A DNA stretch of 64,000 nt from Colwellia sp. BRX10-3. Its GTDB lineage: Bacteria; Pseudomonadota; Gammaproteobacteria; Enterobacterales; Alteromonadaceae. The DNA lies in contig NZ_JACGWA010000006.1 in assembly GCF_014077505.1 (NCBI RefSeq), positions 1-64,000 of the forward strand, read 5' to 3'. Under the pieces are notes generated by a model. The model was not told where the DNA came from. It searched no databases and saw only the letters and a program-made list of their open reading frames with translations. Below are positions 1-64,000 of the stretch, piece after piece; the stretch's first letter is position 1, and every line of letters starts with the position of its first letter. The position numbers and the translations under genes were made by a program.

Positions 1-32
1 TGGTTGTAATGTCGCTTTCTTGTATGTCCCAT
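1..32 (-). CDS. 5' end of an unidentified gene (cut by window edge)
   Basis: On the minus strand an ATG at 32 is preceded by a GAGG-type ribosome binding site (about 40-44). It opens a frame reading MGHTRKRHYN that runs out of the window. It follows the second integron cassette in the same orientation, so it may be a third cassette or an unrelated gene. An inverted repeat (CTTTGGTA at 42-49, TACCAAAG at 71-78) lies just upstream of the start. Only ten codons are visible, so no function can be assigned. Confidence 0.35.
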   Translation of the reverse strand, partial: MGHTRKRHYN

Positions 33-135
33 GATTAACCTCTTTGGTAACAATTAAATAAATAACTGTCTACCAAAGTGGTACAAGATCACAGTGAAAA
101 CAGCCAGCTGTAAATTTTCCTGCTTTATTGACTTG

Positions 136-510
136 TTATGTTTTGGTGTTCACATTGCCTGATATTTCTTCTTGTTCCCAGAATACATCAAGTAAATCGT
201 CACCAAACTCTGTATTTGAATTTTCGTCTATAGAGCTCAATTCAAACTCTTTAAATTCCCCATCAAAATGTCCGCCCGAACTTATAATTGAAATGAGTGA
301 TGAAACTCCATTTTGAGCACCTAACCGAATAAAATCAGACAATACCTTTCTAGTAGGATTATCTGCTTGTTTCCAATATTGAATTAAAGGCTTCATTGAA
401 CTATCAGAGCACTCTTTAACATCTGTTTTCGAGAAGGTTTCTTCATAGCCAGAAACTAGATCATTAATGCATTCATCTCTAACTGTAGATATAAATTTAT
501 TAGGGTTCAC
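136..510 (-). CDS. Hypothetical protein, integron gene cassette
   Basis: This is a 124-residue acidic protein that I do not recognise. The start is a GTG at 510 with a GGAG ribosome binding site a few bases upstream. It has no signal peptide or membrane segment; the C-terminal third is very rich in Glu and Asp. The gene fills a cassette. The cassette begins at a core site GTTATGT (coding strand, 528-534), and the stop codon lies inside ACATAAC (135-141), the exact reverse complement. That pairing is the signature of a cassette whose attC R'' and R' boxes match. No promoter is evident, as expected for a cassette expressed from an upstream promoter. Confidence 0.75.
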   Translation of the reverse strand: MNPNKFISTVRDECINDLVSGYEETFSKTDVKECSDSSMKPLIQYWKQADNPTRKVLSDFIRLGAQNGVSSLISIISSGGHFDGEFKEFELSSIDENSNTEFGDDLLDVFWEQEEISGNVNTKT

Positions 511-527
511 CTAAAACTCTCCGAAAA

Positions 528-635
528 ACATAACGCTTCGCATAAACAGCGGAGCAAGTTGGACGCTTTTTTGCGCCGTGTGTTTTGCAAAAAGTCGGCC
601 TACTTGCGGAGTCAGGTTTGATGCGTTTGTTAGGC
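528..635 (-). other. Integron attC recombination site
   Basis: On the minus strand this 108-bp stretch starts with the core site GCCTAAC (R'', 629-635) and ends with GCGTTATGT (R', 528-536). Between them is an imperfect palindrome in which GCAAGT near the left arm pairs with ACTTGC near the right arm, plus GCG-rich inner boxes. This is the folded-hairpin design of attC sites. It includes the stop codon of the gene at 630-1181 and ends just before the ribosome binding site of the gene at 136-510, so it separates two cassettes. The identification rests on both core boxes and their match to the cassette ends. Confidence 0.8.
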
Positions 636-1181
636 ATTTTCACTCCCAATGTTAAGCGATTGAGGCTCACGATACTTCGCTAGAAGTTCTGGCTGTTTTT
701 GAGCCACGTCAAAGAAGAATTCAGCTAAACTGCCTTTGAGCTTTCTCAGGAAAATCTCCAACTCTAATAGCTCACTTTTTTCGAGGTGGAGCCCTTCATT
801 AAATTGAAAGTGAGGAAAATTAAACTCTCCATCTAAAACGGGAAATGTACTAGAACGAAAATGCATTGCTTCTTCGGCTGAGTGAGCAACTATTGTCCCT
901 CTTAAATCCGTTATTTTTTTTAGTAAGGCTTTTTCATTACTTGTTAGTTTTATATCCAGAGCTCTTAGACCAATTGTTGTGCCACTTCTAGTAGTTTCAA
1001 ATGGTCGCGCCATAGAAATAATTAAAGTGGACTCATAGCACCTAAAACGACGTAAGCTGACCTTGTCGTATTTTTCATCAAAGTCACAATCTTGTAGGAG
1101 GAACGTCAGTGCTGACAAGGCCTGTTGAAAGTCCCAGCTCGAATATATTGCCCTTACTAGTTGCTGTTCTGTAAGTTTCAT
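630..1181 (-). CDS. Hypothetical protein, integron gene cassette; possibly HEPN-like
   Basis: This is a 183-residue helical protein starting at ATG 1181, seven bases after the core site GTTAGGC (1185-1191 reversed). That places the start inside the cassette and argues against the longer frame that begins at 1226. The stop codon falls in GCCTAAC, the reverse complement of the opening core site, so both cassette ends are consistent. Around residue 94 the segment LRGTIVAHS resembles the R-x5-H motif of some HEPN-type proteins, including abortive-infection families. The likeness is short, so the function is only a guess. There is no clear ribosome binding site, which is common in cassettes. Confidence 0.7.
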   Translation of the reverse strand: MKLTEQQLVRAIYSSWDFQQALSALTFLLQDCDFDEKYDKVSLRRFRCYESTLIISMARPFETTRSGTTIGLRALDIKLTSNEKALLKKITDLRGTIVAHSAEEAMHFRSSTFPVLDGEFNFPHFQFNEGLHLEKSELLELEIFLRKLKGSLAEFFFDVAQKQPELLAKYREPQSLNIGSENA

Positions 1182-1576
1182 GATGCCTAACAGTATATTA
1201 GACGGATCAAAACCCACCTTCCACAAGCAAGACCGCCCAACTTATGTATATTTATTCCAATAAATATACATAACTAAATATTAATATTCAATAAGTTAAT
1301 GCTACTTGTTGAATATAACGATGTAGAAAGACGGATTAAATCCCTCTTTCTAAAATAAAGCGGGAAACAAAGGTTGTCTGTATAAAAAAACAGTAGTAAT
1401 TAAATTAAACTTTCAAATTAGCAAAAGTCCTCTAATACAATAGATTCTGCTACTAAAAGTTGAAAAACTTAGACTTATCGTTACTTATTTAGAAATTAAT
1501 GCTCAAAAAAGTAACTTTAAGCATAAAGTATATTTTTATTTACATACAAAAATTAAGATATCTTAATTGTTGATGG
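1182..1576. other. Cassette boundary core site and gene-free stretch
   Basis: The core site GTTAGGC (minus strand, 1185-1191) marks the outer end of the cassette array. An integron integrase would be expected here, divergently transcribed. Instead there are about 390 bp of AT-rich sequence with no open frame of note. It contains one inverted repeat, GAAAGA...TCTTTC around 1326-1350, with GGATTAAATCC in its loop. Nothing else is recognised. Confidence 0.5.
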
Positions 1577-3325
1577 TTAAGTTACCTTCACAACTGGATG
1601 AACAACGGCTTTGGTTATTTTCCCATGCTGTTGCTTAACTTTAATGTCAGCCAAAGGTACGTTGATGTAACCATTTAAATTTGATGAGTTTACTTGGCTA
1701 GGCGAGGTTTTTAAAGTGGTTATATCGGCAATTAACCCAGTAGATTTTTGTGGTTTTATTTTATTTTTATTACCGGTTTTTGGGTTGTCGTTATAAGCAG
1801 GAATATCATTAGCAAAGCTTTTCTCACGGCTTGCCCCAACAATGCAAATTCCATTTTCAACTGCGCGAGATAATAAACTAAATTCAACCTCAGTAGATTC
1901 TTGAATGTCAAAGGGTACCAATAACACGTGAATGTTATTTGAAGCTGCAATTTTCACTATTTCAGGTATGTTAGCGTCGTCAGCAGTTAGCATAGTAATG
2001 TTAATATTCCCTTGCTCTAAGGGTAGTTCTATTATGTTTAACTCATTTCCCAAAGCTGTCCACTGGTATCTATTACAAAAATGCAATTGCTGTTGTGTTG
2101 CAAATAAGCCGTGTTCACTTATTAATACTGCCTGATGCGCGCCATTAATAACTAAACTTGTGCAGACATATTGAAAAGGCCTTAACTCTGCGCTAATTTG
2201 ATTAATGAGTTCAGTACTCAGTGTTTCTACTTCAGCACGTTGTTCAGCATTATTGGTGATAGTTTTATCTGCGATAAAAAATAACTCTGGTAATTGAATA
2301 ATATCACTAAGGTTATTTTCTATATAATGACAAACATCTTCAATGGCTTGCTCGTTAGATTTATATGTCGCAAATATCGCAACGTTCGCCGTTTCAGGCA
2401 CTTTATTGTTAATGGCTTGTTCAGTATTAGCTGTTTGCTGTTTTAGTGTTACTTGCTTTTGATAGAGTTCAGCTCGTCGCTGAGTTAAAAACTCAGTACC
2501 ATCAGGTCGACATTTGTTATTTAACCCTGCCCCATCCAAATCAATATCAGCATAGGTAAAGCCTTCTTTATTATCTGCTAGTTTCGCTAATATCTTTCCG
2601 TTTACAGATACTATTTGGCTATGACCAGCGCCAACTAAATCATCATTTGAATGCTCTGCTGTTATAAATCCACCAACTTTATTTGCTGTGGCTAAAAACA
2701 CATTGTTTTCAATGCTACGGGCACAGTCATGCAAAGTACTTTGATCTAATACACATGTATTTTGTGAGTTACATAATAATTTTGCACCATCTAAGGCTAA
2801 CTCTCTCGCTACCTCAAATGTAATTGCATCGCTACCGGCCAAAAGCCCAAGTTTACCAAAAGGCGTTGTTACTGCTTCAGCGCTTTTATTCGAGCTAACA
2901 AAAAATTCATTTTCATGTGCTTGTAACATTTGCTTATCTGTTTGCTGATTAAGCTCACCAGAGGGAGAAAACATACATGAGGTAACACTAATATTTGATT
3001 TAATTCTAGGGTGTTGATGATTACGTTCGAGGTCTCTGCGCAACGTGACGTTGATCACGATATAACAGTTATGTTGATTCGCTTGTGCCGCTATTTGTTG
3101 TAAAAATGGACCATTAATAACTAAGGCTTGCTGCCATGCTTGATTATGGTCTTCGTAACAAGGTTCATCACTGCGATGTGCAATACCAAACATAGTATTA
3201 CAATATTCAGGAAGAACGATTATAGAAGGCTCGCATGTGGCTGCCTCGTTTATCATTCGAATACAGATTGCTAGATTTTCTTGAAGATTTAAGGATGTGG
3301 CAAACTGAGCAACGGCTACTCGCAT
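1577..3325 (-). CDS. Tandem nitrilase-superfamily protein lacking both catalytic cysteines
   Basis: This 582-residue protein has two carbon-nitrogen hydrolase folds in a row (about 1-275 and 305-575). The first has the catalytic-type Glu (LPEYCN, residue 41) and a Lys in DKQMLQAHENEFF. However, the nucleophile elbow that normally reads CYD or CxD is LLAGSDA, so Cys is replaced. The second repeat has LPELFF, and its elbow reads MLTADD, again with no Cys. Members of this superfamily hydrolyse or condense amides and nitriles through a Glu-Lys-Cys triad, so this copy is probably not catalytic or uses another chemistry. The start at 3325 has a GGAAAA-type ribosome site. It stands alone between intergenic regions. 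Confidence 0.75.
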   Translation of the reverse strand: MRVAVAQFATSLNLQENLAICIRMINEAATCEPSIIVLPEYCNTMFGIAHRSDEPCYEDHNQAWQQALVINGPFLQQIAAQANQHNCYIVINVTLRRDLERNHQHPRIKSNISVTSCMFSPSGELNQQTDKQMLQAHENEFFVSSNKSAEAVTTPFGKLGLLAGSDAITFEVARELALDGAKLLCNSQNTCVLDQSTLHDCARSIENNVFLATANKVGGFITAEHSNDDLVGAGHSQIVSVNGKILAKLADNKEGFTYADIDLDGAGLNNKCRPDGTEFLTQRRAELYQKQVTLKQQTANTEQAINNKVPETANVAIFATYKSNEQAIEDVCHYIENNLSDIIQLPELFFIADKTITNNAEQRAEVETLSTELINQISAELRPFQYVCTSLVINGAHQAVLISEHGLFATQQQLHFCNRYQWTALGNELNIIELPLEQGNINITMLTADDANIPEIVKIAASNNIHVLLVPFDIQESTEVEFSLLSRAVENGICIVGASREKSFANDIPAYNDNPKTGNKNKIKPQKSTGLIADITTLKTSPSQVNSSNLNGYINVPLADIKVKQQHGKITKAVVHPVVKVT

Positions 3326-3695
3326 GATTTATATTTTCCAGGTAATTAAAACTTATTTGAACTGAGTAATTTAATGGCACTTCGAACTATAGCCGCGATT
3401 ATACAATTTTTAATTAAGTTTGTGACCTTGTTGTGCTCTGAAAATAAATTTACTCGAATACCCATTTAATATCTTTCATGTGGAATGTCCTGACACTAAG
3501 TAAAGTATTGAAAATATTGAAAATGAGTTTTCCAAAATCAAATAATAACTAGACGATAAGCAAGCCGACTGTTAATGTTTAAAATGATAAATAAAATTAT
3601 CACACCAATTGATTGAAGTAACAGCTCGTATTGTTTGAATTATATACTTTATTTGGTGTTTTGAACTTAACACGCTTAATTCATAAGGAAAACCA
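3326..3695. other. Divergent intergenic region
   Basis: About 370 bp of AT-rich sequence lie between the divergent nitrilase-like gene and the PA2779-type gene. It must carry both promoters, but I cannot point to convincing -35/-10 pairs. No repeats or RNA genes are seen. Confidence 0.4.
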
Positions 3696-4067
3696 ATGAA
3701 AAACTTGATCATGATATTTGCAGCACTATTTACTAGCACGCTACCAATAACATCAATGGCTGGCAATGTTAGTTCTGCTGTAGTTATAGAACAACAGCGA
3801 AGCGCAATCACTAAACAACAAATTTTATCTATGGTTGATAGTGACGAAGTACAACAACAATTAGTTGCGCTTGGTGTATCTTCTGCCGATGCAGTAAATC
3901 GCATTAATAACCTTACCAGTGCTGAGCTTTCTCAGTTAAATATGCAAATTAATGATGCTCCTGCAGGCAGCGGTATTGTTGGCACAATAGTTACCGTATT
4001 AGTTGTGGTTGCCGTACTTGATTTGTTAGGTATTACCGATGCTTATTCTTTCATCGACCCTATCTAA
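3696..4067 (+). CDS. PA2779 family membrane protein
   Basis: This 123-residue protein has a signal peptide (MKNLIMIFAALFTSTLPITSMA), a helical middle rich in Gln and Ser, and a single C-terminal membrane segment (about residues 92-112, GIVGTIVTVLVVVAVLDLLG). The arrangement and the helical motif around LGVSSADAVNRINNLT match the PA2779 family, which is found next to PA2778-type cysteine peptidases. The next gene overlaps this one by 29 bp in another frame, so the two are translationally linked. A ribosome binding site AAGGAAA precedes the ATG. The biochemical role is unknown; a location in the inner membrane with a periplasmic domain is inferred. Confidence 0.75.
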   Translation: MKNLIMIFAALFTSTLPITSMAGNVSSAVVIEQQRSAITKQQILSMVDSDEVQQQLVALGVSSADAVNRINNLTSAELSQLNMQINDAPAGSGIVGTIVTVLVVVAVLDLLGITDAYSFIDPI

Positions 4068-5010
4068 AATCATTAATAAAGCAATAAAGGTTGGCATAAT
4101 TGCCAGCCTTTTTTTACTTATTGGCTGTTCAACACCTCCACAAACGTTGAAATTAACCCAGCAACTTCCAACAAATATTCCGTTAACTTCAAATATTGAA
4201 GGTGTGCCTTTTTATTCGCAGCAAGCCTATTACTGTGGTCCCACAACACTTGCCGAAATATTTGAATACAATGGTGTAAAAATATCACCTGAAAGTATTG
4301 CACCGCAGTTATTTATTCCAAAAAGAAAAGGTAGTTTGCAATTAGAAATGGTCGCGGCCATTAGGCATCAAGACTTTCTTGCTTATGCAAGTAATGGCTC
4401 TTTAGAGCAACTATTAAAGCTAGTACACCAAAAAATTCCTGTTATTGTGTTGCAAAATTTAGGGTTGTCTTGGTATCCATTTTGGCATTATGCAGTAGTA
4501 AAAGGCTATGACTTAGAAACTCAAGAGTTTATTTTACATTCTGCTGATATTGAAAATCGCCGTGTAGGAATGAAGGTATTTGAACGTACTTGGCAACGCG
4601 CTAAGTTTTGGTATGTTGCAGCATTAAAGCCAACGCAAAGCATGAGTGCATTAAACGACTTCACTTATATAAGTGCCAGCCAAGATTTAATTTCGATTGG
4701 TAAAGGCCCCGCTGCTATCCCATATTTGCAGCAAGCCATTAAAGCCTGGCCTGAAAATTGGCTAAGTTACTTTTTACTGGCTAATTATTATTTCGAAAAA
4801 AATAACATAGTCGCGGCAATCAACTGGTTTGAGCAAGGGCTGACTTACGGCAGTAAACAAAGTGAATATTTAAATAACTACGCCTACGCCCTACTTAAAA
4901 ATGGTGACAGTGAACACGCTAAAATCATGATAGAGAAAGCTTTAGTGCTCTCACCCAATAACCTTAATATTTTAGCGACACAAGAAGAAGTGTTAGCCTC
5001 TCTCCTTTGA
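4039..5010 (+). CDS. PA2778 family C39-like cysteine peptidase with TPR repeats, lipoprotein
   Basis: The 323-residue protein opens with a membrane segment ending in the lipobox LLIGC (Cys at about 30), so it is a likely lipoprotein. It then has a C39-peptidase-like domain: the Cys motif QAYYCGPTTLAE (about 58-69), the His in FWHYAVVKGYD (about 150), and a following Asp/Asn in HSADIENR. The C-terminal 120 residues form tetratricopeptide helices (LSYFLLANYYFEKNN, LNNYAYALLKNGDSEHA). Such pairs with PA2779 proteins are conserved in gammaproteobacteria, but the substrate is not known. The ATG lies inside the previous gene and no other plausible start exists upstream of the signal. A terminator follows at 5047-5076. 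Confidence 0.8.
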   Translation: MLILSSTLSKIINKAIKVGIIASLFLLIGCSTPPQTLKLTQQLPTNIPLTSNIEGVPFYSQQAYYCGPTTLAEIFEYNGVKISPESIAPQLFIPKRKGSLQLEMVAAIRHQDFLAYASNGSLEQLLKLVHQKIPVIVLQNLGLSWYPFWHYAVVKGYDLETQEFILHSADIENRRVGMKVFERTWQRAKFWYVAALKPTQSMSALNDFTYISASQDLISIGKGPAAIPYLQQAIKAWPENWLSYFLLANYYFEKNNIVAAINWFEQGLTYGSKQSEYLNNYAYALLKNGDSEHAKIMIEKALVLSPNNLNILATQEEVLASLL

Positions 5011-5046
5011 TTTTTATCTGATTTAAATCGTTAAACATTCCTAATA

Positions 5047-5076
5047 AAAAAGCTCATTTACATTAAATGAGCTTTT
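5047..5076. terminator. Bidirectional terminator
   Basis: The hairpin AAGCTCATTTA-cat-TAAATGAGCTT is flanked by A- and T-runs. It separates the convergent genes ending at 5010 (plus) and 5128 (minus) and can serve both. Confidence 0.85.
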
Positions 5077-5127
5077 AAATAATGGGCAAAATAAGACTAT
5101 TCCTTATCAGTAAATAAGCGCTTTGAT

Positions 5128-7536
5128 TTAAGCTTGCTTACCTTTTGTATTTGAGTTGGTATTAGCTAAGTATTTCTTCATCAGCACTGGCAGTGTGGTT
5201 ATGTCAGTTACTAAAGCCACAATCATCGCAACACTGGTGAGTAATCCAAACAACATACTGGGCACAAAGTTAGAAAACACCAAGGTACCAAAACCGATAA
5301 CGATCACCGTTGTGGTATATATTAAGGCATAACCAACCGATAAATTAGTACGTTTAACCCACTCATCACTGTTTGCTTCATCCAGTTTAATTTCTTCTAA
5401 ATAACGATGAATATAGTGAATGGTATCGTCCATTGAAATGCCCATAGCAACAGCTGCAATGGTAATGGTCATTAAATCTAATGGAATAGCAAAAATGCCT
5501 AATATGCCCATAATAACCGAGGTGGTAATTAAGTTTGGTATTAAGGCAATCCACGCCACTTTAAACGACGAGAATATTATCATCAGTGTAATCGCCATAG
5601 CGCCATAAACAATCAGTATGGTCAATATTTGTGAGTCAACTAAGCGCGATAATACATCTTGATAAAGAATAAATAAGCCCGTAAGCGTGTACTGCTGTTT
5701 TTCAATACCCAATAACGATAATTCTTGATGAATCTCTGACAATAAATCAGCTCTGTTTAAGTCTTTAGTGCTGTCTTGTACCCGCATTGAAATACGTATT
5801 TGCTTGTCTTTTTCTGAAAAGTAAGCGCCAAATAATTCTTGCTGTAAGTTAGGATCTAAACTTTTGTAAAGCGCGGTAAGTTCGTATTCTGTTAAAGGTT
5901 TACCGTTTACCACTTGGGCAATTTTAGTAAAGTCGGCAATTGACGTAATGGCTCCAATGGCTTGTTGCTTTGCCAACATATTTTGAATAGCAGTAATCGT
6001 TTGAACCGTAGTTGCCGAAATAACTAAATCTGATTTTATTTGGTCATCAGGAATATCAAATAGCACGTCAAAGGGTGTAGAACCGCCAAACTCTTGGTCA
6101 ATAAAGGTTAACTCTTTTCGAACATCTGTCGACTCGCTGAAGTAGTTTAAAAAACTATTTTCTGCGGTGAGTTTTAAACAACCCAGTACACCAATAATGG
6201 TAATTATTGTTGATATAACCATTATCTTTTTAGGTTGGTTTTTAACAAAACTTGCGGTTGCGTTCATGCCATGTTCAATCTGTTTGTGCTGTTTAACAAA
6301 ATCTTGTTTATTAAATAGCGCCAATAGTAATGCTGGGAAAAAAGCTAAGCTAACAATAAAGCTTACCAGCATAGCAACTACCATCATCCAACCAAAACTG
6401 ATAACTGGCTGAACACCACTAAATATGAGAGAACCAAAACCAATAGTAGTAGTTAAACCTGCATAAAAACATGGTTTTATTTTTTGCCTAATGCTTGCTA
6501 GCACTAATTGTTTATGTGACCAATCAGTGTGTTTCAGCACCAGTTCTTGATAGTGCACAATTAGATGAATGATCATCGCCAACGACAATATAATTTGCAA
6601 TGCAAATACGTTAGCTGAGATCACAGTAACTTTAAAATCAAGCGCGGCTAATAAACCTATGGTCATTACAACACTGGTTGCACAACAAACTATGGGTAAT
6701 ATTACCCAACTGAATTGTCGAAACAAAAACCACAGTAAAACAATAACAACTAGAATAATTAACGAACCAAAAAGCACTAAATCACTTTCAATAATTTGAA
6801 TAAGCTCGTAAGACAGTAAATTATTACCACCTAAATAAAAGTCGCCGTGTTTTTTATAAGGTTTTAAAATTGCGCGAATGCTTTCAATTTCATCAATACG
6901 TGTTTGTTCTAAACTTTTATTAAATTTTTGTTGGTCATGCTTCAGTTGTTCAAGGCTGTTAAGCTCTTTTTCGGTTAGTTCTCGGGTTAACAAATGACGT
7001 TTTATATCAATAATATCGTGGTTAATTTGCTCTATTTTTGGGTCTGACTTAAACACAACTTGCAACGACATTGCCGTTTGATCTTCGTTGATCAACAAGC
7101 CTTCATATAAAGGATGTTGCTTTAAACTTAATGATAATGTTTGTTCGTCAAATTTTTGCTTTTCCCACGTTAGATTTTTTACATCCGCTGAAACTACTTC
7201 AGCTGCACTAAAAATAGGCATGTTAACAATACTTTTTACTTGTTTAACACGAGATATTGCTTCTATTTCACGGCCTATGTTAGACATAGCACTAAGATTG
7301 TTAGTAGCAAATAACTGACTATTTTGGGGTTTAAAAGCTATTAAGATGAACTCTTCTGAGCCATAACGTTGGTCAGCGAGCTGCGTTAAAATGTAATGTT
7401 TATTATTATCAACTAACAAAGTGTCAGCCGACGCGTCTATTTCAAAATGCTGCGCTTGCCAGGCAAATACAGCCGTTAAAACAGAAAATACGAGACAAAT
7501 AACATAAGCCCAAAAAGTTGAGTTTTTATTTAACAT
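5128..7536 (-). CDS. RND superfamily exporter (MMPL/SSD type)
   Basis: The 802-residue inner-membrane protein has the RND layout: one N-terminal helix, a large periplasmic loop (about 35-235), a helix bundle (about 245-410), a second periplasmic loop (430-610), and a second bundle (620-785). The second bundle holds the signature MTITIAAVAMGISMDD followed by TIHYIHRY. Proteins of this COG1033-like class move lipids or hydrophobic compounds, powered by the proton gradient. It starts two bases after the stop of the mlaA-like gene, so the two form an operon; the stop region GTGGAA probably provides the ribosome site. Pairing with MlaA points to outer-membrane lipid traffic. A paralogous exporter lies in the island at 21909-24455 beside an MlaC-like gene. 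Confidence 0.85.
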   Translation of the reverse strand: MLNKNSTFWAYVICLVFSVLTAVFAWQAQHFEIDASADTLLVDNNKHYILTQLADQRYGSEEFILIAFKPQNSQLFATNNLSAMSNIGREIEAISRVKQVKSIVNMPIFSAAEVVSADVKNLTWEKQKFDEQTLSLSLKQHPLYEGLLINEDQTAMSLQVVFKSDPKIEQINHDIIDIKRHLLTRELTEKELNSLEQLKHDQQKFNKSLEQTRIDEIESIRAILKPYKKHGDFYLGGNNLLSYELIQIIESDLVLFGSLIILVVIVLLWFLFRQFSWVILPIVCCATSVVMTIGLLAALDFKVTVISANVFALQIILSLAMIIHLIVHYQELVLKHTDWSHKQLVLASIRQKIKPCFYAGLTTTIGFGSLIFSGVQPVISFGWMMVVAMLVSFIVSLAFFPALLLALFNKQDFVKQHKQIEHGMNATASFVKNQPKKIMVISTIITIIGVLGCLKLTAENSFLNYFSESTDVRKELTFIDQEFGGSTPFDVLFDIPDDQIKSDLVISATTVQTITAIQNMLAKQQAIGAITSIADFTKIAQVVNGKPLTEYELTALYKSLDPNLQQELFGAYFSEKDKQIRISMRVQDSTKDLNRADLLSEIHQELSLLGIEKQQYTLTGLFILYQDVLSRLVDSQILTILIVYGAMAITLMIIFSSFKVAWIALIPNLITTSVIMGILGIFAIPLDLMTITIAAVAMGISMDDTIHYIHRYLEEIKLDEANSDEWVKRTNLSVGYALIYTTTVIVIGFGTLVFSNFVPSMLFGLLTSVAMIVALVTDITTLPVLMKKYLANTNSNTKGKQA

Positions 7537-7538
7537 AA

Positions 7539-8438
7539 TTATTCCACTACCGGGTCATTAGCTTTAACTGGCTTAGAGATAGCTTGTTTTTGTTTTTCGG
7601 TTTTAAAAATCTCGTTTCTCCGTGCTTGACCATCTCGTAATATGTTTTGCATATATAAATTACGCACAAACTCATAAGAATTTTCAACATCGGCTAATAC
7701 ATCAGGATATTTAACAAGAATAGGTATTTGTGCCTGTATACCGTCAGCTATTAATAACTGCGAAGCAGCGTCTTCGTCGTTAATAAAGTTAAGCGGATGC
7801 GCAAAGTAGTTAAAGGTTAATGATGCCGTGTCACGTAAATCAGACGGGCCGAGCAGTGGCAAAACAATATAGGTACCGTATCCAACTCCATAAGTAGCTA
7901 GTGTATCGCCAAACGTTGTTTTATTGCGCTCGACATCCATCATACTGTTTGCAGCATCAAACAAGCCAAGAAGTCCAACAGTACTATTAATCAATACACG
8001 AACAATACTTTTGCCCGACTCTTTAAGCTCACCTTGAAGTAAGTGATTAACTGCATAAAGTGGTTCACGTAAATTATAAAAAAAGTTACTTATACTATTA
8101 TCTATAGGCTCAGGTACAACTTTTTGATAGCCAGTAGCTAATGGGCTTAAAACGTAACGATAAACTGTATCGTTAAATTTAAAAATAGGCTCATTAATAA
8201 AACGCAATGAATCTTCAGGTTCCTGATAACTAACAACACTTGGCAGGTTTTGTTCAGCTGCTATTTCATAAGGCCCTTTTACTGGTTGTTCATTACTTAT
8301 GGGGTTATCAGCTAAATTATCATTGGTAGTAGAGCACCCTACTCCTAGTGTGAGCATTACGCTTATCAAGGCATATTGTAGAAAATTTTTATTGGGCAAT
8401 GAGAAATTAAAACTTACATGGTGATTTGTTTTTATCAT
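7539..8438 (-). CDS. mlaA: MlaA/VacJ family outer-membrane lipoprotein
   Basis: The 299-residue protein starts at ATG 8438 with AGGGAG eight bases upstream; an upstream in-frame ATG at 8486 lacks such a site. The signal peptide ends in the lipobox LGVGC. The body matches MlaA: FINEPIFKFNDTVYRYVLSP, NFFYNLREPLYAVNHLLQG, FGDTLATYGVGYGTYIVLP, GPSDLRDT. MlaA removes misplaced phospholipids from the outer leaflet of the outer membrane and hands them to MlaC. Here its operon partner is an RND exporter rather than the MlaFEDB transporter. The C-terminal 30 residues are a lysine-rich tail (KTEKQKQAISKPVKAND). Confidence 0.9.
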   Translation of the reverse strand: MIKTNHHVSFNFSLPNKNFLQYALISVMLTLGVGCSTTNDNLADNPISNEQPVKGPYEIAAEQNLPSVVSYQEPEDSLRFINEPIFKFNDTVYRYVLSPLATGYQKVVPEPIDNSISNFFYNLREPLYAVNHLLQGELKESGKSIVRVLINSTVGLLGLFDAANSMMDVERNKTTFGDTLATYGVGYGTYIVLPLLGPSDLRDTASLTFNYFAHPLNFINDEDAASQLLIADGIQAQIPILVKYPDVLADVENSYEFVRNLYMQNILRDGQARRNEIFKTEKQKQAISKPVKANDPVVE

Positions 8439-8928
8439 TATTAACTCCCTGTAACGACTTAACGAATTACCAACATCGCAAATCAAGCAATATGGTTAGC
8501 AGACAAATTTATACGTAGAACATTTAAAACAACACTAAACTTTGTGCCATCTCTTATAACAAAATTCAAATGATTAATGACTCAAATAATAACATCTTTA
8601 TTATAATCACGTTCAATTACAATTTTTAAAAAATACTATTAAAATTTTATGCTTTGCTAAACTTCAATATAAGTTTATTTCAACGCAAAGTTTCATCGCT
8701 TCACACCATCAATGAAGACGTTTACGATTATTTTGAATAATTAATTTATCGCCTAATATTTAATATTTTAGAGATTATATATTTCTTTAATGAGGAAGCT
8801 TTAGAGGTAGGGATTACCAACATCTAAGTAAATAAATGGCTATTATTTCAACTAAAACAATAAGGGATACTATATTTTATAATCGTTGTAGGTATACTAA
8901 TATTATCTATTTTTAAGTAGTTACGTAT
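8439..8928. other. Divergent intergenic region with a repeat copy
   Basis: This 490-bp AT-rich gap between mlaA and the solute-binding protein gene contains one copy of a 62-bp diverged repeat (8681-8742). It must hold the promoters of both genes. No RNA gene is seen. Confidence 0.4.
8681..8742 (+). repeat. Diverged direct repeat, copy 1
   Basis: This stretch contains CAACGCAAAGTTT, CGCTTCAC, AAGACGTTTA and GAATAATT in order. The same blocks occur at 9961-10022 in the same orientation and with almost the same spacing, at roughly three quarters identity by eye. The two copies bracket the solute-binding protein gene. Confidence 0.55.
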
Positions 8929-9678
8929 ATGTCAAAAATCATAAATTATTTTATTTTTACATTACTAATTGTCTGCTCTACAAAATCTATAGCTGAGCAA
9001 ACATTAAAAGTTGGCGTGGGTAACTTTCCTCCTTTCTTTATTGAAAGTGGTAAAAAAGGCATATTCATTGAAATCATCGATGAAATTTTCAAACAATTAC
9101 CTGAATATAAAGTCGAATACATTTTTATGAGTAATAGCCGGATATTGCATGAAATTAATTATGGCAAGTCCATTGATGTTGCTTGTAATATATTTCCTAG
9201 CTCAAAGTTAAATGCCTATTTATCAGTGCCGATATTTCGTTTTAGAGATGTTGCTATTTCAAAAAAATCATCAAAGCTAATAATCAATAATATAAATGAT
9301 TTACGGGGAAAATCTATTGCCGCTTATCAGGGCGCAACAGAATTGCTTGGTGATGAATTTAAGCAAATTGCTAAAAAAAATCATCAATATTCAGAACACG
9401 CACACCCTAAAGACACTACTAATCTTATGATCTCTGGAAAAAAGGACATTAGAGTTGGTGATATCAACATTTTTTGGAACGACTTAAATAATATCCATTA
9501 CGATAATATAGCCGGTATCACACAAAACGATTTTTCGGTACATTACTTATGGCCTGACGTATATTCCCATATGGCTTTTAAAGAGGTACAGCTAAAAAAC
9601 CTTGTCGATGAGATAATTAAGGAATTAAAGTCAAATGGCACGATTAAAAAAATATATTCCCGATATGAAATGCAATAA
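8929..9678 (+). CDS. Periplasmic solute-binding protein, amino-acid type (SBP_bac_3-like)
   Basis: The 249-residue protein has a cleavable signal peptide ending near SIAEQ, then a type II periplasmic binding fold: LKVGVGNFPPFF (first strand), EINYGKSIDVACNIFP, RDVAISKKSSKLI, NDLRGKSIAAYQGAT. The closing helix is LVDEIIKELKSNGTIKKIYSRY. No permease or ATPase gene is next to it, so it is an orphan binding protein; such orphans may act as sensors or serve a distant transporter. It is flanked by the diverged repeats at 8681 and 9961. The ligand cannot be predicted. Confidence 0.8.
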   Translation: MSKIINYFIFTLLIVCSTKSIAEQTLKVGVGNFPPFFIESGKKGIFIEIIDEIFKQLPEYKVEYIFMSNSRILHEINYGKSIDVACNIFPSSKLNAYLSVPIFRFRDVAISKKSSKLIINNINDLRGKSIAAYQGATELLGDEFKQIAKKNHQYSEHAHPKDTTNLMISGKKDIRVGDINIFWNDLNNIHYDNIAGITQNDFSVHYLWPDVYSHMAFKEVQLKNLVDEIIKELKSNGTIKKIYSRYEMQ

Positions 9679-9960
9679 TAGTCTGGATTATTTTTACTTG
9701 TCATCTGTGTGCCCTATGTAAAAATAGTCGAAAAAAGAATAGCTAAAGTTTCCGTTTTTCGAGTCAATAAAATCATTTTACAAGGGTTGTAATAATATTT
9801 TCAATTACCAGTTGTGTTTATATACATTACTGGTCTATCTATACCTGTTACTTTCAAATAACCCATTTCTATACAAAAAATATTAGGTGTAGCTTGTACC
9901 AACTACGTGAATTCTTTTATCTCACAAATGAGCAACATCCGGTGTTATGTCACGTTAACT

Positions 9961-10022
9961 CAACACAAAGTTTGAACGCTTCACCTCTATTTTAAGACGT
10001 TTAAGCTTTATTATGAATAATT
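9961..10022 (+). repeat. Diverged direct repeat, copy 2
   Basis: This is the second copy of the element at 8681-8742 (CAACACAAAGTTT, CGCTTCAC, AAGACGTTTA, GAATAATT). It lies in the 433-bp gap between the solute-binding protein gene and the oligopeptidase gene, just upstream of the hairpin at 10039-10070. Confidence 0.55.
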
Positions 10023-10038
10023 CACTAACTTAATTGAT

Positions 10039-10070
10039 AAAAGCTCGATAGACTTGTTCATCGGGCTTTT
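10039..10070 (+). terminator. Probable terminator
   Basis: The inverted repeat AAAAGC-T-CGAT/ATCG-G-GCTTTT has a ten-base loop and a following T-rich stretch. It sits between the solute-binding protein gene and the oligopeptidase gene, about 40 bp before the latter's start. It could also act as a leader hairpin of that gene. Confidence 0.55.
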
Positions 10071-10111
10071 GCTTTATTCTTGCAACCTCATTATTTACTT
10101 AGGAGCACTTA

Positions 10112-12235
10112 GTGCCAACATCTTCAATTATTTCAGCTATACCAAAGCCATCAAACAATAACATTGCCGCACCAATTGCTAAAAAAATTCCTCATAAAAT
10201 GACAATACATAATCATCAACGTGTTGATAATTACTATTGGATGCGTGATGACCAGCGTAGCGATGAAACAATACTGGCACACCTTAATGCTGAAAATAAC
10301 TATGCTGATGCTATGTTGGCAGATCAAAAGCCGTTACAAGAAGCTCTTTTTCAAGAGCTAAAAGCACGAATAGTAAAAGATGATAATACCGTGCCAGCCA
10401 AAGACGGTAAATATTGGTATCAAAGTGAAATAAATGGTGAACAAGAGTTTTCAAATTTTTACCGCGCAACAAGTTTTACTGGTGAGAACAAAACCCTGTT
10501 ATTAGATGTTAATGCCCGCGCCAAAGACCATGATTTTTATGACTTAGGTGATGTAGCTATTAGTCCTAATGACCAACTTATGTCCATATCGGAAGATACC
10601 GACAGCCGTCGTATATACACTATTTGCTTTAAAGACTTGAATAAAGCACCTGGCTCAACAGATGCTTATTTAACCGATATACTCGTAGAAACCGAAGGGC
10701 AGATTGTTTGGGCTAACGACAATCAAACCGTATTCTATGTAAAAAAAGATCTAGACACCTTGTTAGGTACGCAAGTTTATCGACATAAATTAGGAACCGT
10801 ACAAGCTGATGATGTTTTGGTTTATGAAGAAGACGATCACAGTTTTTACATGAGTTTAGATAAAAGCAGAGATGAGTCACAAATTTATATTAGTTTACAC
10901 GCCACTGAATCAACCCATTGCTTAGCGCTCAGTGCCGACGAACCTAATGGTGAGTTTAGCGAGTTATTTCCTTATCAAGAACAACACGAATATCACGCGG
11001 ATAAAATGGGTGAATTCTTTTATATTGTCAGCAATCATCAAGCTAAAAACTTTAAGTTGATGAAAGCGGCTGTCGATCAAGTTCACGATATAAATAACTG
11101 GCAAGAAGTTATTCCACACAGAAGCCATGTTTTACTTGAAGGCATTGAATTATTTCATAGCTACATTGTGATCACCGAGCGAGAAAACGGCCAGATTCGT
11201 TTTATCGTTCACACCACTAGCGGTGAAAATGCTGGTCAACAATATCCATTATCGTTTGACGACCCTTGCTATTTTGCTTGCCTTGGCGATAACCCAGAAC
11301 CGGAAAGTACAATCGCACGATTATACTATTCGAGCTTAACAACACCTGGTTCATTATTTGAATTTGACTTAGCTACCGGAGAGCGAAAGCTACTTAAGCA
11401 GCAAAAAGTATTAGGTGAGTTTACTAAAGAAAATTATCAATCAGAACGATTGTTCATATCCGCACGTGATGGTGTAGAAGTACCAGTTTCTCTTGTTTAT
11501 CGTAGCGATAGCTTTAAAAAAGATGGCACTAACCCCCTACTTCAATACGGTTACGGTGCTTATGGCATTACCATCGACCCTAATTTTTCGAGTCAAACGT
11601 TAAGCTTACTCGACCGAGGTTTTGTTTACGTTATCGCCCATGTTCGTGGCTCTGAAATGCTAGGTAGAGCATGGTATGACTTTGGCAAAATGGCGCATAA
11701 ACAAAATAGCTTTAACGACTTTATCGATGTTACCAAGGCATTAGTGTCACAAGGTTATGGTGCGAAAGATAAAATATTCGCTTCAGGTGGCAGCGCTGGG
11801 GGTTTATTAATGGGCGCAGTGGTTAATCAGGCTCCTGAGCTATATTTAGGAATTGGCGCCCATGTACCATTTCTAGACGTGTTAACCACTATGCTCGACG
11901 AAACCATACCGCTAACCACTAATGAATATGACGAATGGGGTAACCCTAACGAAGCCCAAGCTTATCAAGATATTTTAGCGTATTCGCCAATTGATAATAT
12001 TAGTGCGCAACACTACCCAAATATATTGGTAACCACCGGATTACACGACTCTCAAGTACAATACTTTGAACCCATGAAATGGGTAGCAAAACTTCGAGAA
12101 CATAAAACAGACGATAACCTTCTGTTATTTAAAACAGATATGGATGCCGGACATGGCGGCGCATCAGGACGTTTTAAAAGCTTAAGAGAGAAAGCTTTAG
12201 AGATGAGCTTTTTTATCTCTCTGCTTAGTAAGTAA
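10112..12235 (+). CDS. ptrB: Oligopeptidase B (S9A prolyl oligopeptidase family)
   Basis: The 707-residue cytoplasmic serine peptidase starts with GTG at 10112, six bases after AGGAG. The first 430 residues form the beta-propeller (MTIHNHQRVDNYYWMRDD, KDGKYWYQSEINGEQEF). The hydrolase domain carries the nucleophile in GGSAGGLLMG (Ser about 565), the Asp in GLHDSQVQYFEP, and the His in DAGHGGASGR. The family cleaves short peptides after Lys or Arg, and the length agrees with enterobacterial PtrB (about 690). It is a single-gene unit bounded by a hairpin on each side. Confidence 0.92.
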   Translation: MPTSSIISAIPKPSNNNIAAPIAKKIPHKMTIHNHQRVDNYYWMRDDQRSDETILAHLNAENNYADAMLADQKPLQEALFQELKARIVKDDNTVPAKDGKYWYQSEINGEQEFSNFYRATSFTGENKTLLLDVNARAKDHDFYDLGDVAISPNDQLMSISEDTDSRRIYTICFKDLNKAPGSTDAYLTDILVETEGQIVWANDNQTVFYVKKDLDTLLGTQVYRHKLGTVQADDVLVYEEDDHSFYMSLDKSRDESQIYISLHATESTHCLALSADEPNGEFSELFPYQEQHEYHADKMGEFFYIVSNHQAKNFKLMKAAVDQVHDINNWQEVIPHRSHVLLEGIELFHSYIVITERENGQIRFIVHTTSGENAGQQYPLSFDDPCYFACLGDNPEPESTIARLYYSSLTTPGSLFEFDLATGERKLLKQQKVLGEFTKENYQSERLFISARDGVEVPVSLVYRSDSFKKDGTNPLLQYGYGAYGITIDPNFSSQTLSLLDRGFVYVIAHVRGSEMLGRAWYDFGKMAHKQNSFNDFIDVTKALVSQGYGAKDKIFASGGSAGGLLMGAVVNQAPELYLGIGAHVPFLDVLTTMLDETIPLTTNEYDEWGNPNEAQAYQDILAYSPIDNISAQHYPNILVTTGLHDSQVQYFEPMKWVAKLREHKTDDNLLLFKTDMDAGHGGASGRFKSLREKALEMSFFISLLSK

Positions 12236-12258
12236 AGCTATTGGAGTAGATTGTTGTC

Positions 12259-12302
12259 GTTGCTATTCACAAGTTTGCTTAACTTAACTTGTAAATAGCA
12301 AC
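12259..12302. repeat. Long inverted repeat downstream of ptrB
   Basis: The arms GTTGCTATTCACAAGTT and AACTTGTAAATAGCAAC pair over 17 bp with one mismatch around a 10-base loop. There is no U-run after it, so it is not a textbook terminator. It may still end or stabilise the ptrB transcript, or be a small palindromic element. Confidence 0.6.
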
Positions 12303-12490
12303 AGTCCTTACAATAACGGATTACAACTACCGCACAGTAGACGTTTTTATTAAGCCAGTTCGTCCTAGCCAATAGTTAACTTCAATACCCACAATGAATC
12401 CGTAAAAGTAATGCCGATATAGCCAATCAAGCTTATAATTAACCTTAAGAGCTTTGTTTAACTGCTTATAAATAATTAATTAACGGCAAT

Positions 12491-12937
12491 TCAAACAGCA
12501 GGTAAATTTTCAGCTAGCCATTGTTTAAATTGTACTTTCGGTAAAGCCCCTGACATACGCGCAATTTCTTTACCGTGATGAAATATCATTAAAGTAGGAA
12601 TTGAACGAATATTATAACCTCCGCCAGTATGTTGATTATGTTCAGTATCTAGCTTCACAAAACAAGCCTGAGTAAACATTTCACCAGCAACCTGTTCAAA
12701 GGTGGGTGCAAATTGCTTACATGGCCCACACCATGGCGCCCAAAAATCTACAACCACAGGCAAACCATTGTCTGTAACATAACGGCTGAAATTTTTATCG
12801 CTACCGACAATAGGTTTTGTTGAAAGCACAGGTTTTCCACACTTGCCACAAACAGGCTTGTTATTAAGTTTTACTTTGGCTAGACGGTTTTTCGTACAGC
12901 AACTTGAACAAACTATTTGAATAGGTAAATCAGACAT
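12491..12937 (-). CDS. trxC: Thioredoxin 2 (zinc-binding)
   Basis: This 148-residue thioredoxin starts at ATG 12937 behind GAGG; the longer frame from 13024 has no ribosome site. The N-terminal zinc finger is CSSC...CGKC (residues about 9-12 and 29-32), and the active site is WCGPCK (about 66). The conserved cis-Pro lies in SIPTLMIFHHGKEI. Trx2 reduces protein disulfides and is tied to oxidative stress in Escherichia coli. It is transcribed divergently from the gene at 13250. Confidence 0.93.
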   Translation of the reverse strand: MSDLPIQIVCSSCCTKNRLAKVKLNNKPVCGKCGKPVLSTKPIVGSDKNFSRYVTDNGLPVVVDFWAPWCGPCKQFAPTFEQVAGEMFTQACFVKLDTEHNQHTGGGYNIRSIPTLMIFHHGKEIARMSGALPKVQFKQWLAENLPAV

Positions 12938-13249
12938 TGTTAAACCTCGGTAAAAAGTAGCTTTGAATTTGTTTGAAAATAGAAAGTAGAGTATTAATAT
13001 GGGTTTCTGCTGCTTTAAATTCAAGTGAACCGGTCTTATTAATGGATTTTACAGCCGAGATATCAGTGTATTTTTTAACTATTGTGCTCTGCTGTTAATT
13101 ATTAAAGGTTATTTAACATTAGATGCCTGAGTTAATTACTATCTCGACTACACTACACAACACACCACAACAGTGCTGACTTACGCTTGCTTTATACAAA
13201 CCACATGGTTATTCTGATTTTTTTAAGCATCACAAGTTAACATATTAGT
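12938..13249. other. Divergent intergenic region trxC / homocysteine methyltransferase-like
   Basis: This is 312 bp of non-coding sequence between divergent genes. It must hold two promoters, but no site could be assigned with confidence. Confidence 0.35.
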
Positions 13250-14158
13250 ATGAAATTACCCTCTATATTGCCAATAATTCTTGATGGAGGCATGGGTCGA
13301 GAACTTGAGCGCATTGGCGCGCCTTTTCAGCAACCAGAATGGTCAGCACATGCGTTAATTGCAGCCCCGCATTTTATCTCTCAAGTACATCGCAACTTTA
13401 TTGATGCCGGTGCAGAAATCATTACCACGAATACCTACGCGTTAGTGCCGTTTCATATTGGTGAAAAACGTCTTAATGAACAAGGGGCTAACCTCATCAA
13501 GCTAGCCGCTAAGTTAGCTCGAGATTGCGTTAAGACTAATTCAGGTGTATTGGTTGCGGGCTGTATCCCACCCGTTTTAGGCTCTTACCGACCAGATTTA
13601 TTTTCAGTTGAACAAGCCAAACCATTACTTGAACCCTTAATAAATAATCAAGAAGCTGATGTAGACTTCTGGTTGGCCGAAACAATATCTTCAATTGCAG
13701 AAGCCGCAATGGTTAAGGCCCGCACGGCACTAACTAACAAACCGACCTGGATTTCATTTACTGTGAAAGATGAAATAGCCACCGAATCAAAGCTACGTTC
13801 TGGAGAATCTGTTTTTGATGCCGTTAGCCTAATAGCAGGACAAAATGTATCTGCGATATTATTTAATTGCAGTGCTGTTGAAGTGATGGAAACAGCACTA
13901 ATTAATGCTAAACAAGCGTTATTAGCTCAAGGACTTGAAAACGAAGTTCAGCTAGGTGTGTACGCGAATAATTTCCCGCCCATCGGTGAACTGCGTGAGG
14001 CAAATAATGATGAAGGTTTGTCTATTATAAGAAATGATGTTTCACCAAAAAAATACCGTCAATTTGTATCTGCATGGATTAACGCCGGCGCATCGATTGT
14101 TGGTGGTTGCTGTGGAGTTTCACCCGAACATATCAAGGAATTAGCCAAGCTTAAATAA
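13250..14158 (+). CDS. Homocysteine S-methyltransferase family protein
   Basis: The 302-residue (beta/alpha)8 protein begins LPIILDGGMGRELERIGAP. It carries the three zinc-type cysteines of the family: one in LFNCSAVE (about 205) and the pair in GGCCGVSPEHI (about 286). Other blocks are IITTNTYA and WLAETISSIAEA. Members transfer a methyl group from S-methylmethionine or similar donors to homocysteine; the exact donor is not readable here. The start is the first ATG, with only a weak AAGT-type site. It stands alone, with no met operon neighbours. Confidence 0.85.
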   Translation: MKLPSILPIILDGGMGRELERIGAPFQQPEWSAHALIAAPHFISQVHRNFIDAGAEIITTNTYALVPFHIGEKRLNEQGANLIKLAAKLARDCVKTNSGVLVAGCIPPVLGSYRPDLFSVEQAKPLLEPLINNQEADVDFWLAETISSIAEAAMVKARTALTNKPTWISFTVKDEIATESKLRSGESVFDAVSLIAGQNVSAILFNCSAVEVMETALINAKQALLAQGLENEVQLGVYANNFPPIGELREANNDEGLSIIRNDVSPKKYRQFVSAWINAGASIVGGCCGVSPEHIKELAKLK

Positions 14159-14325
14159 CTTTGTAATTTTATAAGCTTGGAAAAAAGTATGAAAATAAAA
14201 AATAAAAAACTCAGCCATGATAAATACTAACTATAAGCTTTAAAAAAATATTTATGAAACAAGTGCCCTAGCTATTATGGATGAACTGATAAGTTATAGA
14301 GCGGTAAATATATTATTCACAGCCA

Positions 14326-15993
14326 TTAACTCATATGTCGTTGTTGTCGCTGTAACGACTTATTTTTAACCGTAGCTGCTACTTGTGGTACCGCATAAAG
14401 ATTCAAGCTGCTAAACAAGCTTTTCAATTTAGCTGCCTCGTAATCTTGTTCAATCTTTTCGATAACCAATGCATGTTTTTCTGGATACAAAGCTTCAACC
14501 GCTTGCGAAATTAACTCAAATAACTTTTTCAGGTTAATTTTATGTATTTGCCCTGTTTTGTTAAATATCCATTCGGTAATCGCCATAAAATCATCAAACG
14601 GTTCATCCGACAACATATGAGGTAAAGCGTATTTAAAACGTCCCGAATTACCTATCATGTCCCAATAGCGAGCAAAACGGTTAATACGCTGCATACTGGT
14701 GAAACTCACCCTATCGGTACTTAATATATTAAAAGGCGGTAAAGGGTTAAAACGTAAATCGTACGCTTGAGTATGACGAATAATAGGGCTACCTTTTAAA
14801 CGTTTCAAAATACCCATTTGAATTTCATGCGGCCTGCAATGATATAGCTGGTTGAAGCTATCTTTAAAACTGTCGAAGGTTTCGCCGGGTAAACCAAAAA
14901 TAAGATCAGCATGAATATGGGCGTGAGTATTATCTTTTAACCAGATTAAATTGTCTTTCGATTTGGCGTTATTTTGCTTACGGCTAATATTCTTTTGAAC
15001 CTCTGTATTAAAGGTTTGTATGCCAATTTCAAATTGTAAACTGCCTTCAGGAAACTGTGCTAATAGCTCTTTTAACTTTCTAGGTAGATGATCTGGCACT
15101 ACTTCAAAATGGAGATAAAGATCATCAGTCATTCGATCTAAGAAAAACTGCATAATTTGCATCGTGGTATTAATGTTTAAATTAAAAGTTCTATCGATAA
15201 ACTTAAAATTTCGTGCGCCACGGTTATACAGAATTTCCATTTGCTCAAGAAATAGCACTATCTCAAATGGCACTGAGGTTTTATCTAAAGACGATAAACA
15301 AAATTCACACTTAAACGGACAACCACGCGACGCCTCAACGTACAGCAGGCGATGAGTTAAATCTTCATCGGTATAATACTGATAAGGTGACGCTAATTCT
15401 TTTAATTCAACAGGCTTCGAATTGAGAATTTTTTTATCCAGTGGTACATCATTTATAATGTCTTTACACAGTTGATAAAAACTTAAATCTGCCGGCCCTG
15501 TTAAAACATAATCGGCACTGGCAACAATCGCTTGCTGCTCAGTTTCATAACTTACTTCTGGCCCACCTAAAACAATTTTAATTTCTGGGGCGATCACTTT
15601 TAACAGGCTTACCACATCGGTGGTTTCAACAATGTTCCAAATATAAACCCCAAAACCGACAATGTCGGGTTTACACGCTAATATTTGTTCAACAATATCA
15701 ATGGCACGCGTTTGAATAATAAACTCTTTTATTACACAAAATTCCTGCAACTCTTGTAAATTAGCGTAAAGATAACGTAGACCAAAACTGGTGTGAAAGT
15801 AGCGTGCATTAAGAGTCGCAAGTACGATTTTTGGCGCGTCTTTATCTATTTTGTTACTGGCAAGTGAATTATTTGAAATGGGATTAGGCTTTATTGAAGC
15901 AGGTTCAGTTGCATTTAGTGAATGAGGAGTATTATCTTCAGTCAGATGAATTTGTGTAACGGGTAGTTCAGTGTGGTGTTTTTGCGCTGCCAT
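14326..15993 (-). CDS. B12-binding domain radical SAM protein (DUF4080 type)
   Basis: The protein is about 555 residues. I place the start at ATG 15993; a TTG at 16029 would add 12 residues. The N-terminal domain (IVLATLNARYFHTSFGLRYL to GGPEVSYE) is a cobalamin-binding-like Rossmann fold. The radical SAM core follows with the cluster motif RGCPFKCEFC (C-x3-C-x2-C) and IHADLIFGLPGET. The C-terminal part matches the DUF4080 extension. Such proteins probably carry out a B12-dependent methylation or rearrangement, but no substrate is known. The extra 45 residues at the N-terminus are low-complexity and may be dispensable. Confidence 0.85.
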   Translation of the reverse strand: MAAQKHHTELPVTQIHLTEDNTPHSLNATEPASIKPNPISNNSLASNKIDKDAPKIVLATLNARYFHTSFGLRYLYANLQELQEFCVIKEFIIQTRAIDIVEQILACKPDIVGFGVYIWNIVETTDVVSLLKVIAPEIKIVLGGPEVSYETEQQAIVASADYVLTGPADLSFYQLCKDIINDVPLDKKILNSKPVELKELASPYQYYTDEDLTHRLLYVEASRGCPFKCEFCLSSLDKTSVPFEIVLFLEQMEILYNRGARNFKFIDRTFNLNINTTMQIMQFFLDRMTDDLYLHFEVVPDHLPRKLKELLAQFPEGSLQFEIGIQTFNTEVQKNISRKQNNAKSKDNLIWLKDNTHAHIHADLIFGLPGETFDSFKDSFNQLYHCRPHEIQMGILKRLKGSPIIRHTQAYDLRFNPLPPFNILSTDRVSFTSMQRINRFARYWDMIGNSGRFKYALPHMLSDEPFDDFMAITEWIFNKTGQIHKINLKKLFELISQAVEALYPEKHALVIEKIEQDYEAAKLKSLFSSLNLYAVPQVAATVKNKSLQRQQRHMS

Positions 15994-16205
15994 ACAGGAT
16001 CTTAAATACCTTAGATAATATAGCGGCAATTATACGGTGATTGGTAAGATTATTCAGTAATCTTATTTTCCCACAACAAACTATCTGTCTTTCGCATGAC
16101 AACTTGTTATCTCACTATGGTTCTCAGGGAATATATAGACGTTTCCTTTAGAACAAGTCTATAGTGTTGTTACGCGAAACAATATTTACAGAGAAAGGAT
16201 CAATA

Positions 16206-16448
16206 ATGGATATTAATGAAATTACTGCTTTTTTTGGTTGGTGTACTGTCATTAATTTTAGTGTTTACATGTTTTCAGCATTGGCTATTATCGTGTTTAA
16301 ACGCTTTACGACTAACTTACACAGTAAGATAATGGATATCGATGCCAAAACATTACCTTCGCTGTACTATAACTATATGGGTAATTATAAGTTAGCTATT
16401 GTTATATTTAATATTGCACCCTATATTGCATTGAAGTTGATGGTATAG
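16206..16448 (+). CDS. Small membrane protein, DUF6868-like
   Basis: This 80-residue protein has two membrane segments (about 10-32 and 57-77) and a central soluble loop (HSKIMDIDAKTLPSLYYNY). The ATG at 16206 follows AAAGGA with good spacing, so I prefer it over the frame opening at 16164. The pattern DINEITAFFGWCTVIN is typical of small two-helix proteins in Alteromonadales annotated as DUF6868. Function is unknown. Confidence 0.65.
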   Translation: MDINEITAFFGWCTVINFSVYMFSALAIIVFKRFTTNLHSKIMDIDAKTLPSLYYNYMGNYKLAIVIFNIAPYIALKLMV

Positions 16449-16514
16449 AGCCAAATTCAGCATAAACAGGTCGTCATAATCAACACCTTTTACCTAGTGT
16501 TACCAATTAAGTTT

Positions 16515-17030
16515 TTAGCCATTAAATTGGGAAAATTTTAATGACAATACTGTTGCCAATTTAACTTGTCCTTTAAGTTTTAAAACTTCGATTATACATT
16601 CGATGGTGCATAAACCACCTTTAGGTTGATTGGCTCTAAGCTTGTATAAAGAATCATTTTCCGTTTTCAATGTGAATTGTGGAGCATTTTTTAAATAAGG
16701 GCTCTGGTTAAAGATTTTTTTTGATTCCTGCCACGTAGCATCAATAATAATAATGTTTTCATATTTTTCGATTGTTACTGATGGTAATAGCGATGGTAAT
16801 AGCGATGTTACTACTGAGGGTGTTACCGGTGATATTGCAGGCGATAATTCTCTCTGCGAATATAATAATACCACCTCTTTATTCTCTATTAGTCGAATAA
16901 GGTCTTTATTAGGGTTTATTCTTTCCCAGAGTACACGTTTAACAATGTTATTAGCACTTTCTATCGCAAGAGCACCAGTGTTGGTTGCCCTTTGCAATTC
17001 ACGTTCATGTGTAAGTAAAAAAATTTTCAT
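16515..17030 (-). CDS. DTW domain protein (TapT-like)
   Basis: The 171-residue protein shows the DTW family blocks: LLTHERELQRATNTGALA at the start, IIIDATWQESKKIF (the DTW-like motif, about 95-108), and LRANQPKGGLCTIECI near the end. Members such as TapT add an aminocarboxypropyl group from SAM to tRNA uridine. A low-complexity stretch (SLLPSLLPS, about 76-84) is encoded by a short tandem 12-bp repeat around 16780-16804. The family's N-terminal Cys cluster is absent, so the RNA target may differ. Confidence 0.75.
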   Translation of the reverse strand: MKIFLLTHERELQRATNTGALAIESANNIVKRVLWERINPNKDLIRLIENKEVVLLYSQRELSPAISPVTPSVVTSLLPSLLPSVTIEKYENIIIIDATWQESKKIFNQSPYLKNAPQFTLKTENDSLYKLRANQPKGGLCTIECIIEVLKLKGQVKLATVLSLKFSQFNG

Positions 17031-17135
17031 TTTATGCTATTTTTTTTCTTTTTATTTACTGTTCCGCTTTAGATTATTGCAGTAAGCCTTGTTCGTCATA
17101 TTTGACGAACAATAGCTCAAAACATGCATATTGCT

Positions 17136-18107
17136 CTACTGTAAACAACATTTCTTATATTTTTTTCCACTGCCACATGAGCAAGGATCGTTGCGGCCAA
17201 CTGTCGGCAATGAACTTACAGGCACACTGTTCTCTAAAATTGTTTTTTCGTCGTATAAAATGTTAGACAATAAACCGCCCTCGCCCATTAACGAGTCAAA
17301 TATATCATTGTCTTCGTTTGAAATATTATCAAGCATGTTAACGTCTGAGCTATCATCTTCGTCATCATCAATCCAAGATTGTAAGGTTTCAATAAGATTA
17401 AACTCTAATTGAATAATGCCAGATTCAATCAAACTTGGTGCTGCAAGCCTATGCCACGCTTTTACTTCGTCTTGTTTAAAACGGTCTTCATCAAATAAAT
17501 TTTGATCACATAAACCAATAAACTGATTTTTAAAATCATCCAGTTTATATTGAATACAAGAATCGGCTAATGCGCTAATTAAAAAGTTATTAATCGAACT
17601 CGGTATAGCTAGAAATGCGGCTAACCAACGAGAGACGTGTTCATTTAATTCGGTTTTATCTATTGTGCCCACTTCATATTGCGCAAATACTGCTTCCATT
17701 GCAGAGGCTTTGCAATACATGGCTTGATGACCATCAATAATATAGTCAGATAAGGCTTGCGTATTACCATTGCCGACATTATAAAATAAGGTTGACGTTA
17801 ATTCAGTGACCGCATCACCGAATACACCTTCTATGGGGGTTAAAAACGAGTCACTGCGCGAAAATAATTGTAAACACTTTGACAACGCAGGAGTATATTT
17901 TAATTCTGCTAGTAATAATGTGCCAAAAAATAAAATGGCATTTTGCTCATCGGTCAGCGATGTATCATCTGCGATAAATTGATCTATTAATCGCTCTAAA
18001 TCAGGATAAAATACTGACCAATTCGTTTTAACTGCTTCGATCGCTGCAACAGGTAGTTCGTTACCATGTGCATTGGCGATTACCAATAAAGCTTGTTCTA
18101 AATTCAT
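17136..18107 (-). CDS. DUF1186-like protein with C-terminal SEC-C zinc motif
   Basis: The 323-residue protein has an all-helical body (about 1-225) resembling DUF1186. An acidic linker (DDDEDDSSD) follows, and the protein ends in the SEC-C motif VGRNDPCSCGSGKKYKKCC (Cys-x-Cys...Cys-Cys), a zinc site also found at the end of SecA. Proteins of this type are common in proteobacteria, with no fixed role; a chaperone or ribosome link has been suggested for SEC-C proteins in general. It is the last core gene before the tRNA-Ser island boundary. Confidence 0.8.
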   Translation of the reverse strand: MNLEQALLVIANAHGNELPVAAIEAVKTNWSVFYPDLERLIDQFIADDTSLTDEQNAILFFGTLLLAELKYTPALSKCLQLFSRSDSFLTPIEGVFGDAVTELTSTLFYNVGNGNTQALSDYIIDGHQAMYCKASAMEAVFAQYEVGTIDKTELNEHVSRWLAAFLAIPSSINNFLISALADSCIQYKLDDFKNQFIGLCDQNLFDEDRFKQDEVKAWHRLAAPSLIESGIIQLEFNLIETLQSWIDDDEDDSSDVNMLDNISNEDNDIFDSLMGEGGLLSNILYDEKTILENSVPVSSLPTVGRNDPCSCGSGKKYKKCCLQ

Positions 18108-18370
18108 GTAAATTCCACGTTATATAATCAATGATGCTGGCAAATGCCGATGGTTATATATTAACACTTCCTAATGCTGTTTCCATTTAAACCAGCAAAT
18201 ACGACAGAACTTTAAAATAGATATTCACTATAACTTTCAAAATGGTTTCTTTGATTGAAAATGCAAAAGCCCACTAATAGCTCTATATCTGCAAGTGAGA
18301 TGGAAACTTTAAAACTACTCTAAGGATTAGCGCTTCAAACCCTATTTCTATAATTAACCACTCAAATAGC

Positions 18371-18406
18371 AAAAAGGCGCTAACCTTTCGATTAGCGCCT
18401 TCTTTT
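18371..18406 (-). terminator. Hairpin of tRNA-Ser remnant module 1
   Basis: A perfect stem GGCGCTAA/TTAGCGCC with loop CCTTTCGA is flanked by A5 and T-rich ends. It directly precedes a tRNA-Ser 3'-end remnant, exactly as the real terminator (59029-59064) lies beside the real tRNA. The loop CTTTCGA is shared with that terminator. Confidence 0.75.
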
Positions 18407-18410
18407 GATG

Positions 18411-18470
18411 TGGCGGTGAGATAGAGATTTGGACTCCACAAATAGGTACTTTGCTACGAACCCAATTATC
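18411..18470 (-). pseudogene. Degenerate tRNA-Ser 3' end, copy 1
   Basis: Read on the minus strand, this ends in TCTCACCGCCA with a T-arm-like GAGTCCAAATCTC, matching the 3' end of tRNA-Ser(UGA). Upstream of the T-arm it diverges (AAAGTACCTATTTGTG). That same divergent stretch recurs at 58961-59005, so the two copies derive from one ancestor. There is no anticodon arm, so it is not functional. Confidence 0.7.
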
Positions 18471-18491
18471 AGGTTTGGTAAACACCAGACG

Positions 18492-18523
18492 AAAAAAAAC
18501 CGCTAATAAATTAGCGGTTTTTT
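18492..18523 (-). terminator. Hairpin beside the displaced tRNA-Ser end
   Basis: The stem AAACCGCTAAT/ATTAGCGGTTT with outer A- and T-runs lies three bases from the 66-bp repeat. It corresponds in position to the tRNA-Ser terminator at 59029-59064. Confidence 0.7.
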
Positions 18524-18525
18524 AG

Positions 18526-18591
18526 AATGTGGCGGTGAGATAGAGATTTGAACTCTAGAAGGGCTACAAACCCTTGCCGGTTTTCAAGACC
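18526..18591 (-). repeat. Island end repeat: displaced 3' part of tRNA-Ser (attL-like)
   Basis: These 66 bases are identical to 59067-59132. They comprise the CCA end, T-arm, variable arm and the anticodon loop and 3' anticodon stem of tRNA-Ser(UGA). After 18591 the sequence leaves the tRNA (TACACTTAG instead of GGTGCTTTCG). This is the expected displaced 3' fragment when an element integrates into a tRNA gene and rebuilds it at the other end. Confidence 0.9.
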
Positions 18592-19439
18592 TACACTTAG
18601 AATAAGTAATTCAACTGCTTAACTTTATTTTTCCGAATAAACAACTCAAATAGAGACCAAGAAAAACAAATTAAGGAACAATAATATTCGGAAAAGTTTT
18701 ACCTGTAAAATGATTTTTAATAGCATTTAGATTTGCTCTTTGCTTATATTGTAACGCTTACCTTTTAACGTCCATATTGTTTAGTTAATACTCATCAGTA
18801 ATAAGGACAGATTCAGTACCAAGGATTACCATAGCGGTCTTAACTATTATTACTATGCACGCTAACTATTGCCACAAAAAAGACCTTTCCTAACACCCTA
18901 AATCAGCATCAACATGGTCTTCTCTGATACGAATTGACGTATTTAGGCGTCCAATTAAGCGGTGCTATTATTTCATTTTGGTTAGTGGCTATTTGGGACT
19001 TGTAAGCTAAAATTATTGACGATTCAGTGTCAAAATGACCTTACGATGTTTAAGTAAATGACTAGCGCCACTTAAATCGAGAATTCGAGGCAGATTGAGA
19101 ATTTTTATATTAAAAATTGAACTGTAAATTACAGCTAGCATGCTGAAGATACTGCTTCACCTACGTTTAAATATGTTAGCTTAAGGGAATATCTAAGATA
19201 GTTTGCTCTTATTACTGCCCTGTATGAGCAATGCACTATATAAAAAATTTTAATTGAGTTCGTTTTTGCAATGTTAAGACTTTTACAAGCTCAATCAGAT
19301 CTAATCATCTTTGTCGCTTTTTCGCTCATTACGGACGAATTACTGCCGAAACGTATCGTCAACCTAAGGGAAGGTGCGTTTGCTGAATGACGACGAGTTA
19401 TAGCATGATACTCAACTACATTTAGCGCAACTTCAAAAG
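18592..19439. other. Gene-free left end of the island
   Basis: This is about 850 bp of AT-rich sequence with no recognisable gene. The longest suggestive frame is a 39-codon plus-strand ORF starting at ATG 19271 (MLRLLQAQSDLIIF...), with no ribosome site and no family match. An integrase or transposase may once have been here, but I cannot identify a fragment. Confidence 0.4.
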
Positions 19440-19922
19440 TTAACTAGGCAATACCCGTTTCTCCGATCCTCCCACCGTCTGCTGGCGAACAATCCAGAGA
19501 ATCAGCGGTGGCAGAATCAACCACTGCAAAATCGGCAGCAATCCCGTACCTAGTATAGGCATCTCCGGCATGTTTGGCGCGTACTGCCAGCGGTCCAATA
19601 CGTCGGTTGCTAGCCACTCCATAAAAATCGTGATGACCAGCCCGGCAGCCAGATAAGTTAGCGCCGGAGTAACGGCCATCGCATGGATCCAATCTCTGGA
19701 TCGAGCGATCACGACGGCGCTCCAGTAAGCCAACACGCTGATCACACCATCGCCTAGACTCGCCTGAGTACACGTCCGAACGACGCTCATGTAGTCCAGT
19801 GTTTTCAGCCCCTCGTAGAACGGCATTTGCCACATCTCCCAGACGAAATTGAAGAGAAAGGAAATGAGCAAAAAATTCGCTTCCGGATTCCGGACCGCGC
19901 GACCAATCCAAGGTTGACCCAT
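19440..19922 (-). CDS. Multi-pass membrane protein of unknown function
   Basis: The 160-residue protein starts at ATG 19922, four bases after the stop of the small gene 19927-20049, with AAGGA upstream. It has about four hydrophobic segments (residues 15-27, 55-72, 85-105, 125-147) and conserved-looking polar blocks NFVWEMWQMPFYEG and MEWLATDVLDRWQYAPNMPE. It lies in a G+C-rich block with a rhodanese and a persulfide dioxygenase, so a role in sulfide or metal handling is possible. No family name can be given from the sequence. Confidence 0.7.
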   Translation of the reverse strand: MGQPWIGRAVRNPEANFLLISFLFNFVWEMWQMPFYEGLKTLDYMSVVRTCTQASLGDGVISVLAYWSAVVIARSRDWIHAMAVTPALTYLAAGLVITIFMEWLATDVLDRWQYAPNMPEMPILGTGLLPILQWLILPPLILWIVRQQTVGGSEKRVLPS

Positions 19923-19926
19923 CACC

Positions 19927-20049
19927 CTACTTTTCCTTCGAACGCAAGTACTTCCAAAGTACGGCAATCGACAAGACCAAAACTCCAATGATCAATAGCC
20001 AAACCAATCCCATACCCAACATCATCCCCATACCCATATCGTTCATCAT
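19927..20049 (-). CDS. Small Met-rich single-helix membrane protein
   Basis: This 40-residue gene is preceded by a strong AGGAGAGGA ribosome site. The N-terminus is Met/Gly-rich (MMNDMGMGMMLGMG), followed by one membrane helix (LVWLLIIGVLVLSIAVLW) and a basic tail (KYLRSKEK). Small Met-rich proteins of this build are often found beside copper or sulfide resistance genes and could bind Cu(I). The four-base gap to the next gene indicates co-translation. Confidence 0.7.
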   Translation of the reverse strand: MMNDMGMGMMLGMGLVWLLIIGVLVLSIAVLWKYLRSKEK

Positions 20050-20155
20050 CTTTCTGTCCTCTCCTGTTGACATTCCGTGAGACCACTCAAGCGGGCCCCG
20101 TCTGCGTGCTCCGAGTTGCTATCGCACAGACACATGCCTATGTTTGTGTGGAAAT

Positions 20156-20524
20156 TTAGTCGGGCTTATTACAAGGTAGTCCGGCAGCTTGCAAATCGTC
20201 AAAGCCTGCTTTCGATGCAAGAGCTGCAATGTAGCCCATTTTTCGTAACGTTGCTGCGGCTAGCACGGCACGACCACCGCTAGCACAATAGGTGACTATA
20301 GGCCGTTGGTGATCACTTTCTTCGTCGGAAATTTTCATTTCCAATACACCACGCGGTATAGCGACGGCACCTTCCAGATGGCCTTCCTGCCACTCATTGG
20401 GTTCACGAACATCGAGCACTAGCGCGCCGCTGCCACACAGAGCCTTTACCTTTTCAAAGTCGACGGTGTCAGCCACTTCTTTGGCTTCATCGATCATTTG
20501 TTGTGCAGTTAAAAACGTAAGCAT
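20156..20524 (-). CDS. Rhodanese-like sulfurtransferase
   Basis: The 122-residue single-domain rhodanese has LVLDVREPNEWQEGHLEGAV and the active-site loop CASGGRA (Cys about 93). It lacks a signal peptide, so it is cytoplasmic. Rhodaneses move sulfane sulfur between carriers. The neighbour at 20574 is a persulfide dioxygenase, and together they form a sulfide-detoxification pair in which the rhodanese uses or makes glutathione persulfide. It starts at 20524 behind GGAG (AGGAGAAATTTT). Confidence 0.88.
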   Translation of the reverse strand: MLTFLTAQQMIDEAKEVADTVDFEKVKALCGSGALVLDVREPNEWQEGHLEGAVAIPRGVLEMKISDEESDHQRPIVTYCASGGRAVLAAATLRKMGYIAALASKAGFDDLQAAGLPCNKPD

Positions 20525-20573
20525 AAAATTTCTCCTGATTGTAGTGTGAATGAATGTTCAAACTGTCAGTTCG

Positions 20574-21275
20574 CTATGCATCTGCAGCTAAACCGCAGCC
20601 AAGGTTCGCCGGAACGGCCACATCCATCATTTTCGGATCAGGCAGATCCAGGTTATTCATAATATCGATATATTCCGCACGGGTCTTGCCGGCTAACCGC
20701 GGGTTATGAGCCTTTTCCTCAGCAACACTGCTACGGGTCCAGCCCTTATAATCGTGCGCCGGGTATACAAGCGTTGAATCCGGTAGCGTAAATAGCTTTT
20801 TAGTAATGGAATCATAGCTTTGACCAGCGTCGCCGCCTTGAAAGTCGGTTCGGCCACTGCCACGAATAAGCAGCACGTCGCCAGTGAATACTGCTGGTCG
20901 CTCGCTGTGAAGCAAAAAGCTATAAGACTCATCGGTATGGCCAGGTGTGTACAACGCTTCCAGATCAATACCATCCAACCGGATGTACTCGCCCTCCCGA
21001 ATGGTTTCAGACACACAGTCGGCTTTTGTCTGTTCGCCCATTACCGTGATGCAACCGGTCTTTTCCCGCAACTTTCCAAGACCGGTGATGTGATCCGCAT
21101 GGGTATGAGTATCGATGGCTCGCACTAATCGAATATCGAGTTGTTCGACTAGTTTCAGGTACATATCCACCTTGTCTATTACCGGGTCGATTAGTAACCC
21201 TTCGTGGCCACTATCGCTAGCCAACAGATAACTATAAGTGCTAGATTCAGAATCAAAAAATTGGCGAAATAACAT
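20574..21275 (-). CDS. ETHE1-type persulfide dioxygenase (metallo-beta-lactamase fold)
   Basis: The 233-residue protein has the metal motif THTHADHITG (about 56-65), GHTDESYSF (later His), FTGDVLLIRGSGRTDFQGG and YPAHDYKG. These are the hallmarks of ETHE1/Blh enzymes, which oxidise glutathione persulfide to sulfite with one mononuclear iron. The C-terminal NLDLPDPKMMDVAVPANLGCG is typical. It is followed by the rhodanese, with about 50 bp between them. The block 19.4-21.3 kb is visibly more G+C-rich than its surroundings, which points to separate acquisition. Confidence 0.92.
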   Translation of the reverse strand: MLFRQFFDSESSTYSYLLASDSGHEGLLIDPVIDKVDMYLKLVEQLDIRLVRAIDTHTHADHITGLGKLREKTGCITVMGEQTKADCVSETIREGEYIRLDGIDLEALYTPGHTDESYSFLLHSERPAVFTGDVLLIRGSGRTDFQGGDAGQSYDSITKKLFTLPDSTLVYPAHDYKGWTRSSVAEEKAHNPRLAGKTRAEYIDIMNNLDLPDPKMMDVAVPANLGCGLAADA

Positions 21276-21908
21276 GTTTATCTCCCATTCGTATTTAGTG
21301 TATAAATAACAGTAGTAAGCGCGATATCGAAAGGTATTTGTAATTGCACACTGAATCCATACATGGGTAACTCCTATATATTGGCTGAACCAATATCGAT
21401 AATAAAAAGCAGCCTTATTAGTAAAGGCAAAGTAATGGTTACTTTATCGTTGTATTTATAATTACTCTGTACGTTAACGTACTTAATAAAAGATTTTTGG
21501 CGCCTATGTAGTCGTTAGAATAAAGTAGTAGTAAGACAAAAGAAGCGTCTCTTTACCCAATATCACTCACGGTATCGCCCGATATATTTCATGCCAAAAT
21601 AACCGGAAGAATGTTCGTCACAAGTCAAGCCAACATTGAGAGTAGAATATATTATTTAAGAGATCTCATCTGTTCGCAGCCGAACATTTATAGAACTTTC
21701 TGCCTTTCATGACAAGGGACTTTTTTAGGAGTTGCTTACAGCCGAGAATTTCACAACATAAAGGTACATACCATGTTGTGAATCGACTGTGTCTGGAGCA
21801 CGACTTAAAGGGAATTGGCCAGATTCGATAAATTATATTTAATTTATTTTTCAATGGCTAAGCACTAAAAAGTAGCATTATACGCAGAAATAATTATCAC
21901 TATTGAGG
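21276..21908. other. Intergenic region, small hairpin only
   Basis: About 630 bp lie between the dioxygenase gene and the end of the RND gene. A stem CACAACAT/ATGTTGTG lies at about 21751-21780. A 62-codon minus-strand frame at 21666-21854 has no ribosome site or family likeness, and I do not call it. Nothing else is recognised. Confidence 0.4.
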
Positions 21909-24455
21909 TCAAACTTTATCAAAAGGTTTGAACCAAACCAATAACACCGGAAGCAACAGTAAATCGGCAAACAAGGCGATGATCATGGCTAAAACTGTTA
22001 GTAGAGAAAAATAGATAGTGGGTACAAAGTTAGAAAACATTAATAACGAAAAACCAATCACTATGGTCATAGAAGTATAGAGAATAGCGTAGCCAATACT
22101 GCTATGAGTTAGGTGTATAGCTTTTAAATAATCGCGTTTTAGTTCGAATTCCTTTTTATAGCGGTGAATATAATGAACGGTATCATCAACCGCAATGCCC
22201 ATGGCGATAGCAGCGATAGTAATCGTCATCATATCAAGCGGGATCCCTACCCAGCCCATTATGCCAAAAACAAACGATACACTTACAATATTTGTCAACA
22301 TGGCAATCAAAGCGATTTTGATCGATCTAAATAATATCAAAAACATGATACTCAAAACAAACACCACCAAACCTAGTGTTTTTATTTGAGAGTCAAAGAG
22401 TGTTTGTAGCATGTTGTTATAAAGCAGCATCATGCCAGAAAGGTGAACGTTATCAGGTTCAATATCAGCTTCACCTGCCAACTCCTGACTAATCTTATTG
22501 AGTAATGCGTCTCGTCGTAAGTCTTTATTAGAATCAACAATACGCGTGGTCAACCGAACTTGGTTATGTTCTAAATCGAGATAAGGCGTAATGGTCACAT
22601 CACGAAATTCCTTTGGCATTTTTTTATAAAGCAGCGCAAGTTCTAGATTATCAAGCGATTCACCATCGTTTATATCTCGGCCAAGCTTTAATATATTGGC
22701 AAAAGAAAGCACTTTTCCGGTGTGCTCTAGTGAGTTAAGGTAGTTATGAGCCGCTTCGATTCGCTTCATCTTAAACTCAGTAAACCAATAGGCGTGATCG
22801 TTTTCTTCGCTTTTGAATTCAGCTTCGAACTCATCGAAAAATGTAGCTGGTTCAGACTGGGGATCTAATGGTTCGTTCTTACTCTTTTCATACTCAGGAA
22901 AATCAATGATAACGTCCAATGGTGTCGTTCCGCCTAACGATGTATCAATCACTTTCATGCCCTGATATATTTCAGAGTCGCTTTTAAAATAATTAATGAA
23001 GCTATTCTCTACAATCAACCGATTTGCGCCAGTAGCGTTGAACAGGAGCAATGCAACACTTGAGAGAATAATGCTCACTCGATATTTTTCAGCAATACTG
23101 CCAAGTTGACTGATCAAGCTAATGTTTTTTTCAAAACCCAAGAAGACTGTTTTTTTATCTAATAAGCTCATTGCAGCGGGGAAAACTAAAAAAGCAATGA
23201 TGAAAGAAATAACCATGCCCGCACTGATCATCCAACCAAAATTCATGATGGGTAAAATATTACTAATGGCCAGCGAACTAAATCCGGTAATCGTTGTGCA
23301 CACGACAAAAAGACAAGGTAAAAACATCGACAAGGTTGCCTCAAGCACTATTTTTTTTTGGCAAGCACTTTCCTTTTTTCTGACTAGTTCACGGTAGCGT
23401 ACACAAAGGTGGATCGCTAGAGACATGGTCATTATGAGTTGGATTGAGATGAAATTTGAAGAAATAACCGTGACTTCCCAGCCAAAATAACCCAGTAGTC
23501 CGGCGGTAACGACGATTGACAGGCTAGAAATTAATATTGGAATAACGACATATCTCATTTGGCGGAAAACAATAAACAACACAAGAATTAATAGTCCGAT
23601 CAGGGTGCTACCGTATAACTTTAAATCATCTCGAATAAAACTAATCATGTCATCCGCTACCATATTAATTCCGCCAAGAAAAACAACGGCTTTATCCTGA
23701 TGATTGCTTAGAATTTTTCGTATTTGGCTAATCGTTTGATGGTTCTTTTTACGAAAGTTTTCTCGGTGATTGGCAAGCTCTGACTCTTTACGAACGAGTA
23801 TTTTTTGACTCACGCCTGTTAACCCATTAGTTAATTTTTGCTCTAACAACTGGTTACGTTGTTTTAGTAGCTCGAAATAGGATTGATCTTGCTTATAAAA
23901 TATTTGAATGGCTGTCGTCTTGAAATCATCACTGACTAAATTCTGCTGATAGAGTGGGCTTGATAAGAACTCATGCTTAATCTTTTCCTTAATTTTATTC
24001 TTAGCCGTATTTTCATCAAAGCTGATTGATTTTAATGTTTGAACATTTTTTAGCAGCTCAGACAATGGTTGGCTGAGTGTCTGAAGTAATGGAACACTGA
24101 GTATTGACGTAACGTTTTCAACTAATTCAAGTTTTTTGATATCACTGGCAAGTTGCTCAATATCTTTCAAGACTATTTTATCCAGTAATTGACCTTCTTT
24201 GGGAGAATAGGTAACGATTAAAAAGTCAGGATTATAGTAGTTACTATTAACTTTTCGGCTAAAGGCCAAATCTTTATCGTTTTTGAGCAGCAAGGTTTCA
24301 GCTGAAGCATCTATCTTAATATTGAATGCCTGACTGCCTATTATTGCCACAATGAGTAAAACAAGAAGTAAGACTCGATAAGGGTATTCTATAACCATAC
24401 GGCCATAAAATGTCCTAATCATGGAGGCTAAGTTTACACTATTGTTTTGATTCAT
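21909..24455 (-). CDS. RND superfamily exporter, island paralogue
   Basis: The 848-residue protein has the same plan as the core exporter at 5128-7536: an N-terminal helix, two large periplasmic loops and two helix bundles, with the signature MTITIAAIAMGIAVDD followed by TVHYIHRYKKEF. The N-terminal IKIDASAETLLL matches FEIDASADTLLV of the paralogue. The start ATG overlaps the end of the mlaC-like gene by 17 bp, so translation is coupled. It is the last gene of the unit poxB, coiled-coil gene, mlaC-like, RND. A role in moving lipids or hydrophobic compounds is inferred from the MlaC partner. Confidence 0.85.
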   Translation of the reverse strand: MNQNNSVNLASMIRTFYGRMVIEYPYRVLLLVLLIVAIIGSQAFNIKIDASAETLLLKNDKDLAFSRKVNSNYYNPDFLIVTYSPKEGQLLDKIVLKDIEQLASDIKKLELVENVTSILSVPLLQTLSQPLSELLKNVQTLKSISFDENTAKNKIKEKIKHEFLSSPLYQQNLVSDDFKTTAIQIFYKQDQSYFELLKQRNQLLEQKLTNGLTGVSQKILVRKESELANHRENFRKKNHQTISQIRKILSNHQDKAVVFLGGINMVADDMISFIRDDLKLYGSTLIGLLILVLFIVFRQMRYVVIPILISSLSIVVTAGLLGYFGWEVTVISSNFISIQLIMTMSLAIHLCVRYRELVRKKESACQKKIVLEATLSMFLPCLFVVCTTITGFSSLAISNILPIMNFGWMISAGMVISFIIAFLVFPAAMSLLDKKTVFLGFEKNISLISQLGSIAEKYRVSIILSSVALLLFNATGANRLIVENSFINYFKSDSEIYQGMKVIDTSLGGTTPLDVIIDFPEYEKSKNEPLDPQSEPATFFDEFEAEFKSEENDHAYWFTEFKMKRIEAAHNYLNSLEHTGKVLSFANILKLGRDINDGESLDNLELALLYKKMPKEFRDVTITPYLDLEHNQVRLTTRIVDSNKDLRRDALLNKISQELAGEADIEPDNVHLSGMMLLYNNMLQTLFDSQIKTLGLVVFVLSIMFLILFRSIKIALIAMLTNIVSVSFVFGIMGWVGIPLDMMTITIAAIAMGIAVDDTVHYIHRYKKEFELKRDYLKAIHLTHSSIGYAILYTSMTIVIGFSLLMFSNFVPTIYFSLLTVLAMIIALFADLLLLPVLLVWFKPFDKV

Positions 24456-25047
24456 TATTTTGTCTTAGTTTTTCTATAAATTCATCGATTGAGTAGGTAT
24501 TTAATAGCTCTTTATATTGAGAACGTTGAATCTGTACAACGCTTACTCCATCCACCCTGATATCATAGGCTAGCCAAACGTTTTCTTTTTTTTGGTAAAA
24601 TTTATACAACAACTTGACGCTATTGTTCGATTCAAGAATATAAGTGGTAACAGCAATTCGTGTTGGTTTATATTGTTCGGCTTTTTCGACGACAATTTCT
24701 TGCTGTTGAAAGGCAAACATTGTTTTAAGGTACGATAACTTAAAGTGCTCAACAAATAGTCCGAGATACTCTTTTTTTTGTTTTGGATTGAATTCTTTCC
24801 ATACGCTCTTGCCAATACTGAGTTTAGCCATAAGATCAAAGTCAATTAAGCCATTAACAATTGAAAATATTTTGTTTGATTTAACATTTTTAGATTGCAT
24901 AGGATCAACCAATATAGCTAATATATTGTTGGTTGCGGACTTTACTTGCCCAAGTACTTTTTGCTCATCATGAACGCCAGCGTTGGCTACCGAAATACTA
25001 ATAAGTATCAAAACGATTCGTGAAAATATTGCCTTTACTAACTTCAT
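24439..25047 (-). CDS. MlaC/Ttg2D family periplasmic lipid-binding protein
   Basis: The 202-residue protein has a signal peptide ending at NAGV and the MlaC fold: VNGLIDFDLMAKLSIGKSVWKEFNPKQKKEY, then FVEHFKLSYLKTM, and VKLLYKFYQKKENVWLAYDIRVDGVSVV. MlaC carries phospholipid across the periplasm between MlaA and the MlaFEDB transporter. Here it sits with an RND exporter and no mlaFED or mlaB. GAGG precedes the ATG at 25047. The core genome has the complementary arrangement, MlaA with an RND exporter. Confidence 0.85.
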   Translation of the reverse strand: MKLVKAIFSRIVLILISISVANAGVHDEQKVLGQVKSATNNILAILVDPMQSKNVKSNKIFSIVNGLIDFDLMAKLSIGKSVWKEFNPKQKKEYLGLFVEHFKLSYLKTMFAFQQQEIVVEKAEQYKPTRIAVTTYILESNNSVKLLYKFYQKKENVWLAYDIRVDGVSVVQIQRSQYKELLNTYSIDEFIEKLRQNNESKQ

Positions 25048-25107
25048 TTAAACCTCTGCTATTAATACCCTACTGTTTGTTTCATTATGGCGCGGTGAGC
25101 ATTCTGT

Positions 25108-25395
25108 TTATTTGAATCTGGCTGTAGCCGATTTCAGCGCATTGTTGAGCGAGTTCCATGCACTATCCATGCGTACTTTTAAATCCTCCCATGCATCGTC
25201 GCTGGCGTATTTAAGTTCAGAAAGTTTACTGTTGGCCGCTTCTTGCATCGATCGCAGTTCCTCGATTTGTTTGTAGTACTCAAGTTGTAAATCGGCTTCA
25301 GCTTGATCAGCTTTTGCTTTGAGCTTGTCGATCTCTGCGCCCAACTCGTCCAATTGCGCTTGCAGTTTTTTTTGGTAAGCTTCTTTAATGTTCAT
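25108..25395 (-). CDS. Coiled-coil stress protein, copy 1 (sll1863-like)
   Basis: This 95-residue highly charged helical protein has heptad-rich residues 3-70 (AYQKKLQAQLDELGAEIDKL) and a C-terminal Trp-containing helix (ASDDAWEDLKVRMDSAWN). It resembles the small sll1863-type coiled-coil proteins found beside stress genes. A close paralogue, about 70% identical by eye, is at 45881-46168. AAGGAG lies at good spacing before the ATG. It lies between poxB and the mlaC-like gene in one transcription unit. The molecular role is unknown. Confidence 0.8.
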   Translation of the reverse strand: MNIKEAYQKKLQAQLDELGAEIDKLKAKADQAEADLQLEYYKQIEELRSMQEAANSKLSELKYASDDAWEDLKVRMDSAWNSLNNALKSATARFK

Positions 25396-25453
25396 TATTA
25401 TTCTCCTTTTGTGATTTATATTAAAATTGAAAGGCTGTATTCATAATGCATTA

Positions 25454-27190
25454 TCATAATTCCCGTAGGTATTTTAGATCGTTCTTTGTCGTATCGACTA
25501 TTTCAGCAAATTTTCCATTCACCATTAGTTTTGCCATGGATTGTGCAAAACCTTTCACTTGTTTAAAGTTAAGTGAAGGCGGCATTGCTAAGGCATTGGG
25601 ATCGGTAAAAATATTGATTATCGCAGGCCCCTTATGTTTGAAGCCGTTTGACAGTGCTAATTCCACCTCTTTAGATTCCTTAGCTTCCCATGCAGCAATG
25701 TTCATTGCCTCAGCCAATTTTACAAAATCAGGATTAACCATATCCGTCTGCCAGTCCATATAACCTTCTACGCGCATCTCAAGTTTAACCATCGCTAAAG
25801 ATCGATTGTTAAAGATGATGATTTTTACGGGGATTTGATATTGGCTAATCGTCATTAAATCGCCCAAAAGCATTGAAATACCGCCATCGCCACAAAAAGC
25901 AATCACTTGTCGGTCTGGTTGTGATAAGCCTGCCCCAATAGCCATAGGCATTGCATTCGCCATAGAGCCATGATTAAAGGAACCGGTTAGGTAGCGATTG
26001 GCTCCCGCCTTTAAATAACGAGCGGCCCACACGGCACTCATACCAGTATCAACGGTAAATATAGCATCGTCATCGGCTAATTTATCCACCAAGTAGGCAA
26101 CATATTCCGGGTGAATGTTTTTCTCAGAACCCTTATCTTCCACATAGCTTTCATAGGTGGCTTCAATTTTTTGATGCAGAGCACGGGTTTTATCAAGGAA
26201 ATCAGTGGACGATTTAACTTCAATTAAAGGCATGAGATCTTCAAGGGTTGATTTAATATCACCACAATAACCAAAGTCCACTTTAGCTCTACGCCCTAAC
26301 TTTTCGGGTTTAGTATCTATTTGAATAATTTTGCATTTTTCAGGCAGGAACTCACTATACGGAAAGTCAGTGCCCAACATTAAAAGGACATCGGCTTGAT
26401 GCATTGCTTCAAAACCGGATTTATTGCCTAGCAGCCCATTTAACCCAACGGCATAAGGATTTTCTTTACGTTCAAAAAATATTTTCCCGCGAAAACTATA
26501 TCCCAAAGGAGCCTTAAGCATTTCTGCCAATTGCATTACTTCTTCAACGGCATAACGACAACCATGACCACAAAACAGCATCACTTTTTCATCCTCGTTA
26601 ATGACGCTTGCTAGTTCTTTAAGCTGTTCATGGCTTGGGGTTATTCTAGGCTGGGTATAAAAATTTTTATTCGCGGTATGAACAGATTCTATACTTGCTG
26701 AAGCTACATCACCGGGAAGACCTAGAACAGCAACCCCTTTCTTGCTGATGGCATGCTGAATAGCCGTTTGCAAACCATTGATAGCTTGTTTAGGCGTATT
26801 CGCTAAAAAGACATATTTTGAACAATCTTGAAAAAGTGATTCTGGTCTTGTTTCTTGAAAGTTATCCAATCCCATTTTTTCAGTATGAATGGTTGACGCT
26901 ATTGCAATGACAGGGTTTTCAGCTCTATTAGCATCATAAAGTCCATTAACTAAATGAACATGTCCAGGGCCACTGCTGCCCATACAACAGCCAATGCCAT
27001 TTAACTCAGCTTCCATAGAAGCAGCATAGGCTCCAGCTTCCTCGTGTCTGACATGGATCCAATGCAGTCTACCATCCCTTCGCACAGCATCATTAACCGG
27101 ATTAAGGCTGTCACCAGTCACCGCGTAAATTCTTTTAACACCGGCTTCTACCAGCATTTCTACTAAATGTTCTGATACATTTTTTGACAT
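25454..27190 (-). CDS. poxB: Pyruvate oxidase/dehydrogenase (quinone), thiamine-dependent
   Basis: The 578-residue protein has the POX fold: the N-terminal domain with RHEEAGAYAASMEAEL (the Glu that activates thiamine, about 50), a central FAD/nucleotide-binding-like domain (LLMLGTDFPYSEFLP), and the C-terminal thiamine-diphosphate motif FCGDGGISMLLGD ending in NN (GDG-x(n)-NN). PoxB converts pyruvate to acetate and CO2 and feeds electrons to quinones; it is a stationary-phase and stress enzyme. GGAGTG lies before ATG 27190. A perfect Crp-type palindrome lies 63 bp upstream (27253-27274). It heads a four-gene unit. Confidence 0.88.
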   Translation of the reverse strand: MSKNVSEHLVEMLVEAGVKRIYAVTGDSLNPVNDAVRRDGRLHWIHVRHEEAGAYAASMEAELNGIGCCMGSSGPGHVHLVNGLYDANRAENPVIAIASTIHTEKMGLDNFQETRPESLFQDCSKYVFLANTPKQAINGLQTAIQHAISKKGVAVLGLPGDVASASIESVHTANKNFYTQPRITPSHEQLKELASVINEDEKVMLFCGHGCRYAVEEVMQLAEMLKAPLGYSFRGKIFFERKENPYAVGLNGLLGNKSGFEAMHQADVLLMLGTDFPYSEFLPEKCKIIQIDTKPEKLGRRAKVDFGYCGDIKSTLEDLMPLIEVKSSTDFLDKTRALHQKIEATYESYVEDKGSEKNIHPEYVAYLVDKLADDDAIFTVDTGMSAVWAARYLKAGANRYLTGSFNHGSMANAMPMAIGAGLSQPDRQVIAFCGDGGISMLLGDLMTISQYQIPVKIIIFNNRSLAMVKLEMRVEGYMDWQTDMVNPDFVKLAEAMNIAAWEAKESKEVELALSNGFKHKGPAIINIFTDPNALAMPPSLNFKQVKGFAQSMAKLMVNGKFAEIVDTTKNDLKYLREL

Positions 27191-27252
27191 TAATCACTCC
27201 AAGTTTATTAATTTTCGTGACATAACCAATTTTTCTATATCGGCCTATATTA

Positions 27253-27274
27253 GTCTGTGCGATACCACACAGAC
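27253..27274 (-). promoter_or_regulatory. Crp-type operator upstream of poxB (site 1)
   Basis: The perfect arms GTCTGTG and CACAGAC are separated by 8 bp; the core CTGTGCG-ATAC-CACACAG is the best copy of the island motif. The TGTG-N8-CACA geometry is that of Crp/Fnr-family sites. It is 63 bp from the poxB start, and lies also upstream of the divergent gene at 27526. Confidence 0.7.
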
Positions 27275-27525
27275 CAACACATTCATTGTCGACATTATAA
27301 TTGTATAAGTGTTAGTTACAGCTTGGACAAATAGTGACAAATTTTTAGCAACGACTTAAAAACTAGGAATAACAACATTATTTGAAGAAATAGTGATGGA
27401 GTTTTTTTCGCATAAATATTATGGACTTACCCCTGTTGTTATATTTGTTATCACACTTTTGTCAATTTATGGCTGCGCAGAAGCTTCACTCCGCCACATT
27501 CACAACAATTGAGTTGAAAAATACG

Positions 27526-28107
27526 ATGACATCGAGGATAACTATAACAACAGCATTTATAACATCAGTACTTTGGAGCTCGAAATCCCGACGCATTCCA
27601 ATACTGACTCTACTCGTACTGCTAATACAATGTGGGCCACTAGTTAACGCAGGTGAAGGACCCTGGCCGTCGTTTACGGCGACGACCCTTAGCGGAGAAA
27701 AAGTCGACAGCGAAAAACTGATAGGTCAACCGACCCTACTCATACTTACCCCGTCTGGCAATGCCGCAGAATCCACTCGAGAATGGGTTAAGACTTTGCG
27801 CTCAAAGATAGATCAAAGTAAATATCGGGTTCGCGACGTACTGGCCGTCGATTTACCGTTCTTTATGTCGGAAGAAGACGCCATTGAGCGAGCCAAGGAG
27901 AAAGTCCCGAAGCGCTACCACGATCAAACTTGGATCCTCAACTCTCAGATTATGGAAGGCGCGTTGGGTGTGCCGTCTGATAGCGTAGAAGCAGTGATTG
28001 TTGTTCTGGATAAGAACGGTAACTTGATATCACAGGTTCACGGTAGGGTGACGTCGGCGCGGATGAGTGAGATCACCGACGCCTTACAAAGCCTTGCTAC
28101 CGACTAA
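27526..28107 (+). CDS. Secreted thioredoxin-fold protein without CxxC
   Basis: The protein is about 193 residues. The N-terminal hydrophobic segment (ILTLLVLLIQCGPLVNA) looks like a signal peptide, followed by a thioredoxin/YtfJ-like fold: PWPSFTATTLSGEKV, LIGQPTLLILTPSG, and later EAVIVVLDKNGNLISQVHGR. No CxxC pair is present, so it is not a classical redox thioredoxin. The true start is unsure: I use ATG 27526, but the frame extends to 27421 in AT-rich sequence, and base composition becomes G+C-rich from about 27580. The stop overlaps the end of a convergent CFA-synthase remnant. Confidence 0.6.
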   Translation: MTSRITITTAFITSVLWSSKSRRIPILTLLVLLIQCGPLVNAGEGPWPSFTATTLSGEKVDSEKLIGQPTLLILTPSGNAAESTREWVKTLRSKIDQSKYRVRDVLAVDLPFFMSEEDAIERAKEKVPKRYHDQTWILNSQIMEGALGVPSDSVEAVIVVLDKNGNLISQVHGRVTSARMSEITDALQSLATD

Positions 28108-28346
28108 CTGCTTTCGTCGCTGCTGCTTACGCTGTCATTTGGAAACTCCAGAACTACCCGATACGCATCCATTTCGTGACTGAGAAAAGCCTGCGCCGAT
28201 CCCCAGAGATACAGCCGTAACCGTCGATAAAGCATTTCGCCCCAACGGGTGACTATTTCATCGCGAGCGCCCTCCAGTTTCTCAACCCAACTCTTGCACG
28301 TAAGATAGTTCTTGCCGTCTGACTTGATGCACTGGTTCGGGTATTT
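28104..28346 (-). pseudogene. C-terminal remnant of a cyclopropane-fatty-acid synthase family gene
   Basis: An open minus-strand frame without a start codon encodes about 80 residues, including KSWVEKLEGARDEIVTRWGE, RLRLYLWGSAQAF and MDAYRVVLEFP. These match the C-terminal end of CFA-synthase-like methyltransferases. The upstream part of the gene is gone; sequence beyond about 28346 is AT-rich and unrelated. It shares G+C-rich composition with the adjacent thioredoxin-fold gene, so the two probably arrived together. Confidence 0.65.
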
Positions 28347-28404
28347 TATTTCTTATTAATTTATTGAAATTGAGTCAGACGAGAACTTGACGCCTTTTTT
28401 TGTA

Positions 28405-28812
28405 TCAATGCACTATTTTTATATCATGTGTTTTCACACAGGTATTATTGAAGTCGTCAAACTTATCGCATGTGGTTCGCACAAATGTCTTTTGTGCTGG
28501 GGAGAAAAAACACTTTGTCTGATAATGGCAGGTGTTATTGAACTTTTCCCAGTACTGACATTCTTCAACGCATTGGAGATTTTTGTAGATATAAGTCTTT
28601 TTTTCAAACAAGCATTTTTTATTAAAATCGTCCCAATATTGGCAGTCATTGAGAGCCAGAGGTTCATCCTCAGTTAACTGCTGGCCACAGGTGACGGTGA
28701 GGTCTCCCTGGCGGTATGTTTCTCCCGTGTCGAGACTTACCTCTTTTGCTGCGACATTAGCTGCTAAAAACGTCACCCCTCCAATGAAGCCCATCAACAA
28801 ATATTTGTTCAT
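28405..28812 (-). CDS. Secreted cysteine-rich protein with three C-x10-C repeats
   Basis: The 135-residue protein has a signal peptide (MNKYLLMGFIGGVTFLAANVAA). After it come three repeats of the pattern C-x-[YF]-x3-FN-x2-C: CQYWDDFNKKC, CQYWEKFNNTC and CDKFDDFNNTC. Additional cysteines between the repeats (VTCGQQ, LQCVEE, TKCFF, TTCDK) suggest several disulfides. It lies at the end of the copper locus in the same orientation, so metal binding or periplasmic redox is possible. I know of no named family. A ribosome site AAGGAA lies before ATG 28812. Confidence 0.7.
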   Translation of the reverse strand: MNKYLLMGFIGGVTFLAANVAAKEVSLDTGETYRQGDLTVTCGQQLTEDEPLALNDCQYWDDFNKKCLFEKKTYIYKNLQCVEECQYWEKFNNTCHYQTKCFFSPAQKTFVRTTCDKFDDFNNTCVKTHDIKIVH

Positions 28813-28862
28813 GATTTGATTCCTTATTAACTTAATTTTTCGATAATCGAATCTTTTCCTGA

Positions 28863-29104
28863 CTAGATTTTCTGAATAAGATCAATCTGTTTTTCATGGT
28901 TACTATTCAGTTCGATTTTTCCTTTCATCCCTGCCATGTTATGCGCAGGGTTGTGGTAGACAAAGTCATGGTAGCCTGGAAAAAACATTGCATTATGCTT
29001 CTGTGTATTGTCCTGGACATTAATTATTCTCCTACAACAGTCAGTATGGATGGCGAATATTTACCCTTAATAAGAATAGATATATGAATTGCATCAGGCT
29101 GCAT
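28863..29104 (-). pseudogene. Frameshifted cupredoxin-like remnant
   Basis: From ATG 29104 the frame reads MQPDAIHISILIKGKYSP to ILTVVGE and stops. One base over, the sequence goes on sensibly as NVQDNTQKHNAMFFPGYHDF and VYHNPAHNMAGMKGKIEL to the stop at 28863. The second part has the His and Met spacing of a blue-copper site (x4-H-x4-M), but the expected Cys is Tyr (TAC at 28956-28958). So both the frame and the copper ligand are lost. It belongs to the copper locus. Confidence 0.65.
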
Positions 29105-29117
29105 TTTTTAAACCTGT

Positions 29118-29600
29118 TTATTTCAATTCTATTTTTTTAAACATGCCAGCATCAAAATGGCCAGGAATATTGAAGGCAAAAACAACCATTTCATCACCTT
29201 CAAAGCGCCACGTTATGGTTTCAATGGCACCAGGCTGAATGGTTAATGTATTTCCATCCTCATCGTCATGCACCATTTTAGGCATCTTGCGCATCATTTC
29301 GGCATGTTATTCCTGCTCTTCCAGGCTACTGATAGAAAATTCATGAGGGATTCTCCCCTCATTCGAAACTACAAACTGAATAACACTGCCTGACTCAAAC
29401 TCTGAAAGTTCTTCATTGAACAGTATTTTCATCTGGTCATTCAGCGTTACCTGGATAGTATCAGTATCCTGCATAGCCATTACCCTTTCGCCCACTGTTC
29501 CTTGTTCTCCGCCTTCTTCTAAGTGCTCACTTGCAGTAAAGACCAAAGTAGAAAAGAGTAATAACGGTAGTCCTAACAAAAAAATATTAAATGTTTTCAT
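29118..29600 (-). pseudogene. Cupredoxin gene with internal stop and lost copper cysteine
   Basis: A signal peptide (MKTFNIFLLGLPLLLFSTLV) is followed by a plastocyanin/azurin-like domain (IQVTLNDQMKILFNEE, GRIPHEFSISSLEEQE). The frame is cut by TAA at 29307-29309. It continues in the same frame as HAEMMRKMPKMVHDDE, FEGDEMVVFAFNIPGHF and DAGMFKKIELK to a natural stop at 29118. In intact relatives the segment reads FACNIPGH; here Cys is Phe (TTC at 29172-29174). The N-terminal 97 residues could still be made but would not bind copper normally. Confidence 0.75.
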
Positions 29601-29652
29601 AATTCACTCCGTATTAATAAAATGAGTACAGGGTATAGGTTACATATACTAG

Positions 29653-30390
29653 TTACATCTGTTTCCATAACATCCAAACACCGGCCCCGACCATAAACAG
29701 ATTCTCCGTTAAAGATACGAACCCGAGGGGAACATTACTGTCTCCTCCGACGCAAGCACATTTGAGTTCTCGCTTATCTAAATACACTGCTTTGTATACC
29801 GAAATGGCGCCTACCGTGCCGATAAATAGTGATACCGGGCCCACGACATAACCTGATAAACCCGCAATCATACCGATACCCGCGAACGCTTCGGCAAAGG
29901 GATAAATATAGGCATAACGCAGGTGTTTCATGGCTAATAAATCGTAGGTAATAAACGAGTTAGAAAAGCCATATAGGTCACGTAATTTTTGAATTGCCAA
30001 AATAGTCATACTGAAAGCGACAAACAGCTCAATCACTTTGAGTGACATAATAGTACCTGATGAGGCATACACCGCGGCCAATGCCATCGCAAAAGCGGTG
30101 GCAAAAATAGCCAAGACAGGGGTATAAGTGGTACCAGTTTTCACTGCTGGCGGCAGGTCAAAATACGCCCTTAGTTCATCGTAACCACCCACACGCTTGC
30201 CATCGATGAAAGTCTGAGGCGTAGTTTCAACATTATGTTCTTGCTTAAACGTTTCGGTTTCTTCACGTGAACTTAGCCTGTGATCTTCAATATCAAAGCC
30301 TTTTCTCTCAAGTAAGTCTTTCGAGCGCAATCCATAAGGACAGATGTGCTGGTCAGTGAACATGCGATACAGTTTTGCTGTGTTTTTCAT
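29653..30390 (-). CDS. Glutaredoxin-MauE/DoxX fusion membrane protein
   Basis: The 245-residue protein has an N-terminal glutaredoxin domain (residues 1-78) with a monothiol-type CPYG site, TTPQTFIDGKRVGGYDEL, and then four or five membrane helices of the MauE type (about 90-240). The C-terminal loop holds CACVGG. The fusion is common in copper and mercury resistance regions, where it may pass electrons or deliver reduced thiols. Its start overlaps the DUF305 gene stop by four bases (ATGA), so translation is coupled. Confidence 0.8.
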   Translation of the reverse strand: MKNTAKLYRMFTDQHICPYGLRSKDLLERKGFDIEDHRLSSREETETFKQEHNVETTPQTFIDGKRVGGYDELRAYFDLPPAVKTGTTYTPVLAIFATAFAMALAAVYASSGTIMSLKVIELFVAFSMTILAIQKLRDLYGFSNSFITYDLLAMKHLRYAYIYPFAEAFAGIGMIAGLSGYVVGPVSLFIGTVGAISVYKAVYLDKRELKCACVGGDSNVPLGFVSLTENLFMVGAGVWMLWKQM

Positions 30391-30620
30391 ATTTTTGCTC
30401 CTAAATGTAAATCAGGCATTGGACGCTTCTTCGCTTTTTGCTCTGTATCTGCAAAACCATTTGCTTCGATGTCTTCTAGTAGCCATTTCATTTCCATAAC
30501 CTCTCTTTCTTGTGCTTTTATGATGGCGTTAGCAAGATCTTTTACCCGCTTGTCTTCGATATTCGCTCTACCACTGGTTAAAATAGCAATAGAATGGTGC
30601 GGGATCATATTAACTAACAC
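30387..30620 (-). pseudogene. Truncated DUF305 protein
   Basis: The frame encodes 77 residues with the DUF305 core MIPHHSIAILTSGRA and the helix VKDLANAIIKAQEREVMEMKWLL. It lacks the usual N-terminal membrane helices. Just upstream, in another frame, ATG 30689 or so opens a short hydrophobic peptide (MELISQLLVGFVTIGVATTS), which looks like the lost N-terminus joined by a deletion. It may still be made from GTG 30620. DUF305 proteins are frequent partners of copA/copB loci. Confidence 0.6.
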
Positions 30621-30710
30621 AAGATAAGGCTGGTAGTCGCAACACCTATTGTTACAAAGCCGACTAATAATTGGCTTATCAATTCCATTTTTTAGTTCTT
30701 CATCATCAAC

Positions 30711-31457
30711 CTAAAACCAAAATCGAGCGCCTATTACAAGTCCGGTTTCACTGACTGATTCATCTTCGAGCCGAGCTTTATCCGCACTATTACCTAATTC
30801 ACGGCTCCAGTAGACGCCAATGTATGGCGCAAACTCTCTAGCAAATTCATATCTGTATCTCAGTCCAAGTCGCAATGAATTAAAGCCAGAAGGTCGTTCA
30901 AAACGTTCAGACTCTGTAATTGAACCCGCTAACGAGACTCGAGGTTGCAGAAATGAAGTCTGGGTGACGTTGATTTCGTATTCGGCTTCCACTGCAAAGC
31001 GCACATCGCCGTCTTCATTGAGTATTAAGGAGCTATCTATCTCAAATTGATAAGGGGCCATACCGTACAAACTGATAACAGCATAGTTTTCCATATTTGA
31101 GTTACTCGACAATGTTCCCGACGTGCCTAGGCCTCCTTGTATCTCCCAATAAGGGGCTATTAGCTTACTAACTAACACTTCTGCTCGTTCAATGTCGGTG
31201 GTTTCGCCATCATCTTGTTTGTTCTCCCCCTCACTTTTGACATATATGCGGTAAGTATCCCCGCCATACCAACCCATCATGTCCCACACCCCGATGTTTT
31301 CTTCGGAATTAGTTCGGGCGACTTCAAAACGATCAAAGACCACAATGTAGTTAGAGATTTCCTTTACAGGCTCAGGCCAATCTTCAGGAGTTGCTTGTGC
31401 ATATGCATTTCCGCTCATGACTGTACTTACCAATATTGATAACATTAATTTTTTCAT
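30711..31457 (-). CDS. copB: Copper resistance outer-membrane protein B
   Basis: The 248-residue protein has a signal peptide (ending AYAQA) and an outer-membrane beta-barrel. Family blocks are WDMMGWYGGDTYRIYVKSEG, RAEVLVSKLIAPYWEIQGG, SLYGMAPYQFEIDSSL, GLRYRYEFAREFAPYIGVYW and the closing VIGARFWF. The usual Met-rich N-terminal region of CopB is missing, so this is a short form. It follows copA by 10 bp in the same operon. Confidence 0.9.
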   Translation of the reverse strand: MKKLMLSILVSTVMSGNAYAQATPEDWPEPVKEISNYIVVFDRFEVARTNSEENIGVWDMMGWYGGDTYRIYVKSEGENKQDDGETTDIERAEVLVSKLIAPYWEIQGGLGTSGTLSSNSNMENYAVISLYGMAPYQFEIDSSLILNEDGDVRFAVEAEYEINVTQTSFLQPRVSLAGSITESERFERPSGFNSLRLGLRYRYEFAREFAPYIGVYWSRELGNSADKARLEDESVSETGLVIGARFWF

Positions 31458-31466
31458 AACATACTC

Positions 31467-33299
31467 CTAAGCAACCGAAACGACTCTGAACATCCCTGCA
31501 TCCATGTGATACAAAAGATGGCAGTGGAACGCCCAGTTTCCTGGTGCATCAGCGGTGATCAACATTGAAACCTTTTCACTTGGCTTGAGGCTGACAGTGT
31601 GTTTTCGAGGGCGAGGATGATTGCCATTTTCAAGCTCCATCCACATGCCGTGGAGGTGAATGGGATGGTCCATCATCGAATCATTCACTAAAATAAGACG
31701 AATTCTTTCGCCATACCTAAAGTTGACAGGGCCGTTAACCTCACTAAATTTTTTGCCATCAAAGGACCACATATAACGCTCCATGTTGCCCGTTAAATGC
31801 AGTTCAATAGTTTGCGTGGGTTCGCGATCATCTGGCCATTCTTTGGCGCCGACTAAATCAGCGTAAACAAGTACCTTATGCTCCACATTTTCTAAACCGA
31901 TCCCTGGTTCATCAAATCGACTTGACGGATTTTTTGCAATCATAGATGCGCCGACACCATGACCATCTGCGCTATGTTTAATCGGTATGTTATCCACTGG
32001 CACCACTTTTTTATGCATCGTAGTGTGGTCCTGAGATTGACTGCTCATACCAGGCATCTGGCCGTCCATCGCCATCTTGGATCCCTGTTTCATTCCTTGC
32101 ATCGGCTTCTCATTTTCCATATCCATCCCTTGCATCGAGGACATGTCACCCATGCCCATCGCAGCCATTCCCCTTTCAGGCATTGACCGCAGCTCAGGTA
32201 TATTGGCTTGTTTGCCAAGTTCAGTCGCAAGTGTCGCTCTCACGTACCCGCTTCTATCCATACTCTCGGCATACATGGTGTAAGTGTTGGTTGATTTTGG
32301 TCTAACGATGACATCGTAGGTTTCAGCCACTGCAATGCGGATTTCTTCAACCGTAACGGGTTTGACAGGTTGACCATCAGCGGCGACCACCGTCATTTCC
32401 AATCCAGGTATACGAAAGTCGAAATAAGTCATGGCGGACCCATTGATAAGGCGCAGCCGCACACTTTCATTTGGCTTGTACAATGCAGTCCAATTGTCAG
32501 ACGCATCTCTTCCGTTGATTAAATAGGTGTAAGTAGAAGCGGTTACATCCAAAATATCTCTTGGATTCATGCGCATTTTTGCCCAAACAGCACGCTCCTT
32601 AAACGCATTAATGAAGCCCTGTTTCTTAACGTCAGCAACAGTGTCCTCAATAGTTCTCTGCTGATAGTTGTAATAACCCTCGGCAACCTTTAGGTTTCTG
32701 AAAACAGCATGGGGATCCTCAAATGTCCAGTCACTCAATAAGATAACGTGCTCGCGGTCAGCTCCAATATCACCATCGGCAGGATCTATTATCATTGGAC
32801 CAAGGTGTCCAGATTGCTCTTGCAAGCCTGAATGACTGTGGTACCAGTAAGTACCATTTTGCTCTACTTCAAATTCATATTTGAACGTTGAGTTTGGCGC
32901 GATACCAGGAAAAGCAACGCCAGGCACACCATCCATAGTGTATGGCAGAATAATGCCATGCCAGTGAATAGATGTACTAGTTGGCAAGTTATTAGTTACA
33001 TTAATTCTTGCTTGCTGGCCTTCTTTAAGTCGCACTAAAGGACCAGGTGAGGTCCCATTTAGTGTAATCGGGCGGCCTGTACCACCAGCAATTTGCATGG
33101 TTTGTTGATCGATTGATAAATTAATTTCATTACCACTAACCACACCATCCCCGAAGCTCTGCCTCAGTTGATTACCTTTGGTGAGACCTTCCGGTCTCGC
33201 CCAAAGCGCAGGAACTTGACCAAGAAGTGCAAGCCCTCCTGTAGTGCTAGCCACTTTTTTAATAAAACGACGTCTATCAATTTGGTTGCTGTTTCGCAT
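31467..33299 (-). CDS. copA: Multicopper oxidase, copper resistance protein A
   Basis: The 610-residue protein has a twin-arginine signal (RRRFIKKVASTTGGLALLG) for folded export. Copper ligands are visible in HWHG, WYHSHSG, HPIHLHG and HCHLLYHMDAGMF (the type-1 Cys lies in HCH). A Met-rich insert (GMAAMGMGDMSSMQGMDM) at about residues 375-425 probably binds Cu(I). CopA oxidises or sequesters copper in the periplasm. The set copA-copB with DUF305 and MauE-type genes is a typical resistance locus. AGGAGG is present before the ATG. Confidence 0.93.
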   Translation of the reverse strand: MRNSNQIDRRRFIKKVASTTGGLALLGQVPALWARPEGLTKGNQLRQSFGDGVVSGNEINLSIDQQTMQIAGGTGRPITLNGTSPGPLVRLKEGQQARINVTNNLPTSTSIHWHGIILPYTMDGVPGVAFPGIAPNSTFKYEFEVEQNGTYWYHSHSGLQEQSGHLGPMIIDPADGDIGADREHVILLSDWTFEDPHAVFRNLKVAEGYYNYQQRTIEDTVADVKKQGFINAFKERAVWAKMRMNPRDILDVTASTYTYLINGRDASDNWTALYKPNESVRLRLINGSAMTYFDFRIPGLEMTVVAADGQPVKPVTVEEIRIAVAETYDVIVRPKSTNTYTMYAESMDRSGYVRATLATELGKQANIPELRSMPERGMAAMGMGDMSSMQGMDMENEKPMQGMKQGSKMAMDGQMPGMSSQSQDHTTMHKKVVPVDNIPIKHSADGHGVGASMIAKNPSSRFDEPGIGLENVEHKVLVYADLVGAKEWPDDREPTQTIELHLTGNMERYMWSFDGKKFSEVNGPVNFRYGERIRLILVNDSMMDHPIHLHGMWMELENGNHPRPRKHTVSLKPSEKVSMLITADAPGNWAFHCHLLYHMDAGMFRVVSVA

Positions 33300-33411
33300 A
33301 GCAAGCCTCCTTTAAGTTAACATTTAACTTGGCACTGCCGATCGACTTGTAGCCAACAATTTGTGTCAGTTACGTGATCTTAAGTGTGATATTGGGTTGT
33401 GATAACAGTAT

Positions 33412-33618
33412 TTACATTTTTTTTATGGGAATATCTTCAAGTAACTTTAAGATGGTGCGGTTGTTGTTAAGTTTCGCTAAGTCAATGAGATAGCTTTTTT
33501 CGAGCTCTTGCATTGGTCGGTTTGCCAATAATTCTTTTACCGACTGTTCTTCACCATTTACTATAGAGGTTTTTAAGGCCGCAAAATTCGCGATACTCTG
33601 TTCTTTTTGATCTGTCAT
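33412..33618 (-). CDS. Small hypothetical protein
   Basis: This 68-residue helical protein (from MTDQKEQSIANFAALKTS) is probably cytoplasmic. I choose ATG 33618 over 33666 because it gives a compact soluble domain, but the ribosome site is weak either way. It contains NGEEQSVKELLANRP and LIDLAKLNNNRTILKLLEDI, a pair of helices reminiscent of a single ankyrin-like repeat. It lies downstream of prpD in the same direction, ahead of the copper locus. Confidence 0.5.
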   Translation of the reverse strand: MTDQKEQSIANFAALKTSIVNGEEQSVKELLANRPMQELEKSYLIDLAKLNNNRTILKLLEDIPIKKM

Positions 33619-33743
33619 GTTAGTTCTCATTCGTTGTGTTTCGTTAATCGTTTGTCTTGAAGTCATCGGCCGATGCTAAACTAGCAATATGACCGCAAAT
33701 GTCGCAATGCAAATGTCTGGGTAAACTAACCACCTGCTCTAAT

Positions 33744-35231
33744 CTAAGCGATCACAAATAAATCCATAAAGCGGTTTACTGGCGTCCTCTCAAGGGCAGC
33801 TTGATCTTTACAAAGCGTGGATATCTTTTTGCATTGTTGGTGTGGAAAACGTGATGCTAAATTAGCTTTGAATTTTTGTTGTAACAACGGTATGCCTTCT
33901 TCACGGCGGCGGCGATGACCTAGCGGGTATTCCACAAGCACTTCTTCAGTGCTACTGCCATCTTTAAAGAATACCTGAATGGCATTAGCGATAGAGCGTT
34001 TATCTGCTTCTAAATATTCTGCCGAGAAACGCTTATCTTCGACAATTTCCATTTTGTCGCGCAGTTCATCAATGATGGGATGAGCAGCGTGAAATTCGTC
34101 TTCATAATGTTCGGCCCTCAACCCTCCAAACGCTAATGGAACGGCAACCATGTATTGCAAGCAATGGTCACGGTCTGCAGAGTTGGCAAGCGAACCTGAT
34201 TTTGAAATTATGCGAATAGCCGATTCATGTGTGCGAACCACAATATGCTGAATATCCGCTAAGCGAGTTTTTACCAGAGGATGTAAAATAACTGCCGCTT
34301 CTGCAGCGGTTTGTGCATGGAACTCCGATGGAAAGGAAATCTTAAACAAAATGTTTTCCATCACATACGTTCCATATTTTTGGGAAAACGAAAACTGACG
34401 TTCAGCCTCAGGCTTAAGTGCTTGGTTTTGGTTTGTTTTCGAGAAAGAGACATCATAAAATCCCCATTGCACAGCTGTTAATACGCTTGGTATGCCCATT
34501 TCACCACGCATTGACATATCAGCCAAACGAACCGCTCTTGAGGTAGCGTCGCCAGCCGCCCAAGATTTACGAGAACCGGTGTTTGGTGCGTGTCGATACG
34601 TTCGCAGTGCAGAACCGTCTACCCACGCGTGAGAAATAGCCGCCATAATTTGCTCTCGATTGCCGCCCATCATTTTAGTGACAACCGCAGTTGAGGCAAC
34701 TCGCACTAATAATACGTGGCATAAGCCAACACGATTAAAAGAGTTTTCTAGCGCAATAACACCTTGAATTTCATGCGCCATGATCATGGCTTCAAGTACT
34801 TCTCGCATCATAAGAGGCCGATCACCTTTAGATAACCTAACTTGAGACAAATGATCCGCCACCGCCAATATGCCACCTAAATTATCCGAAGGATGTCCCC
34901 ATTCAGCGGCTAACCAAGTGTCGTTATAATCAAGCCAGCGAATGATGCAACCAATGTCCCACGCGGCCTTTATCGGATCGAGCTTCAACGATGTTCCAGG
35001 CACTCTGGCACCATTTGGCACAAACGTTCCTTGTACCATAGGTCCAAGATGTTTTGTGCATTCAGGGAAGCGCAGAGCTAGCAGTCCACAGCCTAGTGTG
35101 TCTAGTAAACAGTTACGCGCGGTGTCGAGTGCCTCCTCGCTAGAGACTTCAAAGTTTAATACATAATCAGCGATATCTTGGATGACATGATCATAGTCGG
35201 GCCGATTGTTAATATCTGCATTACTACTCAT
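33744..35231 (-). CDS. prpD: 2-methylcitrate dehydratase (MmgE/PrpD family)
   Basis: The 495-residue protein closely follows the PrpD pattern: [73 protein letters not shown] and [12 protein letters not shown]. PrpD dehydrates 2-methylcitrate in propionate breakdown. The partners prpB and prpC are not here; instead it lies 33 bp downstream of hflC. That suggests either a borrowed role or dependence on a chromosomal prp operon. A ribosome site AAGGA lies before ATG 35231. Confidence 0.88.
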
Positions 35232-35264
35232 TTTGTATCCTTCTTCGTTTAATTTATCTTGTGT

Positions 35265-36236
35265 TTACTTCTTTTCAACTTGCGTTTGCTGCAAGTATTG
35301 AAACAATTCACTATCGGTCGATAGCAGCAAAGTAGTATTTTGACTAATGGCTATCTCATAGGTTTGCAATGAGCGTGTAAACGCATAAAACGCTACTGCC
35401 TCCTCATTTTGATTATAAGCTGCAGCATAAATGTCTGCTGCTTTGGCATCGGCTAGCCCACGAATTTCTTCTACTTGACGATAAGCTTCCGATTGTATTT
35501 TGTTTAAGTCTCGTTCACGGTTACCATGAATTCGAGCAGCTTCACCTTTGCCTTCTGATAAAAAGCGTTCAGCTATTTGTAGGCGTTCGCTGATCATGCG
35601 TTCATAAATTTTGGGCCGCACACTTTCATTATAATTAATGCGTTTAAAACGAATATCGAGCAGTTCAATACCAAACACTTTGACCTTTTCTGCCGCCGCA
35701 TTATAGATATCTTGCTCAACCAACAATCGACCTTTATGTATAGGCACTAAACTGCCAATATCTTGTGCTTTTTCAGCATCGGTCAGTAATGAATCTCTGA
35801 GTGGCTGACGGTCTTTAGATGTGCGAATAATCTCAATTAATTCGTGTTTGGCGACGGCATTTCGTGTTTCACTACCAAAAATATCATCTAGCCTTGATTG
35901 CGCACTGCGTTCATCGCCCAAACGCAAAAAGTATTGTAAAGGGTCAGTAACCTGCCAACGGGCAAACAAACTTACAGAAATATACAGTTTATCTTTAGTG
36001 GGCATATCTGATGGTGTGCCTTCCCATTCCAATACGCGCTTTTCGATAGAGTTGACTTGCTGAATAAAAGGAATTTTTAGTTTAATACCCGCATTAATAA
36101 CAGGCTCTCCAACGGGTTTACCGAACTGTGTAATGATCACTTGCTCTACTTCATTCACCGTATACAGTGCACTATTTATCGATACAACAATAAACACCAA
36201 TGCTACGGCACTTACTAACCATAGAAACTGTTTCAT
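35265..36236 (-). CDS. hflC: HflC-like band-7 protein
   Basis: The 323-residue protein has one N-terminal membrane helix (LWLVSAVALVFIVVSINSALYTV) and an SPFH/band-7 domain (VIITQFGKPVGEPVINAGI). It ends in a long coiled coil (LQIAERFLSEGKGEAARIHG, EAYRQVEEIRGLADAKAADI). HflC and HflK form a large inner-membrane cage around the protease FtsH and modulate it. The start overlaps the hflK stop by four bases. It is an accessory copy inside the island; the chromosome probably has another pair beside hflX. Confidence 0.88.
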   Translation of the reverse strand: MKQFLWLVSAVALVFIVVSINSALYTVNEVEQVIITQFGKPVGEPVINAGIKLKIPFIQQVNSIEKRVLEWEGTPSDMPTKDKLYISVSLFARWQVTDPLQYFLRLGDERSAQSRLDDIFGSETRNAVAKHELIEIIRTSKDRQPLRDSLLTDAEKAQDIGSLVPIHKGRLLVEQDIYNAAAEKVKVFGIELLDIRFKRINYNESVRPKIYERMISERLQIAERFLSEGKGEAARIHGNRERDLNKIQSEAYRQVEEIRGLADAKAADIYAAAYNQNEEAVAFYAFTRSLQTYEIAISQNTTLLLSTDSELFQYLQQTQVEKK

Positions 36237-37324
36237 TGTGTTGCTTCCTTAATTGTTGTTAAGTTTAAAAGTGGCAGAACGCTTTGCGCCTTGCTGTCAA
36301 TGATGATTTTATTACTGATCTGTGGCATCACCTTTTGCATGGTTTCTAAATAAAGACGTCTACGCGTTACCTCGGGCGCTTTTATATACTCGGCAAACAA
36401 TGCATTGAAACGAAGTGCATTTCCTTCGGCTTCGTTTATTCGTTTTAATCGATACCCGTCGGCCTCTCGAATGCGCTGATCGCGTTCTCCTTCAGCTAAA
36501 GGAATAACTCTGTTGTATTCGCGGCGCGCTTCGTTTATTAGTTTTTCTTTCTCTTGCTGAGCTTGGTTGACCTTGTTAAAGGAGGCTTGCACTGCTTGTG
36601 GTGGGTTTATATTTTTTAGTTGTACTTGATCAATACGGATTCCCATCACATATTTTGTTGATAGTGCCTGCATCTTGCTTAAAGCTTCTACTTCAATCTC
36701 TTGCCGACCAATAGTTATCACTTCATCTACAGTGCGATCTCCTACCACTTCCCGCATGACAGATTCTGATACGTAGCGCAGGGTACCAGCAGGATCACGC
36801 ACCTCAAACAAATAGTATTTGGGGTCGGCAATACGGTATTGAACCACCCATTCGACTAAGGCTGTGTTTAAATCGCCAGTCACCATTTGGGTTTCCCCTA
36901 TCTGATTACTTAATAAGTCAACTTTAGACTTATCCGACATATAAAAGCGATTCGGAGTAATATTTTGATCGGGATCAGTAGCGCCGGGCGTAGAAAAGCC
37001 GAACTCTTGCTTTAGTTGCCGCTTAGTGGGGACTATATTGACTTGGTCGATACCTAAAGGGACTTTGAAGTGTAATCCCGATGGCTTAATCACCTCAAAT
37101 TTACCAAACCTCAGTACTACCGCTACGGAATCACTAGGCACCGTATATAAGCTGGTGTAACCCGTAAATACGATCAATAGCACAATAAAAACACTTAGTA
37201 CGGTTTTGATTTTCCCTGTAGGTAACCCTTTTTGAATAGCGCTAAACAAAGTTTTCCCTGCTTTTTCCATAGCCACTTCTCGCTTAGTGTCTTCTTTTTT
37301 ACTCGCTTCATTTGATGTAGACAT
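36233..37324 (-). CDS. hflK: HflK-like band-7 protein
   Basis: The 363-residue protein has a membrane helix (about 45-65) after a charged N-terminus and the band-7 domain (VPSDSVAVVLRFGKFEVIKP). It then has IRIDQVQLKNINPPQAVQAS and a coiled coil (NQAQQEKEKLINEARREYNR). The Gly-rich N-terminal segment typical of chromosomal HflK is short here. It forms the HflKC complex with the next gene. A Crp-type site lies 92 bp upstream (37416-37431), so expression may follow the island regulators. Confidence 0.86.
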   Translation of the reverse strand: MSTSNEASKKEDTKREVAMEKAGKTLFSAIQKGLPTGKIKTVLSVFIVLLIVFTGYTSLYTVPSDSVAVVLRFGKFEVIKPSGLHFKVPLGIDQVNIVPTKRQLKQEFGFSTPGATDPDQNITPNRFYMSDKSKVDLLSNQIGETQMVTGDLNTALVEWVVQYRIADPKYYLFEVRDPAGTLRYVSESVMREVVGDRTVDEVITIGRQEIEVEALSKMQALSTKYVMGIRIDQVQLKNINPPQAVQASFNKVNQAQQEKEKLINEARREYNRVIPLAEGERDQRIREADGYRLKRINEAEGNALRFNALFAEYIKAPEVTRRRLYLETMQKVMPQISNKIIIDSKAQSVLPLLNLTTIKEATQ

Positions 37325-37415
37325 TGCTTCTCACTTTGTTGGTGATGTCGAAAATATCTTGTGTCAATAACCAGATAGTTAATAATTCAATGATACAAAA
37401 TAGATCTTATAGTCT

Positions 37416-37431
37416 CTGTGCGGTAAGGCAC
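37416..37431 (-). promoter_or_regulatory. Crp-type operator upstream of hflK (site 2)
   Basis: CTGTGCG-GTAA-GGCAC matches site 1 in its left half exactly and keeps the central TA and the right CAC. The distance to the hflK start is 92 bp. Confidence 0.6.
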
Positions 37432-37542
37432 TTACAGCGCTTGTGAGAAATTTTTATAAACCATTGGCGCGCTTTTATTGCTAAGCAGTTTAATCATTGA
37501 TTAATGATAGATTTAGTAGATATTGTTGTCGTAATTGCTCAG

Positions 37543-37746
37543 TTAATCGTCACTATTAAGGCTGTTTGACACACGTAGTAATAATCCTTTTACTTCTTTG
37601 CCTAATTCTTGAATATCGGGATTATCCACCACTTGCATTACAGCTTCCTGATCCATAAAAGAAACAGTAATTGTGCCGTTGGCTTCTTCGCGCACCACTA
37701 CATTACAAGGCAGCAGCAACCCGATATCGGTGCGGCATCGCGCATA
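37543..37746 (-). pseudogene. C-terminal remnant of a DUF302 protein
   Basis: A frame without a start reads YARCRTDIGLLLPCNVVVRE, then ANGTITVSFMDQEAVMQVVD and LGKEVKGLLLRVSNSLN to a stop at 37543-37545. GLLLPCNVVVRE is the typical DUF302 block. The first half of the gene is missing, and the adjoining sequence (about 37747-37800) is of different composition, marking a deletion junction. The rest of the 37325-38024 gap has no other gene. Confidence 0.7.
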
Positions 37747-38024
37747 GTCTCTCCGGCGGTCAACTCGATGGCGAAGACGTTATAGCCGTTTTGGAAAATG
37801 AAAATAAACCCGCTGCTGTATTAACCAGATAGTTAGAGATTCAACATAAACAACTTTGCAAATGATATGGAGAGATTTAGTGTCTTAAACACGAACCGGA
37901 ACACATGACAGAAACTCAATCTACTCTGCAATGCCGCCCTGTATGATCCACTCTCATCTTTGACAAATTCTGGCACGAGTAATATCTCGGCCAGTTTGCG
38001 AAGGTGTATAGCGTTTGCTTACCT

Positions 38025-39359
38025 TCAAGCATGTTTGTGGTCTTTTGGCTCGATAGGGTTATGTCGTAAAAACAGGACCTCGACAAGCAGAATAGCCAGC
38101 ATTACAACACCAGCGACACCTACCACCAATGGATCGCTGTTTATCTTTATCCAGATGAAGCCAGCCAGAACAATCAGATCAAGGATAATGGCGACGACCA
38201 GAATACTAAGTCTTGCATCAATTTCATCGCGCAGATTTCGCAATATTCCCCAATGTACCGCGATATCCATAATCAGATAAAAGATGATGCCCAAAGCTGC
38301 AATACGCGTCAGATCAAAAAATATCGTTAACAGCAAACCTAAAACGACTGTGTAGACAAGCGTATGCTTTTGGATACTACCAGGCATGCCAAAATGGCTA
38401 TGGGGAACGAGTTTCATTTCAGTCAGCATTGCCAACATCCGAGAAACCGCAAATATGCTGGCGATGACCCCGCCTGCTGTTGCTAACATAGCCAGAACAA
38501 CCGTAAACCAGACAGCATATTCACCCAGTGCAGGTCTTGCGGCGGCGGCCAATGAGTAATTTCTGGTTTCGATGATTTGCTCAAGTGTCAGGTTACTTGA
38601 GACAGAAAAGCCCACCAGCGCATAAATCACCACACATAAAGCGATTGAGATCATGATGGCTCTGCCGACATTTCGGTGAGGGTCTTTCAACTCTGAGCCA
38701 CTATTAGTGATCGTGGTGAAACCCTTAAAGGCCAAAATACCCAGCGCGGTTGCACCAATAAAACCTGTCACTGAAGCGTCAGAACTGACTGTTGAGACAT
38801 TAACTTCTACTGTATCAGCCACTATTACGCCTACGATACCGAACAAAACGATACCGCCAATCTTGATAAAACCAAGCACTGATGCGACACCTTCGATCAT
38901 CTTGTTTGCGGACAAGTTGATCACAAATGCGACCAGTAACAATCCTGCACCCAATGTTGGTACCAACAAGCTACTATCGTCGATATCAAAAAGCTGTAAT
39001 GTATATGTGCCAAAGGTACGCGCCAGAAAACTTTGGGCTATCACCATAGAAAAATACATCAACAGGGAGTGAAAAGCAGTTGTCACTGTGCTGCCATAAG
39101 CCTTTTTTAGGTACATGGCAATTCCACCCGCAGAAGGATAGGCATTCGACATTTTTACGTAAGAGTATGCACTAAATATGACAACCACCGCAGCCGAAAG
39201 AAAAGCCAGGGGAAAAAGACTCCCTGTCATCTGAGCCATCTGCCCTGTCAAAGCAAATATGCCTGCCCCAATCATAACGCCAGTGCCAAGCGCAACCGCA
39301 CCAACTAAGGTCAGGCTATCTTTACGATAGTGTTGTTTTCTATCTTCGTCTTTATTCAT
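38025..39359 (-). CDS. APC family amino-acid permease
   Basis: The 444-residue protein has about 12 membrane helices. The first carries the family signature LGTGVMIGAGIFALTG, and the later block GATALGILAFKGFTTITNSG is the conserved helix-6 region. It transports amino acids or related cations by proton or sodium coupling; the substrate cannot be told. A decayed close relative lies at 41704-41859. It probably forms one unit with the permease and exchanger upstream. Confidence 0.8.
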   Translation of the reverse strand: MNKDEDRKQHYRKDSLTLVGAVALGTGVMIGAGIFALTGQMAQMTGSLFPLAFLSAAVVVIFSAYSYVKMSNAYPSAGGIAMYLKKAYGSTVTTAFHSLLMYFSMVIAQSFLARTFGTYTLQLFDIDDSSLLVPTLGAGLLLVAFVINLSANKMIEGVASVLGFIKIGGIVLFGIVGVIVADTVEVNVSTVSSDASVTGFIGATALGILAFKGFTTITNSGSELKDPHRNVGRAIMISIALCVVIYALVGFSVSSNLTLEQIIETRNYSLAAAARPALGEYAVWFTVVLAMLATAGGVIASIFAVSRMLAMLTEMKLVPHSHFGMPGSIQKHTLVYTVVLGLLLTIFFDLTRIAALGIIFYLIMDIAVHWGILRNLRDEIDARLSILVVAIILDLIVLAGFIWIKINSDPLVVGVAGVVMLAILLVEVLFLRHNPIEPKDHKHA

Positions 39360-39433
39360 AATTAATCCTTATTTTTATCCACTAAAAAAGTAAAAAGGAC
39401 TGTTTCCACCTTTAATACTTAGCAAAGGACGTG

Positions 39434-40651
39434 TTAAATAAACCTCTGCCACGCCTGAAATAGTATGACTACAATAGAAGTTATAAAACCAAAGAGTGAG
39501 ACCCAACGAGGAAAGGATATTCTCTGCTTACTATCAAGGTTTTCCCTTCCTTTAATACGCCAAAGAGAGAGATTTACGATGGCAAAAATTATCAAGATAA
39601 TAAAACTGGTAGACTCTGCTAAGGTTTGTAGCGGGAAAAAGGTGGCTAAAACCAGCACAATGCCGGTTATGAGAGCGGTTGCACGAAGCGGTGTCTGGGT
39701 TTTAGCATTGATCTTTCCTAAAAAAGTCGGTGCTTGGTCTTTTTCAGATAAACCATAAATAACACGTGAAGCCATAATAATCTGTGCTAATGCGCCATTA
39801 ATAATTAAAATGCTGACAATTCCCAATATTTTCATAGAAAAATCGCCGTGCCCGCGCAAAATTTCTGCAACGGGTGTGTTACTAGATGAGAGCACCTGAG
39901 TCGATACGGTTAACACAGCGATGGTAGATACCACTATGTATAAAAGAGTCGTTAGGACAATACACACTAAGATGGCGATCGGTAGATTTTTTCTGACATC
40001 TTTGACCTCTTCAGCCATATTGACCATATCTTCAAAACCGATAAAAGCATAAAATCCTAAAAATGCGCCTGAAAATACACCCAGCCAAACGGTACTATTT
40101 GTCGGGATAAAGAGTTCGGTCCATCTACTTGATAAGGCTTGTAAACTGTCTCCGGCAACAAAGACAATGTAGACTAATGCGCCTATTTGTATGACACTTA
40201 TAATGGCAACAAAAGCGACGGATTTTCCAATCCCCCACCCTGCAATAATACCCATACCAAGCACTAAAAAAAGTATCGTAAGTGTTTGCGAGACAGATAT
40301 AAAGTCTTGTATAAAACCAGCCGTAGCAACGGTGATAGTGGCTGCTGAAACAATCCCAGTTACAATAACCAACCAACCAACAAGCGTAGAGAAGTTTTTA
40401 CTTGAAAATCCTTCCTGAGTGTAGCGCGCTTCACCTGCACTAAAAGGAAACCGCGATGATAACTCAGCAAAAGAGGTGGCACTGATAAATGCCAATCCCC
40501 CTGAAAGTAAAAAAGCCAACGGCATAAAAAGTCCGGCCTCTTCGGCAATCTCTCCAAGCAAGGCATAAAACCCTCCGCCGACCATAGTGCCTAGTCCATA
40601 AAGGATCAGCATGGGCAGTGATATGGAACGATTGAGTTTTGTTTCTGACAT
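39434..40651 (-). CDS. APC superfamily permease
   Basis: The 405-residue protein has about 12 membrane helices with the start LYGLGTMVGGGFYALLGEIA and the conserved block GAFLGFYAFIGFEDMVNMAEEV. It is distinct from the permease at 38025. The ATG follows the stop of the exchanger gene without a gap, with AAGAGG just upstream, so the two are co-translated. Confidence 0.82.
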   Translation of the reverse strand: MSETKLNRSISLPMLILYGLGTMVGGGFYALLGEIAEEAGLFMPLAFLLSGGLAFISATSFAELSSRFPFSAGEARYTQEGFSSKNFSTLVGWLVIVTGIVSAATITVATAGFIQDFISVSQTLTILFLVLGMGIIAGWGIGKSVAFVAIISVIQIGALVYIVFVAGDSLQALSSRWTELFIPTNSTVWLGVFSGAFLGFYAFIGFEDMVNMAEEVKDVRKNLPIAILVCIVLTTLLYIVVSTIAVLTVSTQVLSSSNTPVAEILRGHGDFSMKILGIVSILIINGALAQIIMASRVIYGLSEKDQAPTFLGKINAKTQTPLRATALITGIVLVLATFFPLQTLAESTSFIILIIFAIVNLSLWRIKGRENLDSKQRISFPRWVSLFGFITSIVVILFQAWQRFI

Positions 40652-41746
40652 TTATACACCTCTTAATGTGTAGAGTATGTAAAGCGTGGTGATATAAATA
40701 ATCAAAACGGCTATGGAGTCCATCCCCATTCGGAGAAAGGTTTGAGATTTTCTGACAATAAGTCCAATAACATAAATAGCCGTGACAACGATGCCTGAGA
40801 CAAGCGCAAATTTTGCAGAGTCGTTCACGCTATTGAGTATGGCGCCATTGAGGTAAAACATATCTGCAGGTAAAAGTAAAAATATCATAATAAGATTACT
40901 GCCAAAGATATTGGATATGGCCATACTCTGCGCACCCAAACGTACCGCAGCAATACTCGCACTAAGTTCGGGCAAAGAGGTACTACTTGCTAGTAAGGTT
41001 ACACCGATAAAGCTTGCTCCTAAGCCTGATTGTGTCGCGATAGATTCCGCTGTTTGCACGAGTAATATACCTGCAATGAGTATCGCTGAACTGGCAAGAC
41101 CACTGAATAAATAAAGTTGTTTGGTAGTATGTGAGTCTTTAGCTCGTTTATCCTTTGGGTTGGCTTTTTGTTTTATATCTTCAGAAAAATTTACGACACT
41201 CCAACCATTGTTTTTCCCATAATCTAAAAACATAAAGATTGCTAGTATGTACAAGATAGCTAATAAAATAGGGCTTGCTCCTATGTGCCAAAACACAACG
41301 GTATCACCTAGCATCGTTGCGACTAAAACCAAAGATAGCAGCAAGATCAATACGACGCCCTGAAGCAGGTTGATAGACTTTCGCGCCGCAAAACTCAAAG
41401 TCGTCGTGCCAATAATGAATATATCGGCGATGGCAAGAACAGCAGTCTGCATCGTCATACCGCCAAACATAGCATTTAAAACAAGTTCCCCATTACCATG
41501 TAAAGCACCTGTAGTGTTAGTGACTATTTCTGGGAGTTGTGTCGCAAGGGCGAGAAATATAAATCCCATACTCGCTTTATCCCAATTTTTACGATCAGAG
41601 ATGATGTCTGCATAGGCAGTTAAGCGTGTTCCAGAGATCCATACCGTCACGCCGGCTAATATAAATAATATTATGTTTAGCCAGAAGGGAAATGTTTGAA
41701 AATTCAGCATCGCACCAATACTGTTACTAGCAAATTGAACATCCAT
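40652..41746 (-). CDS. Sodium/calcium exchanger family (CaCA) transporter
   Basis: The 364-residue protein has two inverted half-repeats of membrane helices, each with an alpha-motif: ALATQLPEIVTNTTGALHGN (first) and LASSTSLPELSASIAAVRLG followed by ISNIFGSNL (second). These match the COG0530/YrbG group that exchanges Na+ or H+ for Ca2+ or other divalent cations. The start at 41746 has AGGTG upstream; a Met 12 codons later is also possible. The frame begins within a permease scar. Confidence 0.8.
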   Translation of the reverse strand: MDVQFASNSIGAMLNFQTFPFWLNIILFILAGVTVWISGTRLTAYADIISDRKNWDKASMGFIFLALATQLPEIVTNTTGALHGNGELVLNAMFGGMTMQTAVLAIADIFIIGTTTLSFAARKSINLLQGVVLILLLSLVLVATMLGDTVVFWHIGASPILLAILYILAIFMFLDYGKNNGWSVVNFSEDIKQKANPKDKRAKDSHTTKQLYLFSGLASSAILIAGILLVQTAESIATQSGLGASFIGVTLLASSTSLPELSASIAAVRLGAQSMAISNIFGSNLIMIFLLLPADMFYLNGAILNSVNDSAKFALVSGIVVTAIYVIGLIVRKSQTFLRMGMDSIAVLIIYITTLYILYTLRGV

Positions 41747-41859
41747 TTTTCAGCACCTGCTTTATGCTTTGTAAAGGCCAAAATACCAAGCGAGGTTGCC
41801 CCAACAAATGTCAGACTATCTTTTTGATAATGGAATTTTTTATCTTTATGGTTACTCAT
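41704..41859 (-). pseudogene. Permease scar with internal deletion
   Basis: From ATG 41859 the frame reads MSNHKDKKFHYQKDSLTFVG, matching the N-terminus of the permease at 38025-39359 (MNKDEDRKQHYRKDSLTLVG). It then goes on as ATSLGILAFTK, which matches that permease only about 190 residues later (GATALGILAFKGF). A deletion between two similar GA-x-x-LG segments therefore removed helices 1-5. After this the frame runs into the exchanger gene and is meaningless. Confidence 0.75.
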
Positions 41860-41893
41860 ACACCCGCCTTTTAGTTTTTTGCAGAAGGAATTT

Positions 41894-43600
41894 TTATCCG
41901 GCAAGCACAAAGGCTATTGTGCTCACCGATAAGATCACAATTAATATTAAACCAACATCCAACACGTTAGGAAGTTTGCAGTAATAAAGAAAGTCATCAA
42001 TTTTCCCAAGGACTTTCAACACCAGAAGGTTTGACTGTGAAGTAACTTTTACTTGTGGCTCAAAGACCTTTACCGCAAGTTTCCCACTCTCGACCGCAGC
42101 CTCGATGCTCCAAACATCCGCCGTTGTTTTGGTGTGAGCACCCGCAAGAACTAGGTTAGATATTGTCGTCTTTTGCTTGGGCATATATTGCTGGGTGTTT
42201 GTCGCGTTTACCCATTTGGGTTGCGACGTTTTTATTCCTTTAGGAGAAAATTCCCATTCATGCCACACTTTGATCTTAACAATGGTAAAATCTTGCCAGC
42301 TTTTGCCGTCGTTAGCATTTTTCACCAGCTCATCTAAGGCATAACTCTGTTTTAATTGAAATAACACTTCATCAAGGAATTGTTCCTCCGTACATTTTTC
42401 CAAACAAAGGCCATGCACTGGCCCCTGAACCTTTGATACACAAGCGGTGACTGTCCACAGTGATTGAATATCTTGTCCCAGAGCACTACGCTTTCCCCAT
42501 GCTTGTTCCTGAGAAAAAAGTGTCAGGTTAAAGGCGGAATCTGAAAGTACAAGCGCAGACCTTTTTCGCGACCAAAGCATTTTTTCTTTGAAGCCAATTC
42601 TAAAGGATACCTGAGTGTGAGGTCCCTGTTGTACAAGGTTTCTAAAAAGATTGAGTTGCGGTTTATTTTCTAAAAGCGGCGTTCGCTTCAAAATATCTGC
42701 CGCACAAAATGGGTTCACTGCAAGCACATAGATATCGGCCTGAACGGTTTCTCCATTGGCTAGTTCTGCTGCTGTTATCTTGTTTTCTTCAAAACGTAAA
42801 CGATGAAGTGGGGCCTGCCAATAAAACTCAACCTGCTGTTGCTTCAGGTAATCGACCCACTTATCAAACCAAACCTCACTGCTGGGGCCGTTCAAAAGCA
42901 GCCATCCTGTCCGAGCCTTATGATCCCAAGGTCCACCTTCACTATCGCCATGATGACGATATGAATACTTGGTGACTAATTGCTTCCGGAAAAAATGGGC
43001 GACATGATGAAAAGAAACATGACACCAATCAGAGCCCACCCAAGGACCAAAAGTGGAACTCCAAGTACTAAGAGTTGAGGCGGATAAATAAGGTCGCCAA
43101 GCTTCTTTAGCCTTAATAGTGCTGTATTTATGGCTACTGCGAGTATTGGAACACCAGGCCTTTAGCATCAGCCAGCTCCAACGCCATTTTTCTTTGCTCG
43201 TCATACTAAAGAGGTTTTTCACATCGACATTGCTAGAATTAGAATCACCAAAATTAGCCGTACCTGCATTAGGCGCCAAGCCAAATTCTACGGGCCGTGA
43301 AAGAATGTTGTCATAGAGATTGGAGTGCTTATCAAAGGGAATTTCCTTGATGAGTTCAAAAAAATTGTTATACCAAGGGCCCATTCCATGCCAAGAGTAT
43401 TCAGAAGGCATATCCTGATCTTCTTTCCTTCTGGCACTTCTAAAAAAACCGCCGGCATCAGGATTTGCCTCGTACACTTTGACTTTATAGCCAAGCTTTG
43501 AAAATTCATGCGCTACCGTGAGTCCGGAAATACCGCCACCAAAAACAGCGACACTTTTACTTTTCACTTCTGTGGAATTAGACATAGATTCGGCTACCAT
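41894..43600 (-). CDS. FAD-dependent oxidoreductase of the phytoene desaturase/amine oxidase type
   Basis: The 568-residue protein begins with a dinucleotide-binding motif (VAVFGGGISGLTVAHEFSKLG, with the acidic end VYEANPDAGGFFRS). It has ADIYVLAVNP in the middle, NLVLAGAHTKTTADVWSIEA near the C-terminus (the FAD-closing motif) and a final membrane helix (VGLILIVILSVSTIAFVLAG). Such proteins desaturate or dehydroxylate isoprenoids or oxidise amines; the substrate is unknown. The AGAGGT site suits ATG 43600. It follows the PRC-barrel gene by about 40 bp. Confidence 0.75.
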   Translation of the reverse strand: MVAESMSNSTEVKSKSVAVFGGGISGLTVAHEFSKLGYKVKVYEANPDAGGFFRSARRKEDQDMPSEYSWHGMGPWYNNFFELIKEIPFDKHSNLYDNILSRPVEFGLAPNAGTANFGDSNSSNVDVKNLFSMTSKEKWRWSWLMLKAWCSNTRSSHKYSTIKAKEAWRPYLSASTLSTWSSTFGPWVGSDWCHVSFHHVAHFFRKQLVTKYSYRHHGDSEGGPWDHKARTGWLLLNGPSSEVWFDKWVDYLKQQQVEFYWQAPLHRLRFEENKITAAELANGETVQADIYVLAVNPFCAADILKRTPLLENKPQLNLFRNLVQQGPHTQVSFRIGFKEKMLWSRKRSALVLSDSAFNLTLFSQEQAWGKRSALGQDIQSLWTVTACVSKVQGPVHGLCLEKCTEEQFLDEVLFQLKQSYALDELVKNANDGKSWQDFTIVKIKVWHEWEFSPKGIKTSQPKWVNATNTQQYMPKQKTTISNLVLAGAHTKTTADVWSIEAAVESGKLAVKVFEPQVKVTSQSNLLVLKVLGKIDDFLYYCKLPNVLDVGLILIVILSVSTIAFVLAG

Positions 43601-43642
43601 TTTTTACCTCTAACATTATCGTCAGTCGCTTTTAACGCGCCA

Positions 43643-44467
43643 CTAAGGCTGTGGCTTTGCAGTGTCACTTTTATCATCATCCAGCCAATAACCGGGGCGT
43701 TCATAATGATTGTAGATAACCATTTCCGCCTTACGATCCACTTGCATTGAATCGTTATACGGCGGAGCGTCTTTCACTTCATGTCGTGTCAGATTGACAG
43801 ACGCCTTAGCATCAGCCCAACTTATATCTTGAATCCAATGTGGAGGAATAAGTACTTGATGACCAAGCCACCAGTTACTTGTATTAACTATCATGTATCG
43901 AATAGCCCAAGTATCTTCATCGATAAGCAGCCCCTCTATATGGCCGATGTCACCATCGGTAGCATGAATGTGGTAGTCGATTATCGCCTGACAACTACGC
44001 AGATGTATGTCGTCATCTTGGTGCTGTTCGGCTTTAGAATCCTTCGTCACTTGTGGATCTTCATCATGGGGTGGCGAAACAAAGCCGTCGTGCCTCGTTA
44101 ACATCATACTCGGATACATACCTCCGCCCCACATACCATAACCTCCCCAATAATATGGATAGCCGTAGTACTCGAATAACTCGATTTCTTGCTGTCGAGA
44201 GACTGGCTTTTGGGTATTGATGTCTGGGCTATTCTCGACTTGGTCTTTTGTGATCGAAACAGGTAACAGCTTATCCGCCCAGTTCGGTATGCCTATAGAT
44301 ATAGGCGATATCAGTACTTTTCTACTCGAAAGCCAAGTACCTGTGTCAACAACGAGATAGCGAGCACACCAAGTTTTGTCATCGAAATAGACATCTGTGA
44401 CATGACCAATGTTGCCATCTGTCGCTTGGATAATATAGCCTTCTAGATTTTTAATAGTTCGTAACAT
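43643..44467 (-). CDS. Double PRC-barrel protein
   Basis: The 274-residue protein has two PRC-barrel-like domains: residues 1-75 (YIIQATDGNIGHVTDVYFDD, WCARYLVVDTGTW) and 160-230 (YHIHATDGDIGHIEGLLIDE, WAIRYMIVNTSNWW). The linker is rich in Tyr, Gly and Met (YGYPYYWGGYGMWGGGMYPS). Similar two-domain proteins appear in stress regions of many proteobacteria; the role is not known. GGAGAAAAG lies before ATG 44467, and a probable Crp-type site is at 44548-44563. Confidence 0.82.
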   Translation of the reverse strand: MLRTIKNLEGYIIQATDGNIGHVTDVYFDDKTWCARYLVVDTGTWLSSRKVLISPISIGIPNWADKLLPVSITKDQVENSPDINTQKPVSRQQEIELFEYYGYPYYWGGYGMWGGGMYPSMMLTRHDGFVSPPHDEDPQVTKDSKAEQHQDDDIHLRSCQAIIDYHIHATDGDIGHIEGLLIDEDTWAIRYMIVNTSNWWLGHQVLIPPHWIQDISWADAKASVNLTRHEVKDAPPYNDSMQVDRKAEMVIYNHYERPGYWLDDDKSDTAKPQP

Positions 44468-44547
44468 GAGATCTTTTCTCCTTCAAATATAAAATAGTCA
44501 AACAGGGTTAGATATAGAATATTAATACACTGAATTGGTAACTCTGT

Positions 44548-44563
44548 CGGTGCGCTTGCGAAC
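44548..44563 (-). promoter_or_regulatory. Probable Crp-type operator upstream of the PRC-barrel gene (site 6)
   Basis: CGGTGCG-CTTG-CGAAC matches site 5 at 13 of 16 positions but lacks the exact CTGTGCG arm and the central TA. It is 81 bp from the start, like sites 3 and 4. Weaker than the other five. Confidence 0.4.
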
Positions 44564-44691
44564 ATTAGAAGCTGTTGTTCTGTCGAAATTACTGTTACAG
44601 AAAATTATTGACTATTGATACAAGGCAAAGTCTTTGTTGTGTGGTTGTTTCACATAAAAAGGCTATAAAGCTTTGTGCTCCTGCAATGTCA

Positions 44692-44832
44692 TTACCCCAC
44701 ATCCATGTGGGGTAACGCAGTAAAAATAGCCATCAAGCGTTTCTCGAAGGATTTGACTAAAAGCGTCTTACTCTTTGTTACCTGCATGGATGCAGGTACT
44801 TAGCCTGAGCAGGATGCGGAAGCTCTGCTCAG
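44692..44832. repeat. Cluster of three palindromes
   Basis: TTACCCCACAT-cc-ATGTGGGGTAA (44692-44715), TACCTGCAT-gg-ATGCAGGTA (44780-44799) and CTGAGCAG...CTGCTCAG (44806-44832) lie in a row. The first two are perfect, with the same CAT-SS-ATG centre. They lie between the PstS-like gene end and the PRC-barrel gene start, so they may terminate the former. They may also be small repetitive palindromic elements. The rest of 44468-44865 holds only site 6. Confidence 0.65.
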
Positions 44833-44865
44833 ATTTTACATATAATAACTATGTAACAAGCCTAG

Positions 44866-45834
44866 CTAATGCTCTGGCAGTGGAACATAACCAGCCTTCG
44901 TTGTCACCGCTTGACCTGCTGTAGAACGGGCATAATTAAGAAAGGACTGTACGGCTGGATCGGCATCTTGGCCTAGCGGGATATTGATAATCATACTGAG
45001 CCTGCGCGCGAGAGGATAACGTCCGCTTTGAATTGATTGAATCGAGGGAGTAACCGCTGTTTCCTCTACCTGTGGGGCGATCGCCAACGCACGGATACCA
45101 GCCAAGTCTCGCGCACTACTAGCGAAACCAATAGCAGCTGGGTTGTCGACCAAAGCCCACACCACGGATGCGGGACCAGCAAGCGCTTGGAAATTGGCAC
45201 TAAAATCGCCATCACACAGGGCAACGTGTTTGAATAACAGGTACGCGCCGTTGGCGACTGTCAACCCCAGAGCTGTAATATGCTTATTGCTCAATCCTCC
45301 TTTCACGCCCAATTGGTGCCAGCTGTGCAAGGGCTGCTCGGCACCACAACGCAGAGTGGCAGAGTAGATAGCGTCAAGCTGTGGCAGTGCTATTTGCTTT
45401 AGCGGGTTTAGTGAACTGACATATACCGCCACTCCGTCCATAGCCACCGGATAAACAGTGGGAGCATAGCCGAAGTGCTCCATAAATCGCGCATTCTCAT
45501 GCTGACTCAAAGGCATATCCGTAAGCGCGGAATTAGCGCTACCGTTGAGTAACGCTTCAACACCCACTGCACCGCCTGCATCCGCGATAGTGATCGAAAT
45601 ACGGGGGTTGCGAAGAGTAAAATCGTCGGCCCACAGACTAATTAGATTCGCTAGAGAAACAGAACCAGTGACCACGATATGTCCGCTTGGCGGTGGTTTT
45701 GATTCAGAAGCTGCATAACTCGGTGCTAGGAAAATGCAGAGCAGCGCTGGAAGTAGCACCAAAATCTGTGACCGTAACATACGCGCCGTCGAACGGCAGT
45801 AAGAATTAAATAACACAACAATGCTGTTGAACAT
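44866..45834 (-). CDS. PstS-like phosphate/oxyanion binding protein
   Basis: The 322-residue protein has a signal peptide (LLPALLCIFLAPSYAA) and a PstS-type fold: GHIVVTGSVSLANLISLWAD, ISITIADAGGAVGVEALLNG, VYPVAMDGVAVYVSSLNPL and SIQSGRYPLARRLSM. It is not accompanied by pstCAB, so it is an orphan; comparable orphans act in phosphate scavenging, matrix formation or sensing. Its higher G+C than the flanking genes suggests independent arrival. AGGAAA lies before ATG 45834, which almost abuts the coiled-coil gene. Confidence 0.75.
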   Translation of the reverse strand: MFNSIVVLFNSYCRSTARMLRSQILVLLPALLCIFLAPSYAASESKPPPSGHIVVTGSVSLANLISLWADDFTLRNPRISITIADAGGAVGVEALLNGSANSALTDMPLSQHENARFMEHFGYAPTVYPVAMDGVAVYVSSLNPLKQIALPQLDAIYSATLRCGAEQPLHSWHQLGVKGGLSNKHITALGLTVANGAYLLFKHVALCDGDFSANFQALAGPASVVWALVDNPAAIGFASSARDLAGIRALAIAPQVEETAVTPSIQSIQSGRYPLARRLSMIINIPLGQDADPAVQSFLNYARSTAGQAVTTKAGYVPLPEH

Positions 45835-45880
45835 AGTATTTTTCCTGCTAGGCTCTGGAGATTACCCGATGGGCATAGCT

Positions 45881-46168
45881 TTATTTTCTTCTGGAGGTGA
45901 CCGACTTAATACTATTGCCGATCGTGTCCCACGCATTATCAATACCTGCAGTGAGTTCTTCCCATGCGTCATCACTGGCGTCTTTAAGTTTGACAAGTTT
46001 ACTGTTAGCACTTTCTTGCATGGTACGTAGTTCTTCGATTTGTTTGTAGTACTCAAGTTGTGCTCCGGCTTGAGCTTTTTCTGCTTTTGCCTTGAGCTTA
46101 ACGATCTCTGCACTCAACTCATCCAATTGCACTTGCAGTTTTTTTTGGTAAGCTTCTTTCATGTTCAT
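45881..46168 (-). CDS. Coiled-coil stress protein, copy 2 (sll1863-like)
   Basis: This 95-residue paralogue of 25108-25395 has the same length, the same start (MNMKEAYQKKLQVQLDELSA) and the same LEYYKQIEELRTMQESANSK middle; the C-terminus differs (TIGNSIKSVTSRRK). The preserved upstream AAAGGAAAATAATAATG also resembles copy 1. It is not next to poxB here but lies downstream of two small charged genes and a STAS scar. Confidence 0.8.
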   Translation of the reverse strand: MNMKEAYQKKLQVQLDELSAEIVKLKAKAEKAQAGAQLEYYKQIEELRTMQESANSKLVKLKDASDDAWEELTAGIDNAWDTIGNSIKSVTSRRK

Positions 46169-46327
46169 TATTATTTTCCTTTCTTGGTTTATATTTAGAT
46201 TGAATGGCTAGTTTAAAACTTTAAAGGCATTTTCTGGCTCCTCACAAACTCAAGCTCTACTGCCTATTTACCGCCTAACTAACCGGTTACTGCCTTTGAA
46301 AATAAGGTTTGTTAACGTTGAGAAATC

Positions 46328-46516
46328 TTAGTTGGTTATCCAAATTTCGGCTTTAGCATATTGCTTGTTACTAAACACCTTTAGTTGGCATGGAATAGCA
46401 AATTTAAAAACATCACTTGCTGATTTAATCCACGTTTTATCAGTAACAATCGCTATCTAATTCCAAGACTTATAGTGATCTATAGCCAACTTTGCGTCGT
46501 CCCATGATATTTCCTC
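46328..46516 (-). pseudogene. SpoIIAA/STAS-like gene remnant with internal stop
   Basis: The minus frame reads EEISWDDAKLAIDHYKSWN, then TAG (46457-46459), then IAIVTDKTWIKSASDVFKFA and QLKVFSNKQYAKAEIWITN to TAA at 46328. WDDAK...IAIVxDKxW...AEIWI is the pattern of SpoIIAA-like (DUF3478) proteins. Another stop and missing N-terminus upstream show it is dead. Confidence 0.6.
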
Positions 46517-46649
46517 ATTAAAGGATTAAGAAGTTCTGTTCAATAGCAAACATTAGGTAATGGGATCGATTGATAATTCCTGATAAAATAATAGGAGTAA
46601 ATATGGATAGGTACCGGATAAGATGCATAAACCTATATTTTATAAATTG

Positions 46650-46790
46650 CTACTTTTGGGCATTAATATCAGATTGCTGATCTTGATATTTCTGACCTAA
46701 GTAAATGATATCAGGATGAGCTTTTTTAGCGGCTTTAGCTTTAACTGATTTTTTGTCACTAGGCTTTTGATCTTGCGTTAATTTTTTCAT
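46650..46790 (-). CDS. Small basic protein (46 aa)
   Basis: The ATG at 46790 is preceded by GGGAGTAACTA, a fair ribosome site. The peptide is lysine-rich (MKKLTQDQKPSDKKSVKAKA) with the tail DIIYLGQKYQDQQSDINA. It shares with the next small gene upstream the phrase SDKKSV/IDKKSV, so the two may be related. No family is recognised. It lies in a run of same-strand genes behind operator site 3. Confidence 0.55.
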   Translation of the reverse strand: MKKLTQDQKPSDKKSVKAKAAKKAHPDIIYLGQKYQDQQSDINAQK

Positions 46791-46824
46791 TAGTTACTCC
46801 CAAAGTTCTGTATGTTTAGGTGTT

Positions 46825-46962
46825 TTAATAATGTCTTTTTAGGTTTATTAACCGATTATTGAAATTGTGGTTTTGCCCTATAGAAATAGTTTCTACTTCA
46901 ACAGACTTTTGTTCACTGGGATTCTGTATAACAGATTTTTTATCAATATTTGACGTTTTCAT
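46825..46962 (-). CDS. Small polar protein (45 aa)
   Basis: The ATG at 46962 follows GAGGTAACT. The sequence begins MKTSNIDKKSVIQNPSEQKS and ends in FNNRLINLKRHY. It is the first gene behind operator site 3 (79 bp upstream), which supports it being real. Function is unknown. Confidence 0.55.
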   Translation of the reverse strand: MKTSNIDKKSVIQNPSEQKSVEVETISIGQNHNFNNRLINLKRHY

Positions 46963-47040
46963 AGTTACCTCTACATTCTCGCCAATTACGCCACTGTAAA
47001 AGGCTAAGAAGTAAAGTGTAAGTCAAACTAGCTTAGGTAT

Positions 47041-47056
47041 CTGTGCGATAGTGCAC
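47041..47056 (-). promoter_or_regulatory. Crp-type operator (site 3)
   Basis: CTGTGCG-ATAG-TGCAC shares the left arm and centre with site 1. It is 79 bp from the start of the 45-aa gene at 46962. Confidence 0.6.
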
Positions 47057-47141
47057 TTTATATGATGAAAATTTAGAATAAGGGTTGGCGAAGTTTACAT
47101 AAAAGATTGTAAATAGGCTCCGCACGTTGCAGCAGGCTAAC

Positions 47142-47852
47142 TTATTCTATGGCAGAAATTTCTTCTAACCTATCTGTTTCTTGTTTAACCACTTCATAGC
47201 ACTCACAACACAGGGTTTCAAGTTTACTTCTGTCTGTCACGGTTATATGGCCGCGCTTGTAGGTAATAACCCCTTCCTTTTGTAATTTTCCCGCAGCTTC
47301 GGTAACGCCTTCTCTTCTAACGCCTAGCATATTTGCGATCAACTCTTGGGTCATCGTTAGGTTATTGGTTCTTAGGCGATCTAGGGAGAGTAGTAACCAG
47401 CGACAAAGTTGTTGGTCAATGGAGTGATGGCGATTACATACAGCAGTTTGTGCCATTTGCGCAATTAATGTTTGAGTGTAACGTAACAGCAACATACGAA
47501 TTGTAACGTCATTATGAAATTCTTTACGCATTAGTGAAGCTGGCATGTGATACGCGTAGCCTGCACTTTGCACAACTGCCCTGTTAGGCGTACTTTCCCC
47601 GCCCATAAAAACAGCAATACCAACAACGCCTTCATTACCAACAACCGATATCTCAGCTGATGAACCATTTTCGGTAACATAAAGGAGAGAAACAATGCTA
47701 TCTATAGGGAAATATACACAAGTAAGATTTTCCCCAGATTCATATATCACTTTCCCTAGAGGCAACTTAACAAGTTTGAGCTGAGGGAATATTGTATTTT
47801 TATTTGCTTCAGGCAACAATTTTAATAATTTGTTATCGGCGGGACTATTCAT
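47142..47852 (-). CDS. Crp/Fnr family transcriptional regulator 1
   Basis: The 236-residue protein starts at ATG 47852 with AAGGAG (not 47870). It has a cyclic-nucleotide-binding-like beta-roll (GKVIYESGENLTCVYFPIDS, GNEGVVGIAVFMGG), a dimer helix, and a helix-turn-helix (MTQELIANMLGVRREGVTEA). The C-terminus has a CCEC cluster. The roll lacks the PFGExxLL motif of cAMP-binding Crp, so the ligand is unknown. It is the likely partner of the island's TGTG-N8-CACA sites. Confidence 0.85.
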   Translation of the reverse strand: MNSPADNKLLKLLPEANKNTIFPQLKLVKLPLGKVIYESGENLTCVYFPIDSIVSLLYVTENGSSAEISVVGNEGVVGIAVFMGGESTPNRAVVQSAGYAYHMPASLMRKEFHNDVTIRMLLLRYTQTLIAQMAQTAVCNRHHSIDQQLCRWLLLSLDRLRTNNLTMTQELIANMLGVRREGVTEAAGKLQKEGVITYKRGHITVTDRSKLETLCCECYEVVKQETDRLEEISAIE

Positions 47853-48678
47853 TTTTCTCCTTAAAATCATTTTTCCTTAAACTAAAAATTCTGCTTTACT
47901 CTTATTTTTTAGCTCAAATGTAGCGAACACGAGATAAATCTCGCAACTTCATAATATATCCTTCCTCCATTAATATTTTTGCTTTACGTTAAATGTGAAC
48001 AGATGAGAATAGTTTTCTCTTACTTGGATCAATGCTTGTGACTTTATTTCTATTCATCATAAACGTTGTTACTACGCTTTCGGCCAGTAAGGATTGTTCG
48101 TGTTGTTATCAGCTTCACCCTTAAGTGGGTAATTTGGTAGCCGATTATCGTTACCTACACGATTTATATGAGAAGTTGTTTGGATTAGTACCTATGGACA
48201 AAAGACTAGCATAACAAAATAGCAAATATCATTATGTCGGCTAGCTAACATAGGTGAAAGAATATCCATCATGCGCGCAATTCAGTGGTTTGCCAAGAGA
48301 TATAACTAACTTTTCATTATAACGAACCGATATTGTTACTTTCGCAACTTACCGGCTTGTGATACACGTTTTATATAGTTATCTCACTCAAATTTTTCCC
48401 TCACGTTAGCACTTCAATATAAGAGCTGTTCTAATCACTCAATATTAAATAATCCTTCTCGAACAGACTAAATACCACTCGTAAGTGGATCTGATAGTGG
48501 AAAGCAAAATCGTGAATGAATGATAGTTGACATAGTTGTCCCTAATGATTTAGTGATTGTTAATTGAGAACGATATTTTGGATGAGATAAAATTTAGAGA
48601 AGTTACTATTCCTAGATAGTACTTGCTAAATTATTCATTTGAGGTGGTATGGCAATATATTTTTGTCAACATTCATAT
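47853..48678. other. Gene-free region between the two regulators
   Basis: About 825 bp of AT-rich sequence with no open frame of note. It has a small palindrome CGAGAT-aa-ATCTCG around 47931-47944 in the regulator-1 promoter region. No copy of the CTGTGCG motif was seen here. It may hold decayed genes that I cannot identify. Confidence 0.4.
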
Positions 48679-49395
48679 CTATTTAGAAATTACTAATGTC
48701 TTTTGATAAGCATTAACAGACGAAAAATAGCATTGACAGGATGAATTTTCGAGGCCATATCTAGACAAGATATTAATTTGTCCGCGGTTATAGCTTATAA
48801 TGCCTTGACGTTGTAAACAACCTGCCGCAATAGTGACAGCGCTACGGCGTACACCCAATATTTTCGCTAAAAACTGATGTGTTAGCTGAAGATGTTCAGA
48901 ATTAGTACGATCCTGTGTCATTAATAACCATCGAGCAAGCCGTTGTTTGACTTCATGAAAATTATTGCATGCGCCAGTTTGAGCAAGTTGTTGTATCAAG
49001 ACATAGAGATAATTGTGTATCAATTTACTTATCACTAGATTATTTTTTACTTGGTGGTGGAACATTGTTGCATCCATTCGCAACGCACTCCCTGAGCCTT
49101 GGACTATCGACTTCATTGGTGCCTTTGGATTTCCAAGAGCAAGCGTGGCACCTAGCATGCCCTCATTCCCAATTAACCCCATCTCTAAGGACTGTTTCTC
49201 ACCAACTTCTACAAATGATGAGATAAAGCTAGTTAGTGGAAAATAAACATATTTTATGACTTCATCAGCAATATTAAGTGTTTCGCCAAACACTAGCTCT
49301 ACAGGCGTGCAAACGTCAAGAAATAACTGGCGCTCTTGTATAGGTAAATAGTTTAATAAATGATTATTTACCGGTGAGGTGCAAGTTGCAGTCAC
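48679..49395 (-). CDS. Crp/Fnr family transcriptional regulator 2
   Basis: The 238-residue protein is best started at GTG 49395, seven bases after GGAG; the longer frame to 49452 has no such site. The fold is the same as regulator 1: VYFPLTSFISSFVEV, GLIGNEGMLGATLALG and the helix-turn-helix LTHQFLAKILGVRRSAVTIA, with CQC near the end. The shared GVRR-x2-VT-x-AA recognition helix suggests both bind similar DNA. Operator site 4 lies 79 bp upstream, so autoregulation is likely. Confidence 0.83.
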   Translation of the reverse strand: MTATCTSPVNNHLLNYLPIQERQLFLDVCTPVELVFGETLNIADEVIKYVYFPLTSFISSFVEVGEKQSLEMGLIGNEGMLGATLALGNPKAPMKSIVQGSGSALRMDATMFHHQVKNNLVISKLIHNYLYVLIQQLAQTGACNNFHEVKQRLARWLLMTQDRTNSEHLQLTHQFLAKILGVRRSAVTIAAGCLQRQGIISYNRGQINILSRYGLENSSCQCYFSSVNAYQKTLVISK

Positions 49396-49473
49396 TAGAA
49401 TCTCCAATGAATAAGTCCATAAATCAAGGAACGTAATCGTTATTGATAACATGGGCTAATATTGGTTTTTCGT

Positions 49474-49489
49474 CTGTGCGTTATACCAC
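49474..49489 (-). promoter_or_regulatory. Crp-type operator upstream of regulator 2 (site 4)
   Basis: CTGTGCG-TTAT-ACCAC keeps the left arm, the central TA and the right CAC. It is 79 bp from the GTG start, the same distance as site 3 from its gene, which also supports that start. Confidence 0.6.
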
Positions 49490-49725
49490 TAAGTATGTAA
49501 ATCGTTAATATTGAAATGTATTTCATTTAAGGTTATCAAGAAGTCTTTAACAAAACATCAGCTTCATTTTAAATTCACGAATTTTTTAAAGTGAGACGTT
49601 ATGGGCAGAAAGTGCCACAAAGAAGACCTAATTTAGTCGTGAATTTACCACAACAAATAGTCAGCGCTGCCACTTGAGTCCAAATAGTGAATGCAACGCT
49701 ATCCTTATTACAAAGGAGTGTAGCT

Positions 49726-49877
49726 ATGAAAAAAGATCTCGTAATACTTATACTGTCCATCAAAAATCAGTAACGTGGGAACGATACAAGCAAGGTTGCA
49801 CGCCAACTGATATCGCTAGAATGTTAAAATGGCACACTCTGAACTTAGATCAGTCTATACATTGGTTTTCTAGTTAA
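49726..49877 (+). pseudogene. Possible frameshifted small gene
   Basis: A strong AAAGGAG is followed by ATG 49726, but that frame ends after 15 codons (MKKDLVILILSIKNQ). One base over, an open frame runs to 49877 with the helix-turn-helix-like SVTWERYKQGCTPTDIARML. A single base change would join them. Low confidence. The rest of 49396-49930 holds only site 4. Confidence 0.3.
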
Positions 49878-50000
49878 TAGTAAACATGACATTCAAGAGT
49901 AATTCCCTTATTTGACACAACGTTTGTAAGTTTGATAGCGTGGACGAGTCAAGGAGAGGCTTATACCTCTCCTGTTATTTTGAACCGTAAAGGAGAAATC

Positions 50001-50567
50001 ATGACTAAAAGTAATCAGCACAAAGCAGCTAAATTCACGGTACCTGGCATGGACGAAACGACGGCAAACCGTGTTATATCTACTTTAGACAATCGTATGG
50101 TAGCACTGCTCGATTTGGCCCTCACACTCAAGCACGTTCACTGGAACGTTGTTGGCCCCAATTTTATCAGTGTTCACGAAATGCTAGATCCTCAGGTAGA
50201 CGCTGTACGAGACATGACTGACACTATTGCAGAGCGAATAGCTACTTTGGGTGGAACCCCATTAGGCACACCGCAATCTATTACTGATCGTCGCACCTGG
50301 GATGATTATTCGTTAGGTAAAGCATTGGTTATGGAGCATCTGGGTGCCCTTGATTTAGTCTACAACGGGGTGAATAGCGATCATCGCAAAGCAGTGATTG
50401 AAATGGGAGAGCTAGATCCTGTATCGGAAGACATGCTCATTGGTCAGTTAATTGATATGGAGCAGTTCCAATGGTTTATTCGTGCGCATCTTGAATCTTC
50501 TGACGGTGATTTAGTCACAGCCAACAACCACACCGAGTCGGGTGCAGCGAAATCTGCACGTTCTTAA
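50001..50567 (+). CDS. dps: Dps family DNA-binding ferritin-like protein
   Basis: The 188-residue protein starts at ATG 50001 behind AAAGGAG. The Dps ferroxidase motif is LKHVHWNVVGPNFISVHEML (about 46-65), followed by VDAVRDMTDTIAERIATLGG. Dps forms a 12-mer that stores iron, removes peroxide and coats DNA. The N-terminal tail (TKSNQHKAAKF) is basic, fitting DNA binding. A partial match to the island motif (GTTTGATAGCG at 49930-49940) lies about 60 bp upstream. It is the only plus-strand cargo gene of this part. Confidence 0.92.
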   Translation: MTKSNQHKAAKFTVPGMDETTANRVISTLDNRMVALLDLALTLKHVHWNVVGPNFISVHEMLDPQVDAVRDMTDTIAERIATLGGTPLGTPQSITDRRTWDDYSLGKALVMEHLGALDLVYNGVNSDHRKAVIEMGELDPVSEDMLIGQLIDMEQFQWFIRAHLESSDGDLVTANNHTESGAAKSARS

Positions 50568-50687
50568 ACCGATCTGATTATATTTATTTTCGATGGCGCC
50601 TTTGGCGTCGTCAAATTCCTCGACATATATTTCAATACGGTATCAAATTCCACGAATTCATCCGAAGCTTAAATAATTTAGCTATAG

Positions 50688-52229
50688 CTAAGATTTGCTA
50701 TTTTCTGACTCGTCATCGGCGTTCTTTGCCTCAGTGTCTTCAACTTCGACTTTTGGTGTACCATCAGAATTAAATTCGGCTATCGCTTCACCAGAGGATT
50801 TCCAGCCTTCTCTTTCTTCATCAGTTGCTTTGGGCGAGAATAACCCGGTAAAAGCATAGAAAATTCCAATTAGGGGAGCAGTCCAGCAGGCAAAAGCAAG
50901 TGGTATGTACAAAAGGTTTTCTACATTACCATCGGCAATACCAAGTCCGAGAGCTGCAATTACAAATGCGCCACCCGCATTCCATGGAATTAGCGGAGAC
51001 ATTAATGTTCCGCCTTCTTCAATTCCGCGTGATAAATTCAAAGTTGAATAACCCATACCACGATAAACCGGTGAGTACATTCTTCCCGGTAAAGCAATAG
51101 ATAAGTAGGGATCACCGGCGACTAGGTTAGTTGCAAACGCGGTTCCAATAGCGGCGGTTTGAATGCCAGCAAAACTAGTGACTTTACTCTTAATCGCATT
51201 AATAATCGATTTCAAACAACCTGTTTTCTCTAGCGCTCCGCCAAAGCCCAACGCAATCAATATTAAGGAAATTGTCCACATCATGGATTGAATGCCACCT
51301 CGATTTAACAGGCTGTCAATCTCTCCAATACCGGTGTTTATTGAATAGCCATTGTTCGCAAAATCAAAAATTGATTGTAAACTCTGTCCCTGAGCAATCA
51401 TTGCTGTTGCCCCACCCGCTACAACGCCGGCGAATAGTGATGGCATGGGAGGATATTTCTTTATAGCTAAGCCCATCACAATCAAAGCTGGCAATAATAC
51501 CCATCCTGAAATATAAAAGTTTTCATCTAAGGCACTAGTGATACCGCTAATTTTTTCAAATGAAATGCTTTGGGTGTCGATGACGAAAAATCCAACTAGC
51601 AAATATATAATAAGTGCGATCAGCATAGCTGGGATGGTAGTTGCCATCATATTCTTTATATGAGAAAAAACGTCGGTGCCGGTAACCGCAGGGGCTAAAT
51701 TAGTGGTGTCGGAAAGTGGTGAAATTTTATCACCAAAAAATGCTCCTGAAACTACAGCGCCAGCAGTCCAATATGCAGGGATATCGAAGCCTTCTCCAAT
51801 TCCCATTAAGGCCAAACCAACAGTACCTACACTCGCCCAGCTAGTGCCAAGAGCAAGGGAAACTATGGCGCAAATTACCATACCAGCAGCTAGGAATAGT
51901 TCAGGCGAAAGTACTTTTAAGCCGAAATAGATAATACTTGGTACCGTACCGCTGGCAATCCAAACTCCAATGATCATCCCAACCGTTATTAAAACCGATA
52001 CCGAAGGTAAAGCGACGTGAATAACGTGAAAAATGCCTTTCTCTATACCCTTCCATTTCAGTCCTAGCTTAATTCCAACAATACTCGTAATGGCTAAGCC
52101 AATGGCAAGGGGAATGTGAGGCTCGAAAATGCCAAAGTAAAATATTTGTGTCCCAAGAATAAGTAGAGTTAACACGACGGGCGTCAAGGCAAGTAATAAA
52201 CCCGGATTTGCACTTTCTGTCCGTTTCAT
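50688..52229 (-). CDS. nhaC: Na+/H+ antiporter, NhaC family
   Basis: The 513-residue protein has about 12 membrane helices. The NhaC blocks are GTSWASVGTVGLALMGIGEG and VSGAFFGDKISPLSDTTNLA, with a second half carrying AIGTAFATNLVAGDPYLSIA and RGIEEGGTLMSPLIPWNAGG. It exchanges sodium for protons, or sometimes organic anions (malate/lactate forms). The C-terminus is an acidic tail (VEVEDTEAKNADDESEN). It forms a single-gene unit. Confidence 0.9.
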   Translation of the reverse strand: MKRTESANPGLLLALTPVVLTLLILGTQIFYFGIFEPHIPLAIGLAITSIVGIKLGLKWKGIEKGIFHVIHVALPSVSVLITVGMIIGVWIASGTVPSIIYFGLKVLSPELFLAAGMVICAIVSLALGTSWASVGTVGLALMGIGEGFDIPAYWTAGAVVSGAFFGDKISPLSDTTNLAPAVTGTDVFSHIKNMMATTIPAMLIALIIYLLVGFFVIDTQSISFEKISGITSALDENFYISGWVLLPALIVMGLAIKKYPPMPSLFAGVVAGGATAMIAQGQSLQSIFDFANNGYSINTGIGEIDSLLNRGGIQSMMWTISLILIALGFGGALEKTGCLKSIINAIKSKVTSFAGIQTAAIGTAFATNLVAGDPYLSIALPGRMYSPVYRGMGYSTLNLSRGIEEGGTLMSPLIPWNAGGAFVIAALGLGIADGNVENLLYIPLAFACWTAPLIGIFYAFTGLFSPKATDEEREGWKSSGEAIAEFNSDGTPKVEVEDTEAKNADDESENSKS

Positions 52230-52367
52230 TTAAATACCTCATGTTTTTTATTCATAAATTAGGTGACGAATAGTCATCGTGATTGGTAAAACAATAGGCC
52301 AACTTAACTTGTTACGGCTTTGAGAAAATCACTACATCGTCGACCATTAAGGATGACAAAGGTAGTG

Positions 52368-52823
52368 TCACACATCATTCATCCTTTGGAGGCCATGCAT
52401 TATTTGCCGATTTTTTTGATGTAAATTATTGATCAAATCCTGAATATACTCTTTACTATAATTGTTGATTATCAATGGTAAAATGGATCTTAGCCACATT
52501 TCTATTTTCTCATTTATCTCTAACATTACAGCGATTATTTTTTCACTGTTTGCATTAGGAGCTAATGCTAGTTTTTCTATATAAACTAATAACTGCTCGT
52601 CAATATCATCATCAAACCACATTTCAAATATTTTAATAGGCGCCTCTATCAATGAGGTCATTAAATATTGGTTTCTGACTTTTTGCTTGTCTGTTAAATA
52701 ATGTAAAAACATCCTAGCGCGTTCTTGCTCTGTCACTTTAAGACTTCTCTCATAAAACGCTAGCGTTGCGGTATTCAATGTTATTAGGTGTTCAAATACT
52801 TCACTTAATTGGTGATAACGCAT
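52368..52823 (-). CDS. Hypothetical helical protein
   Basis: The 151-residue protein starts at ATG 52823 with AAGGAAA. It is all helical (MRYHQLSEVFEHLITLNTAT, YLTDKQKVRNQYLMTSLIEA), perhaps a four-helix bundle of the rubrerythrin/ferritin-like sort, but no clear iron-ligand set is visible. It is transcribed with the glycine-rich stress gene upstream. Function unknown. Confidence 0.6.
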   Translation of the reverse strand: MRYHQLSEVFEHLITLNTATLAFYERSLKVTEQERARMFLHYLTDKQKVRNQYLMTSLIEAPIKIFEMWFDDDIDEQLLVYIEKLALAPNANSEKIIAVMLEINEKIEMWLRSILPLIINNYSKEYIQDLINNLHQKNRQIMHGLQRMNDV

Positions 52824-52950
52824 AACTTTCCTTTCTATTCTGAATTGTCTGAGCCTAGAGCATGTCGCCAACTTTGGTAACTGCATAGGGAGTATTGAAG
52901 GGGCGGTCGAGAGTGAAAGCCAAAATTGTCACTTCCTGTTCTGACACCAA

Positions 52951-53463
52951 TTAAGCCATATCTACATCTTTGTAATCACCAATGGAACCTTTAATAATTT
53001 TTTGTGCTATATCGGTTTCGTCTTGCGTAAGCGTTTTTGCGACAATCACAACTTGCCCACTGGTAATGGCATCTTCAATTAAAGCAGATAGTGACTTTGC
53101 ATTTTCCGCCGCACCTATCGTCGCCCCCACCAAACCGCCAATACTTGCACCCCAGCCGAGTAATACGAGTGGTGCAATCAAAGGGCTTGCTACAAATAAA
53201 GTGACATTCGCGGCAATAAGACCGACTTGAGCCAATGCACCTATTCCTGTTCCTGCCACTGTACCAATGGTGCCATCTACCAAGATTTCTTTTAAAACTT
53301 GATTGCTACTTTCTACCGGTTCATGCACCGGTGCTGTTGTGAGTTCACTGTAAGTTTGCACGCGTTCGCGCGGCAGACCTTGAGCAGCAAGTTTTTCCAA
53401 CACATCATTGGTCTCTTTGCTGTGCTCAAAAAAACCTGTTACATAATGCACGTAATCATTCAT
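52951..53463 (-). CDS. General-stress-like protein with glycine-rich hydrophobic core
   Basis: The 170-residue protein has an N-terminal ferredoxin-like part (YVHYVTGFFEHSKETNDVLE). Two hydrophobic glycine-zipper segments follow (LVDGTIGTVAGTGIGALAQV; LVLLGWGASIGGLVGATIGA), and a closing domain (ALIEDAITSGQVVIVAKTLT). The layout resembles the general-stress-17M/DUF1269 type. Operator site 5 is 99 bp upstream, making it a candidate regulon member. GGAGAAAAATC lies before the ATG. Confidence 0.75.
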   Translation of the reverse strand: MNDYVHYVTGFFEHSKETNDVLEKLAAQGLPRERVQTYSELTTAPVHEPVESSNQVLKEILVDGTIGTVAGTGIGALAQVGLIAANVTLFVASPLIAPLVLLGWGASIGGLVGATIGAAENAKSLSALIEDAITSGQVVIVAKTLTQDETDIAQKIIKGSIGDYKDVDMA

Positions 53464-53561
53464 GATTTTTCTCCTATAGTTAGACCAACAGCCCCTAATG
53501 TATTAATCACTATTATTGATTACTAAGTTAGTATTAGCATAGCTAGTTTTAATACTGTCAT

Positions 53562-53577
53562 CTGTGCGCTATCGAAC
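53562..53577 (-). promoter_or_regulatory. Crp-type operator (site 5)
   Basis: CTGTGCG-CTAT-CGAAC has the left arm and central TA; the right arm is AAC instead of CAC. It is 99 bp from the start of the gene at 53463. Confidence 0.55.
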
Positions 53578-53617
53578 TGATAATGAGCCGATAATAACGA
53601 TCACCCTAATGAGATGG

Positions 53618-56600
53618 CTAATCTTCTTCATCTAAAGTCATAAGTGACGTATTACCACCAGTAGCGGTGGTATTAATACTGATAGCTTTTTCTGTTAATA
53701 ATCGTTGAATTAAATTATCAAAATATTTTGAACTGATCACCGGTAAAATTGCACCTTGACGTTCTGCTAATTTCTCACTGATATAATGTTTACGGTCGCA
53801 ATGACTATCAACAACAACACCTGATAATCCAGGCTGTGCCAGCAACGTTGTTAAATGGCATAACCGGGCAATTTGAAAAACATTCTCATCTTCCCCTGTT
53901 GCAATAAATTCATCTCTAAAAGCTATTGCTTCATCATAAAACAAGTCAGAAACAACCGAGATCACGGTATTACCGGTTGCCAAAGCCGTTACGACAGAAA
54001 GCAACCAAAAGTGAAAAGTAACATTTTCGTCAGCAAAACAGATTATGTTGCCACGATTTTCTAAATATAGAATATTAGACTCACCTGTTGGACCCGGTAA
54101 AACTGTTGGTTCCTTCAAGTGTTTTTCAATATCAATTAATTGTGAGCGCGCCGCTTTTAAAGTATGCGTTAAATCGTCTGCTAAATTATCAATGATATCG
54201 ATATGAGCTATTTTTGCTAACACTTCGCTAAGACAAGATATACGGGTATTTAACTCGGTCAAGCGCCAGATTTTTTCTGCTGTACTAGCTCTGTCCATAA
54301 ATAATACTGCTTCCGCATCCGTATCGCTGTTTGAGGCTTCTGCTTGCTGTGGTAATAAATTAAGTTTCTTGGCACCGGGCGGTGTTATTTCTTTAACTAA
54401 ACGCGTTAAATAATATGGGCCACCTGCTTTTGGCCCTGTACCTGAAAGACCACGACCACCAAAAGGTTGCACACCCACAATAGCGCCAATTATATTGCGA
54501 TTTATATACACGTTACCTGCTCGTGATAGCTTCGCCAAATTTATGGCTCGCTGTTCAATGCGGGTATGTATACCCATAGTTAAGCCAAAACCTGTGCCGT
54601 TAATATCATCAATGACTTTTTCTGTTTCATCGCCTTTAAAGCGTACAATATGAACACAAGGGCCAAATACTTCCTGCTTCAGCACGCTAATATTTTCTAT
54701 TTCATAAAGTCGTGGCGCAAAAAAGAAATGTTCGTTATCTGCTATTTCATTTGTTATCTCATCAGCAATATCGCATTGGTATAATAGTTGACCATGGGTT
54801 TTCATATAGTCACTGTGGGCATTGAGTGAATCTAGCGCTTTTTGATCAATGACAGGTCCTACGTCAGTACTCAGTTTTTCGGGGTTACCCACATGTAATT
54901 CTGCTAATGCGCCTTTAAGCATTGTAATAACATTATCAGCAATATCTTCTTGTAAAAATAACACTCGAAGTGCAGAACAACGTTGACCAGCAGATTGAAA
55001 ACCTGAAGAAATAACATCATCAACGACTTGTTCAGGTAGGGCCGTAGAGTCTACTAACATACAGTTTTGACCACCCGTTTCAGCAATAAAGGGCACTTGA
55101 TCAACGCCTCTATCAGCCAATGTTTGCGAAATTATAGTCGCTGTTTTAATAGAACCAGTAAAAATAACCGCTTGAATAAGTGCATTAGGAATAATAACAC
55201 TACCGACATCACTACCCTTTGCAATAACCGCTTGTACAACGCCATGTGGTAATCCAACAGATGTCATTAGTTCAATAGCGCGCAATGCAATTAAGCTTGT
55301 TTGCTCGGCTGGTTTAGCTAACACCGTATTACCCGTAGCAATTGCAGCAGTCACTTGTCCTATAAATATAGCTAACGGGAAGTTCCAAGGGCTGATACAT
55401 AACACCACACCACGGGCTGCTAAACGATCATCTTCTGCAAGTTCAATCGCTTGTTGTGCATAATAGCGACAAAAATCAACCGCCTCTTTGACTTCATCAA
55501 CACCATCTTGTGTCGTTTTCCCTGCTTCCTTGATGCATAAGGCAATTAACTCGTCGATATGATGTTCAAAAACATCGGCAACACGGCATAATAAGGCCGC
55601 ACGTACAGATACAGGCGTTTGTGACCAAGAAGCAAATGCGTTTTGCGCTGTTTCGATCATCGCGAGCATTTCATCCTTGCTGTGATGTCGTTGAAAACCA
55701 ATAATTTCACTACGCTTTGCTGGGTTTCTAATAGCGATAGACCCTTCTGGTACATCATTTTCACAGAACAAGTTATTCACAAGCCAGTTATCCAGTGATG
55801 TTTTTAAAGGGGTTACTGTATTGATATCTGTTAAATCTAGGCCCTTGGAATTATCTCGACCGACACCTTTTTCATCATGGTATAACGCGATGGGTTTGAT
55901 TATCTGGCCGTTATATTTGTTTTTTAAGCGATGCATTTTTTCAACGGGATCGCGAAGTAAAGATTCGACCGGTTGTGACTCATCAATAATGGCATTAACA
56001 AAAGAAGAGTTAGCGCCATTTTCTAACAAACGACGCACTAAATAGGCGAGTAACTCTTTATGAGGACCAACCGGCGCGTAGACGCGACATTGAACATTTT
56101 CATTGGTAACAACTTGATCATATAACGAGCCACCCATGCCATATAGACATTGAAATTCAAAACTTGTTTTGTCATCGCCCGCCAGTTCAAGAATAGTAGC
56201 GACAGTATAGGCATTATGCGTAGCAAACTGTGGAAAAATGGTATCTCTATATTCTAATAATTTTTTCGCACAGGCTAGGTAAGATACATCAGTAGAGGCC
56301 TTGCGAGTGAATACCGGAAAATGCTGATAACCACCTTTTTGGCTATTTTTAATCTGAGTATCCCAATAAGCACCTTTTACTAAGCGCACCATCATTTTTC
56401 GGTCAACACGCATGGTTAGTTCACGTATCCAGTCAACTATAAAAATGGCGCGTTTTTGATAAGCTTGCAGGGCCATCGAAAAGCCATTCCAACCTGCTAA
56501 CTCATCATCACTAAATACCGCTTCAATTACATCAAGGGATAGTTCTAATCGCTCAGATTCTTCCGCATCAACAGTTAAACCAATATTGTAGCTTTTGGCT

Positions 56601-57448
56601 TGCAAACAAAGTGCTTTAAGTTTGGCAGCAGCTTCAGCCATTACCCGTTCTTTTTGTGCAAATTCGTAACGAGGATGGATAGCAGAAAGCTTAACTGAAA
56701 TGCCAGGCACTTTGCGAGGGTCGTTCTTACCCGACGCACGAGCAACTGCGCCAATGGCATCTATAGCAACTTGATAAGCTTTAAAATACTTTTCAGCGTC
56801 GACCATGGTGCGCGCACCTTCACCAAGCATGTCGTAAGAATATACGAAGCCTTGCCGCTCATCCTTGGCAGCATGATCAGTGGCTTCTTGAATCGTTTCG
56901 CCCATAACAAACTGCTCACCCATAATTTGCATGGCGTAGTTCATTGCCTTACGAATGACGGGCTCACCTAATCGACCAATAACCTTCTTCAATAAACCAA
57001 AGCTATCTTTTTCGCGTTCATCAGCATAGTCAACCATCGTTCCGGTAACGAATAACCCCCAAGATGAGGCATTAACGAACAGTGAATCACTGCTGCCTAT
57101 ATGACTGTCCCACTGCCCTTTAGATATTTTGTCACTAATTAGGGCATCTTGAGTAAGCTTATCTGGTACACGTAATAAGGCTTCGGCTAAACACATCAAC
57201 ACCACACCTTCTTCACTTGATAATGTGTATTCTGCCAGTAAGGCATCTACCGCACCGTTTCCCGATTCGTCTCTACGTATTTTTAGAGACATTTTACGGG
57301 CTTTTTCCCACGCCCTGCTTGCAGCATTATCGTTAACTTCTGCCAACGGTAAAATATGCTCTACCGCAACACTTTCATCAATACGATAGAACTCGCGAAT
57401 TTTTTGACGAATAGGGGACTCCGTGATGTTTGAATTATTAAAAAGCAT
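53618..57448 (-). CDS. putA: Bifunctional proline dehydrogenase / P5C dehydrogenase
   Basis: The protein is about 1276 residues. It starts at ATG 57448, eight bases after GAGG, rather than at the GTG of 57457. Proline dehydrogenase domain: EYTLSSEEGVVLMCLAEALL, MRVDRKMMVRLVKGAYWDTQ, ATHNAYTVATI. Aldehyde dehydrogenase domain: LCISPWNFPLAIFIGQVTAA and FIAETGGQNCMLVD, with the catalytic Cys in SAGQRCSALRVL. A C-terminal ALDH-like domain follows. The ribbon-helix-helix DNA-binding domain of trifunctional PutA is absent. It oxidises proline to glutamate and feeds quinones. No putP lies beside it. Confidence 0.93.
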   Translation of the reverse strand: MLFNNSNITESPIRQKIREFYRIDESVAVEHILPLAEVNDNAASRAWEKARKMSLKIRRDESGNGAVDALLAEYTLSSEEGVVLMCLAEALLRVPDKLTQDALISDKISKGQWDSHIGSSDSLFVNASSWGLFVTGTMVDYADEREKDSFGLLKKVIGRLGEPVIRKAMNYAMQIMGEQFVMGETIQEATDHAAKDERQGFVYSYDMLGEGARTMVDAEKYFKAYQVAIDAIGAVARASGKNDPRKVPGISVKLSAIHPRYEFAQKERVMAEAAAKLKALCLQAKSYNIGLTVDAEESERLELSLDVIEAVFSDDELAGWNGFSMALQAYQKRAIFIVDWIRELTMRVDRKMMVRLVKGAYWDTQIKNSQKGGYQHFPVFTRKASTDVSYLACAKKLLEYRDTIFPQFATHNAYTVATILELAGDDKTSFEFQCLYGMGGSLYDQVVTNENVQCRVYAPVGPHKELLAYLVRRLLENGANSSFVNAIIDESQPVESLLRDPVEKMHRLKNKYNGQIIKPIALYHDEKGVGRDNSKGLDLTDINTVTPLKTSLDNWLVNNLFCENDVPEGSIAIRNPAKRSEIIGFQRHHSKDEMLAMIETAQNAFASWSQTPVSVRAALLCRVADVFEHHIDELIALCIKEAGKTTQDGVDEVKEAVDFCRYYAQQAIELAEDDRLAARGVVLCISPWNFPLAIFIGQVTAAIATGNTVLAKPAEQTSLIALRAIELMTSVGLPHGVVQAVIAKGSDVGSVIIPNALIQAVIFTGSIKTATIISQTLADRGVDQVPFIAETGGQNCMLVDSTALPEQVVDDVISSGFQSAGQRCSALRVLFLQEDIADNVITMLKGALAELHVGNPEKLSTDVGPVIDQKALDSLNAHSDYMKTHGQLLYQCDIADEITNEIADNEHFFFAPRLYEIENISVLKQEVFGPCVHIVRFKGDETEKVIDDINGTGFGLTMGIHTRIEQRAINLAKLSRAGNVYINRNIIGAIVGVQPFGGRGLSGTGPKAGGPYYLTRLVKEITPPGAKKLNLLPQQAEASNSDTDAEAVLFMDRASTAEKIWRLTELNTRISCLSEVLAKIAHIDIIDNLADDLTHTLKAARSQLIDIEKHLKEPTVLPGPTGESNILYLENRGNIICFADENVTFHFWLLSVVTALATGNTVISVVSDLFYDEAIAFRDEFIATGEDENVFQIARLCHLTTLLAQPGLSGVVVDSHCDRKHYISEKLAERQGAILPVISSKYFDNLIQRLLTEKAISINTTATGGNTSLMTLDEED

Positions 57449-58424
57449 ATGCTTCACCTCAATATTTTTTTAAATAATGTTTTGCAATTACATAAGTAAA
57501 TTACAATTTAATTTACTGCTTCGATTGAATGTAAAATTCAGCTGGTGTGAATCCACAGAAGCTCATATTATAATTAGAGTACTCCTCATCATTTTTATGC
57601 AGATTAAGTTAATATTTTTCGCTAATGAAAATAGCGGTAAGACTGACCAATTAAGCCCCGATCACTAAAATATCTGAATGTACTTTGTCCCATAGAAAAG
57701 CACCTAACCTAAACATTTTTTTACGCTGAATAAAATTGAATTTGTGCCAGTACTATCGCTGATTAGTCGAGAACTGATTGCGCTGCGACCGTTTAGGATT
57801 AAAAGGTTAAACAAAATGCGGCAGCTCGAATTAACTGAGACGTTTTCATCAGAATTCTCCAAAATAATGGGGCTGTTTATGTGTAATTTATTCGACTCGA
57901 CTCAATTGAATTTAGTCTCCTAATGTTTTGACTAGTAAAACAATACGCACTATTGATCTGGAAGTATGTACTCTATCACACTCACACAAATTGCAAGATT
58001 CTGGGGCTTCCTATAAGGATTATCTTACACTCTGTGTTTTTTTTGAGTGCAACGGGTTTAGCGCCTTTTCATGTTTTATATATTTAAAATAAATTAGTTA
58101 GTATTGATTGAATAGATATTTCGGCCTTGGTTTTGTAGCTGGCAAATTTCAGGGTAGAATTCCAACGGCAGGTATGGCGGATCTAGAGCCAGTCAGGGTG
58201 AGGAATGATTATGGGCCGTCTATTCCCTCTTACATCTCATAGCTACCGTTCAAGTTATTATGGGTGGTTTGATTAGTAGTTAATGTGTACCTGACCCCAC
58301 TTAATTACTAATTTCCACTTCGCTTAGAAAGTTTTTGGGCATTATTGCCTCCTCAATGTGTTGAGGAGGCATGCACTAAAACGGAGGGAAATCAATATTA
58401 CGTTTCAAGTGATTGTTATAGTTA
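57449..58424. other. Gene-free stretch with a possible transposon end
   Basis: About 975 bp with no convincing gene. Near 58283-58302 the sequence GTGTACCTGACCCCACTT occurs, of a type often seen next to REP/Y1-type transposase genes, but no transposase remnant is readable. The promoter of putA must lie at 57460-57600. Confidence 0.4.
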
Positions 58425-58790
58425 CTATTTAACTTCCTTTCTTAAAGGTACTAAAACTTCACCTTCAACAGTAATTGTAGTTTTTCCATAAATATACGGG
58501 ATATAAAACCAAGAACTATGTATGGTTGCATTTTTTAATGCAACGCCACCTTTTCTTTGTTCTATTGCACGATCTAATGCTTCTTCGGCACTGGGATTAC
58601 CTGTAGGGATAAATATAATAATATGACTTGAATCTTCACCTTTTACCCTTTCATTATCAGATGTAGCTGTAGCTAACTCTTCTTGTGATATGTTTTTTGT
58701 GGAAACATAAGTCAAGTCAGCTATTCTATGCGAACAACCTGATAAAAACATGCCGACAAGAACGGATGAGGCTAATACTATTTTTTTCAT
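58425..58790 (-). CDS. Putative lipoprotein of unknown function
   Basis: The 121-residue protein starts at ATG 58790 behind AAGG. It has a lipoprotein signal (ASSVLVGMFLSGC), and the mature part has SHIIIFIPTGNPSAEEALDR, AIEQRKGGVALKNATIHSSW and YIPYIYGKTTITVEGEVLVP. It resembles small TRL/DUF6567-type lipoproteins. It is the last gene before the right end of the island, where an integrase would be expected. Confidence 0.7.
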   Translation of the reverse strand: MKKIVLASSVLVGMFLSGCSHRIADLTYVSTKNISQEELATATSDNERVKGEDSSHIIIFIPTGNPSAEEALDRAIEQRKGGVALKNATIHSSWFYIPYIYGKTTITVEGEVLVPLRKEVK

Positions 58791-58960
58791 TTTATTTCCT
58801 TGCACTCGAAATTGAATAATACGTTAGAGCTTGAGTGCTTGAAACCCTAACAGTTAATACCGCGGTGGTTGAGCATCTTTCTGGCCTTGGATAATAGCTT
58901 TATTCGTAATCCACCTTATCAATGAGTTTTATAGAGACCGCAACATACAAACCCTATTCC

Positions 58961-59005
58961 GAGATTTGAACTCTACAAATAGGTACTGTGCTACAAACCA
59001 TATGC
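58961..59005 (-). pseudogene. Degenerate tRNA-Ser 3' fragment, right side
   Basis: Minus-strand GAGTTCAAATCTC (T-arm) with ACAGTACCTATTTGTA upstream is homologous to the fragment at 18411-18470. Its distance to the 66-bp repeat (106 bp) is almost the same as on the left (102 bp). The CCA end is missing. The region 58806-58960 holds nothing recognised. Confidence 0.6.
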
Positions 59006-59028
59006 CGAGAATTAAATACTCTAAAAGC

Positions 59029-59064
59029 AAAAAACCCGCTAATCTTTCGATTAGCGGGTTTTTC
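59029..59064 (-). terminator. Terminator of tRNA-Ser
   Basis: The stem AACCCGCTAA/TTAGCGGGTT with loop TCTTTCGA (approximately) and outer A/T runs lies directly downstream of the tRNA 3' end on the minus strand. Confidence 0.85.
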
Positions 59065-59066
59065 TT

Positions 59067-59132
59067 AATGTGGCGGTGAGATAGAGATTTGAACTCTAGA
59101 AGGGCTACAAACCCTTGCCGGTTTTCAAGACC
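59067..59132 (-). repeat. Island end repeat inside intact tRNA-Ser (attR-like)
   Basis: Identical to 18526-18591 over 66 bp. The identity ends after the 3' anticodon stem, so recombination took place in or beside the anticodon arm, a usual place for tyrosine integrases. Confidence 0.9.
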
Positions 59133-59161
59133 GGTGCTTTCGACCACTCAGCCATCTCACC
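59071..59161 (-). tRNA. serT: tRNA-Ser (anticodon TGA)
   Basis: The 91-nt gene has acceptor stem GGTGAGA/TCTCACC, discriminator G and encoded CCA (59071-59073). The anticodon arm CCGGT-CTTGAAA-ACCGG gives anticodon TGA. The long variable arm CAAGGGTTTGTAGCCCTT is typical of serine tRNAs, and the T-arm is GAGTTCAAATCTC. It is the integration site of the island to its left. Confidence 0.96.
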
Positions 59162-59323
59162 TGAAGTTCAAAAGCATTGCTGCTTCAGAACGGAGCGAAT
59201 AATAAAGGCTCGAAATTCTCTTGTAAAGGATTTATTCTATAAAAAAGTTTGTTTGCTAAAAAAACCAACAATTTGCCATTTATTTGAACAAATTCAGTTA
59301 ATCTTTATATTTAAGGAAAGCTT

Positions 59324-59920
59324 GTGAGTGAAGAAAGTCTTTGTCGCTGCCACTGGTTAGACACGACAAAACCTGATTACGTTGCTTATCATGATAATGA
59401 GTGGGGAGTGCCGGTTTATGATGATCAAAAATTATTTGAATATTTAATGCTTGAATCAGCACAAGCTGGTTTAAGTTGGTATACGATTTTAAAACGTCGT
59501 GATGGCTACAGAACCGCATTTGACAATTTCGACGTTAAAAAAGTGGCCCTATTTAGCGATGCAAAAGTTGAAGAGCTGGTAATTAACAGCGCTATTATTC
59601 GCCATCGAGGTAAAATTATTGCGGCTATTAATAATGCCAAGCTATTTATTGATATTCAAAATGAGTTTGGCAGCTTTAGTAATTATATGTGGGGCTTTGT
59701 TGGCCATAAAACTATTGTTAATAATTGGGCAGAACTGGGCGACTACCCTGCTACTTCTAAAGAATCTGATGCTTGGAGTAAAGATTTAAAAAAACGTGGC
59801 TTTAAGTTTGTAGGTTCAACTATTTGTTATGCGCATATGCAGGCTTGTGGCATGGTTAACGATCATAGTAATGGCTGTTACAAACGCTCACAAATTATTG
59901 ATGAATTTCAACAAGGTTAA
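59324..59920 (+). CDS. tag: DNA-3-methyladenine glycosylase I
   Basis: The 198-residue protein starts with GTG 59324 behind AAGG. Tag blocks: CRCHWLDTTKPDYVAYHDNE with WGVPVYDD, FEYLMLESAQAGLSWYTILK, FVGSTICYAHMQACGMVNDH. The zinc-type residues Cys8, His21, Cys and His near the C-terminus fit the family. It removes 3-methyladenine from alkylated DNA. It is the first core gene right of the island. Confidence 0.94.
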   Translation: MSEESLCRCHWLDTTKPDYVAYHDNEWGVPVYDDQKLFEYLMLESAQAGLSWYTILKRRDGYRTAFDNFDVKKVALFSDAKVEELVINSAIIRHRGKIIAAINNAKLFIDIQNEFGSFSNYMWGFVGHKTIVNNWAELGDYPATSKESDAWSKDLKKRGFKFVGSTICYAHMQACGMVNDHSNGCYKRSQIIDEFQQG

Positions 59921-60082
59921 AGATAGTAATTCAAAATATAGCATGCCATAATATGTCAATGTGGCTAATAGTTAATTATTACCTATACAGGTAAAATAAA
60001 GGTTAAATATTTGATTTACCCTTGAACTTTTGACATTTGCCCACATCTAAAAAATATATTTAGCATACTTAGAGGAAATTTT

Positions 60083-60748
60083 ATGCAATCAAATATTAGT
60101 GTAAATGCTAGTAGAAGTTCAGCGATTGAAATTAACAAGGTTTTGAAAAACACCTATATGTTACTTTCGATGACTTTGGCGTTTAGTGCCGTTACAGCTG
60201 GTGTTTCTATGGCAATGGGCTTGTCTCATATGGCTGCCCTAGTAATGACCTTAGTTTCATTCGGATTATTATTTGTTGTTAATAAGAATGCCGATAAAGC
60301 GAGTGGTATATTTTGGATTTTTGCTTTCACCGGTTTAATGGGTGCATCTTTAGGCCCAATGCTTAACTATTATGCAGCAATGCCTAACGGCGCTACATTA
60401 ATTATGCAAGCATTAGGTGGTACTGCATTAATTTTCTTTGCACTTTCTGGTTACGCATTAACTAGCAAGAAAGACTTCTCATTTATGGGTGGTTTTTTAA
60501 TGGTTGGTTTAATCGTTGCGGTTATTGCAATGGTGGCAAATATTTTCTTCCAAATTCCTGCACTTTCATTAGCTATTAGTTCTGCAATTATTATGATTAT
60601 GTCAGGTTTGATCTTATATGATACAAGCCGCATTATTCATGGTGGTGAAACAAACTACATTCGTGCAACTGTTTCTCTATACTTGAATATTTATAATATC
60701 TTCGTACATCTATTAAGCCTTTTGGGTGTTTTAGGCGGCGATGACTAA
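60083..60748 (+). CDS. Bax inhibitor-1/YccA family membrane protein
   Basis: The 221-residue protein has seven membrane helices. The blocks include NTYMLLSMTLAFSAVTAGVS, LSGYALTSKKDFSFMGGFLM and the C-terminal SGLILYDTSRIIHGGETNYI with ATVSLYLNIYNIFVHLL, typical of YccA/YbhL proteins. YccA interacts with FtsH in Escherichia coli; others act as calcium leak channels. AGAGG lies before the ATG, and a terminator follows. Confidence 0.9.
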   Translation: MQSNISVNASRSSAIEINKVLKNTYMLLSMTLAFSAVTAGVSMAMGLSHMAALVMTLVSFGLLFVVNKNADKASGIFWIFAFTGLMGASLGPMLNYYAAMPNGATLIMQALGGTALIFFALSGYALTSKKDFSFMGGFLMVGLIVAVIAMVANIFFQIPALSLAISSAIIMIMSGLILYDTSRIIHGGETNYIRATVSLYLNIYNIFVHLLSLLGVLGGDD

Positions 60749-60809
60749 GTTAGCAGTTAAAAATCATAAAATGTGATTAGTAATTGTTTATACTTACCGT
60801 ATAAAATAT

Positions 60810-60836
60810 AAAGCCTCTGTATTGAGGCTTTTTTAT
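60810..60836 (+). terminator. Rho-independent terminator
   Basis: The stem AAGCCTC/GAGGCTT with loop TGTATT is followed by T6. It ends the Bax-inhibitor-1 family gene and precedes tusD. Confidence 0.9.
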
Positions 60837-60878
60837 TACCAGTTTTTAAACAACGTTAGTTAGGACAAAAGGCATTAT

Positions 60879-61256
60879 ATGCAAAACACATTGGCTTTAG
60901 TGGTAACCACCCAGCCCAACAGCAACTTAACAACAACCGCGATTAACCTTGTTCGGGCGGCAGTTGAAAGTGGTGTCAGTGTTATTGGTGTGTTCTTTTA
61001 TCAAGACGGCGTGTTAAATGCGGCTAAGCATTTGTCTATTCCAAGTGATGAATATCAAACATTAAAACAATGGCAACAACTCAACAGAGAATATGGTGTG
61101 CCTTTATATTTATGCATTACCGCAGCGGAAAAACGCGGTTTAAGTGATGAACTCAATAACCTTGAACTCTCAAGTATTGACCCTGTTTTTACAGTTTCAG
61201 GTTTAGGTGAGTTAGTCGAGCTAACCAGTAAAGCCGAACGAGTGGTGCAATTATAA
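60879..61256 (+). CDS. tusD: Sulfurtransferase complex subunit TusD
   Basis: The 125-residue DsrE-fold protein has the sulfur-accepting Cys in PLYLCITAAEKRG (about 78). With TusB and TusC it forms the hexamer that relays sulfur from TusA to TusE for 2-thiouridine in tRNA. AAAGG lies before ATG. The stop overlaps tusC by one base (TAATG). Confidence 0.93.
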   Translation: MQNTLALVVTTQPNSNLTTTAINLVRAAVESGVSVIGVFFYQDGVLNAAKHLSIPSDEYQTLKQWQQLNREYGVPLYLCITAAEKRGLSDELNNLELSSIDPVFTVSGLGELVELTSKAERVVQL

Positions 61257-61633
61257 TGTCAGCAAATAAACCAGGTGATAAAACTATCGCTCTTATCAAT
61301 ACCCAAGCGCCCTTTTCAAGTGCTGCTGGTAAAGAAGCACTAGATACCGCGTTAATATTTGGCTCTTACGAACAAGCAACATCGCTGTTTTTTTTAGGTG
61401 ATGGGGTGTTTCAGGTGATCGGGGATCAAAAAGCTTCAACCATAGATATTAAAGATTACTTAAAAACATTTTCAGCATTAGAATTTTATGACATTGAAAA
61501 TATATATGTTTGCCAACAGTCTTTAGTCGAGCGAAATTTACCTGAAAATTTTCATATCAGTAATGTCCAGGTATTATCGAACGAGGCTTTTAGTCAACGC
61601 TTACATCAGCACAACGTGATTTACAGGTTTTAA
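61256..61633 (+). CDS. tusC: Sulfurtransferase complex subunit TusC
   Basis: The 125-residue DsrF-like protein has KTIALINTQAPFSSAAGKEA and EQATSLFFLGDGVFQVIGDQ. It is the structural partner in the TusBCD hexamer. It overlaps tusD by one base and is followed by tusB after one base. Confidence 0.92.
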   Translation: MSANKPGDKTIALINTQAPFSSAAGKEALDTALIFGSYEQATSLFFLGDGVFQVIGDQKASTIDIKDYLKTFSALEFYDIENIYVCQQSLVERNLPENFHISNVQVLSNEAFSQRLHQHNVIYRF

Positions 61634-61634
61634 C

Positions 61635-61931
61635 ATGGCAATGCTACATATTATTAGAAGTTCAGGTTATAACAGTAGTGCATTAGCACAATGCCTTGAT
61701 ATGGTTTTACCGCAAGACAGTATATTATTGATGGATGACGGTTGTTATAATCTAAGTCATAAGTTGTTACTCGATACGCTAGAAAAAAAACCTGAACTAA
61801 GCGTGTATTTTATTAGCCTACACGCTGATGCACGTGCACAATTTAGTACGAATAATATATTTATAGCAATCACATTAACCGAAGTAGTTACACTACTTTT
61901 TAAACACGACAATTCAATTACTTGGTCATGA
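61635..61931 (+). CDS. tusB: Sulfurtransferase complex subunit TusB
   Basis: The 98-residue DsrH-like protein ([35 protein letters not shown]) is the third subunit of the TusBCD relay. The stop overlaps the tusE start (ATGA). Confidence 0.9.
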
Positions 61932-62260
61932 CAATAATATATAACAATCAAAGCTTAGCCACGGATAAACAAGGCTATTTGCTCGATTTTACACAATGGA
62001 ATGAAGACGTAGCTGTTTTGTTGGCAAGCACTGACGAAATAGAGCTTTTAGAAGCCCATTGGGAAGTTATTCGTTTTGTTCGAGGGTTTTACTTAACTTA
62101 CAATACTTCACCTGCTATTCGCGCCTTAACTAAAGCTATGAAAGCAGAATTTGGTGAAGAAAAAGCGAGCAGTCGATATTTATATCGATTGTTTAAAGAA
62201 GGCCCAGCTAAACAAGCCACTAAATATGCTGGCTTACCGAAACCGGCAAGGTGCATTTAG
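61928..62260 (+). CDS. tusE: Sulfur relay protein TusE/DsrC
   Basis: The 110-residue DsrC-fold protein has [60 protein letters not shown] and the penultimate Cys in KPARCI, which accepts sulfur from TusD and passes it to MnmA. The ATG at 61928 overlaps the tusB stop; an in-frame TTG six bases earlier is less likely. Confidence 0.94.
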
Positions 62261-62333
62261 TTTCAAATAGATTAGAATACAGAATATATTTGTAAAGCCT
62301 TAAATGTTTTGAATAGACGATATTCTGAAGATT

Positions 62334-62534
62334 TTATACTTTGATATTAATATTTTGTCCGGTATTACCGACCGCAGGTAAACTGACATTGTCTACAGAG
62401 GTTGAAGCAATAAGTGCCAACGCCTGCTGACCTTCTAACTCAGTTTGTGACTTTGCTAAATTTGCACTTTTAAGCGCGAGTATAGTTTCGACATCCATAG
62501 ATACAGAATTATTTGCATTCAGTTCAACTGACAT
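62334..62534 (-). CDS. YjfB-like putative motility protein
   Basis: The 66-residue protein (MSVELNANNSVSMDVETILA, KSANLAKSQTELEGQQALAL) has the helix-then-tail form of the YjfB family and ends in VGNTGQNINIKV. Its role in motility is only suggested for the family. It is a single gene with its own promoter. Confidence 0.7.
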   Translation of the reverse strand: MSVELNANNSVSMDVETILALKSANLAKSQTELEGQQALALIASTSVDNVSLPAVGNTGQNINIKV

Positions 62535-62644
62535 TATCTACCCTACTTTTACGTTGATTATTGTAATTAACTAACTTGGTATAACTATAAATGTTATATC
62601 GACATCACACCACATAACTTAAGACTTTATTAAAAATTAGCTAT

Positions 62645-62678
62645 AAAAAAAGCGCTTACCTAAACAGTAAACGCTTAT
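62645..62678 (-). terminator. Terminator of gap
   Basis: The stem AAGCGcTTAC/GTAAaCGCTT has loop CTAAACA (approximately). Read on the minus strand it is followed by T7, so it ends the GAPDH gene. Confidence 0.85.
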
Positions 62679-62734
62679 TTAAATAAACTAGATCTACAAT
62701 ATGTTTACCATAGTACCGTTCGAGTTAGTTATGC

Positions 62735-64000
62735 TTATGTTAATGGCAATGTTGGCACATTAATATCGGCCATTGCTAGCATCACACGAACAACCTGACA
62801 ACTGTAACCAAACTCATTGTCGTACCATACGTAAAGTACAGCGCGATCACCGTCAACAATTGTTGCTTGCGAATCAACAACACCTGCATAACGTGAACCG
62901 ACTAAGTCAGTCGATACAATTTCAGTAGATGCGGTGTAATCAACTTGATTTTGTAATTTAGAGTTCAAAGAAATGTTACGTAAGTAATCATTTAATGTTG
63001 CTTTGTCAGTCTCTTTTTTCAAGTTCAAGTTCATAATAGCCATAGAAACGTTTGGCGTAGGTACGCGAATAGCATTACCTGTTAACAAGCCTTTCAATTC
63101 TGGCAATGCTTTCGCAACCGCTTTTGCAGCACCTGTAGTACTGATAACCATATTCAGTGGTGCACTTCGGCCACGACGCGGCGCAGGATGGTAGTTATCA
63201 ATTAAATTTTGATCATTAGTATATGAATGTACAGTTTCTACATGACCATTGCGAATACCAAACTCATCATTCAATGCTTTAAGAACCGGCGTAATAGCGT
63301 TAGTTGTACAACTTGCGGCAGAAATAATTTTATCATCGGCTAAAATCATGTCATCGTTTACGCCGAATACGATATTTTTAATATCACCTTTAGCCGGTGC
63401 AGTAAGTAAAACTTTAGCAACACCTTTAGATTGTAAATGCTGACCTAAACCTTCTTCATCACTCCAGATACCGGTGTTATCAACAACTAAAGCATTGTTG
63501 ATACCGTAAGCTGTGTAATCAATTTCTGATGGAGACTTGGCATAAATGATTTTGATAAAAGCACCGTTGGCCTTAATAACGTTGTTTTCTTTGTCAATGG
63601 TGATACTACCGTTGAAGGCACCATGAACTGAATCACGACGCAGTAAACTTGCACGTTTTTCTAAATCGTCTTCTTTACCAGGACGAATAACAATAGCGCG
63701 TAGCTTTAATTTAGCGTTTGGTCCGGCACGTTCAATAAGTAAACGCGCTAATAAACGGCCAATGCGACCAAAACCATAAAGTACGACGTCTTTAGATTCT
63801 TGTACGTCGGTACTTTTCGCGATAGAAGATAATTCTTTTTCTAAAAATTGTTCAATTGACAGACCATTTGCTTCACCTTTAAATAAATAACGGTAAGCTA
63901 ATTTACCTACGTCGATACGCGCAGGAGCTAATGGCATGCAGGCCAATGCTTGCATAAATGGAAAGCTTTCGCGTAAACGCAATTTATTTTCTTCATGTAA
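62735..64000 (-). CDS. gap: Glyceraldehyde-3-phosphate dehydrogenase, long form (5' end outside window)
   Basis: 421 or more residues are visible. The N-terminal extension (RESFPFMQALACMPLAPARI, about 80 residues before the Rossmann fold) marks the long GAPDH type of about 480 residues in marine gammaproteobacteria. The NAD site is VLYGFGRIGRLLARLL and the catalytic Cys lies in SAASCTTNAI, with the His in VHSYTNDQ. The frame is open to the window edge (NKLRLRESF precedes). A terminator lies downstream at 62645-62678. Confidence 0.92.
   Translation of the reverse strand, partial: LHEENKLRLRESFPFMQALACMPLAPARIDVGKLAYRYLFKGEANGLSIEQFLEKELSSIAKSTDVQESKDVVLYGFGRIGRLLARLLIERAGPNAKLKLRAIVIRPGKEDDLEKRASLLRRDSVHGAFNGSITIDKENNVIKANGAFIKIIYAKSPSEIDYTAYGINNALVVDNTGIWSDEEGLGQHLQSKGVAKVLLTAPAKGDIKNIVFGVNDDMILADDKIISAASCTTNAITPVLKALNDEFGIRNGHVETVHSYTNDQNLIDNYHPAPRRGRSAPLNMVISTTGAAKAVAKALPELKGLLTGNAIRVPTPNVSMAIMNLNLKKETDKATLNDYLRNISLNSKLQNQVDYTASTEIVSTDLVGSRYAGVVDSQATIVDGDRAVLYVWYDNEFGYSCQVVRVMLAMADINVPTLPLT

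Follow-up and report, generated by a model that had tools for sequence, protein, structure and literature searches.

A 20-bp palindrome as putative operator of a Crp/Fnr regulator pair on a stress gene island of Colwellia sp. BRX10-3

CRP of Escherichia coli acts at class II promoters and recognizes a TGTGA-N6-TCACA box, and the box of FNR, ANR and DNR proteins is TTGAT-N4-ATCAA. A stress gene cluster that occurs in only some strains and is induced together is the lxa (low-oxygen-activated) locus of Burkholderia cenocepacia, where the Anr-like protein BCAM0049 is the suggested regulator (PMC6127331, PMC3759415, PMC9104464). The window analyzed here, a stretch of 64,000 nucleotides, also contains a stress gene cluster and differs from the lxa locus in the regulator suggested there. 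The cluster is located on an island of 40.5 kb between copies of a tRNA-Ser end. The tRNA-Ser (TGA) gene (59071-59161, minus strand) forms the right edge, and the far edge carries a 76-nt repeat of its 3′ end (18516-18591, 96% identical to 59057-59132), the arrangement of a tRNA-integrated genomic island; no intact integrase was present among 36 ORFs, a part of those in the window, given to Pfam. Sites of 20 bp, with a 16-bp core, precede many of the stress-related genes of the island, which also encodes two related Crp/Fnr regulators. Compared with E. coli CRP, the domain family, the 16-bp core dyad, the spacing of TGT...ACA and a centre predicted at about -41.5 are alike. The half-site differs, consisting of TGTKCG with a central TA, in which the fourth base is degenerate and followed by C-G, and the sites are confined to the island. 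The site, to which an earlier note on this DNA ascribed Crp/Fnr geometry, is TGTKCG-N-TA-N-CGMACA and no CRP-type TGTGA box. FNR, ANR and DNR proteins share with this system the Crp/Fnr superfamily and a cargo of stress or low-oxygen type, but not the box. No tie of the operator to the lxa locus was found in passages of PMC6127331, PMC3759415, PMC9104464 and PMC4603805. In a 30.7-kb region of B. cenocepacia with a regulator 66.5% identical, no site reached a matrix score of 12.

Both regulators are encoded on the minus strand. Reg1 (47142-47852, recognition helix VRREGVT) and its paralogue Reg2 (48679-49395, recognition helix VRRSAVT) possess a C-terminal Crp-type helix-turn-helix (Pfam HTH_Crp_2, PF13545; 1.7e-16 and 2.7e-14, respectively). 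A cNMP-binding-like domain was matched in Reg1 (cNMP_binding, 2.4e-08; both Reg1 values refer to the longer ORF 47142-47870), and Reg2 had no Pfam match to it at E ≤ 0.001. Reg2 aligns with Reg1 over its full length at 35% identity; of its two possible starts, 49395 is the likelier, since that of the longer ORF (49452) would lie within a predicted -10 box. The presence of two Crp/Fnr-family proteins had been claimed correctly, while “near-identical” recognition helices is too strong a description: 8 of 11 residues are identical (VRREGVTEAAG versus VRRSAVTIAAG), and the helices differ at likely contact residues, the positions aligned by eye with E181 and R185 of CRP. The residue aligned with R185 is E or I in the island regulators, which is a further difference from CRP. 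Reg1 lacks the N-terminal cysteine cluster of FNR, and the score of 41 bits is far below the NCBIfam NtcA cut-off of 244.95. In an alignment of the window protein with proteins from 42 of the 80 foreign loci described below (43 sequences), Cys139, Cys216 and Cys218 are invariant.

All six sites quoted in the earlier note were found at their positions, with the exact 16-mer CTGTGCGNTANNNCAC at 27255, 37416, 47041 and 49474, one mismatch at 53562 and three at 44548; the distances to the starts were also right, including that of 79 bp which occurs twice (46962 to 47041 and 49395 to 49474), and 27253-27274 is the dyad GTCTGTG-N8-CACAGAC as described. With the relatives included, the site resolves to the palindrome T-M-TGTKCG-N-TA-N-CGMACA-K-A. 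A weight matrix was built from 80 foreign loci only; it is not fully de novo, as the palindrome used as seed had been derived from the window together with its relatives. When the window was scanned with this matrix, the top nine matches were all situated in intergenic DNA of the island according to simple ORF calls, one of the nine being doubtful. Outside the island all scores in the window were below 10 (the top two 9.4 and 9.2), in agreement with the claim that the flanks hold no copy.

The putative operators are all oriented on the minus strand. The highest score, 26.2, belongs to 53561-53580 (-10-like TATGCT at 53536-53541), upstream of gene 52951-53463, which the earlier note called a stress protein and which has no Pfam or NCBIfam match. 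It is followed by 27254-27273 (24.5; AAAAAT at 27229-27234), between the poxB-like gene 25454-27190, a TPP enzyme with TPP domains in Pfam, and the opposite-strand ORF 27421-28107. The site of the PRC-barrel gene 43643-44467, at 44547-44566 (TATTAA at 44522-44527), had been regarded as weaker and is in fact among the best, scoring 19.5 at 44549. Four sites had been overlooked, at 21468, 21671, 46537 and 48235. Two of these are predicted upstream of the MBL-fold gene 20574-21275, namely 21466-21485 (19.5; TAAAGT at 21441-21446), which is conserved in the same-genus genome G003, where it is found on that side of the island which holds hflK, and 21669-21688, about 400 bp from the start (18.0; TATTCT at 21644-21649). 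Further putative operators are 47040-47059 of the small gene with its start at 46962 (16.5; TACACT at 47015-47020; conserved in G003 with 18.1) and 37415-37434 of the Band_7 genes hflK-like 36233-37324 and hflC-like 35265-36236 (16.2; TATCAT at 37390-37395). The candidate at 46535-46554 scores 14.2 (18.1 in G003) and precedes the sll1863-family gene 45881-46168 by about 370 bp; the hexamer at the fixed spacing, AGGAAA, does not resemble a -10 box. Regarding the regulator genes, reg1 has a candidate at 48233-48252 (10.9; 15.3 for the G003 counterpart; TATGCT at 48208-48213), and the putative operator of reg2 at 49473-49492 (CATGTT at 49448-49453) contains the exact 16-mer, identical in G003, and is weak by matrix (4.2 at 49475), with a perfect promoter-proximal half and a poor distal half. 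In the window scan, the copper genes, the permeases, the PBP-like gene 44866-45834 and dps had no site of at least 10; the partial match claimed before dps was not confirmed, the top score in 49500-49990 being -6.6, and dps was discarded as a site-bearing gene. A site at 20114 was likewise rejected, as it is good in one half only, scores 0.6 and is without a -10 hexamer. A match at 37727-37746 (minus strand; 15.2 at 37729; hexamer TGTAAT) lies in a broken coding remnant, DUF302-like by eye, and was kept as doubtful.

The sites are specific to the island within their own genome. The exact 16-mer occurs four times in 3,871,055 bp, 4/4 in the island (chance about 1e-8). At up to two mismatches, 91+72 places were obtained against 60+62 for the reversed pattern, and weak 16-mer matches are therefore mostly noise. 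The half-site CTGTGCGNTA occurs at 25 places, six of which are in the island. For the palindrome TMTGTDCGNTANCGHACAKA, the island share is 3/3 at up to one mismatch, 4/7 at up to two and 10/27 at up to three, where 0.28 of 27 would be expected; the 17 places outside show no excess over the reversed-pattern control (27). Outside the island, the matrix scan covered 400 kb of this genome, about a tenth, and gave no match of at least 12. The palindrome was also counted at up to one mismatch in this genome together with 59 relatives; the number resembled that of the reversed control and is uninformative.

Association with the regulators was observed beyond this genome. In the best 80 of 575 loci of Reg1 relatives, which are related to each other, 19, 51 and 112 sites were counted at 0, 1 and 2 mismatches, against means of 0.03, 1.1 and 13.1 for 30 permuted palindromes. 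In 36/80 loci, the 400 bp preceding the regulator match contain a site with up to two mismatches (4.8% for random stretches); the site is exact in only 9/80, and 44/80 have none. When Reg2 was the query, a site of at least 14 was present in 22/29 loci, compared with a mean of 0.15 (maximum 3) for 200 permuted matrices, and absent from 7/29; a single locus is shared with the set of 80, and its removal leaves 21/28. Close Reg2 loci bear a site in 14/17 cases, and loci of other Crp/Fnr genes in 0/11. Reg2 matches at E ≤ 1e-30 occur in 30/274 genomes of the class, the own genome counted. The exact palindrome was found in 10/31 genomes with the family and 15/243 without (p = 8e-5); 21/31 family-bearing genomes lack it, the window's own included. 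In 54 foreign sites, selected by a seed already demanding K then C, the half-site has G (0.45), T (0.42) or A (0.12) at its fourth position and C (0.97) at its fifth, which is not the TGTGA half-site of CRP. Reg1 and Reg2 both belong to one Crp/Fnr subfamily that the palindrome tracks and that occurs in many Gammaproteobacteria and some Betaproteobacteria. Judged from these comparisons of sequence, the palindrome is that of a widespread regulator subfamily and not peculiar to this island. Some foreign targets also correspond: the PRC-barrel family bears a site in three foreign loci, and a gene of the same cluster as the hflK-like and hflC-like genes bears one in locus L153. However, foreign genes were called by a simple longest-ORF method and target clusters named from one representative each, and some listed foreign targets are therefore spurious ORFs. 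These data also bear on whether the sites are read by a regulator of the core genome, be it the global CRP, FNR or one responding to stress, with the island wired into host control. The TGT...ACA spacing is that of the Crp/Fnr superfamily, and islands are often taken under host regulators. A host regulon would place sites outside the island, where 0/4 exact 16-mers and 0/3 palindrome places at up to one mismatch lie; moreover, the 243 genomes without the family contain 16 exact sites, a rate close to that of the control, in which the reversed pattern was counted 12 times in 274 genomes. Host control is thus very unlikely, and a host CRP/FNR box was rejected on the genome-wide specificity and the other Crp/Fnr loci.

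The distance between site and predicted -10-like hexamer is also fixed. Matches to such a hexamer are most frequent at an offset of 29 from the centre of the site, in foreign sites as in those of the window. For the foreign test, 86 sites were kept of 235 listed (nine being the window's), leaving out those in ORFs of at least 100 aa and those for which a downstream gene was close by on either both sides or none; the mean was 2.51 matches against a maximum of 2.02 in 5000 nulls, with fewer than 4/6 matches in 64/86 sites. In the window, p_max was 0.002 for the six sites of the earlier note and below 1 in 5000 for all twelve candidates, 37736 and 20120 included. This spacing fits the position of class II activators, with the site centred at -41.5, a predicted placement which is carried only by the six most hexamer-like offsets. 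A site at -41.5 overlaps the -35 box, and autoregulated Crp/Fnr proteins are able to repress; the Reg proteins might act mainly as repressors that block RNA polymerase at the -35 region. Yet repressor sites are usually scattered around the promoter, and the sharp spacing is what class II activation needs, making repression improbable, though less so than host control. The common orientation toward minus-strand genes and the AT-rich surroundings could also indicate that the sites are not selected operators but what remains of a single duplicated promoter cassette or of an insertion element. Beyond palindrome and hexamer, however, little is common to the oriented window sites by eye, and other bacteria have the same palindrome at this family of regulators, leaving hardly any probability for such remnants.

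The island-wide operator read by the island's own Crp/Fnr regulators, as first proposed, is the best-supported reading, given the genome-wide specificity, the co-occurrence with the subfamily in other species and the activator spacing. It is very probable that the sites are operators of Reg1 and/or Reg2, acting as class II activators of the stress-type genes. A dimer of Reg1 and/or Reg2 would bind the 20-bp palindrome centred at -41.5 and contact RNA polymerase, by which the poxB-like, hflKC-like, PRC-barrel and MBL-fold genes, gene 52951-53463 and the small genes would be switched on. The sequence data establish the sites, their specificity, their association with the subfamily and the fixed spacing to a -10-like hexamer; binding and activation, the choice between the two proteins and the signal are inferred here. 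The circuit is probably autoregulated, since the regulator genes also carry sites.

In the openly licensed PMC literature, no described operator or function was found for the subfamily, an absence which is weak evidence, and among the matches listed for the string CTGTGCGCTA, the titles concern unrelated subjects. A widespread Crp/Fnr subfamily gains here a predicted operator, a promoter geometry and likely targets (stress, envelope and signalling proteins), which together make its function directly testable. It seems that the island introduces its own regulatory wiring when it enters a new host, suggesting a way by which mobile islands retain control of their cargo after transfer. A more tentative proposal, somewhat short of an even chance, is a self-contained regulon that is portable: a Crp/Fnr activator pair would be spread by islands and conjugative elements together with cargo already bearing the cognate palindrome, and the paralogues may act on one operator as a switch with two inputs, in which metal or redox state is sensed through the invariant CNRHH and CECY motifs. 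If so, stress cargo of differing sources could plug in without rewiring of the host. The Pseudomonas aeruginosa conjugative element pKLC102 (NC_019202.1) is alike in possessing a regulator 71% identical and six sites of at least 12 in 21.7 kb, 6/6 between annotated genes, and differs in its cargo, composed of a GH94 protein, a fatty acid desaturase and a methyltransferase.

The shared candidate operator pattern is real, and its earlier reading, as a predicted operator of the Crp/Fnr-family regulators encoded on the island, is sound in its main line. The six sites first noticed by eye, at 27253, 37416, 44548, 47041, 49474 and 53562, are all present at those positions. Exact matches to CTGTGCGNTANNNCAC number four in the Colwellia sp. 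BRX10-3 genome (3,871,055 bp, 55 contigs), and all four lie in the island, for which the chance is ~1.2e-8. The looser half-site pattern CTGTGCGNTA occurs at 25 places genome-wide, six of them in the 40.5-kb island (p = 2e-7). For the 20-bp consensus, the island holds 3 of 3 places at up to one mismatch, 4 of 7 at up to two and 10 of 27 at up to three, the 17 places outside the island at this last level being not above the reversed-pattern control (27).

Relatives of Reg1 (47142-47852, minus strand) were searched for in the same genome and 59 others, and matches at E ≤ 1e-3 were obtained in 23 of the 60, about half of them weak, as would be expected of other Crp/Fnr proteins. Fuller palindromes, for example CTGTGCGCTAGCGCACAG and CTGTTCGCTAGCGAACA, can be observed in the DNA surrounding close relatives. 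At the best 80 of 575 Reg1 relatives, mostly from Gammaproteobacteria with a few Betaproteobacteria, TGTKCGNTANCGMACA occurs 19, 51 and 112 times at 0, 1 and 2 mismatches, where 30 permuted palindromes average 0.03, 1.1 and 13.1; the palindrome seed was derived from the window and relatives, and the 80 loci are mutually non-independent. At 36 of the 80 loci a copy with up to two mismatches lies no more than 400 bp upstream of the matched regulator; of random 400-bp stretches drawn from these loci, 4.8% contain one. A position weight matrix was built from intergenic sites at these loci without any window sequence, and its consensus (54 sites) reads T-(C/A)-T-G-T-(G/T)-C-G-N-T plus the mirror image. 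The density of sites scoring at least 14 is highest in the first upstream kilobase (8.5 per 10 kb), other bins giving 0.3 to 2.4.

The nine best matrix matches in the 64-kb window (53563, 27256, 44549, 21468, 21671, 47042, 37417, 37729 and 46537) are all in the island and, by simple ORF calls, all intergenic. Outside the island no window match reaches 10, which bears out the earlier note's claim that the flanks lack copies, and 400 kb of genomic background gave no match of at least 12 and one of at least 10. Upstream of reg1 a weaker match is present at 48235 (10.9), with a better counterpart (15.3) in the same-genus genome G003. Of the two halves of the reg2 site, one is perfect and the distal one is poor, and the site scores 4.2. 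The 37729 site is doubtful, lying inside an apparent DUF302-like coding remnant. This remnant, named by eye, occupies 37560-37745, on the upstream side of hflK. Its counterpart in G003 is flanked by hflK and a conserved operator corresponding to 21468, which suggests a rearrangement of promoter and gene.

For the foreign sites, promoter geometry was assessed at the 86 that have just one gene downstream. Measured from the site centre, resemblance of a hexamer to TATAAT is greatest at offset 29, where the mean is 2.51 matches (5000 circular-shift nulls reach at most 2.02) and 22 of the 86 sites have at least 4/6. A hexamer at this offset would place the site centre at -41.5, the position of a class II activator. 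For the six window sites noticed by eye alone, offset 29 ranks first among 62 (mean 4.0, p_max 0.002), and all twelve window candidates give the same peak (p_max < 1 in 5000). The better half-site is promoter-proximal in 8 of 11 listed window sites, distal in one and tied in two; the foreign sites divide into 41, 22 and 23, respectively.

A search with Reg2 (48679-49395, minus strand) gave matches at E ≤ 1e-30 in 30 of 274 genomes from the same class, BRX10-3 among them. A close Reg2 (at least 44% identity) is found in 17 foreign genomes, 13 of which have another member of the family no more than 5 kb away, and the remaining 12 of the 29 foreign loci (best per genome) hold more distant family members. 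Sites of at least 14 occur at 22 of the 29 (200 permuted matrices: mean 0.15, maximum 3), or at 21 of 28 without the one locus shared with the 80-locus set; for close Reg2 loci the counts are 14 of 17 and 13 of 16. Since this set includes the 12 distant members and many loci with a Reg1-like gene, these counts cannot tell which protein would bind. Loci of other Crp/Fnr proteins have such a site in 0 of 11 cases. Across the 274 genomes, the exact palindrome is present in 10 of 31 with the regulator family versus 15 of 243 without it (p = 8e-5), and of its 16 sites in those ten family-bearing genomes, 11 are no more than 30 kb from a gene of the family.

The island ends on the right at a tRNA-Ser gene (59071-59161), the 3' end of which is copied at 18516-18591 (76 nt, 96% identical, 40,541 bp apart) and again, partially, at 18391-18441 (51 nt). 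This pair of partial copies at the left edge (18391-18591, against 59051-59161 on the right) may reflect two insertions at the same place, either successive or in tandem. G003 DNA matches 46525-49531 (both regulators and small genes) and 35255-37332 (hflKC), and in G003 this DNA adjoins the same tRNA-side flank; most other island DNA has no nucleotide match within the 50 kb of G003 compared. The Pseudomonas aeruginosa conjugative element pKLC102 (NC_019202.1) resembles the island in its regulator (71% identical) and in six sites of at least 12 in a 21.7-kb locus, all between annotated genes (positions 11111-17380 of this locus). No site of at least 12 is present in a Burkholderia cenocepacia region whose regulator is 66.5% identical.

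By site, the candidate targets in the window are a stress protein named in the earlier note (no family hit), a poxB-like TPP enzyme, PRC-barrel and MBL-fold proteins, Band_7 (hflKC-like) proteins, a small gene and both regulators. Another stress-protein gene is present in two copies, 25107-25406 and 45880-46179 (300 nt, 79% identical); the second belongs to the sll1863 family, and it alone has a candidate operator upstream. Foreign target clusters were named from one representative apiece. The commonest site-adjacent cluster is the regulator family itself (30 loci), followed by a very large protein (15), PAS-GGDEF (13), BON (9), PAS (8) and DUF4398 (6); PRC-barrel is found at 4 and HflK at 2, both including the window. 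Going by its size and its neighbours, the very large protein may, at a guess, be of the GH94 type found on pKLC102.

In an alignment of 43 Reg1 sequences (the window protein and 42 of the 80 loci), C139, N140, R141, H142, H143, C216, E217, C218 and Y219 are invariant, and Reg2 also has the first Cys and the C-x-C-Y. By eye, CNRHH lies close to the predicted hinge that follows the dimer helix, and CECY is close to the C-terminus. The two motifs possibly form a metal or redox site, and a metal or redox sensor is our guess for the regulators. The best-matching solved structures are remote (3dv8, 3.9e-09). Reg1 keeps R180 and E181 of CRP, with E at R185 (aligned by eye, CRP numbering), which would suit an invariant G at position 2 of the half-site and degeneracy at position 4.
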